Of a DNA stretch of 64,000 nucleotides, positions 1-64,000 are shown piece by piece (the stretch's first letter is position 1; every line of letters starts with the position of its first letter). This DNA is from Tetracentron sinense (Eukaryota > Streptophyta > Magnoliopsida > Trochodendrales > Trochodendraceae), in the NCBI GenBank assembly GCA_015143295.1, contig CM026570.1, positions 2,566,047-2,630,046 of the forward strand, in the 5' to 3' direction. The notes under the pieces are model-generated. The model saw nothing but the letters and a program-made list of their open reading frames with translations, had not been told where the DNA came from and did no database searches. The translations under genes and the position numbers were made by a program.

Positions 1-504
1 GCAAGACTCGAACAAAAACCCCTTTTTTCATCAGCGGAACCTCACTTCCGGTGACAAAATCAGATATCACAACAGATTTTAAGAGAATAATCGAACAAAA
101 TAGCTTCAATCAATCCACCCGACCGAGAATTGCAGCATAGAACATAAATCAAAATCCATCGTTTTTTAAAAAGTGCAGAGAGAGAGAGAGATAGTGTGTG
201 ATAAATGAAAAAAGAACGATCAGAAAGATTCGATAAATTAAAAACCCTAATACCAGTCTCTTCAGGTGGGCCCCGAAAGAGAGTGAAAGATCAAAAGTAA
301 AGTGCGAGACAGAAAACCCGTAGCCAGTAGTAAAAAGAGACCGAAAAGTCAAGGTCTCTGTAATTCTGTTCACATCATTATCTCTTTTTAAATTAAAAGT
401 CCGTATCCAAGTCTTAGAACGCATGAGAGAACTTCTCATGTACTCACATATATGCTACACCTGTCTATTTATTTTTTAGGTTTTCTTTTTATTTCATACT
501 AACA
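1..504. other. Unassigned AT-rich spacer with GA microsatellite
   Basis: No convincing gene is visible. A short GA microsatellite lies near 177-194. The stretch could be the upstream or leader region of a gene beyond the left edge, but nothing in it proves that. Confidence 0.4.
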
Positions 505-515
505 TTAATCGTTGG

Positions 516-2157
516 GGTTTTTCCAGATTGCCCCTTTAGTATGGGTTCTTCCCCAAATAACCAGGTTTTAAAAATTATTCTCTAAATGCCCCCACACACA
601 TGTGCATCTATTCGCACATGCGAATTTTTTCCATTTTATCCAAATCATTTGAAAAAAAAAATTGGGGTATCCCTACCTCATTCCGACGAGTTCTTCGTCC
701 CCACCTTATTTCCGATGGGAAAACTTCGTTCCCACCCCATTTTCGGCGAGAGATCTATGTTCCAAGAGCGTTCTTTTCATGTTCTTTTCGTGAAAAAAAG
801 TCATTAACCGAAGAACAACCCTCATTTTTGGGTTTCTTGTGTTTTTAAAAAAATGAATTCAAAAAAATCATTGCATTTATGATTAATTCATGAAAAAATG
901 TTTATAATCATTGTATTTATGGTTCAAAACCTTAAATTTCATATTATATATGTGTTTACATGTATTTTTTTTCATTTTCTATGATTTACAGTCATGTTTC
1001 CAAGCTTGAAGACGATGGTCGATGCATTTTGCACGGGGTCGATGCACTGTATCGACCTAGTGCATTTTGTACGCGATCGATGCATTTTGCATGAGATCGA
1101 TGCATATAATGCACGAGGTCGATGCATAAAATACACGAGGTCGATGCATTGCATCAACCTAGTGCATTTTATACGCGGTCGATGCATTTTGCAAAAGGTC
1201 AATGCATAAAATGCACAAGGTCGATGCATTGTATCAACCTAGTGCATTTTGTACGGAGTCGATGCATTTTGCACGGGATCGATGCATAAAATGCACGAGA
1301 TTGATGCATTGCATCAACCTAGTGCATTTTGTACGCGGTCGATGTATTTTGCACGGGGTCGATGCATAAAATGCACGAGATCAATGCATAAAATGCACGA
1401 GGTCAATGCATTGCATCAACCTAGTGCATTTTTTACGCGGTCGATGCATTTTGCATGGAGTTGATGCATAAATGCACGAGGTCGATGCATTGCATCAACC
1501 TAGTGCATTTTGTACGCGGTCGATGCATAAAATGCACGGGGTCGATGCATAAAATGCACGAGGTCAATGCATTACATTAACCTAGTGCATTTTGTACACG
1601 GTCGATGCATTTTGTACAGGGTCGATGCATAAAATGCACGAGGTCGATGCATTGTATCGACCTAATGTATTTTGTACGCGGTCAATGCATTTTGCATGGG
1701 GTCGATGCACTGTATCGACCCTGCGCGCAAAAAACTTCGAGGAACTCAGATTTTTTTCATTTTTTCTTCTTCTTTTTTAATATTCTTCTTTCAAAATCAG
1801 TATAAATGGTAATGAAGGGATATTTGGAAGATGAGGGGAGTGGGTGAGCTTCATTAATCTCATCCACGTATGTATCATCTTCTTCTTCTTCTTCTTTAAA
1901 TGAAGAACTCTCACCATAAATGGGGTGGGAACGAAGAACTCTCGTCGGAAATGGGGTGGGAACGAAAATCTTTCATCCACGAACCTAAATCATTCTTCTT
2001 CTTCTTCTTTTTCTTTCAAAATCAATGGAGGAGTATTTAAGACTTTTCATAAATACTGAATTATCGAAAATAGATTATAAGGGCATTTAGAGAAGGGTTT
2101 TCAAAACCTGGTTATTTGGGAAAGAACCCCATACTAGAGGAGCAATCTGGGAAAAAC
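516..2157. mobile_element. Non-autonomous Mutator-like element (MULE)
   Basis: Terminal inverted repeats of about 75-80 bp lie at roughly 516-590 and 2079-2157; the outer end reads about GGTTTTTCCAGATTGC on both sides, with a few mismatches. The 11-bp word TTAATCGTTGG stands directly outside both ends (505-515 and 2158-2168), which fits the 9-11 bp target duplications of Mutator-like elements. Inside the terminal repeats the arms continue as a looser inverted repeat (about 670-770 against 1900-1980). No transposase is encoded, so movement would need an enzyme from elsewhere. The centre is filled by the minisatellite listed separately. Family call: inference from repeat length and target-site length. 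Confidence 0.8.
1012..1725. repeat. Minisatellite, about 80-bp period, inside the MULE
   Basis: The marker CCTAGTGCAT recurs at 1056, 1158, 1238, 1318, 1420, 1499, 1581 and (degenerate) 1661. Spacing is 79-82 bp, with two 102-bp steps that look like one extra 22-bp subunit. Each unit is built of subunits around GTCGATGCAT with the palindrome ATGCAT. Several short open frames cross it on both strands, but they are products of the repeat, not genes. Confidence 0.85.
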
Positions 2158-2880
2158 TTAATCGTTGGTGTTAATTTTAGTGATGTGACATTTGTTGCTT
2201 TTTCGTAATTCATGAGAGGTTCTCTCATGCATTTACAAGAGTGGATCCGTACTCTACTTGCTAAATGGGTTTACAAGGATTACAATTTGCTAGTATGAGG
2301 CGCATAAATTAGTGTGAAAGACACCTTCCGTTTCTTTGCATGTCAATGATATCATGTTAAAAAAAAAAAGTTACGCAGGTATAAGGCGCAAGCAAATCGG
2401 GACTTTTCGGACACGGTAGTGTCTTCCACACACATTAAATGAGCGTGAGTCCTAATTGGAGGGCCTTCAATAATCGCCTTGTGGTGTTATTGAGTTTACC
2501 CAAAAAAGAATCAGCATAAACGATCATAGATGTTTATTTACAGTGGTTTGAAATTTTAAGAAATATTCTCGAATTTTCAATTTCAAAATCACCCAGGAAA
2601 AACTGGATGTTACGATTTCACTCGAAATTTTAAAATTTTGGTTGAAATTATTAAGTTCTTTAATTGAACATAATTGCTAAAAATATGGGGAAAAAAAAAA
2701 GTTTGATCAAGTTTTATGAATTTTCTAGAAATTTCAAAGTTTTATTTAAAAAATATTAATTCAGATTTTTATACAAATTATACTTATTTTAATAAGTATA
2801 AATTATTATACTTATAATAAATTGTAAATTATTTTTATGTTCTACTTATTAATTATTGAAATTGATAAAATTCGTAAATG
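1726..2880. other. MULE right arm and AT-rich spacer
   Basis: Up to 2157 this is the right arm of the Mutator-like element, with TCTTC runs. From 2169 to 2880 it is AT-rich spacer in which I see no gene. Confidence 0.5.
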
Positions 2881-2886
2881 AGCAAG

Positions 2887-3655
2887 TGTTGTAAGAGAGA
2901 GTAGAATTCTCGTCTCGGAAATGACGAATAAAGTTTCAATACTCCATTTATGGTATAAGTTTGTGCTCCCCATGACGATGTCAGATATCGTCATCTATAA
3001 GATGATTTCAAATATCGTCGTCTGTAGGACGCTTTTAGATACCGTCGTCATGAGGACGGTTTCAAATGTCATCTTTATCATGACGATTTCAAGTTCGTGC
3101 TCATGATAATGACGAATTCATGCTAACATTGAGGACGAAACCGTCTTGTAGGACGAAATAATCAGGAGACGATCTATTTACTCTGAAGTTATGTGAAAAA
3201 CATTGTCTTAGCATTTAATGTTGGTCATCTCAACCTACTTTTAACCTAAGACCTACCTTAGAAATAGTATGCACACATGTGTGACACGTATGAATGAAGA
3301 TTTGTCTGACATATTTAGTAATGATCATAAAGTAAGTTGCATGGTCATTCATGGGCATGAAGTGGCATCCGAACTTGAGCTTATAAATATCCAAGGCCCC
3401 TAATAAGGTAAAGATTACTGAATCTCGACTATTTGAACCCTCTCTTACGTATAAACCCATTGAGAAAATCACACTTAAAAAGCTCAAAGTCCTTAACACA
3501 TTTATACTCTTTCAAAGTTTGTTTTCTGTACTTCATCTTCTATTTATACTGACTTAATCATCAGAGGATTTTAACAGGAGAAACCCCCACCTACATCAAT
3601 AAAGACAAGCTGTGAACTTAACTTCATCCTTCTACCAGTTAACCTGAATTCAATA
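2887..3655 (+). mobile_element. Probable solo LTR (gypsy-like)
   Basis: Begins TGTTG and ends CAATA, near-complementary termini, with AGCAAG directly outside on both sides (2881-2886 and 3656-3661). A TATA-like TATAAATATCC lies near 3381, followed by the C/T-rich stretch and the TTTATACTGACTTAATCATC motif common near the 3' end of plant gypsy LTRs. No internal region or second LTR is present. A 6-bp rather than 5-bp duplication and the imperfect end keep this below certainty. Confidence 0.55.
2974..3108 (+). repeat. 27-bp tandem repeat, 5 units
   Basis: Five units of exactly 27 bp start at 2974, 3001, 3028, 3055 and 3082, each beginning GACG or GATG and carrying a TTCAAATATCGTCGTC-like core. 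Because 27 is a multiple of three, a short frame reads as 9-residue repeats. It lies within the probable solo LTR and is probably not a gene. Confidence 0.75.
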
Positions 3656-3661
3656 AGCAAG

Positions 3662-4207
3662 TGACACGTGGACAATCCAAAAAATCTTATCACAATTATA
3701 ATCTATAAAATATATTTAATTTAATAAGTATATAATAGTATAGTATATACTATAAGTCTATGCTAGTAAGTATATAAAGTATAATATAATAATATTATTA
3801 TAATAAGTATATAATAGTCTATAAACTACATTTATTTTATACTTATTATTTATAAATTATATAGAATATTATAAATTATACTTAGTCTAATAATAATTGT
3901 ACACCTAATACAAGATTTAAAATATAAATTACATATTATAAATATACTTTATAGTTTATAATTAACTAGTGGACCGCACGTGAGAGAGGGAAGAGGGAGA
4001 GAGAGCGGGAAGTTGAGCGACCCTAGTAATATTTTAAGGATATATTAGTCGGTCTTTTTGGAGTGATTGTGTTGAGTTACCCTTATGACACCTTAGTGGT
4101 TATCTTACTGATTGTATGTGTGTTTAGAGTGTTACATTATCACCTAACAAAAAAAAAAAAAGGATCAACATTTTTGTATTAAAGAAGAGAGAAGAAGGAT
4201 GAGAGAA
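3662..4207. other. AT-rich spacer
   Basis: Very AT-rich DNA with many TATA/TAATA runs (3700-3960), then a purine-rich GAGAG patch near 3985. No gene or element boundary recognised. Confidence 0.4.
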
Positions 4208-4505
4208 ATTGAATCACAATTAATTGCGATTAAACTCTTTCTGAGTTTAATCACACCCACATGTCAACACGTGCATTTTTTAACCTCTATTATTTATGGT
4301 TAAGATTCATTAACACTTGGGGATCAACAATATAAATTTGGTTTTTAAAAAATATCAACTATAAGAGTTAAAAATTTTGAACCAAATGTTATTGAATCTT
4401 AACTACAATTAATAGGGAATAAAAGAGAGACATGTTGTCCTGTGGGTGTGGTTGAACTCAGGGAGAGTTCAATCAATTCCAGTTAATCATGATTGAACTC
4501 AAGGA
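4208..4505. mobile_element. Foldback MITE
   Basis: Two arms pair over most of their length: left arm 4211-4330 (with TTTAATCACACCCACATG), right arm about 4385-4505 (with CATGTTGTCCTGTGGGTG). The core word pair around GGTTAAGATTCA and TGAATCTTAAC is the signature of the foldback family found repeatedly in this window. Confidence 0.65.
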
Positions 4506-4654
4506 GAGTACAATCGCACCCACAGGACAATCTGCATTAGCAACCTAGTGGTTAATGTTAACTAGCTAAGGCTTTAAAATAATAAAGAGAAATTCTAGTC
4601 CCAAGAATAGACTTTCAAACTAACTCTCATTAAAGATCGAATCTATCGAATTGT

Positions 4655-4980
4655 TGCCAATTTTGATTGAACTCAGGGAGAGTTCAATCACTCACAGGTC
4701 ATAATGTGTCCCTTTTAACTCCAATTAATTATAGTTAAGATTCACTAACTCTTAAGGTTCAACAATCTAACCTTAGTTTTTATTTTATTTTTAAATTAAC
4801 CCTAACATCAATAAAATATAACACTATTGTTATTTTAAAAAATATAAAAAATAATGTTAGATTGTTGAACATAAGGGTTGGTGAATCTTAACCACGATTA
4901 TAAAGGGTTAAAAGGGACATGTGTTGACCAATCGGTGCAATTGAACTCTCACCGAATTCAATCGCGATTGACTATGATTC
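4655..4980. mobile_element. Foldback MITE
   Basis: Palindromic element of the same family: left arm with GATTGAACTCAGGGAGAG and TGTGTCCCTTTTAACTCC, right arm with GGGTTAAAAGGGACATG and the matching GAATTCAATCGCGATTG. The loop is A/T-rich. Target duplication not identified. Confidence 0.65.
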
Positions 4981-6317
4981 GATCTCCTCTCATTATGATA
5001 GCGACACTTGTCATCGCTATCCTTCAATAGGTTAGAAAATAAGTTTTTTCAAAAAGAAAAGGTTATGGTTTCAACAGATCTGGACTAACAATCCTCAATA
5101 ATAAAATAACTTTTATTACCAATGCAGCAAATGTCCTAAACCTAGTTAGTCAGCGCTAGGGTTAATGCTGATCCGATCACTCGGATTTGTTAGAGCTCCA
5201 ATGAAGATGTACCTATCTCTTTCTTTCGCTTGGGCAGAAAATTGAATGAGATAGGTGTTGGCTACCAATTTTTAAGACGATCGGTTATTACTCGAGCTGA
5301 TTACAAGTCTTTGGAGTAGGGCAGTTGTAAATCAACCCCAAAAAATAAAAAAACAAGAGTAGGGCAATGGTAATCACATTTAGTCATGTAGTTAACAGCC
5401 GACTACAATATGGTTGGGGGTTGCATATAAGATGTTTGGTTTGGCCCACTTTACATGCAAGCTGTTCTAGTCTTATGTCTTGGATAGGTACTTGTAAGTT
5501 ATGCAAACTTTTGCATATGCCCTCATTAGATACTCCCGTATCATTTAATCCGAAATATGTGGTAAAAATACATAATTGTCCAAGTTTTTTTGGGTAGAGG
5601 TAATATAACACATAACACACAAACACATGAAAACAAACCTAAGGTAACCACTAAGGTGTATAAGGGTGAGTTCAAGCAACCACTCCAAAAGGGCCTGAGT
5701 AATGGAGGGTTGATGACCCCTTATACACCTCTTGCGAAATCAGTACCCAGCCGATGTGAGACTAAGAGGGCCCCATGTTTTGGTTATTATCTTTTTAAAA
5801 TGTTTACTGGGATTAGTCGATAATCGAATAATAGTTGATTATATATAATTAAATTCATAATTAGATACTTTTTATGGTTATAAAATCAAGATACTTGAAA
5901 GATAAGAAAAAATTAAAAATAATTTAATTTGTAAAATGAACAATAAATAATTGAATTTGTAAAATAATTTAATCAGGATATGGTCTTCTAATTAGATTTT
6001 TTTTTTACCACATGTGAGGAAGTGGGGAATTACATTTTTGTGTGTGGGAGTCCAAAAGAAGAGATAACCTAGGCACAGGAGCTTTCAACTAGTTCAATCG
6101 GAGCAACCCAAAAATGTCTCAAAAGGGGTAGTTGGTAATTACAAACACAATGAAGAGTATTTGTTAACACTAAATTTTTTCATAACTGCTCTTCTCAAGG
6201 CATTTTTTTGTATTGCTTCGATTGACTGTACAACCGAGAGTTAACGGAGCTGGAGATGGAGCTCCTAGTCATAATTAATCTCCCAAAAGAATGTCTCATG
6301 TCAGCGAAAATACATAA
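4981..6317. other. Unassigned spacer
   Basis: AT-rich intergenic DNA. Short open frames at 5367-5626 and 5590-5823 show no recognisable domain and no codon pattern I would trust. No element ends recognised. Confidence 0.4.
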
Positions 6318-6322
6318 CTCAG
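6318..6322. repeat. Target-site duplication of the gypsy element, left copy
   Basis: CTCAG at 6318-6322 is repeated exactly at 20322-20326, directly outside the two LTR ends. A 5-bp duplication is the usual integrase signature for plant LTR retrotransposons. Confidence 0.9.
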
Positions 6323-7936
6323 TGTAGGGGGAATTTTGATCTTTGAAAAAAATGGGGTTTACTGCAACCTCAATCTAGCCTAAATCTGATATCCAGACCG
6401 TTCTAAATTGAGTTATTTTTGGAAGAAATGATTCAGAGAACACAAGAAAGAAAAAGGGGAAAAAAGAAGGAAATGATTCAGAGGGAGAGAAGAAAGAACG
6501 ATGAAGAAAAGTAGTGACAGAATGCCTTTTTTTTTTCTTGATGAATCCTTTACTTTCTCTCTTTGTAAATTCTGTTTGAAAAACTGATTTGTTTTTAGGA
6601 AATCTTCTCGGAATTAGGAAAATCTCTCTAAGGAATCTCTCCCCCCCCCCAAAAACCTCTCTTTGTAGAGGAGGGGTCACCTCTATTTATAGGTGATTAT
6701 CAAAATTGTAACCAACTTGTACAGCTGTCATAACCGTTTTTGTAACCGACTTTTAGAGAGAGAATATTGGATTCCATCAAGATAAAGGCGTTTTGTCACC
6801 ATACCTCTTTTAAGCCTTTATGACCAAAGCTTTCAGATATTTTCTTCAAAGGTTAAAAGCGGTATTCACAATATCCATCTTTTAACAAATTCTATCTAAG
6901 CCCTCCAAACCACAACTCATCATCCTCCCCCAAAAGCAATTAGTAACTACATCGTGAAAGCGGGTCATACGCTTTCATGGTGTACTGTCCTACTGAGGTA
7001 ATATATCAGTGTTCAGACAGCAACACTCCTCCATAGTAATAATCATGATAATAATAATAATAACGATGATAATAATCACCTAATAATCATCTCAAGTCCA
7101 ATAGGGAAATCATAGGTGTTGGACGAGGACACCCTTCCCGTAGCTCAGGTCCAATAGGGAAATCATAGGTGTTGGACGAGGACACCCTTCCCGTCAGGCC
7201 TTAAGAGAAACTGAGGAAAAAAAATCCATCCTCAATGCTTTCTCCCTGACTGTCAGCCCAGGAAGTAATCCATGCTTCACTGGAATAGGTAATGAGGGGA
7301 AACAGCCACACTCATTCCCACGGGGAGGTACCACTCCATACCGTCCACCCTTGACAAAACAAATCTTCTTTCTGGCAGAAGTCATCAGAAAGGCATACCA
7401 GGAGGGTACAAATCCATACCACACCCATCATCAAGAGAAAGGCGTTGAAAGCCAGAGCGAGGCAATGAAGCCATATAGAATATCCAAAGGCGTTTTAGTC
7501 TGAATTAGCATCAAAAGCATTTAAAGCCTGAGACATCATCCGAAGGCGTTAGAACTCAAAAATAACATCCAAAGGCGTTAGAGCCTGAAACAATATCCAA
7601 AGGCGTTAGGACTTGAATTTGTGTCAATAGCGTGAGAGGCACAATAGTTTCAACTTTCATTAGTGACATAAGGGTAAATTTGTCATTAATGAGCAAAAAA
7701 TCCCTTTTTTATGAATTAAAAGCATAAGAGCTTAAAATCATCATTGATCATTAATGGCTAGAATCATCATTATCAGATAAACATGGAATTTTGTTAACTA
7801 ACTCTCAAAAATGATTTTAATATACATGATATGTTAGAACATCTTTTGAGCCACGTGTCATTATTTTATTGGAGAAGAACAACGTCCTTAAATTCAAAAT
7901 TTCATAAATCAAGCTTTTCAATAACCATCATCAACA
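6323..7936 (-). repeat. 3' LTR of the Tat element
   Basis: 1614 bp, matching the other LTR with about 8 substitutions and one homopolymer length difference. On the - strand it starts TGTTGATGATGG and ends CCCCCTACA. A TATA box (CTATAAATAG on the - strand) lies at 6683-6692. Inside are a doubled 50-bp unit (about 7096-7195) and four to five copies of a short AAGGCGTTAGAGCCTGAA-like motif (7490-7620). Confidence 0.92.
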
Positions 7937-8394
7937 TTTTAGCACCCTGTCTGTGAAGGCGCTTTTAGGCTTAATCTTACTTTAAAAGCGTCTGAGCAGA
8001 CAAATCATCATGACAAAAGGAGTTCATTAAATAATATACTATCATAAATTTGGCGTCTAAAAGAAACGTCTTTTCGGATCCTGCTTAAAACAGTTTTGCC
8101 ACATTTATAGCCAATAAGATCATGCAGCCAGCCTGTCACAGTCATTATGATCGTACCTTTTTTTTTGAATTTCGAATCAAAACGTGCCCCTTGGAAACCG
8201 CACATCATAAATGTTTAATCATTATAAAAGCAAATAATCAGTTCCTTATTGCTTTACTGTTCATCTTCTTCTTCGTGCAAGCATACTTTGAGTTTTTATC
8301 TTTCTTCTGTGCTCGGGTTTTCATTGATCTTATTGTGGTTTTCAAGGATCTCAATCTTTTATTTGGAATTCCAGAACATCTTCTTAGAATTCTG

Positions 8395-11300
8395 GTGAGT
8401 CTTTGCTTTCTTACTTCTTTGTTTACCATTTCTATTTGATTGTTCATACTTATGCTTGCTGTTTTTTTTTATTTTTTATTATTATTATTTTTTTTCGTCA
8501 TTGTAGAAGTTTTGATCATCTGTAAATCATGTCATTTTGTCTACTTTTGTTCTTTTATTGTTGTTATTATATGTATGTTATTGTTATTTGTTTCATCATT
8601 CATTTTCATCATTTTTTTTTTTACACACTGTAATTTATTTATTTTTATTTCTGCAACTTTTACGCTTTCAGCTATGGCATCTTCTTCTCAAAAAAATATT
8701 TTAAGTAACGAATTTTGGGATTCAGCTATGCATCATTCCTGGGATACCGCTGTTCCTCCAGATGGATGGTCATTGCCCTATGGTGACATCGATGGAACTA
8801 AAGGATTTTGTCCACCTCCTTTTGCTACTACTATGTTCAGAATAGAAAGAAAAGATTTCACGCTTTCTCAGGTAAATTTTAGTTCTCATAGCGGTTGTAC
8901 CAAGGAGTGGACAGCTTGGTGTGATTATATACTCACTCACTCAGAGTATGGGCCAAAACTTCATGCAGCTGAGATTTTTAAAGCTATAGAGCTTTCAAAG
9001 GATTTTGAGATTAGGAAAGATACAGACAGTTTATCTCAGTTAATTACTAGGTGGAATAGTCAAACTCACACTTTTATTACTTCATGGGGAGAAATCACCC
9101 CTACTTTAGAAGATGTGATGGCGTTATGGAGATTACCCGTTTTCGGGAATAATGATATACAAGATATTGTTTTGAGTAGAGAAGAGATAAAAGCGTCAAG
9201 ACTTTTGCATGCTCTGATTTGGGAATCGAGAATAAATCCTGTTTGGGGAGCTTCAAAGGAGTCCCATGCAAGGCGGCCAAATTTCTACGGCTGGGTACGC
9301 TATTTCTTCAGGGAGAAAGGCCCTATGAACAAGGAGACAGGAGTCAGAGACTATCAATATGGAAAAGAGTACAAGTCTCCTTTAGAGTTGACAGCGTTCA
9401 TCTGCATGTGGCTGTCGAGATATGTCTTTGAAGGCGCTCCTACTGACAAGGTTTTGGATAGACTGTTTCCATTGGCTTTCCGCCTTGCTGACGGTCAGAG
9501 TTTCCCTCTAGGAATTTATTTTTTGGGAACTTTATACAAGAATTTAGATCAAATTCATAAGTGTCAGGCCTGGTCAGCAGGTTCTTTTCACATAGAATCA
9601 TTTGTTCATACCGCTTTTCTTCAAATGTGGTTATGGGAACGCTTTCCCGGTTATGCGCCTTCAGCTAGGCAGTTTTCTCCTTTGCAAGCTGATGATACCG
9701 CTGTTGAAGATCTCCCAAGTCCAAGGGCATGGCGGTGGAGTAGCATTGCCAGAAAGAAGGATGCGTTGATCTTTGACTTTATTGACAAGGAGAAATGTTT
9801 CTGCTTCAGACCTTACATTGAGCTTCTAAGAGGTATTGAAAGATTCTTTTATCATTCTGAGGAGCCTTTATCTTTTATAGGCATGAGTACTGAAGAGAGA
9901 GCAGACGTTTCTTTGAAGGATTTTCACTGTTTTGCCATTTTGTCCAAGTGTCATTTGATCGGTTTATACAGCGTTGATGGCGGTAAAACCAACAGTTTCT
10001 GCCTTGAATCTTACAATCCCGATCGGTGTCTGAGGCAGTTTGGGCTTGATCAAGGCGTTCCAGATGGTACAGCTGAATCCTTTTCTCTAAAAAGAACCAT
10101 GAAGGCTTTCATTCTGGAGAGTTGGTCTTTAAACTTAAGGCCATCTGTTGCCGGTTTCTACTTGGCTGGGGAGCATAGAATAGGCAGATGTACGAAGAAC
10201 TATCAGCTTTTCTGGAAAGCTTGCATTGCTACCTTCAAAACCTTTGTTCAAAGTCCGCCAATGCTCAGTCAAACGGTTAATTTGGCTATGGACAAAGAAA
10301 AATGTCTGAAAGAGCCCCCTGGTGCAGGCAAGAAAAGGAAAGCGGTAGCTTCTCCTCACAAGAAGCCTAAATCAAGAACTGCTGTTGGAGGTTTTTCAGA
10401 GATCCGAGAGGAAAACATTACTCCTCCTCAACCTGCAATTATTACTGCTCCAAAGGCGGCTACTCCAAGAGCGCCTAGAATCAAAAAGATTGCAATAAAA
10501 AGGAAGGCACCTCCTTCTAAGAAGCGAAAGAGCCAATCAGTAAGCAAAGTTTTTATAATTAAAGCATTTTTCTTATTCATACGTTTTTCAATTTCTCATT
10601 TGTATAATTTTTTGTCACTTATATATATATATTTTTTTAATCTGTCACAGGATCCTTCTTCTGATAGTGAAGATAACGAGCCTTTGATTGTGCGCAAGCA
10701 GAATCTACAGACTCAACATGAGTTAGGAAGGACTGAGGCTTCTGTCACTCAGGAGAAAAACACAGCACCGCTTTCGGATGTTGGTGCAGGGAGCTCTAGA
10801 ACTCCAGCTACTCCAGTGGGACTCAGCATCCCTGAAGATAATGTTGCCGATATTCCTTTCCCTCCATCGGCGGAAGCAAGAGTACAAGTTGAGAATTTGG
10901 CCAATGTTTGGCCTGAGAGTGAACCCAGTTCCTCTCCGCTTTCCCAAAAGAAAGATCAATCTTCTAAAGCTTCTGGTGTTCGGAGAACTGCAAATCCTGC
11001 CAGAACTATTGACATAGCCAAGGCGTTAACATCTCTGAAGAGAATGAGATCGCAAGCTATCAAGGCAAAGTCACTTCTTCTGCAAAGGACAGCGCAATCT
11101 TCATCACCTCTTATGATTGACGCTATCGATGATTCTGAGGGCGTAGGTTAGTAGCAGTTAAAAAATGTTTTATCAATATACATGCTCATATGCTTATTAT
11201 TACAATCATTATAGTGCTTTAACAGTATGTTTTATTTTGAAGGCCCTTCTGAAAGCGTTCCGGCTGAAATACCAGAAAATATTGCTTCTGCAACAGTTGA

Positions 11301-12423
11301 GATCCCTTCTGATGATCTTCCCAAAGACAAAAACGCTGTTGAGGCTGAAGTGCACAATATTTTTGACGAAAGAACTTCTGGAGTTGAAGCTTTAGAACAG
11401 CTTATGGATGTGGACCCTCCTTCAGCCAGTGAGATAGCTTTTTTCTCTTCTGTGGTTCAAAACTCTGAGCAGCAGCCTTTTGAAGATCTTCCTGCAATCA
11501 TATCGGAGACTTCTACTCCCCTTGACAACACTTCTTCTGTTGATAAAAGCGCTCACACACCGATTTCTTCAACTGAGAACATCAATGTTCAAATGATTGC
11601 TTCTACTGAAAGCGTTATCATTGGCTCTTCAGAACAGATTGTTGAGGAGGAGAATATTAATGCTGAAACTGAAGTCGCTCCAAGAAGTATTCATGAAGAT
11701 ACTTCAGTCATTGGTTCCAGTATGGAGACCGCTTCATCAGAATTGTTCGCTTTTGTGGGGATTTTTGTGAGTGAAGATGCTGTTACTCCTTCCACTTCAA
11801 CTGCGCTGACACCAACTGATTCTTCGGATGAGATTTTAAGGCGTTATCCTGTATCTGAAAGCTCTCTCCCTTTATGGTCAGAAATAGCAAAACGTTACAA
11901 GGACATAACTTCCTCTTGTTCTTTGAAGAACCCTATCATCAGGGCGGGCTGTATAGAAACAGTGTGTTCTATTATTCGGAACATTAGAGATATCAAGCCT
12001 CATCTTACGCCTTTGAGGATGAAGACCTTCGAGGATTGGATTCAAGAGCTGAAAGAACTTGAGAACATCAATGTTGATGTGAAATGGCTGGTGGATTTTT
12101 TGAATATTTTGTCTATCACTTTCTTCCAGGCCAAGAATTTTGCTAAGTTGAAAAGTTCTTATTCAAGCAAGATTGTTAAAGCGGAAGAAATCAAGAAAGC
12201 AATATCAAGTGATCAGGATAACATTCATATTATTCGTCAAGAAATTGCCCGCCATCAGGCCATGCTGGAAGAAAAAGAAAAAGGAATAAAAGCTGCTCAA
12301 GATAGTCTGTCAGTTCTACAGGAAGAAATCAAAGCAGATCATGAAGAATATATTCGTCTAAAGGCTTCTGCTGAAAGACTTGTATATCTAAATGAGAAAG
12401 GCTTTACTGCTGACATTTTGTAA
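8395..12423 (+). CDS. Antisense accessory gene with plant mobile domain (PMD)
   Basis: Lies between integrase and the 3' LTR of the Tat element, on the strand opposite gag-pol. The likely start is the ATG at 8674 (MASSSQKNILSNEF), just after a T-rich intron-like segment at about 8395-8671 (GTGAGT to TTTCAG). The region from 8674 to about 10270 reads as a plant mobile domain: the motif RWNSQTHTFITSWGEITPTL followed by EDVMALWRLPVFG is typical of that family. A basic, proline-rich stretch with KRK clusters (about 10330-10530) could be a nuclear signal. Further T-rich intron-like segments lie near 10539-10650 and 11144-11242. The last part is acidic and Ser/Thr-rich and ends in a coiled coil (about 12150-12420). 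PMD proteins are known both as host silencing-related factors and inside transposons; its role here is unknown. Capture from a host gene is an inference. Confidence 0.75.
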
Positions 12424-12524
12424 AAGCTTTTCTCTTTTTTTTTTTTTTTGTAACTCTTGTCAAATTTTATATGAATACAAAAGGAAAAATTTTGTTACTT
12501 TTCTTATTAAGCATAGTACTTTTT

Positions 12525-13934
12525 TTACCATTTTACATTGATAGGATCATGTAATACTTCACCAGATAGCGTAGACAAAAGACAATAACCGCTGTCAAAG
12601 CTTTGCCTTATCAAAAATGACCCTTCCCAGTTAGGGGTAAACTTTGCCACTTTTGTACCATTCCTGATATGAATAGCTGTTCGAAGGACCAAGTCACCCT
12701 CTCTTAGAATTCTATGTCGTACTGCCTTGTCATACGCTTTAGCAACTCTCTTTTGATATGCTTTTGTCTTTATAGCTACAGCTTCACGCTTTTCATCCAT
12801 AACTTCTAGCTGAGCTAATCTAGCAGCTTGGAGGCATGCCTCCTCTCCATCAAATACTTCAATTCTTGTAGATGGTATCTTAACTTCCAGAGGTACAACG
12901 GCTTCTGTCCCATATACTAAAGAGAAAGGGGTAACACCTGTTGCAGTCCTTGCTGAAGTTCTGTAAGCCCAGAGCGCTGTTGGAAGTCTTTCACACCACT
13001 TTTTATGAGCTCCTTCTATCATTTTTCCAATTATCTTCAGGATAGTCTTGTTAGTAGCCTCTGCTTGCCCATTCCCTTTAGGATAATAGGGGGTTGACTT
13101 CTTGTGTTTGATATCATATTTCTCCAATAATTCTCTCACATTAGAATTTATGAAAGGCGTTCCATTATCAGTGATGACCTCCTTTGGTATCCCAAAGCGG
13201 CAGACGATATTTTCTTTAATAAACTTAGCTACCATGATACCTGTAGCCTTTCTTAATGGTATAGCTTCTACCCACTTGGTGAAATATTCAGTAGCCACAA
13301 GTATCCAAACATATCCTTCAGCAGGAGGATTAATAGGTCCAATTAAATCTAGCCCCCAAGTATGGAAGGGCCAGGGCGTAGAGACATACCGTAGAGATTG
13401 TGCAGGTGCATGAATAACATTTCCTCTTATCTGACACTGATGACAGCTTTGAACATATAGGTGTGAATTTGCCTCCATGGTAGGCCAATAATATCCCAAC
13501 CCCAAAATGTGTTGAAACAACTTTCTTTTTCCTTGGTGAACACCACAATCTCCACTATGAGCTTCATGCAATGCTATTCCGATCTCCTTTCCAGACAAGC
13601 ACTTGAGAGCAATACCGTTGTATCCTTTTCTGAATAATTCTCCTTTGTCAAAATAGAATTTGACAACTTTCTTCTTAAACTTGAAGGATTCCTTTTGATC
13701 AGTAGGCATTATTCCATCTGTGAAGTAGTCATTGTACGGTTTCTTCCAATCTTCCCAAGAATTTGTAAAGTGACATTCTTCTTTATCTGGCAATATTTGA
13801 CAATCAGAACATTCTTTCTGTAACATAGCAGCATCTTTCTCCATTGTTGGCCAGTATATTCCAAAACGCTGTAATCTCCTATACAGACTAACAGAAGGAT
13901 TATACCCACATATTTTTGTGTGGATTTGCATCAT
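12525..13934 (-). mobile_element. Integrase region of the Tat element
   Basis: The product inserts the element cDNA into nuclear DNA. An HHCC zinc-binding part is visible (GVHQGKRKLFQHILGLGYYW, then CHQCQIRG), followed by the DDE core: WGLDLIGPI, the VITDNGTPFINSNV segment and a TPYYPKGNGQAEATNKT segment. The C-terminal part has WEGSFLI-type residues and no chromodomain. It follows the RNase H region in the usual gypsy order. Treated as a fossil part. Confidence 0.9.
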
Positions 13935-13969
13935 TTATTTCTTAGCTTCTTTTACTCCAACACATCTCA

Positions 13970-15982
13970 TTAAACTCCTTCGGGCCCTTTGAAATACAGA
14001 TCCCCATTTATCTGTAAGAAATTTTTTAAGACTTTTAATGTTGTAGTAGGGACTACTGTTGAATCATGAAGGCGGAAGACATCCTTCAAAATTGGTTCTC
14101 TCCAATCTGCTTCTTCTGATTCTGTGTCGCATAATTCTTCCATCAGCGGTGTAGCTATTATACGCCTTTCAATTACCACCTGAGAAGATTCTCCTTCAAA
14201 TATTAATTTTGATGCCAAAGTAGCAAGTGCATCAGCATGGCGGTTTCTTGTACGCTCTTGATATTTGAATTCTATTTTATCAAAATTAGTCATTATTCTT
14301 TGAACCGCTGTTCTGTAGGGAGCCAAACCAACATCTTTTACATTGAATGACCCTTCCATTTGACTAATTACCAAATTAGAATCCCCTATTACATTTATTC
14401 TTTTGGCCTTTAACTCTTTAGCAATTGACAGACCTATGAGAAGAGCTTCATATTTTGCTACATTGTTAGAGCAAGGAAAATCCAACTTGAAAGAAAAAGA
14501 CATTGCCTCACCCCCAGGAGCTTTTAACACAATACCTGCCCCAGCTGAATCTGCTGTTTTGGATCCGTCAAAATACATGAACCATTCCTCTTCTGCTTCA
14601 ATAGTCATTGCTTCAGGGAATTCTCCTGGTAGTTCTTCTCTTAATATTAAATCATCATTTCCTGGGAAATTTGCCAATAGATCTGCTACTGCTTGTCCTT
14701 TGATGGCACGAGGGCAAAGGCATGTAATATCAAACTCTGATAATGAAAGGAGCCATTTAGCTGCTCGTCCTGAAAGAACTGGTTTTGACATGAGATATTT
14801 GATTGGATCAGATTTTGTCATCAGAAAAATCTTATGAGATAGTAAATAATGACGGAATTTTTGTAAGGCATAGATCAGAGATAAACAACTCCTTTCAATC
14901 CGAGGATATCTCAATTCTGCATCTCTGAGAATTCTGCTGAGATAGTATATTGGCCGTTCACAACCAGACAAATCTTCCTGGGCTAGAAGAGCTCCAATAG
15001 CGGTTTCTGTTGAAGCCAAATACAGGACCAAAGGTTTCTTGGGGATTGGTGCCATCATAGTTGCTGTTGAACTCATCATTTGTTGAATTTGTTTGAAAGC
15101 TTTTTCATGCACTGATTCCCATTTGAATACACAGTTCTTCCGTAGGAGTGGCATAAGAGGTACTGTGACAGCTGCTAGTCCTGGTATGAATCTTCTTATA
15201 TAGGATACCTTCCCTAAGAAACTTTTCAACTCTTTGACTGTGCTTGGGGCTGTCATGGATGCAATTGCTTGAGCCTTTGTATGATCAACATCTATACCCT
15301 GTCTATTCACAATGAACCCTAGGAATTTGCCTGCAGAGACTTTGAAAGCGCATTTTAACGGATTCATTTTTAACTGATAATGGCGGCATCGTTGAAAAAC
15401 TCTTCTTAGATCTTCAACATGACTGCAACGCTTTCGAGACTTGATAACAATATCATCCACATAATCTTCCACTGTATTATGGAACATATCATGGAAAATG
15501 GCTGTCATTGCTCTTTGATAAGTAGCCCCGGCATTTCTCAACCCAAATGGCATAACTGTATAGTAAAAATTTCCAATTGGTGTCCGAAAGGCGGTTTTTT
15601 CTGCATCTTCTGCTGCCATCTTAATCTGATTGTAACCACTGTAACCGTCCATGAATGAAAAAACATCATGACCTGCTGTTGCATCAACTAATAGGTCCAT
15701 ATTGGGTAGAGGAAATTCATCTTTTGGGCATGCCTTGTTTAAATCCCGGAAATCAACACAGCAACGGATTTGCCCATTCTTCTTTTTGACTGGTACAATA
15801 TTGGCTAACCAAGTTGGATGTTGAATTGGCTTGATAAAACCTGCTTTCAAAAGCTTTTCAACTTCTATTTTGATTTGATCTTCAATATCTGGTCTGAATT
15901 TTCTTGGCATTTGCTTCATTGGTACATATCCAGGCTCAATATTCAATTTATGTGTGACCAATGTAGGATCTAACCCTGGCAT
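13970..15982 (-). mobile_element. Reverse transcriptase and double RNase H region
   Basis: Copies the element RNA into DNA and removes the RNA. The polymerase part carries the gypsy motifs CVDFRDLNKACPKDEFPLP, DGYSGYNQI, MPFGLRNAGATYQRAM and the active-site box VEDYVDDIVIKS. A first RNase H/connection part (ALLAQEDLSGCERPIYYLSR) is followed by a second, archaeal-type RNase H (MYFDGSKTADSAGAGIV, then YEALLIGLSIAKEL, then HADALATLASK). Possession of both is the Tat-branch hallmark. Confidence 0.93.
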
Positions 15983-15986
15983 TTCT

Positions 15987-17591
15987 TCATAATTCCATGC
16001 AAAAATATCTCGGTACTCCTTTGAGCAAATTTATCAATTCTTCTTTTTCTCTTGGGGCCAACTTGGAACTGATAAGTACCGGACGCTTTTCTGATAGATT
16101 TTCTGCAATGTTTACTTCTTCAAGGCTTTCTTGTACCGCTTTTACACCATCCTGCATCTGTTCTGGCGCTTCCTCAATTTCACTTGTTTCTTCTACTTGA
16201 AATATTTGATCCATCATGGGAATCTGATTTTCTTTTGATGAATCAGTTTCCTTTGATTGTCATAAGATATATACAACCTTTCCATCTGGTTGTACCATCC
16301 TCTTACAGCTCCCAGTTCTTGATTCTTTGATAACATTCCCTCTTAGAATTTCTGTTTCCACACTTTCGTCTCGGGGTCTTTTCGAGGCCTTTGAAATTTC
16401 TGATGGTGTTAAAATAGTGGATGATAGTGGCATAACTCCTTTGGCCTTTTCAAAAGTGGTTTCTCCTTCTTCAGCTAACTCATTATAAAACAATGCCTCT
16501 GAAATATGAGCTTCGGCTTTATCAAATGGTGTGGCAGTTGCTAGTATTCTAATGACTTTCCCTTTGTATATTCCTTTAACACATTGATGAAATGTTGATG
16601 GTATTAGCTGGAACTTGTGAATCCAAGGGCGGCCAAGAAGAATATGATAGCTTACGTTGGCTTTAATAACATGGACTCTTATTGCTAAATTTATTGGCCC
16701 CACTTGAAGATTAATAGTAGCATAGCCAATAGTGTTCTGGCACTGTCCTCCAAATCCTGATATTTCTATTGGCTGCTTTGAAATTTTTGAAGGATCTAAT
16801 CCCATTGCTATTGCTGTTGATAATGGGATAAGGTTCAAGGAAGACCCAGGGTCTATCAGTGCTCTTTTTGCTTCAATAGAGTTTATTAAAGCTGTAACAT
16901 ACAAAGGCTTGTTATGAGCTATCGATGAAGATTTCATATCATCAGCAGTGAAACTCACATCTTGAATTTCCGGCATTACTTTTCTTGTAGCAGAATAGGC
17001 AAGAAAACAATGTTCTGAATGAGCTTCTGCAACTGTTGTCAAAGCCGCTGTTGCAGCTATTCTTACCGCTTTTGAGAAATGCATCTGGTCAAAGAAGTTT
17101 TTAAACTTTGAACTCTGTGAAAGAGTTTCTATTGCTGACTCTTCATCAAGGATAATTTCTTCTTCAATTTCTTTTTCTGTAACAATTGCTGAGTTATGAC
17201 AGACCATAGCAACCACATCCTTCACTTTATGATTAGGCAAATGATTCTGATGGACAGATCCTTCAGGAGTAGTTGAAATTTTCAGGTGTCCAGCGGTTAT
17301 TTTGTCATTAAAAATCCGCCTTAGAGAAAAACAATCTTTTGTTGAATGGCATATGGTTTGGTGATACACACAATATTTGTTGCTCTGTTTGTCTTCTTCT
17401 GTAGGCTTTTGAAATGGTGATGGTAAGTACAAAACGCCGTCAGCAATCCATACTTCCACAATTCGTAATACTTCGGCCATGCTGCAGGGAAAAGGCGGTG
17501 GAATGCTTTCTGGGTTGTACTTTGGTTTTTTATCAGATTGATAAGAGGTGTTTCTCTGGAATGGCCTCCTTCCAGAATTTTCTGCCGCCAT
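15987..17591 (-). mobile_element. Protease region of the Tat element
   Basis: The retropepsin-type motif ALIDPGSSLNLIPLS, with its flap-like ISGFGGQ and the later HILLGRPWIHKF, marks an aspartic protease that would cut the Gag-Pol precursor. A nucleocapsid-like leader precedes it (YCVYHQTICHSTKDCFSLR, a zinc-knuckle-like Cys/His cluster), then a linker rich in acidic residues. Downstream it leads into the reverse transcriptase region. Confidence 0.85.
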
Positions 17592-17672
17592 TGATGATTC
17601 TCTCTTATCCCTCCTACCATATCTATCTTCATACCTTGGTAGGGTTGCTCTTGATATGACTGTGTTGAGCCT

Positions 17673-18662
17673 TTAAGAAACATCATAAAGTTTTTCAAAA
17701 GAGGGGATAGTAGCTACCTCCAAATAAGCTCTGTATTCTTTTGCTGCTCCATCAACACATATTTGTACAAGTTGCTCCTCAGTTGTTGGTTCATGACAAT
17801 CTAAAACCAAATATCGAAAGCGGCGAACATATTGTGTCAGATCTTCATTAGGTCTTTGCCGCTCTTTCGACAAGGTATTGAGAGTAACACGGTCTTCTAC
17901 AGAGAAGAACTTCTTGGAAAAGATAGTGACCATTTCTTCCCAAGAGTGAATAGAGTTTGGAGCCAAAGTTGTGTACCAAGTGAAGGCACGATCAGTCAAA
18001 GATTTAGCAAATTCGCGGAGACGAAGCTCTTCATTGTTAGCATATCTGCTTAATGCATCAGTGAAGCGCATCACATGCTCTCGAGCATTTCCAGTTCTTC
18101 CATTGTAAAGAGTGAATTGAGGTGTGATATATCCTACTGGATATTCCATTCTCATGATTCTTGCTGAAAAGGGGGGTCTGGCATCGAAAGCATTCGAAAG
18201 TCCAGAGCGTTTTGCTTGCTCCTTTTCAAACATTTCAGAGAAATCCTCGGCTGTCATATATGAGGAATGCCTCCCTTCTTGTTCATGATGATTGCAGGGT
18301 GGAGAAGAAGGAATAGGATCTTTCCTGGGAGGATTATTGTGCACGTCATTTTCTTCGTCATGTTGAGATGGAGAAGGTGTACGCTCCTGCAACCTCTCTG
18401 AATTGTGAACATTATCTTCACGATGGGCTTTTTTGAAAAACTCCTGCATTTGTTTTTCTGATGCTGCTAACTGAGCTGCTACCTGAGTTTGGATAGCCTG
18501 CATCTGGGCTTGCATCTGTACTTGGGTTGCCTGAAACTGAGCAAGAAAAGGCCCAAGAACAGCAGAAAGATCAGGAACTTCCACTCTGGAAGTATGAGAT
18601 TCTTCCCTATTTTCTTCTTGAACCACATGTGCTTGGGATGAAGCACCTCTTTTAGTCACCAT
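17673..18662 (-). mobile_element. gag region of the Tat element
   Basis: Capsid-type protein. An N-terminal Gln/Met-rich coiled coil (QFQATQVQMQAQMQAIQTQ) is followed by a polar linker and the retrotransposon gag domain with AREHVMRFTDALSRYANNEE, SLTDRAFTWYTTLAPNSI, SWEEMVTIFSKKFF and LTQYVRRFRYLVLDC. It starts about 25 bp after the primer-binding site, the normal place for gag. Confidence 0.9.
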
Positions 18663-18687
18663 CTTCTCTCAAAAATTGTTACAGAAG

Positions 18688-18705
18688 TCCCCAGCAGAGT
18701 CGCCA
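18688..18705 (-). other. Primer-binding site of the Tat element
   Basis: On the - strand TGGCGACTCTGCTGGGGA lies four bases inside the 5' LTR end. Tat/Ogre-type plant elements are known for a tRNA-Arg primer; the match to a tRNA 3' end was not checked. The same 18 bases with the same 4-base gap occur at 49270-49287. Confidence 0.8.
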
Positions 18706-18709
18706 AAAA

Positions 18710-20321
18710 TGTAGGGGGAATTTTGATCTTTGAAAAAAATGGGGTTTACTGCAACCTCAGTCTAGCCTAAATCTGATATCCAGACCGTTCTAAATTGAGT
18801 TATTTTTGGAAGAAATGATTCAGAGAACACAAGAAAGAAAAAGGGGAAAAAAGAAGGAAATGATTCAGAGGGAGAGAAGAAAGAACGATGAAGAAAAGTA
18901 GTGACAGAATGCCTTTTTTTTTTCTTGATGAATCCTTTACTTTCTCTCTTTGTAAATTCTGTTTGGAAAACTGATTTGTTTTTAGGAAATCTTCTCGGAA
19001 TTAGGAAAATCTCTCTAAGGAATCTCTCCCCCCCCAAAAACCTCTCTTTGTAGAGGAGGGGTCACCTCTATTTATAGGTGATTATCAAAATTGTAACCAA
19101 CTTGTACAGCTGTCATAACCGTTTTTGTAACCGACTTTTAGAGAGAGAATATTGGATTCCATCAAGATAAAGGCGTTTTGTCACCATACCTCCTTTAAGC
19201 CTTTATGACCAAAGCTTTCAGATATTTTCTTCAAAGGTTAAAAGCGGTATTCACAATATCCATCTTTTAACAAATTCTATCTAAGCCCTCCAAACCACAA
19301 CTCATCATCCTCCCCCAAAAGCAATTAGTAACTACATCGTGAAAGCGGGTCATACGCTTTCATGGTGTACTGTCCTACTGAGGTAATATATCAGTGTTCA
19401 GACAGCAACACTCCTCCATAGTAATAATCATGATAATAATAATAATAACGATGATAATAATCACCTAATAATCATCTCAAGTCCAATAGGGAAATCATAG
19501 GTGTTGGACGAGGACACCCTTCCCGTAGCTCAGGTCCAATAGGGAAATCATAGGTGTTGGACGAGGACACCCTTCCCGTCAGGCCTTAAGAGAAACTGAG
19601 GAAAAAAAATCCATCCTCAATGCTTTCTCCCTGACTGTCAGCCCAAGAAGTAATCCCTGCTTCACTGGAATAGGTAATGAGGGGAAACAGCCACACTTAT
19701 TCCCACGGGGAGGTACCAATCCATACCGTCCACCCTTGACAAAACAAATCTTCTTTCTGGCAGAAGTCATCAGAAAGGCATACCAGGAGGGTACAAATCC
19801 ATACCACACCCATCATCAAGAGAAAGGCGTTGAAAGCCAGAGCGAGGCAATGAAGCCATATAGAATATCCGAAGGCGTTTTAGTCTGAATTAGCATCAAA
19901 AGCATTTAAAGCCTGAGACATCATCCGAAGGCGTTAGAACTCAAAAATAACATCCAAAGGCGTTAGAGCCTGAAACAATATCCAAAGGCGTTAGGACTTG
20001 AATTTGTGTCAATAGCGTGAGAGGCACAATAGTTTCAACTTTCATTAGTGACATAAGGGTAAATTTGTCATTAATGAGCAAAAAATCCCTTTTTTATGAA
20101 TTAAAAGCATAAGAGCTTAAAATCATCATTGATCATTAATGGCTAGAATCATCATTATCAGATAAACATGGAATTTTGTTAACTAACTCTCAAAAATGAT
20201 TTTAATATACATGATATGTTAGAACATCTTTTGAGCCACGTGTCATTATTTTATTGGAGAAGAACAACGTCCTTAAATTCAAAATTTCATAAATCAAGCT
20301 TTTCAATAACCATCATCAACA
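18710..20321 (-). repeat. 5' LTR of the Tat element
   Basis: 1612 bp, almost identical to 6323-7936. The TATA box (CTATAAATAG on the - strand) is at 19068-19077, so transcription would start leftward from there and run through gag-pol. Confidence 0.92.
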
Positions 20322-20326
20322 CTCAG
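20322..20326. repeat. Target-site duplication of the gypsy element, right copy
   Basis: CTCAG, exact partner of 6318-6322. Confidence 0.9.
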
Positions 20327-20328
20327 GA

Positions 20329-20681
20329 GACTTCAAATTCTCTCAAGTTGTAACCAGACTTCTTGGAGTCCGATTATGCCCCTGAGGTTGCCATGTGTCC
20401 CAATTGACACTTCTTAATTATGGTTAAGATTCACCCACCTATCCCTGGTTTTTTTTTTTTTTTTTAATATCAAATTTTAATTTTAACCCTGGTTAAAATT
20501 CACAAACTCTTAAGGTTAAAATATTTCAATATTTTTTCTAAAAACTAAGAATAAATGGGTGAACCATAAAAGTGGGTAAATCTTAACCACAATTAAGGGG
20601 TGTCAATAGGGACACATGGCAGCCTCAGGGGCATAACCGGACTCCAAGGAGTCCATTTATAACTTGAGAGAATTTTGAGTC
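20329..20681. mobile_element. Foldback MITE next to the Tat element
   Basis: Palindromic: starts GACTTCAAATTCTCTC and ends with the matching GAGAGAATTTTGAGTC. Between the arms are GGAGTCCGATTATGCC and its partner, the GTGTCCCAATTGACAC core, and an A/T loop. With the Tat element removed, AACTCAGGA on the left and AACTCATAA on the right could be a decayed 9-bp target duplication, which places the Tat insertion inside that duplication. Confidence 0.7.
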
Positions 20682-21716
20682 AACTCATAAATAAGGTTGC
20701 AAAACAACATTGACTGATTTATGCTAGAGTCAAACCCCTCCAATACTTGGCCATGCCATCTAATTTCGTTAGTTTTTTTTTTTTTTGGAGAGGAAAGAGG
20801 GAATTTCGTTAGTTGCCTACAATTACTTTGATGCCTTTCAGTTTCTTACCATTTAAATTATATCGTTCTCATGTCCAATCCACACCTCCATGGACCAGGG
20901 CTGCTCTCATGGTAGGACGTGTATTCATGTATAGGGTGGACTCTAGGTGAAAATAAGTGCAATTCCTCGATGGTAAAATAATCCCCTCCTCGGGCAAGAG
21001 GGAATTTGCCATCTCGCCCTCCTCTTTTGCCACATATTTCCTTTTTAACTCCTGAGATTCACTTACCATCAGGGTTAAAAATCTAAATTTGGTTTTTAGA
21101 AAAATATAAACATAGCTTGCTGAGTAATCTGCTCCAATATTAGCTTCTACTCTTCAAAGATATGGAGATACACATGGATATCAGAACGGAAGTTAGAGAT
21201 TTCCCATGGAACATCTATGGAGTTTGGAGAGAGAATTAATATCAGCAGTTCACCGTCTCCCATAATTCATAGTCGAGGAATAGATCTTAGGGAGGCTAAA
21301 GGATGATTGTTCTAGCTGCTTAATGCTTCTGCAATAAATGATGCACATTTTCTAAAGAAAGAGAAAAACTTAGGATATTCTCCAGTTGGTGCTGGCGAGG
21401 AGACCGCCAACGTCAATCAGAAGGTGCTTGATGAGTGTGTAAAAATACACTAAATTAATTATTATGTAACTCTTTATCACACTTTCTAGTCTGAATCTAG
21501 GATTTAAAGTCTATATTCTGAATTTGTTCCCGCAACTATAGATTATGAATTTTAAGTACTTTTACATTATTTTATGCAGAGAATTTGATTAAAGAGCATT
21601 CATGAAAATCAGATAAAGAAAAGTCAAAATGGCGAAAAAAGAATCTTAACTTAGACCATTCTTAAGATTAGAGAAGATAAAGCTCAAGTCTCATGTCACA
21701 GAGTCAAAGCCCAAGG
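20682..21716. other. Unassigned spacer
   Basis: AT-rich spacer with a poly-T run near 20775. No gene is supported. The segment 21369-21427 is repeated inverted at 26944-27002. From 21429 (TGATGAGTGTG) the sequence may be the start of an old LTR whose end lies near 26.9 kb. Confidence 0.4.
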
Positions 21717-21724
21717 CCAAAACC

Positions 21725-24700
21725 TAGGGTTGTAAATGGAGCGAATTCGAAGCGGATATTGTGGTATCCGTATCCGATCCGTTTACTGATTTCTGCTATC
21801 CAAATTCAGTACTCCGTTATCCCATAGATAACAAAAAAAAAATCTATATATGTATCCGCAATATCCGATCGAATTCGAAATATCCGAATCTTTTCTTATT
21901 ACCAAAATTGCATTTTCAATACCCTAAAATGAAGAGTCGGCGAAGAGTCTTCCAATCCATTCTCCAGACGGAGCAATGGAGGGTCCTGCATTTGGGTTAT
22001 GGAGCCAAGCTCTTAGAGCTTTGACCACATATTACTAATCATTGTTTATTTTCTTTATTGAGTTCAACCCTATTACATGGCCCAACTTTCAGGCATGGTT
22101 AGAAAGCTTAGGTCAAGTAGCATTTACTGAGAGGAAAAATTAGAAAGAAAAAGGGGGAAAAACAAAAATCAGAAAATGGGTGTTTCCAAAAAATAGTTGA
22201 TGGTCATCATGGACCCTAATAAAAACCATCTTTATCATGTACATGGAAAATAATACATTAAACTAACTGTAAATAACTAAAAGTATAAAAATAATCAAAC
22301 AGACAAGCATTATCTTTGTTCACACAAAAAAAAATAAAATGAATAGACAACAAAGCTACACATCATGTTACTGAAGCAAAGCAGTAACATTAAACGAATC
22401 AGAGAAGAAGTTGCACTTGAACTTTGAAATCTCCTCCTCTAGCTTCTTACTCTTCAATCTAGCTCTTATATTTGTTAAATCATGGCTGCTGGTAACAGCA
22501 CAACGCACTTGCGCAAAGCAGTTTCGAAATCTTCAGACCAAGGTCTTGGTTAGAATAGTTGTTTCGGGAGAGGAGAGGGGGGAGGGGAGAGGAGAGGAGA
22601 GGAAAGGAGAGTTGGAATGGCCCAAAAGGCAGTAGAAGAACAATATGGTAGGGTTAGGGTTCGTCTCTTATATTTATATTTGGTGGTAATTTACTGTAGT
22701 ATCCTCCTAAACTAAATGAAATTACAGTATTACCTCAAATATTATTGTAAGTTTGTAGTTATATAAAGGGTATATTTGTCATGTTAAAAGATATTATAAG
22801 CCATTAATCGGTCGGATAATTAGTGGAGCAGATACAACACTATCCGTATCCACTTCGATTATAATTTGGATATGTAACTGGATATCCGGATCCGCTTCGC
22901 CGAAAATGTATTCGGATAATTATCCGATTAATCGGATACGGATACAGATACTGATACAAAGCGGATTCAGATATTATCTGTGTAAGCACCCAATTTTTAC
23001 ACCCCTAGTTAACCGTGGTTAAATCCCTTAACCTTGAGTAGTCCCCAGCCAAGGCCCTTGACCCTAGGAAAAACCCTAGCAAATCCTAGGAATCAACCCT
23101 AGCAAACCCTAGGTTTCAACCCTAGTTAAGCCTAGCCCTAACCCTAGGTAAACCCTAGAACTTAACCTTAGACTTAGGTGAACCCAAGCCCTATCCAAAC
23201 CCTAGAACCTAACCCTAGGTGTAACCCTAACCTAGCCCTAGCCTAGTCAAAACCCTAACAAACCCTAGTCTACGATCAAACCCTAGGATCAACCCTAGGT
23301 CCAAGCCCTAGTAAGCTAGCCCAAGACCCTTAGGGCTTAAGCCCTAGGAACCCAAAACCTCGGCCTAGGCCCAAGCCCAGGCCCAAACAAATTCAAAACC
23401 ACCCCCAGTACCGCGTGCCTGCCTTGGGCCAGGCTTGATGGGTAAAAACCGATGGGTGTCGGTAAAGACTTCACTGACACCCTCAAATTAAGCTTCTTTT
23501 GGGATGTCGGTAAAAGAATTACCGACACCCCTGGTTTTCTTTTTTGTTGCATGCCACCCCCCTGCACGCATAGTGCATGCCTTGGAACGCCCCTCTCTAG
23601 CTACAGACGGCCTCTCCAGGCCATGATGCCTTCTCCCTACCACCGTCCTTATACCAGGGGTGTCCCCAACCCTTGGCCTATAAAGGGGACACCCCCACAG
23701 CTTCAAACTCCACTGGACAACCTCTAACTCAAATCCCTGTTCGAATTTCAAGCCCAAACCCTTCCTAGGCATCCCCTGAAGACCACAAAGCCCCCCACAG
23801 CTTCCCAGTAGCCTCCTACCTCGCTTGTGCAGCTCCACTGTCTGTAGCAGCTCCGCCACAACACCACCACAGCTTCACCACTAGCTCTGGCGTAAGGCAG
23901 CGGAGTAGGGCTTCCCCCTACCCTTATTTTCATTTGTCTTGTAACCCAATGTGAGCTCCTGGTCCGTTCCAGGGGACGTTGTTTGCATTTTGCATATAAA
24001 CCCCATTAAAGGGGCTCCCCCACCTTCACCATAGGTGTGGGGAACCCCCCAAGGGCACAACAGCGTTCAAATTAGCCTTAAAAGGGTTCTGAGGGGTCCC
24101 TCATGCCATGAGGGAATCCCTGGTTCATCCCCCATAGTAGCTCATAGGGCTGTCTTCACATTCTAGAAAATTTTCAGGGGGTTGGTAAACTCAGTACTGA
24201 CATCCCTGAACCTCTTTATTACAGGGTCTATGGACCCCACATGAGGGCTTTTTGGGCCCATCAAAAGCCTGGGTAGGATCCCCTTGACCTCCCCTACATT
24301 TCATTTAAAGAGCCCAAGACCTATGTTTAAGCCTAACCAAGGTTAAAATGCCAAAAACTAGAGATTGTCCATAATTTCGGCAATCCCATTGCCGACTTCA
24401 TGATTTTATGTGTATGCTGACCAGTGTCACTTTGACACACTGTGGGGCCCATGCCAGGCTACCATTAGGGCCCATCCTAGGCTTAAAATGCTCCCTGCAT
24501 TCCCCTCTTCAAAACCATAGGTTGTGGGCCCTCTGAATCCTCCTATAACCGGAGTTATCACCATGCAAAGTTGGTAAAAAATAAGCAAAACTGTTGGTAA
24601 TTCCTTTATCGACAGTATGTATTTTTGTGTTTTTGGGCCTATACAATGGGCCCACAGCCCCTGGGGGCACTCCATTGGACCTGACTTGACCTCTAGGGCC

Positions 24701-25908
24701 CACCCTAAGCCTGATGAGACTTGTCCTTTGCCTTAACCATGGTTAACACAACCATGATTAGGAGTTAACCATGGTTAATTCAAAAAACCAATTTGGAAAA
24801 ATCTGGAAAGATCTTTTAAAATCCTAAAAATTCTGAAACTTGGGAAAACATCATTTTGGATCATGCTCATGCCTAACCGCGGTTAGATGAGCTTAACCAT
24901 GGTTAACACTTGATTTAACCATGGTTAAACCTATTTAAACCTTGGTTAAATTCTCAAAAATATGAAAAATACAAAAAGGGCAAAAAGTGTTCAAACCCAT
25001 GCCCAACCATGGTTATCCGGACTAACCATGGTTAAAACTCTTGTCTTAACCATATTAGCCCACTTAACTAGGAGAATTTGAGGAAAATCCCAAAAATCAT
25101 CAAATCATCTAAGGACCATAATGTGAATGTGGACTTACCTCTTAGCCTACCGGACCCAATCCTAGGCCTATCGGGCCGAACCTTGGCCTACCGAGCCCAA
25201 TTCAAAGTCTACTGGGCTTACCCAAGCCCATGGGCTTACCCTTGGCTTACCAGGCCCGACCATAGTTTACCGGACTAAACCTAAGCCTACTAGGCTTACT
25301 CTTGGCCTACTGGGGCAACCCTAGTCTACCGGACTTCCTCTCGGCCTACCGGGCCTAAGCCTACCGGGCTTCAACTTTTGCCTACCGGGCCCAATCAACA
25401 TAACCAAACACTTGACCAACCCGGTCAACTCAACCCTAATCTACCGGACTAGACCCTAAGCTACCCTTGGTGCACACACAACACTCCCTTAGTCTCGGCA
25501 CGGACTCATATGCCAGAACTACGCTCAGTCTGATCTCACTCCAATATGAGTATGTAGGCAATCCAAATCGGGTTCGACCCTAGTTTAACTTTTCTTTTCT
25601 TGGATTAGTACAAACTAAAACCTAAGACATTTGACTACAAATTGACATTAAATTGGCTTAAACCTAATAAGTAGGGAACCGTTGTAAAATGGAAGTGCCG
25701 GGGTACCTAACACCTTCCTCGGACTTAACCAAACCTCTTACCTAGAAGTCTAAGTAGACCAAGACCTTATCCATTGTATGAGACTTATCCCTACCGCATA
25801 AATTAGTGGCGACTCTAAACATAAAATCAACTGACCACATCGCCAAACAGCACCCTTGTGGGCGGGGCCGAAATCCTTGTTCACAATCTGTATCCATTAA
25901 CAGCCCTA
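21725..25908. mobile_element. Non-autonomous hAT element, split by a solo LTR
   Basis: Ends are TAGGGTTGTAAATGGA and the inverted TCCATTAACAGCCCTA, 16 bp with two mismatches. CCAAAACC stands outside both ends (21717-21724 and 25909-25916), an exact 8-bp duplication as expected for hAT. Subterminal DNA is rich in the words GGATATCCG and GGATACGG on both sides (21750-21890 and 22800-22975), as in hAT elements. Without the inserted LTR the element would be about 1.28 kb. It encodes no transposase that I can see. Confidence 0.85.
22981..25885 (+). mobile_element. Solo LTR, 2.9 kb, long-LTR gypsy family
   Basis: Starts TGTAAGCACCC, ends TTGTTCACA, with ATCTG directly outside both ends (22976-22980 and 25886-25890). 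No internal region remains, so it is a solo LTR left by recombination. A TATA box (CCTATAAAGG) lies at about 23676-23685. The sequence includes AACCCTA-like repeats (23000-23340), AACCATGGTTAA palindromes (24735-25055) and CCTACCGGGC-like repeats (25140-25460). It is homologous, in opposite orientation, to the LTR at 49292-51707. Confidence 0.85.
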
Positions 25909-25916
25909 CCAAAACC

Positions 25917-27587
25917 CAATACCAATTGAAGAAAGATTCTCTCACACATGGCAGAGAATCTTAGCAAGATATGGATGAATGCGATTTTAGCATAAAAAAA
26001 ATGAAAATCTCCTGAATTGAAAATAAGAAGTGTGTTATACTGATGTTTCTATTTTCGAAAAATGAGAAAATTTAAATTAATTAGAAAACGAAAGGGAAGA
26101 ACAGTAACTATATATATTCATGCCATATGGACATCCCACCATCATTCTGCACACGCTGGTGCTGATCTCAGCTCTCAAATTTCTCTTATTATTCTTTTAA
26201 TTAGTTTTTTCTCTTGTATGAACTGCTAAATCTCTGGCCTTGGTTAGAGTGAAATTCTCTTAATGAGGTAATGCTAGTTTGATTTAATCCATTGAATGTT
26301 TTTAATGTTTATGACTTCTATATTAATTTTTCTTCTTGTTTGATCTCTCTTTCAATTGAATTTCTTAGATTTAAACATTTTCACGAGTTCAGTTAATTTT
26401 TTCTCGTAATTGAGTAGTAGTTCTTGATTTCTCAAACGAAGAATCTTCATCTTTGCGGATATATTCCTTGCTGCGGTATTGCCAAAAAGTCATTATCGAA
26501 TTTTTTCGATAAAGTGCAGGCTTGGGGTTAAAACTTGTTTTGAATAATTGATTAGAAATTTATTATAGTTTTTTTTAAAAATTATTATAATCTAAATTTT
26601 TAAATCTTCCGATTGAGGGTTTGAGATGTGAAATCCCCAATTGAATTATACTTTGGATTAATCGAATTAACATTGCACCATTAAGAGGAGGAAATCTGTT
26701 GCCTTGACGCTTTCTCTGACTGATATTCTCTCTAAATTAATTGAACATTCTCTACCAAATATTCTACAAATCCCTTATCTATATTGTTCCTTATCTTCAC
26801 TGTTATCTGTGGATCGACAATCTCTTTACTGTATTGCAAAGTACCGCATATCTTTGGGTGACATCAGCATCATAAACTCATTATGCATGATTTTCAAGGG
26901 ATGCACACAAGTAATGCATTGGTTGGTGTGAAGGGAGTGTGTGGCGCCTTCCGATTGGAAGTCGACGATCTCCTTATTAGCACCAACTGGAGAATATCCT
27001 AAGTAAAGCAGAAATAGAATAACTGCAAAGTAGTCCTTGCTTGTTGCGGATAGTACCCCTATCTCTAGCTATCCTTGTAGACCATTAGAGGCACAATCAA
27101 AGTTTAATTTGAACCAACCACTTGGTGGAGGGTTCCATCTGATATAGCTAGATAGGGTAAGGTAGTGTGTTGGGTTGTGCTAGGAACGATGAGTCTTCTT
27201 GTTGAAATTGATGGGTGGAATGTGAAGTAAATAGAGACGATGGTTGTTGTGATTTGGAAATAAAGTTATCGTCTGTGTTCCAGATTCCCCATGTCACAAA
27301 TGTAATAGGGGCGACCAAATGGGTAGTTGGGTTAACATGGGCGAAGTCAGGGAGCTAGCTGTAAACTTTTGAAAAAAACGAGTAAATAATTTATTATATA
27401 TTATTTAATTATCTAATAGGGCATACCCACTAAATCGGAAAAATCATATGAACTTTTGATTTTTTTTCTAGTATATATATATATATATATATTATTTAAT
27501 AGGGCATACCCTTGTGGCAATGGGAGCATATGTCCACCTAACATGCCAAAAAATATTTTACATATATTAAAAAAATGCTAGTAACAC
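25917..27587. other. Probable LTR-derived spacer
   Basis: No gene. About 26160-26900 has the look of the downstream part of an old gypsy LTR (a GTGGATCGACA motif, then GGGTGACATCAGCATCA), but no boundary is certain. A TA microsatellite lies at 27472-27491. Confidence 0.35.
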
Positions 27588-27822
27588 TCTCTTTAGCAAC
27601 GGATTTACTCTAGCTAAAGCCTGAGTATGTTACTCCGGCCTAGCCTATTTGTCCAATGTGTGTCCCATTTAATTGTGGTTAAGATTCCCTAATCCTTAAG
27701 GTTAATGAATCTAAAGGGTTAGTGAATCTTAACCACAATTAAAAAGGGTCACGGGTTGGGCAAAGAGACTAGGCCCGTGTAACATACTCGGGTTTCAGCC
27801 ATAGGAAATCTGTTGCCCTCTC
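27588..27822. mobile_element. Foldback MITE
   Basis: Arms pair from the ends inward: GAGTATGTTACTCCGGCCTA on the left with TAGGCCCGTGTAACATACTC on the right, and GTTAAGATTCCCTAA with TTAGTGAATCTTAAC around a very short loop. Same core as the other foldback MITEs of the window. Confidence 0.7.
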
Positions 27823-27929
27823 ATTTAAGACTCACTCTAGCTCTTTTATAGTGGACAAAGTATTAGTTCATGACACGTGTCTATCTGTGAATGGAAGGTA
27901 ATAACACGTCTTTTCCTTATGGATAAAGC

Positions 27930-28055
27930 TTCTACGACCGTCTAGGGCCCAGACCACCTGAGATCGTGCTTCTCAATTCGGAATTCGACAGTTTCATTTA
28001 CACACTCAACCTAAGACACACAGTCTTGAGTGGTCTTGGCCCTAGACGGTCTCAT
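27930..28055. mobile_element. Small MITE with 25-bp inverted ends
   Basis: GACCGTCTAGGGCCCAGACC at 27936 pairs with GGTCTTGGCCCTAGACGGTC at about 28031-28050. No coding capacity. Family unknown. Confidence 0.6.
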
Positions 28056-29329
28056 TAGCAAATCTCCTTCCTTAAGGAAAGTGACTTTGAAAGAAAATGT
28101 AGCTATCATTAACCTACATATTATATATGAGTTCAAAATGAATAAGGAATAACAATACCCGTAGGATATATACGTAATACGTAAACAAGATGACCTACGA
28201 ATTTATTCATCAAAAAATTTCTTCAGGACCCACACACCAGTGGACCCAAAATATTTTGTACACGTTTAATAATTCTCCATAGAACCCCTCAGTTTCTAAG
28301 GTTGCATTGGAATATATTTTTGGGGTGACTTCTACCGACTTTTAATTTGATTAGTAAAAGTCAATAAAATGTTTTTTTTAAAGGGCAAAACTTGACTTCT
28401 AACTTTCCAACAAAGTTTTTTTAAAAAATAAAAAATCACTTGCCTAAGTGCAAGAAAATCTTGGTTCCCTCCCCCCCCCTCCCATGTGTAGGTGATTTAT
28501 TCCATTCATTGAAGAAATGAAGGGAATGCTGGTTCGAGACATGGCATACCAAGAAAGGAGTTAGGGTTCAATTTCCATTGAACTTAATTTGGAGATTTGA
28601 ATCGCATCCATAGGTCAATACCGATAAATAATTGGTTGCGATACCCTTTTTATGGATTCTCTTTGTATTATATAATCACTTACAGAGTCTGATTTACAAT
28701 TGTTACATTTAAGAGGTAACTGAGATACAAAAAGAGGATAAAGCTTTATCTTGAGAGAGTCCTGAGAGATAGGAGAGTCTTGAATGTTTTGTGGCTCTTG
28801 AGAGTCCTCAAACGAGGTGTCTAACAAATACATGTCCATAATTGTGTTTAATTTCATTAAATCTTAGGTTCAACAATTTAACATTGGTGTTTTTTTATAT
28901 TAAAAAAAAATTAAAAAGCGTTATTGAACTCTATGAATTTGATCCCAACTCAATCACATGGTTCTTGGAAAGGGCAGTGTAGACTATCTAGTAGAACATG
29001 TAATTTTATTTTTGGGGCAGACCCACATAGAGAACAAATAAGAGTCAATTCCCAAACTGCAATGACATGACAGAGACGGTCATCATCTGGTTTAATTAAG
29101 GTTTGCTCAGGGTGACTTTTTGTAAGTAATGGCTCCCCATTAAGGTGGCTACAGTTGGTTTTTGTATAGGAATGGAGCGGAAGAAGATCTGAAAGTAGTA
29201 TTTGAAGAGGCTTCTTAAGGAGCACTTGAAGAGACTTACAGGAATCTAGCTCGAGATCTGCTCTGCTAATGTCACAGCACACTCACTTAGACTGTGCAAG
29301 AGGGCATGCACAGTATAGATAGCATGTAT
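28056..29329. other. Unassigned spacer
   Basis: AT-rich intergenic DNA with a C-run near 28467. Two short - strand frames (28615-28857 and 28950-29282) show no recognisable domain. Confidence 0.35.
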
Positions 29330-29705
29330 ATACAGTGTAGGAGTCCTGTATTTATAATGTAGGAAACTTCTATATAATTGTGTAGAGAGTATAGAGAAGG
29401 GTGTAGAAGCTTTCTAGAATTCTCCTAAAGAGGAGGTGGGAGAACCTTCTAGAGAGAAGGGGGTTCTAGAACTCTAGAACCCTCCCTTGAGTCCTATAAA
29501 TAGGGGATGACCCCTCATTTGTGACCCATCCAAGAATTGAAAGCAATCTTGTGAGTAATAGAAGAGTTAGCATTCTCCAAGTGAGTATGTTCTTCCATCC
29601 TTCTTCTTGAGAAGCTAGTTGGGCAAGGCTTACTCGGTCTTGAATGGTCAAGTCATCGAGTGCCGCACGGTCGTGATCGGGGTGAGGAATTAAGGCCGTG
29701 ACATT
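29330..29705 (+). mobile_element. Probable copia-type LTR fragment
   Basis: A promoter-like arrangement typical of a short plant LTR: CTCTAGAACCCTCC stretches, TATA box CTATAAATAG at 29494-29503 followed by GGGATGACCCC, and a GC-richer 3' part ending near GCCGTGACA. No target duplication could be matched, so the ends are approximate. Confidence 0.4.
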
Positions 29706-29814
29706 AGGTACCTGTCTGTTATTTCATTCGAGCTGTGAGATTTATATTGTTTTTGTATAAAGATGAATCTGTATAGTGGTTCCTGTCTTTTCGAAGGATT
29801 TAGATCTTTTTCTA

Positions 29815-30380
29815 TGTAGAGACCCGAATTTATAATTGTGTTAATTATGTGATTAACATGGGTAAAAATGTCAATTAAATGTGCATCGGGCGTTTTGATG
29901 GTAATAAATGTTATTTAGTGTGTTTAAATGAAAAAGTAAATGAAGAAAACCAAAAAAATAGAAGAAAAACAGTACAGAGTGTTCGAATGGGCTTCTAGCT
30001 GTTTGAAGCCATTTGAACGGAACCCAGGCCCTTCGAATGGTTTGTCAAGTTTACAAAAACAGTAGCATCCTTGTACCCACCATTGAATGGGCTTTCGAAT
30101 CACCTCAAGGGCGTTCGAGCGATCATTAACTCCGTTTGAATGGGCTTCGCGGAAAAACTTCGTGAAACCCTAAGTTTTAGAATTTTAAGACCTCTTATGC
30201 GAGGGTTTAGGGTTTTCTAATTAGTGCTCTAAACCTAATTTTGCAAGGTAGAAGAGAACCCCCATGGTTTTCAAAGGGAAAGTTGCTTGGAGAAGAAGGA
30301 GAGCTTGGAGATTGACTCCAAATGCTATTTCTCAAAGCGATTGATCTTATGGAAATGATTGTGAGGGATAAGATATATTA
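29815..30380 (+). mobile_element. Probable gypsy LTR fragment
   Basis: Starts TGTAGAGACCCGAATTT, a common opening of plant gypsy LTRs. It contains repeated TTCGAATGGGCTT-like words (29977-30145) and the GAGGGTTTAGGGTTTTC stretch. The 3' end is not defined. Interpretation by general resemblance only. Confidence 0.4.
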
Positions 30381-30913
30381 TCTAACTAATAAATAAAAAA
30401 GTAGTAACAAAGTATATCTTACCCCGTAAGAGAGCCCTGGTGGTCGTAATAGGACCCTTCTCATCGCAAGTGGGGGGGGGATAACAAAGTTCTCCGATTT
30501 CTTCACAAGCCTCGAATAATATCCGACTTTTTCAAAAAGTGGCGAACACCAATTATTCACTTCTGGAAAAAGTTTCAAATAAATATCTAATATATAAAAT
30601 ATATTTGTTTATACTTTTCATAATCACTAATATTATTTTGTATTTTTTTCCATACCTTGATTGATATTTTCCTGGTTTATTTTCAATTTTTTTCAAAATT
30701 TGTCAAATTTTTTTTGAAAATTTTCATAAACGAATAATTCCCGAACTTTGACTTGGTAACTATGTTCTTAACTAACTTCACTGATGTCCCTGTTACTTTA
30801 AATGAAATTATTCAGGTTCTCCCTAGGAGAAGATTGAATTGAAATATTCAAACTGCAATTTGATAAATTATTTTCAACATTCAAACATATATGTATGCCT
30901 TTTGATTTAACAG

Positions 30914-31750
30914 GAATCCAAACTAAAAACATCAAGAATGTTGCACATCTATGTTCGAAGAGGCGGTCCAAACTATCAGACTGGTTTGGCAAAAATGCGT
31001 ACCGTGGGAGAAGAACTGGGAGTTTCCCATGAGGTATAACAATATTACAATCTAGTTTTTGAATTTAAAACTGCTTCCAATCAGCTCTATGCCTCTACCC
31101 ATTAGAGTTCTCTTAACCTTTGAGACCATAAGTGAGAGAGAGTTTATATACATTTCTATACCTCCTCTAAACAGTTACAACTGAACTTATGGTTTGCCCA
31201 ACCAGAATATTACAGGCTGGGTATTTATAGAGACGAGTTACTGAAACTTCTTACAAGCATAAATATATATGAAACAAGAGGTGAGAGTATGGGAAGAGAG
31301 GGGAGAGGTTTCTAACCCTTTTACTCGATGGTATCTCGGATTTATTGAGTTCAATTTAATTAGAAGTTTCATATCTATTAAACTTAAAAACTCCAAATAT
31401 AATTTTTTTACGTAGAACTTTTGCACTCTATGAAATAATATAGTTTTATACATTAAGTAAAATTGGGCATAAAACAATGAAAATTCTACACTTTAAAAGT
31501 TCCACCAAAAGAACGGAGCCTATTTACTTTTCTAGAAAATAGTTTATTGACATCAAGCTTGAAATTTTCAATACGCAACTTCCGATTCCTTAAACCTCTA
31601 AAATTTTAAATTGATAGATAGAGAGCTTGAGATTTATAACTGCAGTTTGACTGTGTTGTGGCAATCTCTTCGTTGCAGGTTTATGTGCCTGATGACAGGA
31701 TGGCCGGAATTTATAAGTAAGCGATTGATTGCGTCATGTCTGCGACATGA
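30914..31750 (+). pseudogene. ACLA: ATP-citrate lyase alpha subunit, last two exons, dead copy
   Basis: ATP-citrate lyase makes cytosolic acetyl-CoA; in plants the enzyme is built of ACLA and ACLB subunits. Exon-like 30914-31033 follows a TTTAACAG acceptor and reads through [20 protein letters not shown] and [14 protein letters not shown], clearly the C-terminal part of plant ACLA. A GT donor follows, then a 645-bp intron, then exon-like 31679-31750 reading VYVPDDRMAGIYK, a stop, and AIDCVMSAT. The family ends with about [20 protein letters not shown], so the Gln codon after the Lys has become TAA and several conserved residues are changed. Upstream exons are absent from the window; LTR fragments lie where they would be. 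Call: pseudogene fragment, probably a degenerate duplicate. Confidence 0.82.
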
Positions 31751-33146
31751 GATCTCTTTCACATATTTTTTCCCTTCTCTTTCTATGGTTCTATAGTTTC
31801 TTTAAAGCATGTCGAAAGAGTAATTTAGCTTGAGGCATTTTGCTAATGGAACTACCGCTCATGATTGGCTTGAACCGAGATATTTGCTTATCATCCTCTT
31901 CAAAGCTCTCCAACTTTGTTGTTGTCTGGCCTCTGCCAAACTTACTTTGGAATTGAGAGAGAAAAGACATAATTGGGTTTCTCAATTGCTAAATTACCTC
32001 ACAAATGGTGGGATTTTAGTAGGGGTGGAAATTGGGCCGGATTAGTCCGCAATTGTCTGGTCCAAAGTTTGGACGAGTTGAGCTTAGAATACTTCGGGTT
32101 GGACTAAGCTTGGGCTGAGATTTATGTCCAAAGCTCAACCCAAACTCATCCCCCAACTCAAGTCATTATTTCAAATGCATTAAAGAGTAGCTTCATACCT
32201 ACTTTTTAAAGTAGAGGTTTTTTCCCCTAAATCTCTAAAATGTAGACATGCAATTAACTTTAACTTAACAATCTAAAGTCTAACAAAACATAATTTTCAA
32301 ATAAGCACATCTTTTTAGACTAGTGTTAACAAATGCCACCTTAGATTCCAATTACAAACTAATATCCATTTTTCAAAACTTATATATGGCCAAACTAATT
32401 CTTTTGCATCCTTTTAACTAACACACTTTTTTTTGGGTAACGGAGGGTGTCCCAATGCCTTCAAGTAGAGGACTAGTCTCTTTGGGTATCCGCACTGACC
32501 CATTCAAAAATTTTCCTACAGATACCAAGGGTTGGTGCAATTAGCTAGCGTCTAGTGCCAAAGTGTCTAAGCAACAAAAAAAATTGGCCAAAGTGACATT
32601 TTTTAAGTTTTTTTTTTCTTTTTCAGAACACTAAATCCTGGTTAGTATCAGTGCTACTGTCTTGCTTCTTCCGGGAGTTCAATCCTCCACATGCTTTCCT
32701 TGGTGTTCGCTGAAACATCAGCTAAATAGGTAGAATAAGTGCTGATAAACATTAAAGCACCTTACCCATCTTTTTTTTTTTGGTTGAAACACCTTATCTA
32801 TCTGAATGTCTTATGTTTGACTCTGTAATTGGACCATTAAAAAAAGAAAAAGAAATTCCACTGTATTAGCCCTGAGCATTTGAGTTTGACCCGGTTGATT
32901 GAACGGCAATATTGACCATCCGATATCGGCGAGACACTTCAACTGAGGAGTGCTAGTTACAGTCTCCCCTTGGCGCAATCTCTGATTTTTGGGCAAAAAA
33001 ACAAAGATTTGTGTCACAAAATTCTTGTCTTTTGCCCCAGAGGGGAGGTGCAATAACGGGAGAGTGGCCAAGTTAATAAGCCAAAACATGAGTTGATTTG
33101 GCCACAGGAATGGAATGCATGTTTTGGAATAGAAATCAAGGGCTAT
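31751..33146. other. Unassigned spacer
   Basis: No gene supported. TAGGGGTGGAAATTGGGCC at about 32018 looks like a hAT end with GGGCC/AGCTTGGGCT subterminal words, but no partner end was found. A - strand open frame (32811-33227) has no recognisable domain. Confidence 0.4.
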
Positions 33147-33154
33147 ATTTAAGG

Positions 33155-33700
33155 TAGGGGTGCATTCAAGTGAAGCTAGCTCGTTTGAGCCAAACATAAG
33201 CTGATATTTCATGCTTGAAAGAATCAAGCCAAGTTTTTATTTTGAGCTCGGATGTTAACCAAGCCAAGCTCAAACCAGACCCTGTTTGATTCGGCTCGAC
33301 TCGAAGCATGACTCATTTAGGGCTAGCTAGGTTCAGCTTGAACTCATCTCACCTCAAAATATTATATATATGCATAGCTTACTAAAGTCTTTAGTAAGCT
33401 AGGATAATGGGAATCATTCCCTCTCTATTTATATATGAATGTATTAGTTTTCAGTAGTTTCGTGTATTAATAAATACTTTTATTAAAATCATGTAAAATT
33501 AAAAGAAATAAATCCTTGAATCAAGTGCCAACTTGAGCTCGGCTTTAATAAAATTCGAGCTCAAAGGGAACTCGAGCTCGATCAAGCTTATTCAAGCCAA
33601 ACTCAAGCCTAGACATTGAGCTCAAATCAAGCTCAAGCCAAGCTCAGGAATGTTCAATCCAATCTCAAACTTGGTTAAACTCGTCTCGAATACACCCCTA
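33155..33700. mobile_element. hAT-type MITE, 546 bp
   Basis: Ends TAGGGGTGCATTC and GAATACACCCCTA are inverted with one mismatch. ATTTAAGG lies outside both ends (33147-33154 and 33701-33708), an exact 8-bp duplication. Subterminal regions are rich in AAGCTCGAGCT-like words. No coding capacity. Confidence 0.85.
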
Positions 33701-33797
33701 ATTTAAGGCAACTGTCTCAAGGGATTTTTTTTAAACCATTCCGATTATAGCACAAAAATGCAACACATATCAAAAAGTTTTTATTATTTACCTTAGC

Positions 33798-33985
33798 TAG
33801 GGTTACTCCCAAAGTGTACTCTCATGTATACTCCCAAATCCTACTCGTTTATCTCAATTATTAAATGGTTAGGATTAGAGCTGATGTGACATTAAAAAAG
33901 ACATAATAAGCCAATTCAAATCCTGTCCCTTAGTAAACTAGTTATAAACGGTTAAGATTAGAGAGTATATTTGAGAGTACCCATT
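33798..33985. mobile_element. Small foldback MITE, PRX-upstream family
   Basis: TACTCCCAAATCC at the left pairs with AGTATATTTGAGAGTAC at the right. The body (GTTAGGATTAGAGCTGATGTG) is shared with the elements upstream of the three peroxidase genes at 36322, 45148 and 57287. Confidence 0.65.
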
Positions 33986-33993
33986 GACCGACT

Positions 33994-34470
33994 AATGCAG
34001 GGACTTAATCAATACTCTATAAAAGTCGCAACTAATAGCAGTGTGAGATGAAATCCATTTATCTTACGGTCTTGGAGGCTTGCTCAAGACCACTTCCTAC
34101 GGGGCCCACGTGGGGACTAGACCAATACAGTGGGCCCCACCACGCGGTCCACCCCCACCCCGAGTACTGGCTTATGCAGCTATGCCCCTTCATTATCCAC
34201 GGCTCCCGCTTCCACTCTACCTCGGTGAGGGGACTCGATCATGAGAACTATGCTCCGATACGCGTTTAATGCAGGGATTTAACCAATACTTAACAAAAGC
34301 CATGACTGATGAGACCGTGAGATTAAATCCCTTTATCTTACGGTCCAAGAGGCTCGCTCAAGACCACCTCCAACAGGGGTCCACGTGGGGACCAGACCAA
34401 TACAGTGGGCCAACGGGCCCCACCACGCAGTCCACCCCCATCCTGAGTAGTGACTTATTATCACGGTCAA
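33994..34470. repeat. 274-bp tandem duplication (about 1.7 units)
   Basis: AATGCAGGGA starts at 33994 and again at 34268. Both units continue with TTATCTTACGGTC, then GCTCAAGACCAC, then CAATACAGTGGGCC, at about 85-90 % identity. Probably part of a repeat element. No coding sense. Confidence 0.7.
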
Positions 34471-35640
34471 AGTTATTAAGTACTGCCATGACCGTGATAA
34501 TAGGCCAGGATGGCCCGAACATGGGTAAGGGATACCAATGTGGTACCTGGGAGATATGCGATGTACTATGCAAGCGATAGCGCAGCGTGGTGCAAGGTTG
34601 GTGCCTTAGTGTTGGGTACCGAAATGAAGAGACATGAAGGTGTCTTGATGTTGTGTATGAGGTACTATGGTTTGAATGAAGTGCACACGAAGAGTTATGG
34701 AATGAAGCTTGAGTTTGGTGCTTGGTCGGATACATTTGGGCAAGTATTGTGGAGCCCACATGGTATGTTGGAAGTAGGGCCGATAGTACCTTCATTCGAA
34801 TAGAAAGTTAATACAGTTCAATGGTACAAATGGTTTGTGGATATTCAATGTACTGTTCCGTAAAAGACCAGTATGAATCCATCAGCAATGATGATGTTTC
34901 CTTCTGGTGAAAGATGAAAGGTTTATCATCCACCTTGAGGAGAAGGGCGTAGCTCTACTTTCCCTTGTGGCATATCTTGGGCCACCTAATGAGCAACCCC
35001 AAAGGAGTTGGGGGTGGGCTCTAGGATCCGAAGGGGATCTTGGAGTCTCCTTGGATGGTTTTTGGAGCATCGAAGGACGGCGCAAAGGAGACGGATATCC
35101 TAGCACTGCGCAAGAGCCTTGGGACAAGAGGTTTCACCCTAGTTCAGCCTTTAAGCATGCGGTATGCATCATGGTCGTCTAGGAGGTATGCGAAGTATGG
35201 TTGGAATACTCGGTATGAGGACTGAGGATCACGTTGTGGGCGTTATGCCTTCAATGCTCGGTAAATGGGGCAGTAATGCTCCTAAGCTATCCGCGATGCG
35301 TGAGGATGACCGATAGTCGTGTTGGAGAGTATTGGGCTGTGTTGGATGTTTGGCTTGATCGGGAGACTTCAGCATTATGAGAGATGCGCGAGATGGAACC
35401 TCGGTGACGCAGGAACCTTATGTGTTGGACGAGTGTCGGGTGCAACACGATGAAGTAATGCGTAGGCCAGCTGAGCGTAATTTAGCGGATGAGACTCGAT
35501 AGCGGGTCGTACCTTGTCGTAGCATTGTAGTACGAGACGTTGGGTCGGTTCAGTGGACAGATAGTGTAATGATGTAAGGCTGGCCGAAATCATGGGATGA
35601 TCAAGACTTGCACAGTTGTTCTGCAAAATCAAAAAGTTGA
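34471..35640. other. GC-richer repeat-like DNA, unassigned
   Basis: The composition differs from the AT-rich surroundings. Several overlapping open frames on both strands (for example 34358-34795, 34510-34803 and 34907-35182) have no recognisable domain. It looks like untranslated or LTR sequence of a retroelement, but no motif proves it. Confidence 0.35.
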
Positions 35641-36321
35641 TTGTGACATTATGCCCTACATCACCAATTCATTTCTAAAACCAAATTGAACTATCAGTAA
35701 CCCTAATTATTAGCATTTTTGTGGTTACCATTGACCTCCTCTCTAAAACTCACCGGCCATCGTGGGTCCTGTGTCCTATTTCCGTTCCCCTTCGTCTAAT
35801 TGTTTATGGGAGAGAGCTGGCCGCCGGATGGAAAATCCAACAGTACCAAACAATGAGTGGGGTCCACCATTTATCCATATGAACCTTTGTCTCCGTTAGA
35901 TTTCTCATTGGACAGCCCAGCTCTCGTTAGTAGAGAGTATTTAATCACTTTCGATTGTTTCTTTGACTTTGGATTGAAGGATAATGGTGGACTTATACAT
36001 AAAACAAAGATAATTGTATTCCGACTAAAGACTAAAGGTTATATAAGAGTACGTTAACAAACAAATGGAAAAGACAACCAGAGACCAGCCCAATAAGGGA
36101 CCCCTTAACCCCATGTCCCATCGCCAACAAAATAAAAAAATAAATAATATCTTTACAAAATATATATTTTACATATATTTATGAGAATCAAATCTTCTAT
36201 GGTTATAACTGGATTACACACATGGATGTACACCTGGTTCAAAGGTCCAAATCTCAACCCAAACCCTAGGGTGAGTTCGATGGGTTCAAAAAGTTGCCAC
36301 CTCTGTATCTGATTAGAATTA
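35641..36321. other. Spacer upstream of peroxidase A
   Basis: No gene seen. The part from about 36215 (TCAAAGGTCCAAATCTCAACCC) begins sequence shared with the upstream regions of peroxidases B (45060) and C (57200) and with the right edge of the window (63850). Confidence 0.45.
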
Positions 36322-36679
36322 GTCTATGGATACTCTCAAATCCTAACCCTTTATCTCATTATTAAACTATTAGGATTAGAGCTGATGTGGCATTAGAAAA
36401 GATAAAATAATTAAGCCAACTCCAATACTGACCCTTAATGATTAGTGATGAACGATTAAGAGTTCGATCGGATGGGCAACAATGCTTGTTGCGCTATTGC
36501 TGAAAAAATGAGGACCCCACTCACTGTTGATGTGAGGGGATACCCTTTATTACATGCAGGACTCATTTTATTAAATGCAGGACTCATTTTTCAGACACAA
36601 GGGGGCAACATCGCAACTTTCAGACACAAGGAGGTGCTATTGCCCATCTGAACTCATATATTTGGGAGTACACATAGAC
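36322..36679. mobile_element. Small MITE with a second MITE inside, upstream of PRX A
   Basis: Outer element: GTCTATGGATACTC at the left and GAGTACACATAGAC at the right, the same insertion as at 45148 and 57287. At 36460-36655 a second element interrupts it, with ends GAGTTCGATCGGATGGGCAA and the inverted TTGCCCATCTGAACTC. The nested insertion is absent in the B and C copies, so it came after the copies separated. Confidence 0.65.
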
Positions 36680-37178
36680 GTTGGCACAGTCTCACAATTC
36701 AAATTTTTTCCCAAAGTTTCACTACGCTAGCAACACGTGATTAGGATAAGGTTTGAGGCATTCCTTAGTCTCAACCAAAAACAAATGTTTATTAGCTAAG
36801 AATAAGTCTATGGGTGAGGGAGAGAGAAATGAGGACTTAGTCACACTTGCATTGCATGGTTCTCCACAAGACTATCTATAATATTTGGTATATCTCTTAC
36901 GCTTGCGCTTCCTCTTCATTGCCAGTACGTTCACATTTTGCAGGCACCAAATAAAATAGAAATTTAAAAAGTAAACAGAAAAGACGAAAAGAGATAAAAT
37001 AAAATAAAAAGATTATGAGTTTATTTACTTCATGCATTGAGGGTGATCATAGAGATAAGAACTGTTCAAAATTAGACAGCTTCAAGTTGCTAGTAATTGT
37101 TTACAGCTACACACGTTTTCATTTACAAAGTAAAACCCACCACCACCAGTCTTTGTATTTCTCTCTATGTTTCTTCAT

Positions 37179-37187
37179 CTATAAATA
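37179..37187 (+). promoter_or_regulatory. TATA box of peroxidase A
   Basis: CTATAAATA about 130 bp before the start codon, conserved in the same context (TTCATCTATAAATACTCTAC) at B and C. Confidence 0.65.
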
Positions 37188-37315
37188 CTCTACTAGGATC
37201 CTTTGCTTCAACACACCCATCTCCTGATCCAGCTCTCTTTGTCAATCTCTCTCAATAACTATTTCAATAGAAGACTGGTTAATTCCCTTGATCTATCTCT
37301 TGCTCTTATACCAAT

Positions 37316-38456
37316 ATGTCGAGCTTTTGGGGTTGTAAGATTCAAATGCCGACCCTGCTCTCTTGCTTGATTTTATTTTTCACTATATCCACAATGGCGT
37401 CGGTGTCATCGGCATCTCTAAAAGTGGGCTTCTATCGATCAAACTGCCCTTCTGTGGAGACGATTGTGCGAAAAGCTGTAAACAAGGTGGTGTCTCGCAA
37501 TCCTGGCATAGCTGCTGGACTCATTCGGATGCATTTTCATGACTGTTTTGTTAGGGTACACACTTTAAACTTGGTCACTCAAAGCTTTTGGGTTTGTCTA
37601 AAGATTAGAGTTAAGAACTATTGTTACTGTGGTGGTGGTGCACTGGTACTAATCATGTTTCTGTTGTATTCTTTATCAGGGTTGCGATGCTTCAATCCTA
37701 CTCGATTCAACACCAGGAAAAGAATCAGAGAAAGAACATCCTGCTAACAACCCAAGCTTGCGAGGCTTCGAGGTAATTGATGAGGCAAAGGCCCAAATTG
37801 AAGCTCTATGCCCCAAGACTGTCTCATGCTCAGACATCCTTGCATTTGCCGCTCGTGATAGTGCCTTCATGGCCGGAGGAATCAACTATGCTGTCCCGGC
37901 AGGGCGTCGTGATGGACGGGTATCTCTCAAAGATGAACCAACTCAAAACCTCCCACCTCCTTCATTTGATGCCAAGCAACTCAAGGACAACTTTGCGCGT
38001 AAAGGGTTGTCTCTAGACGAAATGGTGACACTCTCTGGGGCACACTCAATTGGAGTTTCACACTGTTCTTCCTTCTCAAATCGTCTCTATTCCTTTAATG
38101 CCACTCACCCACAAGATCCTTCTATGGATCCCAATTATGTAACCTTCTTGAAAACCAAGTGTCCTCGATCATCAAGCAATGGAGATGGCCGAGACCCGAC
38201 GGTGCCACTCGATGTTCTAACACCCAATAGGTTGGACAACAAATACTATATGGGTTTGAAGAACCATCGTGGCCTATTGACATCGGACCAGACTCTCCTG
38301 AGCAGCCCCTCGACCGCATGGATGGTGAGGAATAATGCAAAACATTCTTCTGCTTGGACCAACAAGTTTGCAGCGGCAATGGTGCACATGGGTTCCATTG
38401 ATGTTCTTACAGGCACCAAGGGTGAGATCAGGAAGAACTGTAGGATTGTGAATTAG
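37316..38456 (+). CDS. Class III peroxidase, copy A (two exons)
   Basis: Secreted haem peroxidase using H2O2 to oxidise phenolic substrates in the cell wall. Exon 1 is 37316-37555, the intron 37556-37679 (GTACAC to TATCAG, phase 0) and exon 2 37680-38456, giving 338 residues, normal for the family. Residues 1-33 are a signal peptide; the mature part begins near [12 protein letters not shown]. Distal site RMHFHDCF: Arg71, His75, Asp76. Proximal haem site LSGAHSIG with His202. Eight family cysteines are present (44, 77, 82, 124, 130, 209, one in KTKCP, one in KNCRIVN). The intron falls in the classic FVR/GCDAS position; the other introns common in the family are absent. Exon 1 differs from copy B at about 22 of 240 sites, but exon 2 at only 3 of 777. 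It resembles peroxidase 5-like proteins; substrate not predictable. Confidence 0.93.
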
Positions 38457-38652
38457 GCTTTCCTAGCTTTACCACTACTGCGAACTCGGAATTGTTTGTA
38501 TTCTTGCTTTCTTTTGTTATGTTTTTGTTTTCCTTCTTCTTTATTGTCCTAATTCAAGTTGGATAATTTATAAATTGAATGTTCAAGCAGTCAATGAGAA
38601 GTGTGATAAAATATTGATGATTTTCTTATTGAAAGAATCATTGAGAACAAGG
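38457..38652 (+). other. 3' flank of peroxidase A
   Basis: T-rich untranslated sequence, similar to the 3' flanks of B and C for about 190 bp and then interrupted by a MITE. A near-consensus poly(A) signal is not obvious. Confidence 0.5.
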
Positions 38653-39044
38653 CTCAGGATTCTCTCGAGTTCAAACCGGGGAGACTCTCTCCGGTTTGAA
38701 CCCCTAGAGGTCGCCACGTGTCTCCTTTGACACCCCTTAACCATGGGTAAGGTTCACCCACCCCTAGGGTTCACCCATCCATCCTTGTTTTTTTTTTTTA
38801 AAAATATTAATTCTTTTTTTTAAAATTAAAAGCTGTTTTAATTATTTAAAAAACTCTAAAAACAGTTTTTTTAATTTAAAAAATAATAATTAATATATAT
38901 AAAAAAAACCAAGGATGGGTGGGTGAACCCTAGGGGTGGGTGAACCTCACCCATGGTTAAGGGGTGTCAAAGGAGACACGTGGCGACCTCTAGGGGTTCA
39001 AACCGGAGAGAGTCTCCCCGGTTTGAACTCGAGAGACTCCTGAG
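38653..39044. mobile_element. Foldback MITE in the 3' flank of peroxidase A
   Basis: Almost perfect palindrome: CTCAGGATTCTCTCGAGTTC pairs with GAACTCGAGAGACTCCTGAG, and CCTAGAGGTCGCCACGTGTC with GACACGTGGCGACCTCTAGG. The corresponding sites downstream of B (47470) and C (59600) lack it, so copies B and C show the empty site. Contains the G-box-like CCACGTGT in both arms. Confidence 0.82.
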
Positions 39045-39549
39045 CCTATGCCATTTGATTCTTGCAAAATGTATTCCTAATATCGAAAAACCATAGCCGT
39101 GGGAGTCGAAATTGCAACTGCTCCATCTCCACTTCTTAATTTTAGTTCGGTTCGGTTTCAAATTGGAACAAACCAGAACCGAATCGCATAAATTCGGTTT
39201 AAGCAAAACCATACCCAGAACCGAACTGAGCTTGTAAAATATCGAACCAAACCCGGACCATGGTGGTCAGTTCGGTCCGGTTCACGATTTGACCCGTACC
39301 CATGTGCACCCCTACTTGCAAGCAATCATCTACATTACACTGAGTGAGTTTATATAGAAAATGGTAGACACTGATAACGTAATAGAAACCCAGCCCAATC
39401 TAAACATAATATCAACAGATTCCTAAATAATAGGTACTAATCTATGAATATATGAGATATCGTGTATCTCATAGAAATTAAATTATTATTAAAGTTCCCG
39501 TAACCCTCTTCCTTCATTAGGAATGCTAGCTCCACTCTCAATCAACTCA
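39045..39549. other. Spacer with GGTTCGG-rich element
   Basis: About 39140-39320 is rich in GGTTCGGTTT and inverted AACCGAAC words and ends in CACCCCTAC, which resembles hAT subterminal DNA; ends not defined. No gene. Confidence 0.35.
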
Positions 39550-39844
39550 TACTCTCATCCTCTACCAACCACGTGTCTATTTTTTTGTGAAAAAGTGCTT
39601 TAATCAATGAAAAATGGATAGGTGATTGGTGGAGAGTGAGAATAGAGGTTGACGGAGAGTAGCGCTAACACTTCTCTTTCCTTCATACAAAATTTTATTA
39701 GGAGAATACAGTGATTAGAGTATTGTAATAAGGTAAGTGAAATACACTACATCATTCTATTTCATCACAGTATTATATTAGCATCAATAACGGATAGAAT
39801 CATTCAGTGTACACGTATTGACGCTCACCGGGGCTTCGGATCTG

Positions 39845-39985
39845 ACTAGAAAATGGTTTATTGGCGTTAAGCATGAAATTTTCAAAATGCAACTTTCATT
39901 TCCTTAAACCTCAGTTTAGACAGTTCTATATTTGAAATTGAAATATGGAGAGCTTGAGATTAATGACTGCAATTTGACCGTGTTT
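39845..39985 (+). pseudogene. Relic resembling the last ACLA intron
   Basis: CTAGAAAATGGTTTATTGGC through GGAGAGCTTGAGATTAATGA resembles 31532-31660, the 3' part of the intron between the two ACLA-like exons (roughly three quarters identical). The following coding exon is not present here; a MITE begins at 39998. The same relic is at 51995-52140. It may instead be an unrecognised repeat present at both places. Confidence 0.5.
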
Positions 39986-39997
39986 GACAAATGAGAC

Positions 39998-40330
39998 CAA
40001 ATCCTCTAAGGTGATAACCAGATTTGCAAATCCGGTTATCATCCCTGATGTCGCCACATGTCCCTTTTGACACCTCTTAACTGTGGTTAAGATTCACCCA
40101 CCCCAAGGGTTCAACCACCCATCCTTGGTTTTTTTTTAAAAAAAATTAATTTTTTCATAAATATTTTAATATTAAATTTTTTTTAAGAAAAAACCAAGGA
40201 TAGGTGGGTGAATCCTAGGGTAGAGATGAGTGAATCTTAACCACAGTTAAGGGGTGTTAACAAGGACACGTGGGGACTCAGTGGCATAACTAGATTCCCC
40301 ATAATCCGGTTATAACCGTAGAGGATTTGA
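39998..40330. mobile_element. Foldback MITE
   Basis: CAAATCCTCTAAGGTGATAA pairs with the inverted TTATAACCGTAGAGGATTTG, and CTTAACTGTGGTTAAGATTC with GAATCTTAACCACAGTTAAG. Present in both copies of the segmental duplication (52152-52464), so older than it. Confidence 0.8.
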
Positions 40331-40369
40331 TTCCTTATGGGGGCTGTTTCTTTACATGTCTGTGTTCCT

Positions 40370-40690
40370 TCCTTCCACTCGCCATGTGTCCCTTTTAACC
40401 CCTTTTAACCTTGGTTAAGGTTTATTAATTCAGGAGTTAATTTTTTTAAAAACCAAGAGTAGATGTATGAACTTAGGAGTGAGTGAATTCTTAACCACAA
40501 TTAATGGGTATTAAAAGGGACACGTGTCCCTTTTAACCTATTTAAGATTTATTAAGTTAGGAGTTAATTTTTTGTTTCTTTCTAATTAGTTAGTGTAGAT
40601 GTATGGACCCTAGGAGGTGAGTGAATCTTAATTAACTATAGTTAATAGGTGTTAAAAGTGACAAGTGGTGAGAAAGGGTGGCACATGCAT
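40370..40690. mobile_element. Foldback MITE, compound
   Basis: Three related arms with GTGTCCCTTTTAACC or its inverse and TTAGGAGTTAATTTTTT lie in one stretch, which looks like one element partly duplicated or inserted into a relative. Repeated at about 52500-52820. Confidence 0.55.
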
Positions 40691-41742
40691 TCCGTTGGGC
40701 AGAATGGCGGGAAAGAATCCATCTCCATATCTACTACTTATATTATAAGATTTTCTCTCTTTGGTCTCCAAACTCCCATCCCTCCAATCCTATAATTTCT
40801 ATTTTATATATGACATGTTACTTTTCTCTTTAACCCCCACTATTCAAGTTTGGGACCTACTATCTCATCCTAGAGCCCTCTCTATCTCTACTATTGTAGA
40901 GTTATCCCTTATCTCCAAGATTCGAACTCTTGCAGATAGGTTGGGACCCACTATCTCATCCTAGAGCCCTCTCTATCTCCATTACTGTAGAGTCCTCTCT
41001 TATCTCCAACCCTTGGGTGTATTAATTTAAATTTAATACTAAGAAATTTATTATTTTTCATTAGATGTTATTAAAATAATAATTTTATTATTTATAAAAT
41101 CAATTAATTAATACAAATAATTATGTCTATCAAATGAAAAAGCTTATATTATTAAAAATAAAATTTATAAATATTCTTAAAATATATCACTTAATATTTA
41201 AATGAGTAATTCCATATCAGAACCCCTCTTATCCTTAAATGACATGCAGGTGTATGCTATAAAACTATTTCCTTTGGTAGACCCGACTTTTAAAATTTTG
41301 GACAAATCAGGACCTAACTTGACGTTAACTTTAGTCTGTCTATATTTTCACATGAAATACCGAGAATACCCCCACTCAAGTGATATCTCATAGAATGATT
41401 TTTACCTTTTTAAAGGTGCAAGAATGTGCATTAGCTACAATCCCTATTGTAGACACATGCAGGAAGTATATTCTCATTTAACAATGCCAAAAATAACCCC
41501 ACATGAGTGGTTTTTTCTGGAATAACTATATTACTCTTCTTAAAGGTGCAAGAGTGTTTAAAATTGAGCAATAGTTCACTCCACTGGCGAGGATAGATGG
41601 GTGAACCTTAGGGGTGAGTGAATCTTAACCACAATTAAATGGAGTTAAGAGGAGGATGCCATTAGAAGGGACCTGAGATGCATCTCCTCCCATCACCGAC
41701 AAAGGATGTGATATTTTCCTTTAAAATTTTCATGTTATTAAC

Positions 41743-41925
41743 TTGGTGAGGGTAGTAGGCTCAACTACTACCCTAATTTGTGATAGGCATTGTAAAAGTA
41801 GAAGAAAATTGCATATACATTTTCTTGGCGATGGTAGTAGGCTCCAAGATGTGACTCAACCCGTTCTAGAATATCTCAACAGCCCCTATGGCACGGTCAT
41901 GGCTCTCATGGAAATGAGAAATTAA
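41743..41925 (+). other. Short open frame inside the MULE, unknown
   Basis: Reads 60 residues including FLGDGSRLQDVTQPVLEYL and is identical in the second copy (53879-54061). No domain recognised. It could be a captured host fragment or chance. Confidence 0.25.
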
Positions 41926-42969
41926 AATCTGATTCCACTATTTCTTGAGCTTAGTTCCTAACTTTAATCTTTAACCTCTCTCCTTCATAATATATATTTT
42001 TTTAATTAACATGAAAGGATTCACTCCTCCATATAAAAGATCATACAGTTAGAAGGTTTTGCTCCTTAGCTAAGATATGAAAGAAAGTGATTAAACGAAC
42101 TCAAACTCTTGGGTTGTTCATAATTTAATAAAAACCATCACAATAAAACTACCAAGATGAAATAAGGAAAAAAATTGATAACTTCAAAATAGATTACCAT
42201 ACTTTTTTAATGGGAAGTCCAAACTGCAATAAAATCCTCTACCTATGTCAAAGACTCAGCAAACTAAGATCAAGTAGTAATCCAATAGATCGAACCTTCA
42301 AAATGGATCTTGTTGTTTCTTGTGTTCTCTTACTCTTCTCATCCCTACCCAATTTTGAGATGGGGTGACAAAACATGTACAGGTTATGTTATGCAACATC
42401 GACAATTTTATTTCATGGAGAACAACAAAATGATATACCCTGCAAAATTCAATTACACCATCATTTTAGATTGATGTCAATTCACATTGAAAATGACTGA
42501 TACACCATGCAAAAATCTTCAGCCATAAGAAATGCTAGGCCATCCAAATTGTTCATCCAAAATCTTAATTAATCCGGAGTCATATCACCCATACAAATAA
42601 CATGAAGCCTCATGTCATTAAAACTACAAAAATATTACAGAAAAGAACATTAGTAGTTATCTCTGAGTTTTCCTTAATTTAACTTGAAATTGAACAAAAT
42701 ATTCTTCAACTTCACTTCTTGTGCAAAATGGCGGTATGTCGCTCCACTATATCCACATCTTCAATTTTGTCGTCATCAATAATCCTGCATGGTCGTATAT
42801 ATAAGCATAACAACATCGATATGCAAGAAGCATACTAATTAATCATAAAAGTTCTTTTTGCATATGTCAACATCCATACAACTATTAGTAATATTCATTA
42901 CAAAAACTCCACTTACCGACCCATTTGCATATATGAAAAGGCATACCTGAATGTACTAAGAGACTCATA

Positions 42970-44120
42970 TCAAATTTTACTCATTGAACTAGATGATCCT
43001 CCATGCAAAGTAGAAGATCCTTGATTGTTGATAGATTTTTTGCATGTTCTAGAATTGTGGCTTAACTCATTACATCGTTTGCATCTCGTAGTTCCCTTTT
43101 GACTTTGTTGTAGTTCATCAGCGTCACGTCTCCTATTCTTTTTTGGCTTACCAGGCCTACAACATTGATGTGGTGGGCCAATACTGTATTCCAATTCTGG
43201 AACATTCCATTGTTTCTTATCTGGCATTGGATGCACTAAATTAGCGTATTGTTCCCTGTATATAGGGAGATAGAAACAATCTGTACAAATATCTTCAATA
43301 CGATGCCTTGTATGAAGGATAACAGAAACGTGACGACATGGTAACCCCGATAACTGCCACCTATGACAAGAACAAGTGCGCAATGAGAGATGAAGTGAGG
43401 ATCTTCGTAATCCTATGTCAACCTCATATTCATCCATACTAGAATAACGAATAATGAAATTCTCTACCTTTTTTTAAAAAAAATCTCAGTAAGCTTCTTC
43501 TATATCATGCTCCCCACAATATTCCCATTTTCAAGTTTTTTTTTGCATTCTCTCTTCATTCACAAAACTGAGTCATCAACTAAGCCCGAATAAAGTCAAC
43601 TAAATCGATAACAGACATGAATTTGACCTTTGATATCCAATTATTAAATGACTCAGTAAATTATTGTTTAAAAAATCACATTTACATCTTTCATCGAAAT
43701 GCGACCTACTCCATTCTGTAAGATTTTTATTCATCATCCATTGATATGTTGATGGACTCATTACTTTTATCTTTGCTAAGACAACATTGAACTCTAACAT
43801 AGTGTAAGTGGTTGTTGCCTTTCAAAATAGATTTTTTAAAAATCAAACTGACATTATCTTTCTTAAAGTTCTTGTATATGTGACGTACACATAATCGATG
43901 ATCTACCATAGGAAACACTAGATGAGACCTTCTGTCTATCTAAAATAAAAGTCATGTGTCTCTCATTGCCGATTACCATAAGTAGATTCTCCAAAAACCA
44001 TGCCCAACTCACTTCTTTTTCAATTTCGACAAGAAAAAAAACTAATGAAAATAATCCATTATCGGCATCTAAAGCTACTGCTGCAAGCAATACTCCCTTT
44101 ATTTCTCCTTTAAATGACAT
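42970..44120 (-). pseudogene. MuDR-type transposase remnants
   Basis: Read on the - strand from right to left: a MULE catalytic-domain segment GVLLAAVALDADNGLFSLVF and EVSWAWFLENL (44120-43863); a segment HRLCVRHIYKNFKKDN (43918-43727); a later conserved part with MSPSTYQWMM (43800-43600); and the C-terminal SWIM zinc finger CSCHRWQLSGLPCRHVSVIL with a trailing knuckle CKRCNELSHNSRTC (43437-42970). The pieces are in different frames separated by stops, so this is a dead transposase of a plain DNA transposon. Order and spacing match the Mutator transposase. Confidence 0.85.
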
Positions 44121-44525
44121 CCATCTATGTCAATCACAGACTTATATCTTTGAAAGCCTCAAATTGATGCACGAAAGGAGATAAATAAATGATGAAATGC
44201 ATGATCATACATCACTTTATACCTAATTTGAAGGGAAAAAAATTAGTAACATTACACACTTGAAAACAAATATCGAGGATGAAGCTTAGGGTGACATTCT
44301 TTGTAGCAATTTCGCTTCGCTTTTTTTAACGGGTGACATTCTTTATAAAAAGTGACATTCTTCGATTCCCCAACCAACATTGCTTTTTTTTTTTTTAAAA
44401 AAAATATGGGTTTAGATTCGTGTCCTGAATCTTAGGGATTTCTCTACCCCATTTGGGGATGAAGTTTAGGGTTTACTTTCATCACCCCAATCAATTAAAA
44501 AAAAAAACTTTTTTAGAAATACCTT

Positions 44526-44759
44526 TTGGTTAGCTGCAATCTGGTGAGTTGCAAAGTTTCTTCAATGGAGGAATCTGTTGCCTCCTTTGGACTTGATTCT
44601 CTTGGAGAGGACTTGATATTGCCTAAACTTCTGAGTGACTTTGTAGCAATGAAGAACTTGTGTAAGCAAAGGGTTAGAGACTTAAAGTGCAAAACAAGAA
44701 AGGAGCTTATTATGGGGGGTATTTTTGGTATTGCAATCAATAATATATATGTTCGTTAG
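44526..44759 (+). other. Short open frame near the MULE right end
   Basis: 77 residues with SVASFGLDSLGEDLILPKLL. The second copy (56663-56896) differs by one residue (Asn to Ser). It lies just inside the right inverted repeat. No domain recognised; possibly a transduplicated host exon. Confidence 0.3.
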
Positions 44760-45147
44760 CTAAAATTAACGTTGGGTCTTAATTCGTCCAATATTTTAAA
44801 AGTCGGGTCTGCCAAAGGAAATAGTTTTAAAGCAGGCACCTACATGTCATTTAAGGATAAAAGGGGTTCCGATATGGAATTACCCCATATTTAAATAAAT
44901 AATATTATTTAATTCTAGATGTTCTTAAATTTTTACCTTTCGCATGGTGTCTTTGCTAGTTTATATATATTTAATAATAAGCTAGTTTGGTATTTTTACC
45001 AGGGTCTGGGAGGCCAACTCAAATGCAACCAATTACACACATGGAACCAAATCGCCCAGTTCACAGGTCCAAATCTCAACCCAAACCCCATGTAGGGTGA
45101 GTTCGATGGGTTCAGAAAGTCGCCACCCTTGTATTTGATTAGTATTA

Positions 45148-45314
45148 GTCTTTGGGTACTCCCAAATCCTAACCCTTTATCTCAATTATTAAATTGTTAG
45201 GATTATAGTTGATGAGGCATTAGAAAAGATAAAATAAGTCAACTCTAATGCTGACCCTTAATGATTAGTTATAAACGGTTAGGGTTAGGGAGTATATTTG
45301 GGAGTACCATAGAC
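45148..45314. mobile_element. Small MITE upstream of peroxidase B
   Basis: GTCTTTGGGTACTCCCAAAT pairs with TTTGGGAGTACCATAGAC. About 167 bp. Same insertion as upstream of A and C, so it predates the copies. Confidence 0.7.
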
Positions 45315-45500
45315 GATGGCCCAGTTTGACAATTCAATTTTTTTTCAAAAGTCTCACGATTGAATCATTGATGCTAGCAACACTGATTGATTGAGATAAG
45401 GTTTTAGGCATTCCTGAGTTGAGACAAATGTTTATTAGCTGAGAATAAGTCTATGGGTGAGGGAGCGAGAAATGAGGACTTGGTCACACTTGCATTGCAG

Positions 45501-45783
45501 GGTTCTCCTCAAGACTTTAATCTTTGATATATCCCTTACTCTTCCTCTACATTGCCAGTACGTTGACATTTTGCTAGGCACTAAATAAAATAGAAATTTA
45601 AAATGTAAACAGAAAAAAATCAAAAGAGATTAAAAAAAAAATGGTTCTCCTCAAGACTATAATCTTTGATATATCTCTTACTCTTCCTCTACATTGCCAG
45701 TACGTTGACATTTTGCTAGGCACTAAATAAAACTTAAATTTAAAAAGTAAACAGAAAAAATCAAAATAGATTAAAAAAAAAAA
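45501..45783 (+). repeat. 142-bp tandem duplication in the peroxidase B promoter region
   Basis: GGTTCTCCTCAAGACT starts at 45501 and again at 45643. Both units run through TTGCCAGTACGTTGACATTT to AAATAAAAC/TAG and a purine-rich tail. Copy A has one unit only (about 36860-37010); C has two (57639-57922). Confidence 0.85.
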
Positions 45784-45955
45784 GATTATATGAGTTTCTT
45801 TACTTCAAGCATGGAAGGTGATCAAGAGATAGAACTGTTCAAAGTTAGACAGCTTCAAGTTGCTGGTTATTGCTTACAGGCTTACAGCTACACACGCTTT
45901 CATTTACAAAGTAAAACCCACCATCACCAGTCTTTGTATTTCTCTCTTTCTTCAT

Positions 45956-45964
45956 CTATAAATA
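45956..45964 (+). promoter_or_regulatory. TATA box of peroxidase B
   Basis: CTATAAATA, about 160 bp before the start codon. The leader that follows has a CCATCT hexamer run (about five units) and a CT run absent from copy A. Confidence 0.65.
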
Positions 45965-46123
45965 CTCTACTAGGATCCTTTACTTCAACCCACCCATCTC
46001 CATCTCCATCTCCATCTCCATCTCCAGCTCTCTCTCTCTCTCTCAATAACAAAGCAGGCTGCCAAGCTATTACCTTCAATAGAAGATTGGTTTCCTTGAT
46101 CTATCTCTTTTTCTTATAATACC

Positions 46124-47274
46124 ATGTCGAATTTTTTGGGTTGCAATATTCAAATGCCGACCTTGCACTTTTGCTTGATTTTATTTTTGACTATATCCAC
46201 TATTGCATCGGTGTCATCGGCATCTCTAAAAGTAGGATTCTATCGTTCAAATTGTCCTTCTGCGGAGACGATTGTGAGAAAAGCTGTAAACAAGGCGGTG
46301 TCTAGCAATCCTGGCATAGCTGCTGGACTTATTCGGATGCATTTTCATGACTGTTTTGTTAGGGTACACACTTTAAACTTGGTCTCTGATCAATGGTTAC
46401 TTTTTATTTTCTCTAAATATTGAGATAAGGACTAATATTGCTTGTTACTGTGGTGGTGGCACTAATATAATCATGTTCTGTTGTTTTATTTTTTCAGGGT
46501 TGTGATGCTTCAATCCTACTCGATTCAACACCAGGAAAAGAATCAGAGAAAGAACATCCTGCTAACAACCCAAGCTTGCGAGGCTTCGAGGTAATTGATG
46601 AGGCAAAGGCCCAAATTGAAGCTCTATGCCCCAAGACTGTCTCATGCTCAGACATCCTTGCATTTGCCGCTCGTGATAGTGCCTTCATGGCCGGAGGAAT
46701 CAACTATGCTGTCCCGGCAGGGCGTCGTGATGGACGGGTATCTCTCAAAGATGAACCAACTCAAAACCTCCCACCTCCTTCATTTGATGCCAAGCAACTC
46801 AAGGACAACTTTGCGCGTAAAGGGTTGTCTCTAGACGAAATGGTGACACTCTCTGGGGCACACTCAATTGGAGTTTCACACTGTTCTTCCTTCTCAAATC
46901 GTCTCTATTCCTTTAATGCCACTCACCCACAAGATCCTTCTATGGATCCCAATTATGTAACCTTCTTGAAAACCAAGTGTCCTCCACCATCAAGCAATGG
47001 AGATGGCCGAGACCCGACGGTGCCACTCGATGTTCTAACACCCAATAGGTTGGACAACAAATACTATATGGGTTTGAAGAACCATCGTGGCCTATTGACA
47101 TCGGACCAGACTCTCCTGAGCAGCCCCTCGACCGCATGGATGGTGAGGAATAATGCAAAACATTCTTCTGCTTGGACCAACAAGTTTGCAGCGGCAATGG
47201 TGCACATGGGTTCCATTGATGTTCTTACAGGCACCAAGGGTGAGATCAGGAAGAACTGTAGGATTGTGAATTAG
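46124..47274 (+). CDS. Class III peroxidase, copy B (two exons)
   Basis: Exon 1 is 46124-46363, the intron 46364-46497 (GTACAC to TTTCAG) and exon 2 46498-47274: 338 residues with the same signal peptide plan, distal RMHFHDCF and proximal LSGAHSIG sites and full cysteine set as copy A, so it should be an active secreted peroxidase. Mosaic history: exon 1 and everything upstream for about 6.8 kb is nearly identical to copy C (one difference in exon 1), while exon 2 is nearly identical to copy A (3 of 777 differences, against about 15 to copy C). The only residue changes from A in exon 2 are in the Arg-Ser after KTKCP, which is Pro-Pro here. Confidence 0.93.
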
Positions 47275-47920
47275 GCTTTCCTAGCTTTACCACTACTGCA
47301 AACTCGGAATTGTTTGTATTCTTGCATTCTTTTGTTATGTTTTTGTTTTCCTTCTTCTTTATTGTCCTAATTCAAGCGTAAATTGATTTGGATAATTTAT
47401 AAATTGAATGTTCAAGCTGTCAATGAAAAGTGTGATTAAATGCAGATTTTCTTATTGAAAGAACCATTCAGAACAATATACCATGTGATTAATCTTCAAA
47501 CATGTAATTAGACCATAGCCATCGGGGCGTAATTGCATCTGCTCCATCTCCTAAGACTATCATTGTGTAGTCCACCAGGAAACAGCGTGTAACTATACTC
47601 ATTGACAAAGCCAAGGCTATCGCAAACATTCAAGACTAACCTCACCCTTTGAGCCTTGTGGCTCACCTGCCCTTAAAAATACTCGAATCCAACAAGCCTT
47701 AATTACTTGAGCTCCTGCAAGGCTGCAATGTTAGCCAGTGTGACCGAGTACATGATCACAAAGTTGGATCCATCTATTGTTTAAGTGTTACACACCTTAC
47801 AGTGATCTTTACCACCTCTTGACATTTCCATCATCAACTAAAACTGATGACTGATGGGCACTAAGAAGCAGCTTCATTCCGCTTACAAGCTGGGCATTTC
47901 TAGATACTGAGTTACATTAC
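47275..47920. other. 3' flank of peroxidase B and spacer
   Basis: Untranslated and intergenic sequence shared with the flank of C to about 47690 (marker AGTCCACCAGGAAACAGCG at 47571, and 59870 in C). The flanks differ by roughly 10 %, far more than the upstream regions. Nothing else recognised. Confidence 0.5.
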
Positions 47921-48141
47921 GGGCAAAAGATTAGCTCTGGTGGCTGCCCGAGCTAAGCGCTCGGGCATTCACAAACAATAAGACACCTGTTTGAAAATCA
48001 TGGGCAGAAATCATTTCACCTATCCCATCATTTTGACTTCTGCCCAACTGACGATTTTTTCCTTTAAAAATGCCACTTGCCTTATGATTTGCGGATGCCC
48101 GAGCGCTTAGCTCGGGCAGCCACCAGAGCTAATCTTTTGCC
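47921..48141. mobile_element. MITE with GGGCAAAAG ends
   Basis: GGGCAAAAGATTAGCTCTGG at the left pairs with CCAGAGCTAATCTTTTGCC at the right; inside, CCCGAGCTAAGCGCTCGGGC forms a second palindrome in each arm. Related ends occur at 59691-59849. Confidence 0.75.
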
Positions 48142-48299
48142 GTTACAACTTCACAAAATACTCCTAAGTTCTTTTTAGGAATGCTAGCCCTACTCTCAAT
48201 CAACCTATACTTTCACCCATAACCAAGCACCTGTTCACTTTTTGATGAAAATGTGCTTTAATCACTGCAAAGTGGACAAGTGATTGGTTGTGGGATACT

Positions 48300-48910
48300 T
48301 TCCACGTGACCTAGCTTGACACGTGTATGTTTTAACACCTAAGTTTGGTTAAGATTAACTCACCTCTAGGTTCATGCAACTACCCTTAGTTTTAGAAAAA
48401 GTGCACCTATAGGTTGCCACGTGTCCCTTTTAACACACTAACTGTCGTTAAGATTTACTCACCCTTAGGCTTCATCCATCCACCCGTAGTTTTCTGAAAA
48501 AAAATTTGAATTTTTTTAAACCTTGGATTGACTAACCTAAATCACAGTTAGTGTGTGTCTCTACAAGTTGCCACGTGTCTCTTTTAACACACTAATTGTG
48601 GTTAAGATTCACTCACACTTAGGGTTCATCCATCTACCCTTAGTTTCTAGACAAATAATTGAATTTTTTTTAATCTTGGGTTGACTAACCTAAACCACAG
48701 TTAGTGTGTACACCTACAGGTTAACACGTGTCCCTTTTAACACTCACTAACTGTGGTTAAGATTCCTTCATCCCTAGGGTTCATCCATCTACCCTTGGTT
48801 TTTAGAAAAAAAATTGAAAAAATTTTAATCTTAGGTTGACTAAACTAAACCATAGTTAATGTGTGCACCCACATTAACCAGTGTTAACACTTACTGATTT
48901 TTATTTAAAA
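48300..48910. repeat. Tandem array of MITE-derived units, about 153-bp period
   Basis: ACACGTGTAT or CACGTGTC words occur at about 48319, 48417, 48571 and 48724, each followed by TTTTAACAC, GGTTAAGATT, AGGGTTCATCCATC and TACCCTTAGTTTT. The last spacings are 153-154 bp. The units look like repeated arms of the foldback MITE family. Confidence 0.7.
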
Positions 48911-48960
48911 TTATCATTTAACCAATGTTAAAAGTGATTTAAAAGGACATGCCTTAAGAG

Positions 48961-51707
48961 GAGGGGCGTCAACGTTATGCCCAGCGGAATGCGGAAGCAT
49001 AAAGAAGCATGAAATGCAACAGCCGGAGTAATTCCGCGGACCTCCAAGACTGTTAAGCCCCTGTCACTGAGGATAGTCATCCAACAGCCGTGAGCGTAAT
49101 AAGCCTGTCTAATGGGTATTGGGTTGTTACACTAGTATGCTATGCATGAAATGCACTGTACAAGAAACATCCCAAAAAGTATAAAGAATCAACACTTAAT
49201 TAAATACTTAGGTATTTTAATTAATTTTGAGATTATTTGACTTAAATTTAAGTTCCGGCTTGAACCTTATCCCCAGCAGAGTCGCCAGAGCTGTGAGCAT
49301 GGGATTTTCCAACCCACTTTCACAATTATGTGTTTTGACTTGAGTCGCCACCTATTCATTCTTAGGGATAGGTCCTGGGTATTTGTTTGTTTGGATAAGG
49401 CAAATGGTCTAATCAGAGTTAGGGTAAGTGGTTCGATTAAGCCCTGAGGAAGGTGTTAGGCACCCCAAGACCCCCGTCTTATAACGGTTACCTACTCCCT
49501 AAACTTAAGCCAATTATAATCTCAAAGTTTAATTAAAATGTCCAAAGTTTTTAAGTGAGTGCTAATCCAAGAAAAATAGAAAGCTAGATGGCTAGGGTCG
49601 AACTCGAGTTGAATTGCCTACGTACTCATATGGTGAGATCAGACCGAGCGTAGTTCTGACACATGAACTCGTGCCGAGGCTAGGGGGGAGTGTGTGTGTG
49701 CATAGGATGGTCAAAGGGTCTAGCCTAGAAGGCTATGGTTTAGTTGACCGGGGAGGTTAAGTGCACAAGTGTTAAGTCTAACCGCGGTTAGAGGGTATTT
49801 ATCCATGGTTAGATGAGCTAACCAAAGCTAAGGAGGTCCTACAAGTCTGTTTTTGGTCTTTTTGTATTTTTTATATTTTTTGAGATTTTTGGGGATATTT
49901 GAATGTTTTTTATATTTTGGTTATATTTGAATGTTTTTGGTGTTTTGAGATTTTATCATGTTTTTGGTATTTTGAGATTTTATCATGTTTTTGAATTTTC
50001 ATATAGGTAAGGTTTTGACAAACTTAACTAAAGTCAAATTTAGTCCAAGAGTTTGGCTAAAAGATTATAGTTTAAGACATAAAGAGGGATGTGCCTTATG
50101 AATAGTAAATGGTCTATTCCCAACACCTATTTTGTTGGATTGATGTTGATAATAGATCAAATAACATTATCTTTAGTATGAAACATTTTTAAGAATGTCC
50201 TCTTTAAGTCCTTACACCATCATTTATCTTAAGTCCTTAAACTATCACCTACCCATTCAACATAGAACATGAAGGAAAAATAAAGAAATGAAAGAAAATG
50301 AAAACTCATCCTCTCCCTTTTAAGGTGATTCATTTACACCATTATTAATGATGTAATGTTGCTCTAAAGAATGTTAGGGAGGGGATGAACTTTCACAAAA
50401 AATTCTAGAAAGAGGACTAGAATCTCAAAAGAAAACAAAATGAAAAAGAGAGGTATAGCTTTAGCTTCCACTCTCTATGGGCCTACCCATATCCACACTT
50501 GTGGGTACATAAAAAGAAGAAAATATGTATATGGAAAGGAAAAGAAAAAAGGAGCATGTCCTTGCCTTTGATATGGGGTCCCTCTACACCATTAGATTGG
50601 TGTAGAGAGGCCCAACTATGCTTGAGAAATGAGAGATCAAGAAGAGAGAACCAAATAAAAAAAAGATAAAAAAGAAGAGAAAATGAAAGAATGAGTGCCT
50701 ACTCCTCCAAGAATTCTCCTTCAATGCTCCAAGGGGTAGGGTTTTAGAATCCACAAAGGAAGAGAGTTAGTGAAGAACTCTAAGCTTTTAGTCTTAGAAT
50801 TCTTTCCAAACTCTAAACCTTAGTTTCTTCTCCCTTCTTCAAACTCAAGAGAAACACAAGTGGGTGGGAACCTTCTAGGGATCTTGAGGGATGGATCTAA
50901 GGAGCTAAGAGATTGGTATTTATAGGAAAACTAAGAGGTTGAGTTGTGTCTTTTACATGGGGGATAAAAGGAGCTAGTGGGTAAAGACTTGAGTGTTGTA
51001 AGGTGAGTTGATAGATTAAGTGTTGTAAGGAGTGTAAGAGAGTGTAAGAGAGTTGGTGGGTTGAGTGAACTATGGGTTATATGGGTATGGGTTGTAGGAT
51101 ATAGGGTGTAAGAGAGGTGTAAGAGAGTTGGTGGGTTGAGTGAACTATGAGTTATATAGGTATGGGTTGATGTAAGAGAGGTGTAAGAGAGTTGGTGGGT
51201 TGAGTGAACTATAGGTTATATGGGTATGAGTTGTAGGATATAGGGTAGGTGGATATGGATATGTGGATTAGGTCTTATGGATCATGGGTTATTAGTAGAT
51301 GGGTCATGGGTTATGATTATTGGACTTTGACTATGACATTTGGGCTTGGGCTATGGAAATAGGCTTCGGCTTAGGCAATTGGGTGATTGGGTATTTGGGC
51401 TTGACTACTTGGGTTGGGTAATAAAATTAGGTAATTGGGTTTGATTGAGTTGTCTAGGTATAAGTTTGGTCAAATGGGCTTAGGCCTTGGGTATACCTAG
51501 GGCTTACTAAGGTTAGGCTAGGGCTACCTAGGGGTTTGGGTTTAGGACTACCTAGGGTTAAGCTTAGGGTTAACTAGGGTCTTAACTAGGGTTTAGTCCT
51601 ATGGTTAAGGGTTTACCTAGGGTTTGGAACTAGGGTTGATCTAGGGTTTGGACCATAGCTAAATTAATTAACCACGGTTAAGGGGGTGTAAAAATAGGGT
51701 GCTGACA
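48961..51707 (-). mobile_element. Long-LTR gypsy remnant: one LTR plus leader
   Basis: The LTR spans 49292-51707 (2416 bp); on the - strand it begins TGTCAGCACCC and ends TGCTCACA. Four bases further lies the primer site TGGCGACTCTGCTGGGGA (49270-49287), then about 300 bp of leader to about 48961. The coding region and other LTR are missing. It is homologous to the solo LTR at 22981-25885 and has the same primer site and spacing as the Tat element at 6323-20321. Its right end is directly followed by ACTCT, where the segmental duplication begins. Broken by large loss. Confidence 0.8.
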
Positions 51708-52151
51708 ACTCTCATCCTCTATCAACCACGTGTCTATTTTTTTGTGAAAAAGTGCTTTAATCAATGAAAAATGGATAGGTGATTGGAGGAGAGTGAGAAT
51801 AGAGGTTGACCGAGAGTACGCTAACACTCCTCTTTCCTTCATACAAAATTCTATTAGGAGAATAGAGTGATTAGAGTATTGTAATAAGGTAAGTGAAATA
51901 CACTACATCATTCTATTTCATCACAGTATTATATTAGCATCAATAACGGATAGAATCATTCAGTGTACACGTATTGACGCTCACCGGGGCTTCGGATCTG
52001 ACTAGAAAATGGTTTATTGGCGTTAAGCATGAAATTTTCAAAATGCAACTTTCATTTCCTAAATTTCAGTTTAGACAGTTCTATATTTGAAATTGAAATA
52101 TGGAGAGCTTGAGATTAATGATTGCAATTTGACCGTGTTTGACAAATGAGA

Positions 52152-52464
52152 CCAAATCCTCTAAGGTGATAACCAGATTTGCAAATCCGGTTATCATCCC
52201 TGATGTCGCCACATGTCCCTTTTGACACCTCTTAACTGTGGTTAAGATTCACCCATCCTTGGTTTTTAGAAAAAAAAAATTAATTTTTTCATAAATATTT
52301 TAATATTAAATTTTTTTTAAAAAAAAAACCAAGGATAGGTGGGTGAATCCTAGGGTAGAGATGAGTGAATCTTAACCACAGTTAAGGGGTGTTAACAAGG
52401 ACACGTGGGGACTCAGTGGCATAACTAGATTCCCCATAATCTGGTTATAACCGTAGAGGATTTG
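52152..52464. mobile_element. Foldback MITE (copy of 39998-40330)
   Basis: Same palindrome and same site in the second copy of the duplicated segment. About 20 bp shorter, having lost part of the left arm near the loop. Confidence 0.8.
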
Positions 52465-52499
52465 ATTCCTTATGGGGGCTGTTTCTTTACACGTCTGTG

Positions 52500-52820
52500 T
52501 TCCTTCCTTCCACTCGCCATGTGTCCCTTTTAACCCCTTTTAACCTTGGTTAAGGTTTATTAATTCAGGAGTTAATTTTTTTTAAAACCAAGAGTAGATG
52601 TATGAAATTAGGAGTGAGTGAATTCTTAACCACAATTAATGGGTATTAAAAGGGACACGTGTCCCTTTTAACCTATTTAAGATTTATTAAGTTAGGAGTT
52701 AATTTTTTGTTTCTTTCTAATTAGTAAGTGTAGATGTATGGACCCTAGGAGGTGAGTGAATCATAATTAACTATAGTTAATAGGTGTTAAAAGTGACAAG
52801 TGGTGAGAAAGGGAGGCACA
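52500..52820. mobile_element. Foldback MITE, compound (copy of 40370-40690)
   Basis: Same order of GTGTCCCTTTTAACC arms as in the left copy, with a few substitutions. Confidence 0.55.
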
Positions 52821-53339
52821 TGCATTCCGTTGGGCAGAATGGCGGGAAAGAATCCATCTCCATATCTACTACTTATATTATAAGACTTTCTCTCTTTGGT
52901 CTCCAAACTCCCGTCCCTCCAATCCTATAATTTCTATTTTATATATGACATGTTACTTTTCTCTTTAACCCCCACTATTCAAGTTTGGGACCTACTATCT
53001 CATCCTAGAGCCCTCTCTATCTCTACTATTGTAGAGTTATCCCTTATCTCCAAGATTCGAACTCTTGCAGATAGGTTGGGACCCACTATCTCATCCTAGA
53101 GCACTCTCTATCTCCATTACTATAGAGTCCTCTCTTATCTCCAACCCTTGGGTGTATTAATTTAAATTTAATACTAAGAAATTTATGATTTTTCATTAAA
53201 TGTTATTAAAATAATAATTTTATTATTTATAAAATCAATTAATTAATACAAATAATTATGTCTATCAAATAAAAAAGCTTATATTATTAAAAAATAAAAT
53301 TTATAAATATTCTTAAATTATGTCACTTAATATTTAAAT

Positions 53340-56300
53340 GAGTAATTCCATATCAGAACCCCTCTTATCCTTAAATGACATGCAGGTGTATGCTATAAAA
53401 CTATTTCCTTTGGTAGACCCGACTTTTAAAATATTGGACAAATCAGGACCTAACTTGACGTTAACTTTAGTCTGTCTATATTTTCACATGAAATACTGAG
53501 AATACCCCCACTCAAGTGATATCTCATAGAATGACTGTTACCTTTTTAAAGGTGCAAGAATGTGCATTAGCTACAATCCCTATTGTAGACACATGCAGGA
53601 AGTATATTCTCATTTAACAATGCCAAAAATAACCCCACATGAGTGGTTTTTTCTGGAATAACTATATTACTCTTCTTAAATGTGCAAGAGTGTTTAAAAT
53701 TGAGCAATAGTTCGCTCCACTGGCGAGGATAGATGGGTGAACCTTAGGGGTGAGTGAATCTTAACCACAATTAAATGGAGTTAAGAGGAGGATGCCATTA
53801 AAAGGGACCTGAGATGCATCTCCTCCCATCACCGACAAAGGATGTGATATTTTCCTTTAAAATTTTCATGTTATTAACTTGGTGAGGGTAGTAGGCTCAA
53901 CTACTACCCTAATTTGTGATAGGCATTGTAAAAGTAGAAGAAAATTGCATATACATTTTCTTGGCGATGGTAGTAGGCTCCAAGATGTGACTCAACCCGT
54001 TCTAGAATATCTCAACAGCCCCTATGGCACGGTCATGGCTCTCATGGAAATGAGAAATTAAAATCTGATTCCACTATTTCTTGAGCTTAGTTCCTAACTT
54101 TAATCTTTAACCTCTCTCCTTCATAATATATATTTTTTTAATTAACATGAAAGGATTCACTCCTCCATATAAAAGATCATACAGTTAGAAGGTTTTGCTC
54201 CTTAGCTAAGATATGAAAGAAAGTGATTAAACGAACTCAAACTCTGGGGTTGTTCATAATTTAATAAAAACCATCACAATAAAACTACCAAGATGAAATA
54301 AGGAAAAAAATTGATAACTTCAAAATAGATTACCATACTTTTTTAATGGGAAGTCCAAACTGCAATAAAATCCTCTACCTATGTCAAAGACTCAGCAAAC
54401 TAAGATCAAGTAGTAATCCAATAGATCGAACCTTCAAAATGGATCTTGTTGTTTCTTGTGTTCTCTTACTCTTCTCATCCCTACCCAATTTTGAGATGGG
54501 GTGACAAAACATGTACAGGTTATGTTATGCAACATCGACAATTTTATTTCATGGAGAACAACAAAATGATATACCCTGCAAAATTCAATTACACTATCAT
54601 TTTAGATTGATGTCAATTCACATTGAAAATGACTGATACACCATGCAAAAATCTTCAGCCATGAGAAATGCTAGGCCATCCAAATTGTTCATCCAAAATC
54701 TTAATTAATCCGGAGTCATATCACCCATACAAATAACATGAAGCCTCATGTCATTAAAACTACAAAAATATTACAGAAAAGAACATTAGTAGTTATCTTT
54801 GAGTTTTCCTTAATTTAACTTCAAATTGAACAAAATATTCTTCAACTTCACTTCTTGTGCAAAATGGCGGTATGTCGCTCCACTATATCCACATCTTTAA
54901 TTTTGTCGTCATCAATAATCCTGCATGGTCGTATATATAAGCATAACAACATCGATATGCAAGAAGCATACTAATTAATCATAAAAGTTCTTTTTGCATA
55001 TGTCAACATCCACACAACTATTAGTAATATTCATTACAAAAACTCCACTTACCGACCCATTTGCATATATGAAAAGGCATACCTGAATGTACTAAGAGAC
55101 TCATATCAAATTTTACTCATTGAACTAGATGATCCTCCATGCAAAGTAGAAGATCCTTGATTGTTGATAGATTTTTTGCATGTTCTAGAATTGTGGCTTA
55201 ACTCATTACATCGTTTGCATCTCGTAGTTCCCTTTTGACTTTGTTGTAGTTCATCAACGTCACGTCTCCTATTCTTTTTTGGCTTACCAGGCCTACAACA
55301 TTGATGTGGTGGGCCAATACTGTATTCCAATTCTGGAACATTCCATTGTTTCTTATCTGGCATTGGATGCACTAAATCAGCGTATTGTTCCCTGTATATA
55401 GGGAGATAGAAACAATCTGTACAAATATCTTCAATACGATGCCTTGTATGAAGGATAACAGAAACGTGACGACATGGTAACCCCGATAACTGCCACCTAT
55501 GACAAGAACAAGTGCGCAATGAGAGATGAAGTGAGGATCTTCGTAATCCTATGTCAACCTCGTATTCATCCATACTAGAATAACGAATAATGAAATTCTC
55601 TGCCTTTTTTAAAAAAAAATCTCAGTAAGCTTCTTCTATATCATGCTCCCCACAATATTCCCATTTTCAAGTTTTTTTTTGCATTCTCTCTTCATTCACA
55701 AAACTGAGTCATCAACTAAGCCCGAATAAAGTCAACTAAATCGATAACAGACATGAATCTGACCTTTGATATCCAATTATTAAATGACTCAGTAAATTAT
55801 TGTTTAAAAAATCACATTTACATCTTTCGTCGAAATGCGACCTACTCCATTCTGTAAGATTTTTATTCATCATCCATTGATATGTTGATGGACTCATTAC
55901 TTTTATCTTTGCTAAGACAACATTGAACTCTGACATAGTGTAAGTGGTTGTTGCCTTTCAAAATAGATTTTTTAAAAATCAAACTGACATTATCTTTCTT
56001 AAAGTTTTTGTATATGTGACGTACACATAATCGATGATCTACCATAGGAAACACTAGATGAGACCTTCTGTCTATCTAAAATAAAAGTCATGTGTCTCTC
56101 ATTGCTGATTACCATAAGTAGATTCTCCAAAAACCATGCCCAACTCACTTCTTTTTCAATTTCGACAAGAAAAAAAACTAATGAAAATAATCCATTATCG
56201 GCATCTAAAGCTACTGCTGCAAGCAATACTCCCTTTATTTCTCCTTTAAATGACATCCATCTATGTCAATCACAGACTTATATCTTTGAAAGCCTCAAAT

Positions 56301-57023
56301 TGATGCACGAAAGGAGATAAATAAATGATGAAATGCATGATCATACATCACTTTATACCTAATTTGAAGGGAAAAAAATTAGTAACATTACACACTTGAA
56401 AACAAATATCGAGGATGAAGCTTAGGGTGACATTCTTTGTAGCAATTTTGCTTCGCTTTTTTTAACGGGTGACATTCTTTATAACAAGTGACATTCTTCG
56501 ATTCCCCAACCAACATTGCTTTTTTATTTATTTATTTTAAATATGGGTTTAGATTCGTGTCCTGAATCTTAGGGATTTCTCTACCCCATTTGGGGATGAA
56601 GCTTAGGGTTTACTTTCATCACCCCAATCAATTAAAAAAAAAAACTTTTTTAGAAATACCTTTTGGTTAGCTGCAATCTGGTGAGTTGCAAAGTTTCTTC
56701 AATGGAGGAATCTGTTGCCTCCTTTGGACTTGATTCTCTTGGAGAGGACTTGATATTGCCTAAACTTCTGAGTGACTTTGTAGCAATGAAGAGCTTGTGT
56801 AAGCAAAGGGTTAGAGACTTAAAGTGCAAAACAAGAAAGGAGCTTATTATGGGGGGTATTTTTGGTATTGCAATCAATAATATATATGTTCGTTAGCTAA
56901 AATTAACGTTGGGTCTTAATTCGTCCAATATTTTAAAAGTCCGGTCTGCCAAAGGAAATAGTTTTAAAGCAAGCACCTACATGTCATTTAAGGATAAAAG
57001 GGGTTCCGATATGGAATTACCCC
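53340..57023 (-). mobile_element. Mutator-like element, right copy, degenerate
   Basis: Same element as 41204-44886, with 125-bp terminal repeats and target duplication ATATTTAAAT on the left (53330-53339) and ATAGTTAAAT on the right (57024-57033), one base changed. It was copied as part of the segment, not inserted anew: both copies share the same insertion point. Confidence 0.87.
55106..56256 (-). pseudogene. MuDR-type transposase remnants, second copy
   Basis: Same four segments as at 42970-44120: catalytic-domain pieces at 56256-55999 and 56054-55863, the MSPSTYQWMM piece at 55936-55736, and the SWIM zinc finger with CCHC knuckle at 55573-55106. The last differs at two residues (Ala to Val and Asn to Asp). 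Dead for the same reason: stops and frame changes between segments. Confidence 0.85.
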
Positions 57024-57286
57024 ATAGTTAAATAAATAATATTATTTAATTCTAGATGTTCTTAAATTTTTACCTTTCTCGCATGGTGTCTTTGCTAGTT
57101 TATATATATTTAATAATAAGCTAGTTTGGTATTTTTACCACGGTCTGGGAGGCCAACTCAAATGCAACCAATTACACACATGGAACCAAATCGCCCAATT
57201 CACAGGTCCAAATCTCAACCCAAACCCCATGTAGGGTGAGTTCGATGGGTTCAGAAAGTCGCCACCCCTGTATTTGATTAGTATTA

Positions 57287-57453
57287 GTCTTTGGGTACTC
57301 CCAAATCCTAACCCTTTATCTCAATTATTAAATTGTTAGGATTATAGTTGATGAGGCATTAGAAAAGATAAAATAAGTCAACTCTAATGCTGACCCTTAA
57401 TGATTAGTTATAAACGGTTAGGGTTAGGGAGTATATTTGGGAGTACCATAGAC
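57287..57453. mobile_element. Small MITE upstream of peroxidase C
   Basis: Same insertion as 45148-45314 and 36322-36679, without the nested element found in A. Confidence 0.7.
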
Positions 57454-57638
57454 GATGGCCAGTTTGACAATTCAATTTTTTTTCAAAAGTCTCACGATTG
57501 AATCATTGATGCTAGCAACACTGATTGATTGAGATAAGGTTTTAGGCATTCCTGAGTTGAGACAAATGTTTATTAGCTGAGAATAAGTCTATGGGTGAGG
57601 GAGCGAGAAATGAGGACTTGGTCACACTTGCATTGCAG

Positions 57639-57922
57639 GGTTCTCCTCAAGACTTTAATCTTTGATATATCCCTTACTCTTCCTCTACATTGCCAGTACG
57701 TTGACATTTTGCTAGGCACTAAATAAAATAGAAATTTAAAATGTAAACAGAAAAAAATCAAAAGAGATTAAAAAAAAAATGGTTCTCCTCAAGACTATAA
57801 TCTTTGATATATCTCTTACTCTTCCTCTACATTGCCAGTACGTTGACATTTTGCTAGGCACTAAATAAAACTTAAATTTAAAAAGTAAACAGAAAAAATC
57901 AAAATAGATTAAAAAAAAAAGG
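57639..57922 (+). repeat. 142-bp tandem duplication in the peroxidase C promoter region
   Basis: Units start at 57639 and 57781, same as upstream of copy B. Confidence 0.85.
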
Positions 57923-58093
57923 ATTATATGAGTTTCTTTACTTCAAGCATGGAAGGTGATCAAGAGATAGAACTGTTCAAAGTTAGACAGATTCAAGTTG
58001 CTGGTTATTGCTTACAGGCTTACAGCTACACACGCTTTCATTTACAAAGTAAAACCCACCATCACCAGTCTTTGTATTTCTCTCTTTCTTCAT

Positions 58094-58102
58094 CTATAAA
58101 TA
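58094..58102 (+). promoter_or_regulatory. TATA box of peroxidase C
   Basis: CTATAAATA, about 155 bp before the start codon. The CCATCT run in the leader is shorter than in copy B. Confidence 0.65.
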
Positions 58103-58255
58103 CTCTACTAGGATCCTTTACTTCAACCCACCCATCTCCATCTCCATCTCCATCTCCAGCTCTCTCTCTCTCTCTCAATAACAAAGCAGGCTGCCAAGCT
58201 ATTACCTTCAATAGAAGATTGGTTTCCTTGATCTATCTCTTTTTCTTATAATACC

Positions 58256-59403
58256 ATGTCGAATTTTTTGGGTTGCAATATTCAAATGCCGACCTTGCAC
58301 TTTTGCTTGATTTTATTTTTGACTATATCCACTATTGCGTCGGTGTCATCGGCATCTCTAAAAGTAGGATTCTATCGTTCAAATTGTCCTTCTGCGGAGA
58401 CGATTGTGAGAAAAGCTGTAAACAAGGCGGTGTCTAGCAATCCTGGCATAGCTGCTGGACTTATTCGGATGCATTTTCATGACTGTTTTGTTAGGGTACA
58501 CACTTTAAACTTGGTCTCTGATCAATGGTTAATTTTCGTTTTCTCTAAATAAGATAAGGACTAATATTGCTTGTTACTGTGGTGGTGGCACTAATATAAT
58601 CATGTTTCTGTTGTATTCTTTTCCAGGGTTGCGATGCTTCAATCCTACTCGATTCAACACCAGGACTAGAATCAGAAAAAGAACATCCTGCTAACAAGCC
58701 AAGCTTGCGAGGCTTCGAGGTAATTGATGAGGCAAAGGCCCAAATTGAAGCTCTATGCCCCAAGACTGTCTCATGCTCAGACATCCTTGCATTTGCCGCT
58801 CGTGATAGTGCCTTCATGGCCGGAGGAATCAACTATGCTGTCCCGGCAGGGCGTCGTGATGGACGGGTATCTCTCAAAGATGAACCAACTCAAAACCTCC
58901 CACCTCCTTCATTTGATGCCAAGCAACTCAAGGACAACTTTGCGCGTAAAGGGTTGTCTCTAGACGAAATGATGACACTCTCTGGGGCACACTCAATTGG
59001 AGTTTCACACTGTTCTTCCTTCTCAAATCGTCTCTATTCCTTTAATGCCACTCACCCACAAGATCCTTCTATGGATCCCAATTATGTAACCTTCTTGAAA
59101 ACCAAGTGTCCTCGATCATCAAGCAATGGAGATGGCCGAGATCCGACGGTGCCACTCGATGTTCTAACACCCAATAGGTTGGACAACAAATACTATATGG
59201 GTTTGAAGAACCATCGTGGCCTATTGACATCGGATCAGACACTCCTTAGCAGCCCCTCGACCGCATGGATGGTGAGGAATAATGCAAAACATTCTTCTGC
59301 TTGGACCAACAAGTTTGCAGCGGCAATGGTGCACATGGGTTCCATTGATGTTCTTACAGGCATCAAGGGAGAGATCAGGAAGAGCTGTAGGATTGTGAAT
59401 TAG
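58256..59403 (+). CDS. Class III peroxidase, copy C (two exons)
   Basis: Exon 1 is 58256-58495, the intron 58496-58626 (GTACAC to TTCCAG) and exon 2 58627-59403: 338 residues. Signal peptide, distal RMHFHDCF, proximal LSGAHSIG and the eight cysteines are intact. Exon 1 is almost identical to copy B. Exon 2 is the most different of the three (about 12 differences from A, 15 from B); it reads [17 protein letters not shown] where the others have [25 protein letters not shown] for DEMVTLSG, and ends with [12 protein letters not shown]. Same tandem array and strand as A and B, so probably similar expression through a shared upstream block. Confidence 0.93.
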
Positions 59404-59690
59404 GCTTTCCTAGATTGACCACTACTGCAAACTCGGAATTGTTTGTATTCTTGCATTCTTTTGTTATATTTTTGTTTTCCTTCTTTATTGTCCTAATTCA
59501 AGTGTAAATTGATTTGGAATATTAATAAATTGAAAGTTCAAACAGTCCCTATACAAGTGTGATTAATTGCAGATTTTGCTTTTTGAAAGAAAGAACCATT
59601 CATAACAATATACCATTTGATTCTTGGAACATGCATGCAATTAGACCATAGCCATCGTGGCGGATTTGCATCTGCTCCATCTCCTATGAT
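59404..59690 (+). other. 3' flank of peroxidase C
   Basis: T-rich flank homologous to that of B but about 10 % different. It retains the empty site of the MITE that interrupts the flank of A. Confidence 0.5.
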
Positions 59691-59849
59691 GGGCAAAAGG
59701 TTTACTCTGTTGCTCACCAGAGTATCCCTCCGTCATTTTTTGACTTCTTCCCATTTGAATTTTTTTTCTCTTTTTTCTTTTTTTTGGACCATTGATCTGC
59801 TGCTCACCAAAGGGATACTCTGGTGGGCAACAGAGTAAACCTTTTGCCC
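59691..59849. mobile_element. MITE with GGGCAAAAG ends
   Basis: GGGCAAAAGGTTTACTCTGT pairs with ACAGAGTAAACCTTTTGCCC. CTATGAT flanks both sides (59684-59690 and 59850-59856), a 7-8 bp duplication. The matching place in the flank of B (about 47550) has no insertion. Confidence 0.82.
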
Positions 59850-59989
59850 CTATGATGAGCATTGTGTAGTCCACCAGGAAACAGCGTGTAACTATACTCA
59901 AGCTCTCGCAAGCATTCAAGACAAACCCACCCTTCGAGGCTCACCCGCTCTTAAAAAATATATGCCTCAATTTTTTTTGTTATCAAAAT

Positions 59990-60382
59990 GGTGGCAAATC
60001 CTCTCCAGTTATAACCGGATGTGGCACATCCGGTTATAACCCCTAGAGGTCGCCACGTGTCTCCTTTGACACTCCTTAACCGTGGGTAAGGTTCACCCAC
60101 CCCTAGGGTTCACCCACCTATTTTTGGTTTTTTTTTTTAAATATCAATTCTATTTTTAAAATTAAAAATATGTTTTTAATATTAAAAAAACTTTAAAAAC
60201 ATATTTTTAATTTTAAAAATAGAATTAATATTTTAAAAAAAAAACCAAAAATAGGTGGGTGAACCCTAGGGGTGGGTGAACCTTACCCATGGTTAAGAGG
60301 TGTCAAAGGAGACACGTGGCGACCTCTAGGGGTTATAACCGGATGTGCCACATCCGGTTATAACTGGAGAGGATTTGCACCC
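59990..60382. mobile_element. Foldback MITE with 9-bp target duplication
   Basis: GGTGGCAAATCCTCTCC at the left end and inverted GGAGAGGATTTGCACCC at the right. TATCAAAAT lies outside both ends (59981-59989 and 60383-60391). The arms carry CCGGATGTGGCACATCCGG-type inner hairpins and CTAGAGGTCGCCACGTGTC. The 9-bp duplication suggests that this abundant family is moved by a Mutator-type transposase. Confidence 0.88.
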
Positions 60383-60624
60383 TATCAAAATATCCCTCAA
60401 ATCAAGTTTAGACCAACAAGGGCATTTTTGGCACCCAATGCCCCCCAACTTCTATATTAATCTCTAAAGTTTTTTTTAAATGCCCATCAAATCAAGATTT
60501 TGTAGCCAAAATATCTCCCAAATTTATGTACCCAAAATGTCCCTAATGTTTTCCTAAAACATCCTACAAGTTTTTTGACTATTATTCTATTATTATAATA
60601 AATATTACAGTTTTAAATATAAGA

Positions 60625-60800
60625 GGAGCTCTGCATCATCACATTGTGTGGAGCTCCTCTTTTTACACTATCCGGTGGCAAATGTGTAATTATGGTGTGT
60701 TGCAAAATTACCCCAGTCTCTATCAATAATTATGAAAATGCCACATTTATAGTGTAAAAAAGGGAGCTCCGCATCAACGCTGTGGTGCAGAGCTCCGGCT
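60625..60800. mobile_element. MITE whose inverted ends are themselves hairpins
   Basis: The left end GGAGCTCTGCATCATCACA with GTGTGGAGCTCC folds on itself, and so does the right end GGAGCTCCGCATCAACG with GGTGCAGAGCTCC; the two ends also pair with each other, followed by TTTTTACACTAT and its inverse. No coding capacity. Confidence 0.65.
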
Positions 60801-60989
60801 CATAATATTATTTTGTTATTATAAAATAGAGAATCTTTGTGTGTTGCTTGCACGTGCATGCAGAGGCGGAGCCAAAAGGGGCCTGGGGGCATGTGCGCCC
60901 CCCCCCCCCCCCAAAAAAAAAAAAAAAAAAAAAACAAAAACTTTTGGATAAAAATAATTTTATGTATATATACATAAATTATTTTTTTT

Positions 60990-62568
60990 TAATATCACAA
61001 CCAATTGCGATTGAACTCGGGGAAAGTTCAATCACACCCACATGCCAACCCGTGTCCCTTTTAACCCCTATTAACTGTGGTTAAGATACACTTACATTTG
61101 GGGTTCAATAATATAATTTTAGTTTTTTTTTAAAATATATTAAGAAATATTAATCCTTAGGGTTAAAAATCATTAACTAGAGTTTAATATTTTTCTAATA
61201 ACTAAGATTATATTTTGAACCCAAGGGCGAGTAAATCTACCTTGATCCCGTGGGTGAAAGTTCCCACTTCCACGGCTGCCCCCATTGTGCTGAGTTCGTC
61301 CACGACCACGGGCACGGGCACGGGCACGGTATGAGTGGCTACCACGACCCCGTCCTCGTGATTGTTGAGAGGAAGATCGATCACTGTAGAAGGCCTGATC
61401 AGGAGGGGGTGATAGGGAAGAGAAGTGCTGGTACTGAGCCTGCCGTTGTTCATGGACCAAGAGGCTAGATCTAAGTTCAGAGAAGCAAATCGGTTCCACC
61501 TGATTAGTTATAGCTGTGGTGAATGACTCGTATTCAATGGGGAGGCCTCCAAGAGCATGATAAACAAGATCACGATCAGATACATGATGTTGGACAGCAG
61601 CGAGAGAATCACTTATGCTTTTCAGTTCATTCATGTATTCGGAGATGGTGGAGGAGCCTTTTCGGAGTATTTGCAACTTTAACCATAGTTGCATAGTGCG
61701 AGCATGGGAGTGTTGGGTGAAAGAAGTGGCGAGAGAGTCTCATATTTCTTTGGCTGTAGAGAGGCCAATTGTTTGAGAAAGGATTGGCTCACTAAGTGTG
61801 GCATTAAGACAATTTGCTACATACTGATCACGGTGCCACCATTGAAGATAGTTGGGGTTGACAGAGTCATCTTCAAGGAGAGTTTTAGGAGGAAGGATGG
61901 TGCCGTCCACATAGCCCACTAGATCTTGAGAAATCAAGATAGGGAGAATTTGTTTTCGCCATAATAAGTAGTTGAGGTCTGTTAGTTTAACAGATACAAA
62001 TTGGAGGATGTTGGAGATATGAAGAGAGGAAGATGGAGAGATGATGGTGGGAGAGGAGGGATCGGTTTTTGCAGTAGAGGAGTCGGTGGAGTCTTCAATA
62101 TGGGAGGCCATGAGAACTGACCAATAGAAGAGAGGAAAGCTGAATCAAAAGAAGAGAGGATGAAGCTCACGACTAGGATAGAGCTTGTGGCTCTGATACC
62201 ATAAAAAATAATTGGAAAACTTGCATTCTCTCTTCCATTGATTTATATTTATAGATGTTACAAGTTCTATTATCATCCAAAGGAATACATAGTGAGAAAA
62301 GGAAATATTACAATTTTGATACAATGAGAATATCTTCAAATCTTTGCTATGTTGGTAACTGGATATGTTTGGAGATCATTGGAGAATCTCCAAGAATAGA
62401 AGGAGGGTGGCCACGATTGGAATTTCCTAGAATAGAAGGAGGGTGGTGGCCACGCTTAGCTGTTAATAATCTTCACAACGGTTAATAGGGGTCAAAAGGG
62501 ACACATGTTGGCCTCTGGGTATGATTGAACTCTTTCCGAGTTCAATCACGATTGGCTGTGATTTTATA
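60990..62568. mobile_element. Foldback MITE split by a copia fragment
   Basis: Left arm 60990-61237 (GCGATTGAACTCGGGG, CCCGTGTCCCTTTTAACC, AACTGTGGTTAAG) and right arm about 62463-62568 (GGTCAAAAGGGACACATG, GAGTTCAATCACGATTGG) are complementary. Between them lies copia-derived DNA on the - strand. Confidence 0.6.
61238..62462 (-). mobile_element. Ty1/copia fragment: LTR, primer site and gag part
   Basis: On the - strand: an LTR of about 250 bp with a TATA-like CTATAAATATAAATC, then the copia primer site TGGTATCAGAGCC (initiator Met tRNA type, about 62189-62201), then a gag region from 62111 with LTDLNYLLWRKQILPILISQ, SISEYMNELKSISDSLAA-like and HALGGLPIEYESFTTAI motifs and an Arg/Gly-rich tail. 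Protease, integrase, reverse transcriptase and the other LTR are missing. A fossil: truncated, with about one further break in the gag part. Confidence 0.8.
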
Positions 62569-62904
62569 CATATTAGAATATATAATAGGGCATAACCATA
62601 GGGCAAGGGGACAACTGCTCCTATAAACAAGGAGAAACAATACCAGTAGGATATGTACAAAATGTATGGATGAAATGGTCCACAAACTAATTTGTCAAAA
62701 AAAGAATTCGAGGGCTCTAACCTGAACCCCCGTCCCTTAAATCGAATGTGCCCCCTACAATAAATTCACGGTTCCGCCCCTACGTGCACGCCCAACTAGT
62801 TGCTTTTGAAATCACATGTAAGAGTGGTATTTTTGTCACCACAATAAAAATAATATAAAAATTAATTTTATAAATTTTCTAATTGAACAATTGCCATTAT
62901 TTAG

Positions 62905-63545
62905 AATACATGTGAAGAGGGTTATTTTTGTCATTTTAAAAAATATATGTAAAGGATATTTTTGTCATTTCAAAAAATACATGTGAAAATGATTTTTTAT
63001 TTTAGAAAATATAAACAGAGGGGTATATCGCCATTTTCAAAAATACTTATGGAGATGAGTATTTTTATTATTTTGAAAACATAGGGGTATTATTGTCAAT
63101 TTGAAAATATATATAAAGAGTTATATTTTTTCATTTGAAAAATAGCACGTGGAGTAGTATTTTTGTCATTTTAAGAAATATATGTGAAGATGGGTAGTTT
63201 TGTCATTTTCTATCATTTTGAAAAATACTTGTGGAGAGGGATATTTATAATTTTTTAAAATATATTTGAAGATGGGTATCTTTGTCATTTTAGAAAATAC
63301 TTGTGAAAACGTGTATTTTATCATTTTAAAAAATATATGTAAAGAGGGTTATTATTGTCATTTGAAAAATATATTTGAAGATGAATATTTTTATCATTTT
63401 AAAAAATATACGTGAAGAGGGGTATTATTGTTATTTTAATAAATATATTTGAAGAGTTGTATTTCTTATTTTTGAAAAATGCACAAGAAGAGCTATTTTA
63501 TAATTTTAAGAAATATACGTGAAAGATGATATTTTTGACACTTTA
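62905..63545. repeat. AT-rich tandem array, about 34-bp period
   Basis: TTTTTGTCATTTT or close variants recur at about 62931, 62965, 62998, 63031, 63067, 63096, 63131, 63166 and 63203 and onward to about 63540, each followed by AAAAATATATGTGAAGAGGG-like sequence. Spacing is 30-36 bp, with about 17-18 degenerate units. Confidence 0.7.
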
Positions 63546-63554
63546 TATCATGCC

Positions 63555-63690
63555 CTCCTTTTTATCACCTACTAATTGTGGTTAAGATTCGCTCACCCCT
63601 ATAGTTCATCCATCTAGCTTTGGTTTTAGAAAATAAAATAAAAAATAATAATGTAATTAAGATTAACCATGATTAAAAAGGACACGGAAC
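63555..63690. mobile_element. Foldback MITE remnant
   Basis: CTAATTGTGGTTAAGATTCG, CTCACCCC and the matching inverse GATTAACCATGATT are present with a short loop. It is smaller than the other family members and has no clear ends. Confidence 0.45.
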
Positions 63691-63839
63691 ACTGCGGTCA
63701 GCTAGGAAGGGGTCTTCGTGGTCCCCTTCTAAGGACTCTTTAAAATAAGGGATAACAAATGAAACAAATGAGTTTTGTATTATGACCCAGTCGGATCTGG
63801 CCCAACTCAAACATAATCACCAATAACACGCAAAACCAA

Positions 63840-64000
63840 ACCGGCCGTTCACATGTCCAAATCCAAACCCAAACCCGTGGAACAATGGGTGAGTGAAGTT
63901 GCCAGTTGCCAACTCTATATCTGATAGATGAAGTACCCTTAATTCGCAATAATCCTCTCTAATTAATTGAACTGGGTCACTATAATAAATGTTTATTAGC
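63840..64000 (+). other. Sequence homologous to peroxidase upstream DNA
   Basis: TTCACATGTCCAAATCCAAA and CCCAAACCC, GGGTGAGT, GTTGCCA and TATATCTGAT follow the same order as 36230-36310 upstream of peroxidase A. The window ends in AAATGTTTATTAGC, which in A (36783-36798) and B (45427 on) lies about 520-680 bp before the start codon. Confidence 0.6.

Follow-up and report, generated by a model that had tools for sequence, protein, structure and literature searches.

Introduction

Interlocus gene conversion between tandem gene copies is a well-known process. In Caenorhabditis elegans, the tandem paralogues col-12 and col-13 are given as a case of such ectopic conversion in a review, which also cautions that an incomplete duplication may look the same (PMC3966223). 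Intergenic exchange is described, at the population level, among the immune-receptor genes of the three-locus RPP8 family of Arabidopsis, whose members are tandem and distant (PMC6771003), and 5'UTR exons are reported as homogenised in the mammalian BEX/WEX/GASP genes (PMC1274310). For plants, an account of gene targeting in somatic leaf cells gives conversion tracts mostly shorter than 100 bp and almost none above 300 bp, a result that differs from earlier work (PMC8467259). The terms 'class III peroxidase' and 'concerted evolution' occur together in two papers on genome-wide duplication (PMC6383267, PMC5816897). Among the open-licence papers listed as matches, no title names the array described here or conversion within class III peroxidases. 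This array offers a clean example.

Three tandem class III peroxidase genes

The window analysed is a stretch of 64,000 nucleotides of contig CM026570.1 of Tetracentron sinense (assembly GCA_015143295.1). It contains three intact peroxidase genes, A, B and C, all on the forward strand and with one intron each. Exon 1 of gene A (37316–37555, 240 bp) codes for the N-terminus with the distal Arg and His, and its exon 2 (37680–38456) comprises 777 bp including the stop codon. The corresponding exons are found at 46124–46363 and 46498–47274 in gene B and at 58256–58495 and 58627–59403 in gene C. A tblastn search of the window gave 35 rows, 18 of which belong to A, B and C and 17 of which are short matches with E values of at least 3, and hence no additional peroxidase copy. 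The 3' flank of A alone harbours a foldback (inverted-repeat) element at about 38651–39047, 3' of which weak homology to the B and C flanks resumes and reaches about 39132.

The protein of gene A, the one of the three that was scanned, contains a peroxidase domain (PF00141, E value 9.3e-86). All three proteins are 338 residues long, and 12 of these residues differ between A and B and 15 between A and C. Among 33 solved structures, the top matches of A are 4usc ('peroxidase') and 3hdl (royal palm), with 176/302 identical residues each; ascorbate peroxidases match far less well (best E value 3.6e-7). Class III peroxidases are characterized by eight cysteines and by a distal Arg and a distal His. 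The A protein has Cys residues at positions 44, 77, 82, 124, 130, 209, 241 and 334 together with Arg71 and His75, and its translation starts with a hydrophobic stretch. Judged by these features, A, B and C are class III (plant secretory) peroxidases with a putative signal peptide.

Contrasting divergence of the two exons

In exon 1, A differs from B at 22/240 sites and from C at 21/240, and a single site of the 240 separates B from C. The order is changed in exon 2, with 3/777 differences between A and B, 12/777 between A and C and 15/777 between B and C. These recounts agree with the values of an earlier, sequence-only reading of this DNA. Of the sites private to A, 21 fall among the 240 of exon 1 and none among the 777 of exon 2 (Fisher P 3e-14), and the private sites of exon 2 are 3 in B and 12 in C.

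That reading had also argued that selection alone cannot generate this contrast, and synonymous sites bear it out. Between A and B, Ks falls from 0.241 in exon 1 to 0.005 in exon 2 (12/58 versus 1/186 synonymous differences, Fisher P 1.3e-7), which excludes selection at the protein level. The A–C values are 0.218 and 0.033 (P 2.3e-4), and those of B–C are 0.018 and 0.039 (P 0.68). A constrained exon 2 next to an exon 1 free to vary would fit the fact that exon 2 encodes most of the enzyme, but given the synonymous contrast and the near-identity of B and C in exon 1, we regard it as scarcely conceivable. Biased conversion in exon 2 was considered and rejected, as its GC3 (0.44–0.46) is not consistently above that of exon 1 (0.39–0.49).

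Segmentation of 2289 ungapped columns identified three parts: a first one with A as the outgroup (A–B 12.3 %, B–C 0.65 %), a second one that is A–B-like (0.57 %), and a diverged 3' part (17–24 %). With permutations akin to those of GENECONV (20,000 shuffles, floor 5e-5), the longest A–B, B–C and A–C runs are all at the floor; restricted to coding sites, the P values are 0.0023, 0.0071 and 0.29, respectively. These tests and the 3SEQ-like one below are simplified versions, not GENECONV or RDP. Uniform divergence along the alignment, which the sequence-only reading had named as evidence against a mosaic, is contradicted by the three parts and by the A–B and B–C runs. Nevertheless, the idea of different histories for promoter, exon 1, exon 2 and 3' flank stands only in part: the genes are mosaics, but promoter and exon 1 do not have separate histories, and the breaks are located in the intron and the 3'UTR. 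An apparent A = C tract at the end of the intron, which underlies the A–C run of the permutations and also shows in the segmentation, was discarded as mostly an alignment effect, since a gap-tolerant alignment removes most of its sites.

The tract common to A and B

The low-divergence tract of A and B spans approximately 37686–38598 on the forward strand, from base 7 of exon 2 to a point about 142 bp 3' of the stop codon, with one 11-bp gap in A. Its left break lies at about 37677–37686, at the transition from intron to exon 2, and its right break is in the 3'UTR, at 38563 by segmentation and at 38598 by eye, i.e. about 110–140 bp past the stop. In the 3'UTR, A and B differ at 4/142 sites within the tract and at 27/126 beyond 38598. 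By segmentation, divergence is 0.57 % in the tract, 12.3 % on its 5' side and 18.0 % on its 3' side, both flanks being homologous; past the tract it returns to 12–27 % (6/49, then 21/77). A low-divergence internal tract, bordered on both sides by diverged homologous DNA and with a contrast that extends to synonymous sites, is what identifies interlocus gene conversion. Thus, the proposed exon 2 conversion between these two genes holds up in synonymous counts, permutations and segmentation.

Since the intron limits this tract on one side and all of it falls inside what is probably the mature transcript, the repair of A may have been templated, through RNA or cDNA, by a transcript of B, spliced or partial, rather than by B DNA. 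The high divergence and the many indels of the intron and the 3' flank would also account for the end of a DNA tract, and we give the transcript a very slim chance.

The block common to B and C

The region at 39551–46399 on the forward strand, made up of intergenic DNA with MULE transposase remnants, the promoter, exon 1 and the first 36 bp of the intron of B, recurs upstream of and into C at 51708–58531, on the same strand. The two copies differ by 1.23 % over 39551–45031 (67/5458) and by 1.06 % up to the intron break (72/6819), more than the 0.7 % or so estimated previously. A separate recent conversion of the B–C promoter was rejected: the gene-proximal part has 5/1361 differences against 67/5458 (Fisher P 0.004), but the scan of all windows gives P 0.16.

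The break in the intron, at about 46400, was chosen by eye. The B and C introns are several percent apart, as previously noted, with 6 mismatches in 130 compared bases and 5 gap columns in a gap-tolerant alignment. Beyond the block, their difference is 6/94 against 67/5458 within it (P 0.0014; P values on the edges 46400 and 38598 are post hoc, as both edges were picked by eye). The 3' flanks, put at about 10 % apart in the sequence-only reading, differ at 19/199 sites up to A's insertion point (P 7e-11 versus the block) and then at 14/81, and farther downstream B and C match in short pieces only. The proposal that the upstream block and exon 1 were copied between B and C therefore survives these quantitative tests, and the remainder of C (58532–59690, forward strand), namely the rest of its intron, exon 2 and the 3' flank, would be older, native sequence.

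The left edge of the block is located inside a MITE-like inverted-repeat element. Beside B, this element is complete (39509–39686 with its repeats, about 39518–39677 without) and lies between two direct copies of the 9-bp repeat TTCCTTCAT, at 39509–39517 and 39678–39686. Beside C, the left end and the left repeat are missing, and the right repeat is retained at 51834. Immediately left of the junction in the MITE, no match was found between the B side and the C side; the right junction lies in the shared intron. One homologous and one non-homologous junction are the hallmarks of one-sided invasion or break-induced copying.

The divergence of about 1 % between the two copies of the block is in the range that two haplotypes could have, and the array might thus be an assembly artefact, with haplotype copies or collapsed repeats set in tandem. 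We consider this unlikely in view of the divergence of the B and C 3' flanks, the short-piece matching of their downstream DNA, and the sites private to B and to C in exon 2. In addition, the window contains no N, and the edge of the block is a specific cut inside the MITE.

Another possibility is that unequal crossing-over between A and C produced B as a hybrid, with its 5' part from C and its 3' part from A, without any gene conversion. B is indeed C-like in 5' and A-like in 3', and the equal ages that this predicts agree with 5/328 A–B differences at synonymous and UTR sites versus 67/5458 in the B–C block (P 0.60). B is also a formal recombinant in a 3SEQ-like test, with P 5e-5 as the child in both orders; with C as the child, P is 5e-5 or 1.0 depending on the order, and with A it is 0.002 and 0.003. 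Taken alone, the pattern makes B the apparent recombinant, and a role of B as the donor would rest on the MITE and on parsimony. However, after a crossing-over B should match A at about 1 % downstream of the tract, but the two flank segments given above are far more diverged, and relative to the block rate the A–B flank counts of 10/190 and 21/77 have P values of 1.4e-4 and 1.5e-22. The identity of B and A does not continue into the 3' flank and the intergenic DNA: beyond 39132, the A–B matches found left of the block are repeat-like only, namely a 114-bp match (81 %) of one MITE copy to another and an inverted match (69 %). The divergence of the rest of the B intron from that of C, and the start of the shared block inside a MITE truncated on the C side, also argue against the hybrid, which we find very improbable.

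B as probable donor to both neighbours

The most satisfactory explanation, which we hold to be probable, is a native tree ((B,C),A) with two recent non-reciprocal transfers that took place in the organism rather than in the assembler, B being the donor in both. Repair at C would have invaded B within the intron and copied about 6.85 kb leftward, including exon 1, promoter and intergenic DNA. This copy would have been closed by non-homologous joining inside the MITE, replacing C's own 5' half and leaving C with an exon 1 of the B type; a possible pathway is end joining that followed either one-sided invasion or break-induced copying. The other transfer would have put exon 2 of B and about 140 bp of its 3'UTR in place of the A sequence through ordinary interlocus gene conversion, the tract ending in the diverged intron and 3' flank. 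Exon 1 of A would be native and its exon 2 B-like by conversion. Puchta's 1998 experimental study of one-sided invasion repair in plants reportedly found one junction to be homologous and the other not. The block upstream of C has the same two types of junctions, its pathway being deduced from a natural event.

We infer the direction from B to C from the MITE, of which the B side has the complete element and the C side a truncated one. This argument fails if the copy of C, with its element still complete, acted as the donor and the left end disappeared afterwards. The direction from B to A is suggested by parsimony. If B donated to A, the low A–C divergence of exon 2, left unexplained in the sequence-only reading, follows; likewise, the similar numbers of synonymous differences in exon 2 for A–C (6/186) and B–C (7/186; P 1.0) are expected if A received that exon from B. 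The palm-type peroxidases 3hdl and 4usc, which we take to be a palm enzyme, were compared at the variable residues. At four of the seven in exon 2 (104, 196, 326 and 333) they match A and B, C being derived, and residues 94, 243 and 244 are uninformative. Three of the ten variable exon 1 residues can be aligned, and A is derived at two of these three. This polarity does not settle which gene was the donor of exon 2.

The B–C difference in exon 2 is no different from the block rate over all sites (15/777, P 0.13) but does differ from it at synonymous sites (P 0.011). It is possible, though somewhat doubtful, that there were at least three exchanges, an extra, older conversion having homogenised exon 2 of C with that of A and B; this would add to the two transfers from B and is compatible with them. 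It is hinted at by a slightly low B–C synonymous divergence of exon 2 relative to the adjacent non-coding DNA (7/186 versus 25/293, P 0.059) and by a run of 273 bp in exon 2 with no B–C difference (P 0.022; P 0.071 for the same run in A–C). Nevertheless, these P values are borderline and carry no correction for multiple testing, and the two events with B as the donor explain the rest.

If the two transfers from B are real, a single gene gave sequence to both of its neighbours, rewriting the promoter and N-terminus of C and most of the enzyme in A, and the direction of a long non-reciprocal copy can be read from the remnant of a transposon. Whole-protein trees of peroxidase genes from such arrays would mislead because the two exons group the genes differently, and whole-gene Ks would misdate the duplication.

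Comparison with known systems

As in col-12/col-13, the array combines tandem paralogues, a near-identical coding tract and diverged flanks; unlike that pair, in which the tract reportedly includes the intron, the A–B tract stops at it, and a second transfer, the 6.85-kb block with one non-homologous end, is present (PMC3966223). With regard to the incomplete duplication against which the same review warns, the diverged flanks here are themselves homologous. Both tracts are longer than those described for gene targeting in somatic leaf cells (PMC8467259). The array shares with RPP8, as reported, intergenic exchange among plant paralogues (PMC6771003), and in addition probably has an oriented block copy. 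Lastly, like the BEX/WEX/GASP genes in their published description, it has genes whose 5' and coding parts have separate histories; in this case, C appears to have been overwritten in its promoter and exon 1, and A in its exon 2 (PMC1274310).

Divergence of the peroxidase genes

Three same-strand genes, A (exons 37316-37555 and 37680-38456), B (46124-46363 and 46498-47274) and C (58256-58495 and 58627-59403), each code for an intact 338-residue peroxidase and harbour one GT-AG intron. The A protein matches PF00141 (Pfam, E 9.3e-86), and its closest solved structures are two plant peroxidases, 4usc and 3hdl (176/302 identity). Exon 2 of C codes for the derived residues N104K, V196M, T326I and N333S, positions at which both solved peroxidases have the A/B residue; these changes may reflect relaxed constraint. 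Elsewhere in the window, 1.6-kb direct repeats at 6323-20321, 99.4 % identical and 10.8 kb apart, are likely to be LTRs from a recent retrotransposon insertion, and an inverted repeat at 59990-60381 (94.7 % self-complementary) is related to an element 3' of A (38651-39047).

The exon counts of the sequence-only reading were reproduced. A differs from B at 22/240 and from C at 21/240 sites of exon 1, with one B-C difference among the 240, vs 3/777 (A-B), 12/777 (A-C) and 15/777 (B-C) in exon 2. Synonymous divergence in exons 1 and 2 is 0.241 vs 0.005 for A-B (Fisher P 1.3e-7), 0.218 vs 0.033 for A-C (Fisher P 2.3e-4) and 0.018 vs 0.039 for B-C (Fisher P 0.68). As the A-B contrast is present at synonymous sites, protein-level selection is ruled out as its cause, in agreement with the argument that selection alone was insufficient. 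Sites private to A amount to 108 of the 886 ungapped upstream columns, 21/240 in exon 1 vs 0/777 in exon 2 (Fisher P 3e-14), 19/121 in the intron, where the alignment is uncertain, and 8/188 and 13/77 in the first and second parts of the 3' flank.

Breakpoints and the proposed exon 2 transfer

Likelihood segmentation of the 2289 ungapped A/B/C columns yielded four pieces: a 5' part with A as outgroup (B-C 0.65 %); 17 columns at the end of the intron, mostly an alignment effect; a piece from 37677 to 38563 (A-B 0.57 %, A-C 1.9 %, B-C 2.0 %); and a 3' piece where every pair diverges by 17-24 %. In GENECONV-like permutations, the longest runs of all three pairs reached the floor of 5e-5, that of A-C owing to the same intron-end effect; coding sites only gave 0.0023 (A-B), 0.0071 (B-C) and 0.29 (A-C). 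The 3SEQ-like test reached its floor in both orders with B as recombinant, in one order with C (1.0 in the other), and gave 0.002 and 0.003 with A. A-B differences in the 3'UTR number 4/142 up to 38598, a boundary picked by eye before which the alignment has one 11-bp gap, vs 27/126 beyond (P 1.4e-6).

The A-B tract (exon 2 and ~140 bp of 3'UTR) is internal, with 0.57 % divergence and diverged homologous DNA on both sides, a pattern that marks interlocus gene conversion, as had been proposed for exon 2. Simple unequal crossing-over is disfavoured, because past the tract the DNA downstream of B has no match to that of A except repeat-like pieces.

Synonymous differences in exon 2 are equal for A-C (6/186) and B-C (7/186), and A-C is far higher in exon 1 (11/58). 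Donation from A to B predicts an exon 2 B-C distance like the deep A-C one; donation from B to A predicts the native B-C distance in both comparisons, as observed. Parsimony therefore favours, short of proof, B as the putative donor. There is also a hint of an earlier exchange touching exon 2 of C (P 0.059 and 0.022). Compared with the rate in the block common to B and C, exon 2 B-C divergence does not differ at all sites (P 0.13) and differs at synonymous sites (P 0.011).

The block common to B and C

This block, ~6.85 kb in all and made up of upstream DNA, exon 1 and the first 36 bp of the intron, has 72/6819 differences (B 39551-46399, C 51708-58531). Since B-C divergence is higher past the block, with 6/94 differences across the remainder of the intron (P 0.0014) and 19/199 across the 3' flank (P 7e-11), the right edge lies in the homologous intron; these values bear out the suggested copying of the upstream DNA with exon 1. 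The left edge falls within an inverted-repeat, MITE-like element. Its complete copy, between A and B, is bordered by the 9-bp direct repeat TTCCTTCAT (copies at 39509 and 39678), a 9-mer with five occurrences in the window, both strands combined; the C-side element is without its left end and left repeat, keeping the right repeat alone at 51834. A complete element with matching repeat can hardly arise from a truncated copy, so the direction is taken as B to C, an argument that would be void if the C side lost its left end later.

With one end homologous and the other non-homologous, the block fits one-sided invasion or break-induced copying followed by closure by end joining. One-sided invasion has reportedly been addressed in a plant repair study. 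Neutral divergence is similar for the A-B (5/328) and B-C (67/5458) transfers (P 0.60), which may thus date from roughly the same time.

Next to the gene (45032-46399) the block is less diverged, with 5/1361 differences vs 67/5458 elsewhere in it, a contrast that is non-significant in a scan test. The block also carries minus-strand reading frames at 42970-43473 and 43863-44129 with SWIM zinc finger and MULE transposase domains (C-side copies at 55106-55621 and 55999-56265; the domain scan covered the B-side frames). A 140-bp direct duplication, 94 % identical, lies upstream of B (45501-45782) and C (57639-57920) and is single in A.

Comparison with known systems

In one plant gene-targeting study, tracts are mostly far shorter, and earlier work is noted there to differ (PMC8467259). 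Conversion in tandem paralogues with diverged flanks (PMC3966223), paralogue exchange within a plant gene family (PMC6771003) and chimaeric genes with a separate history for the 5' part (PMC1274310) are already on record, and the A/B/C case would therefore be another instance of a documented process.
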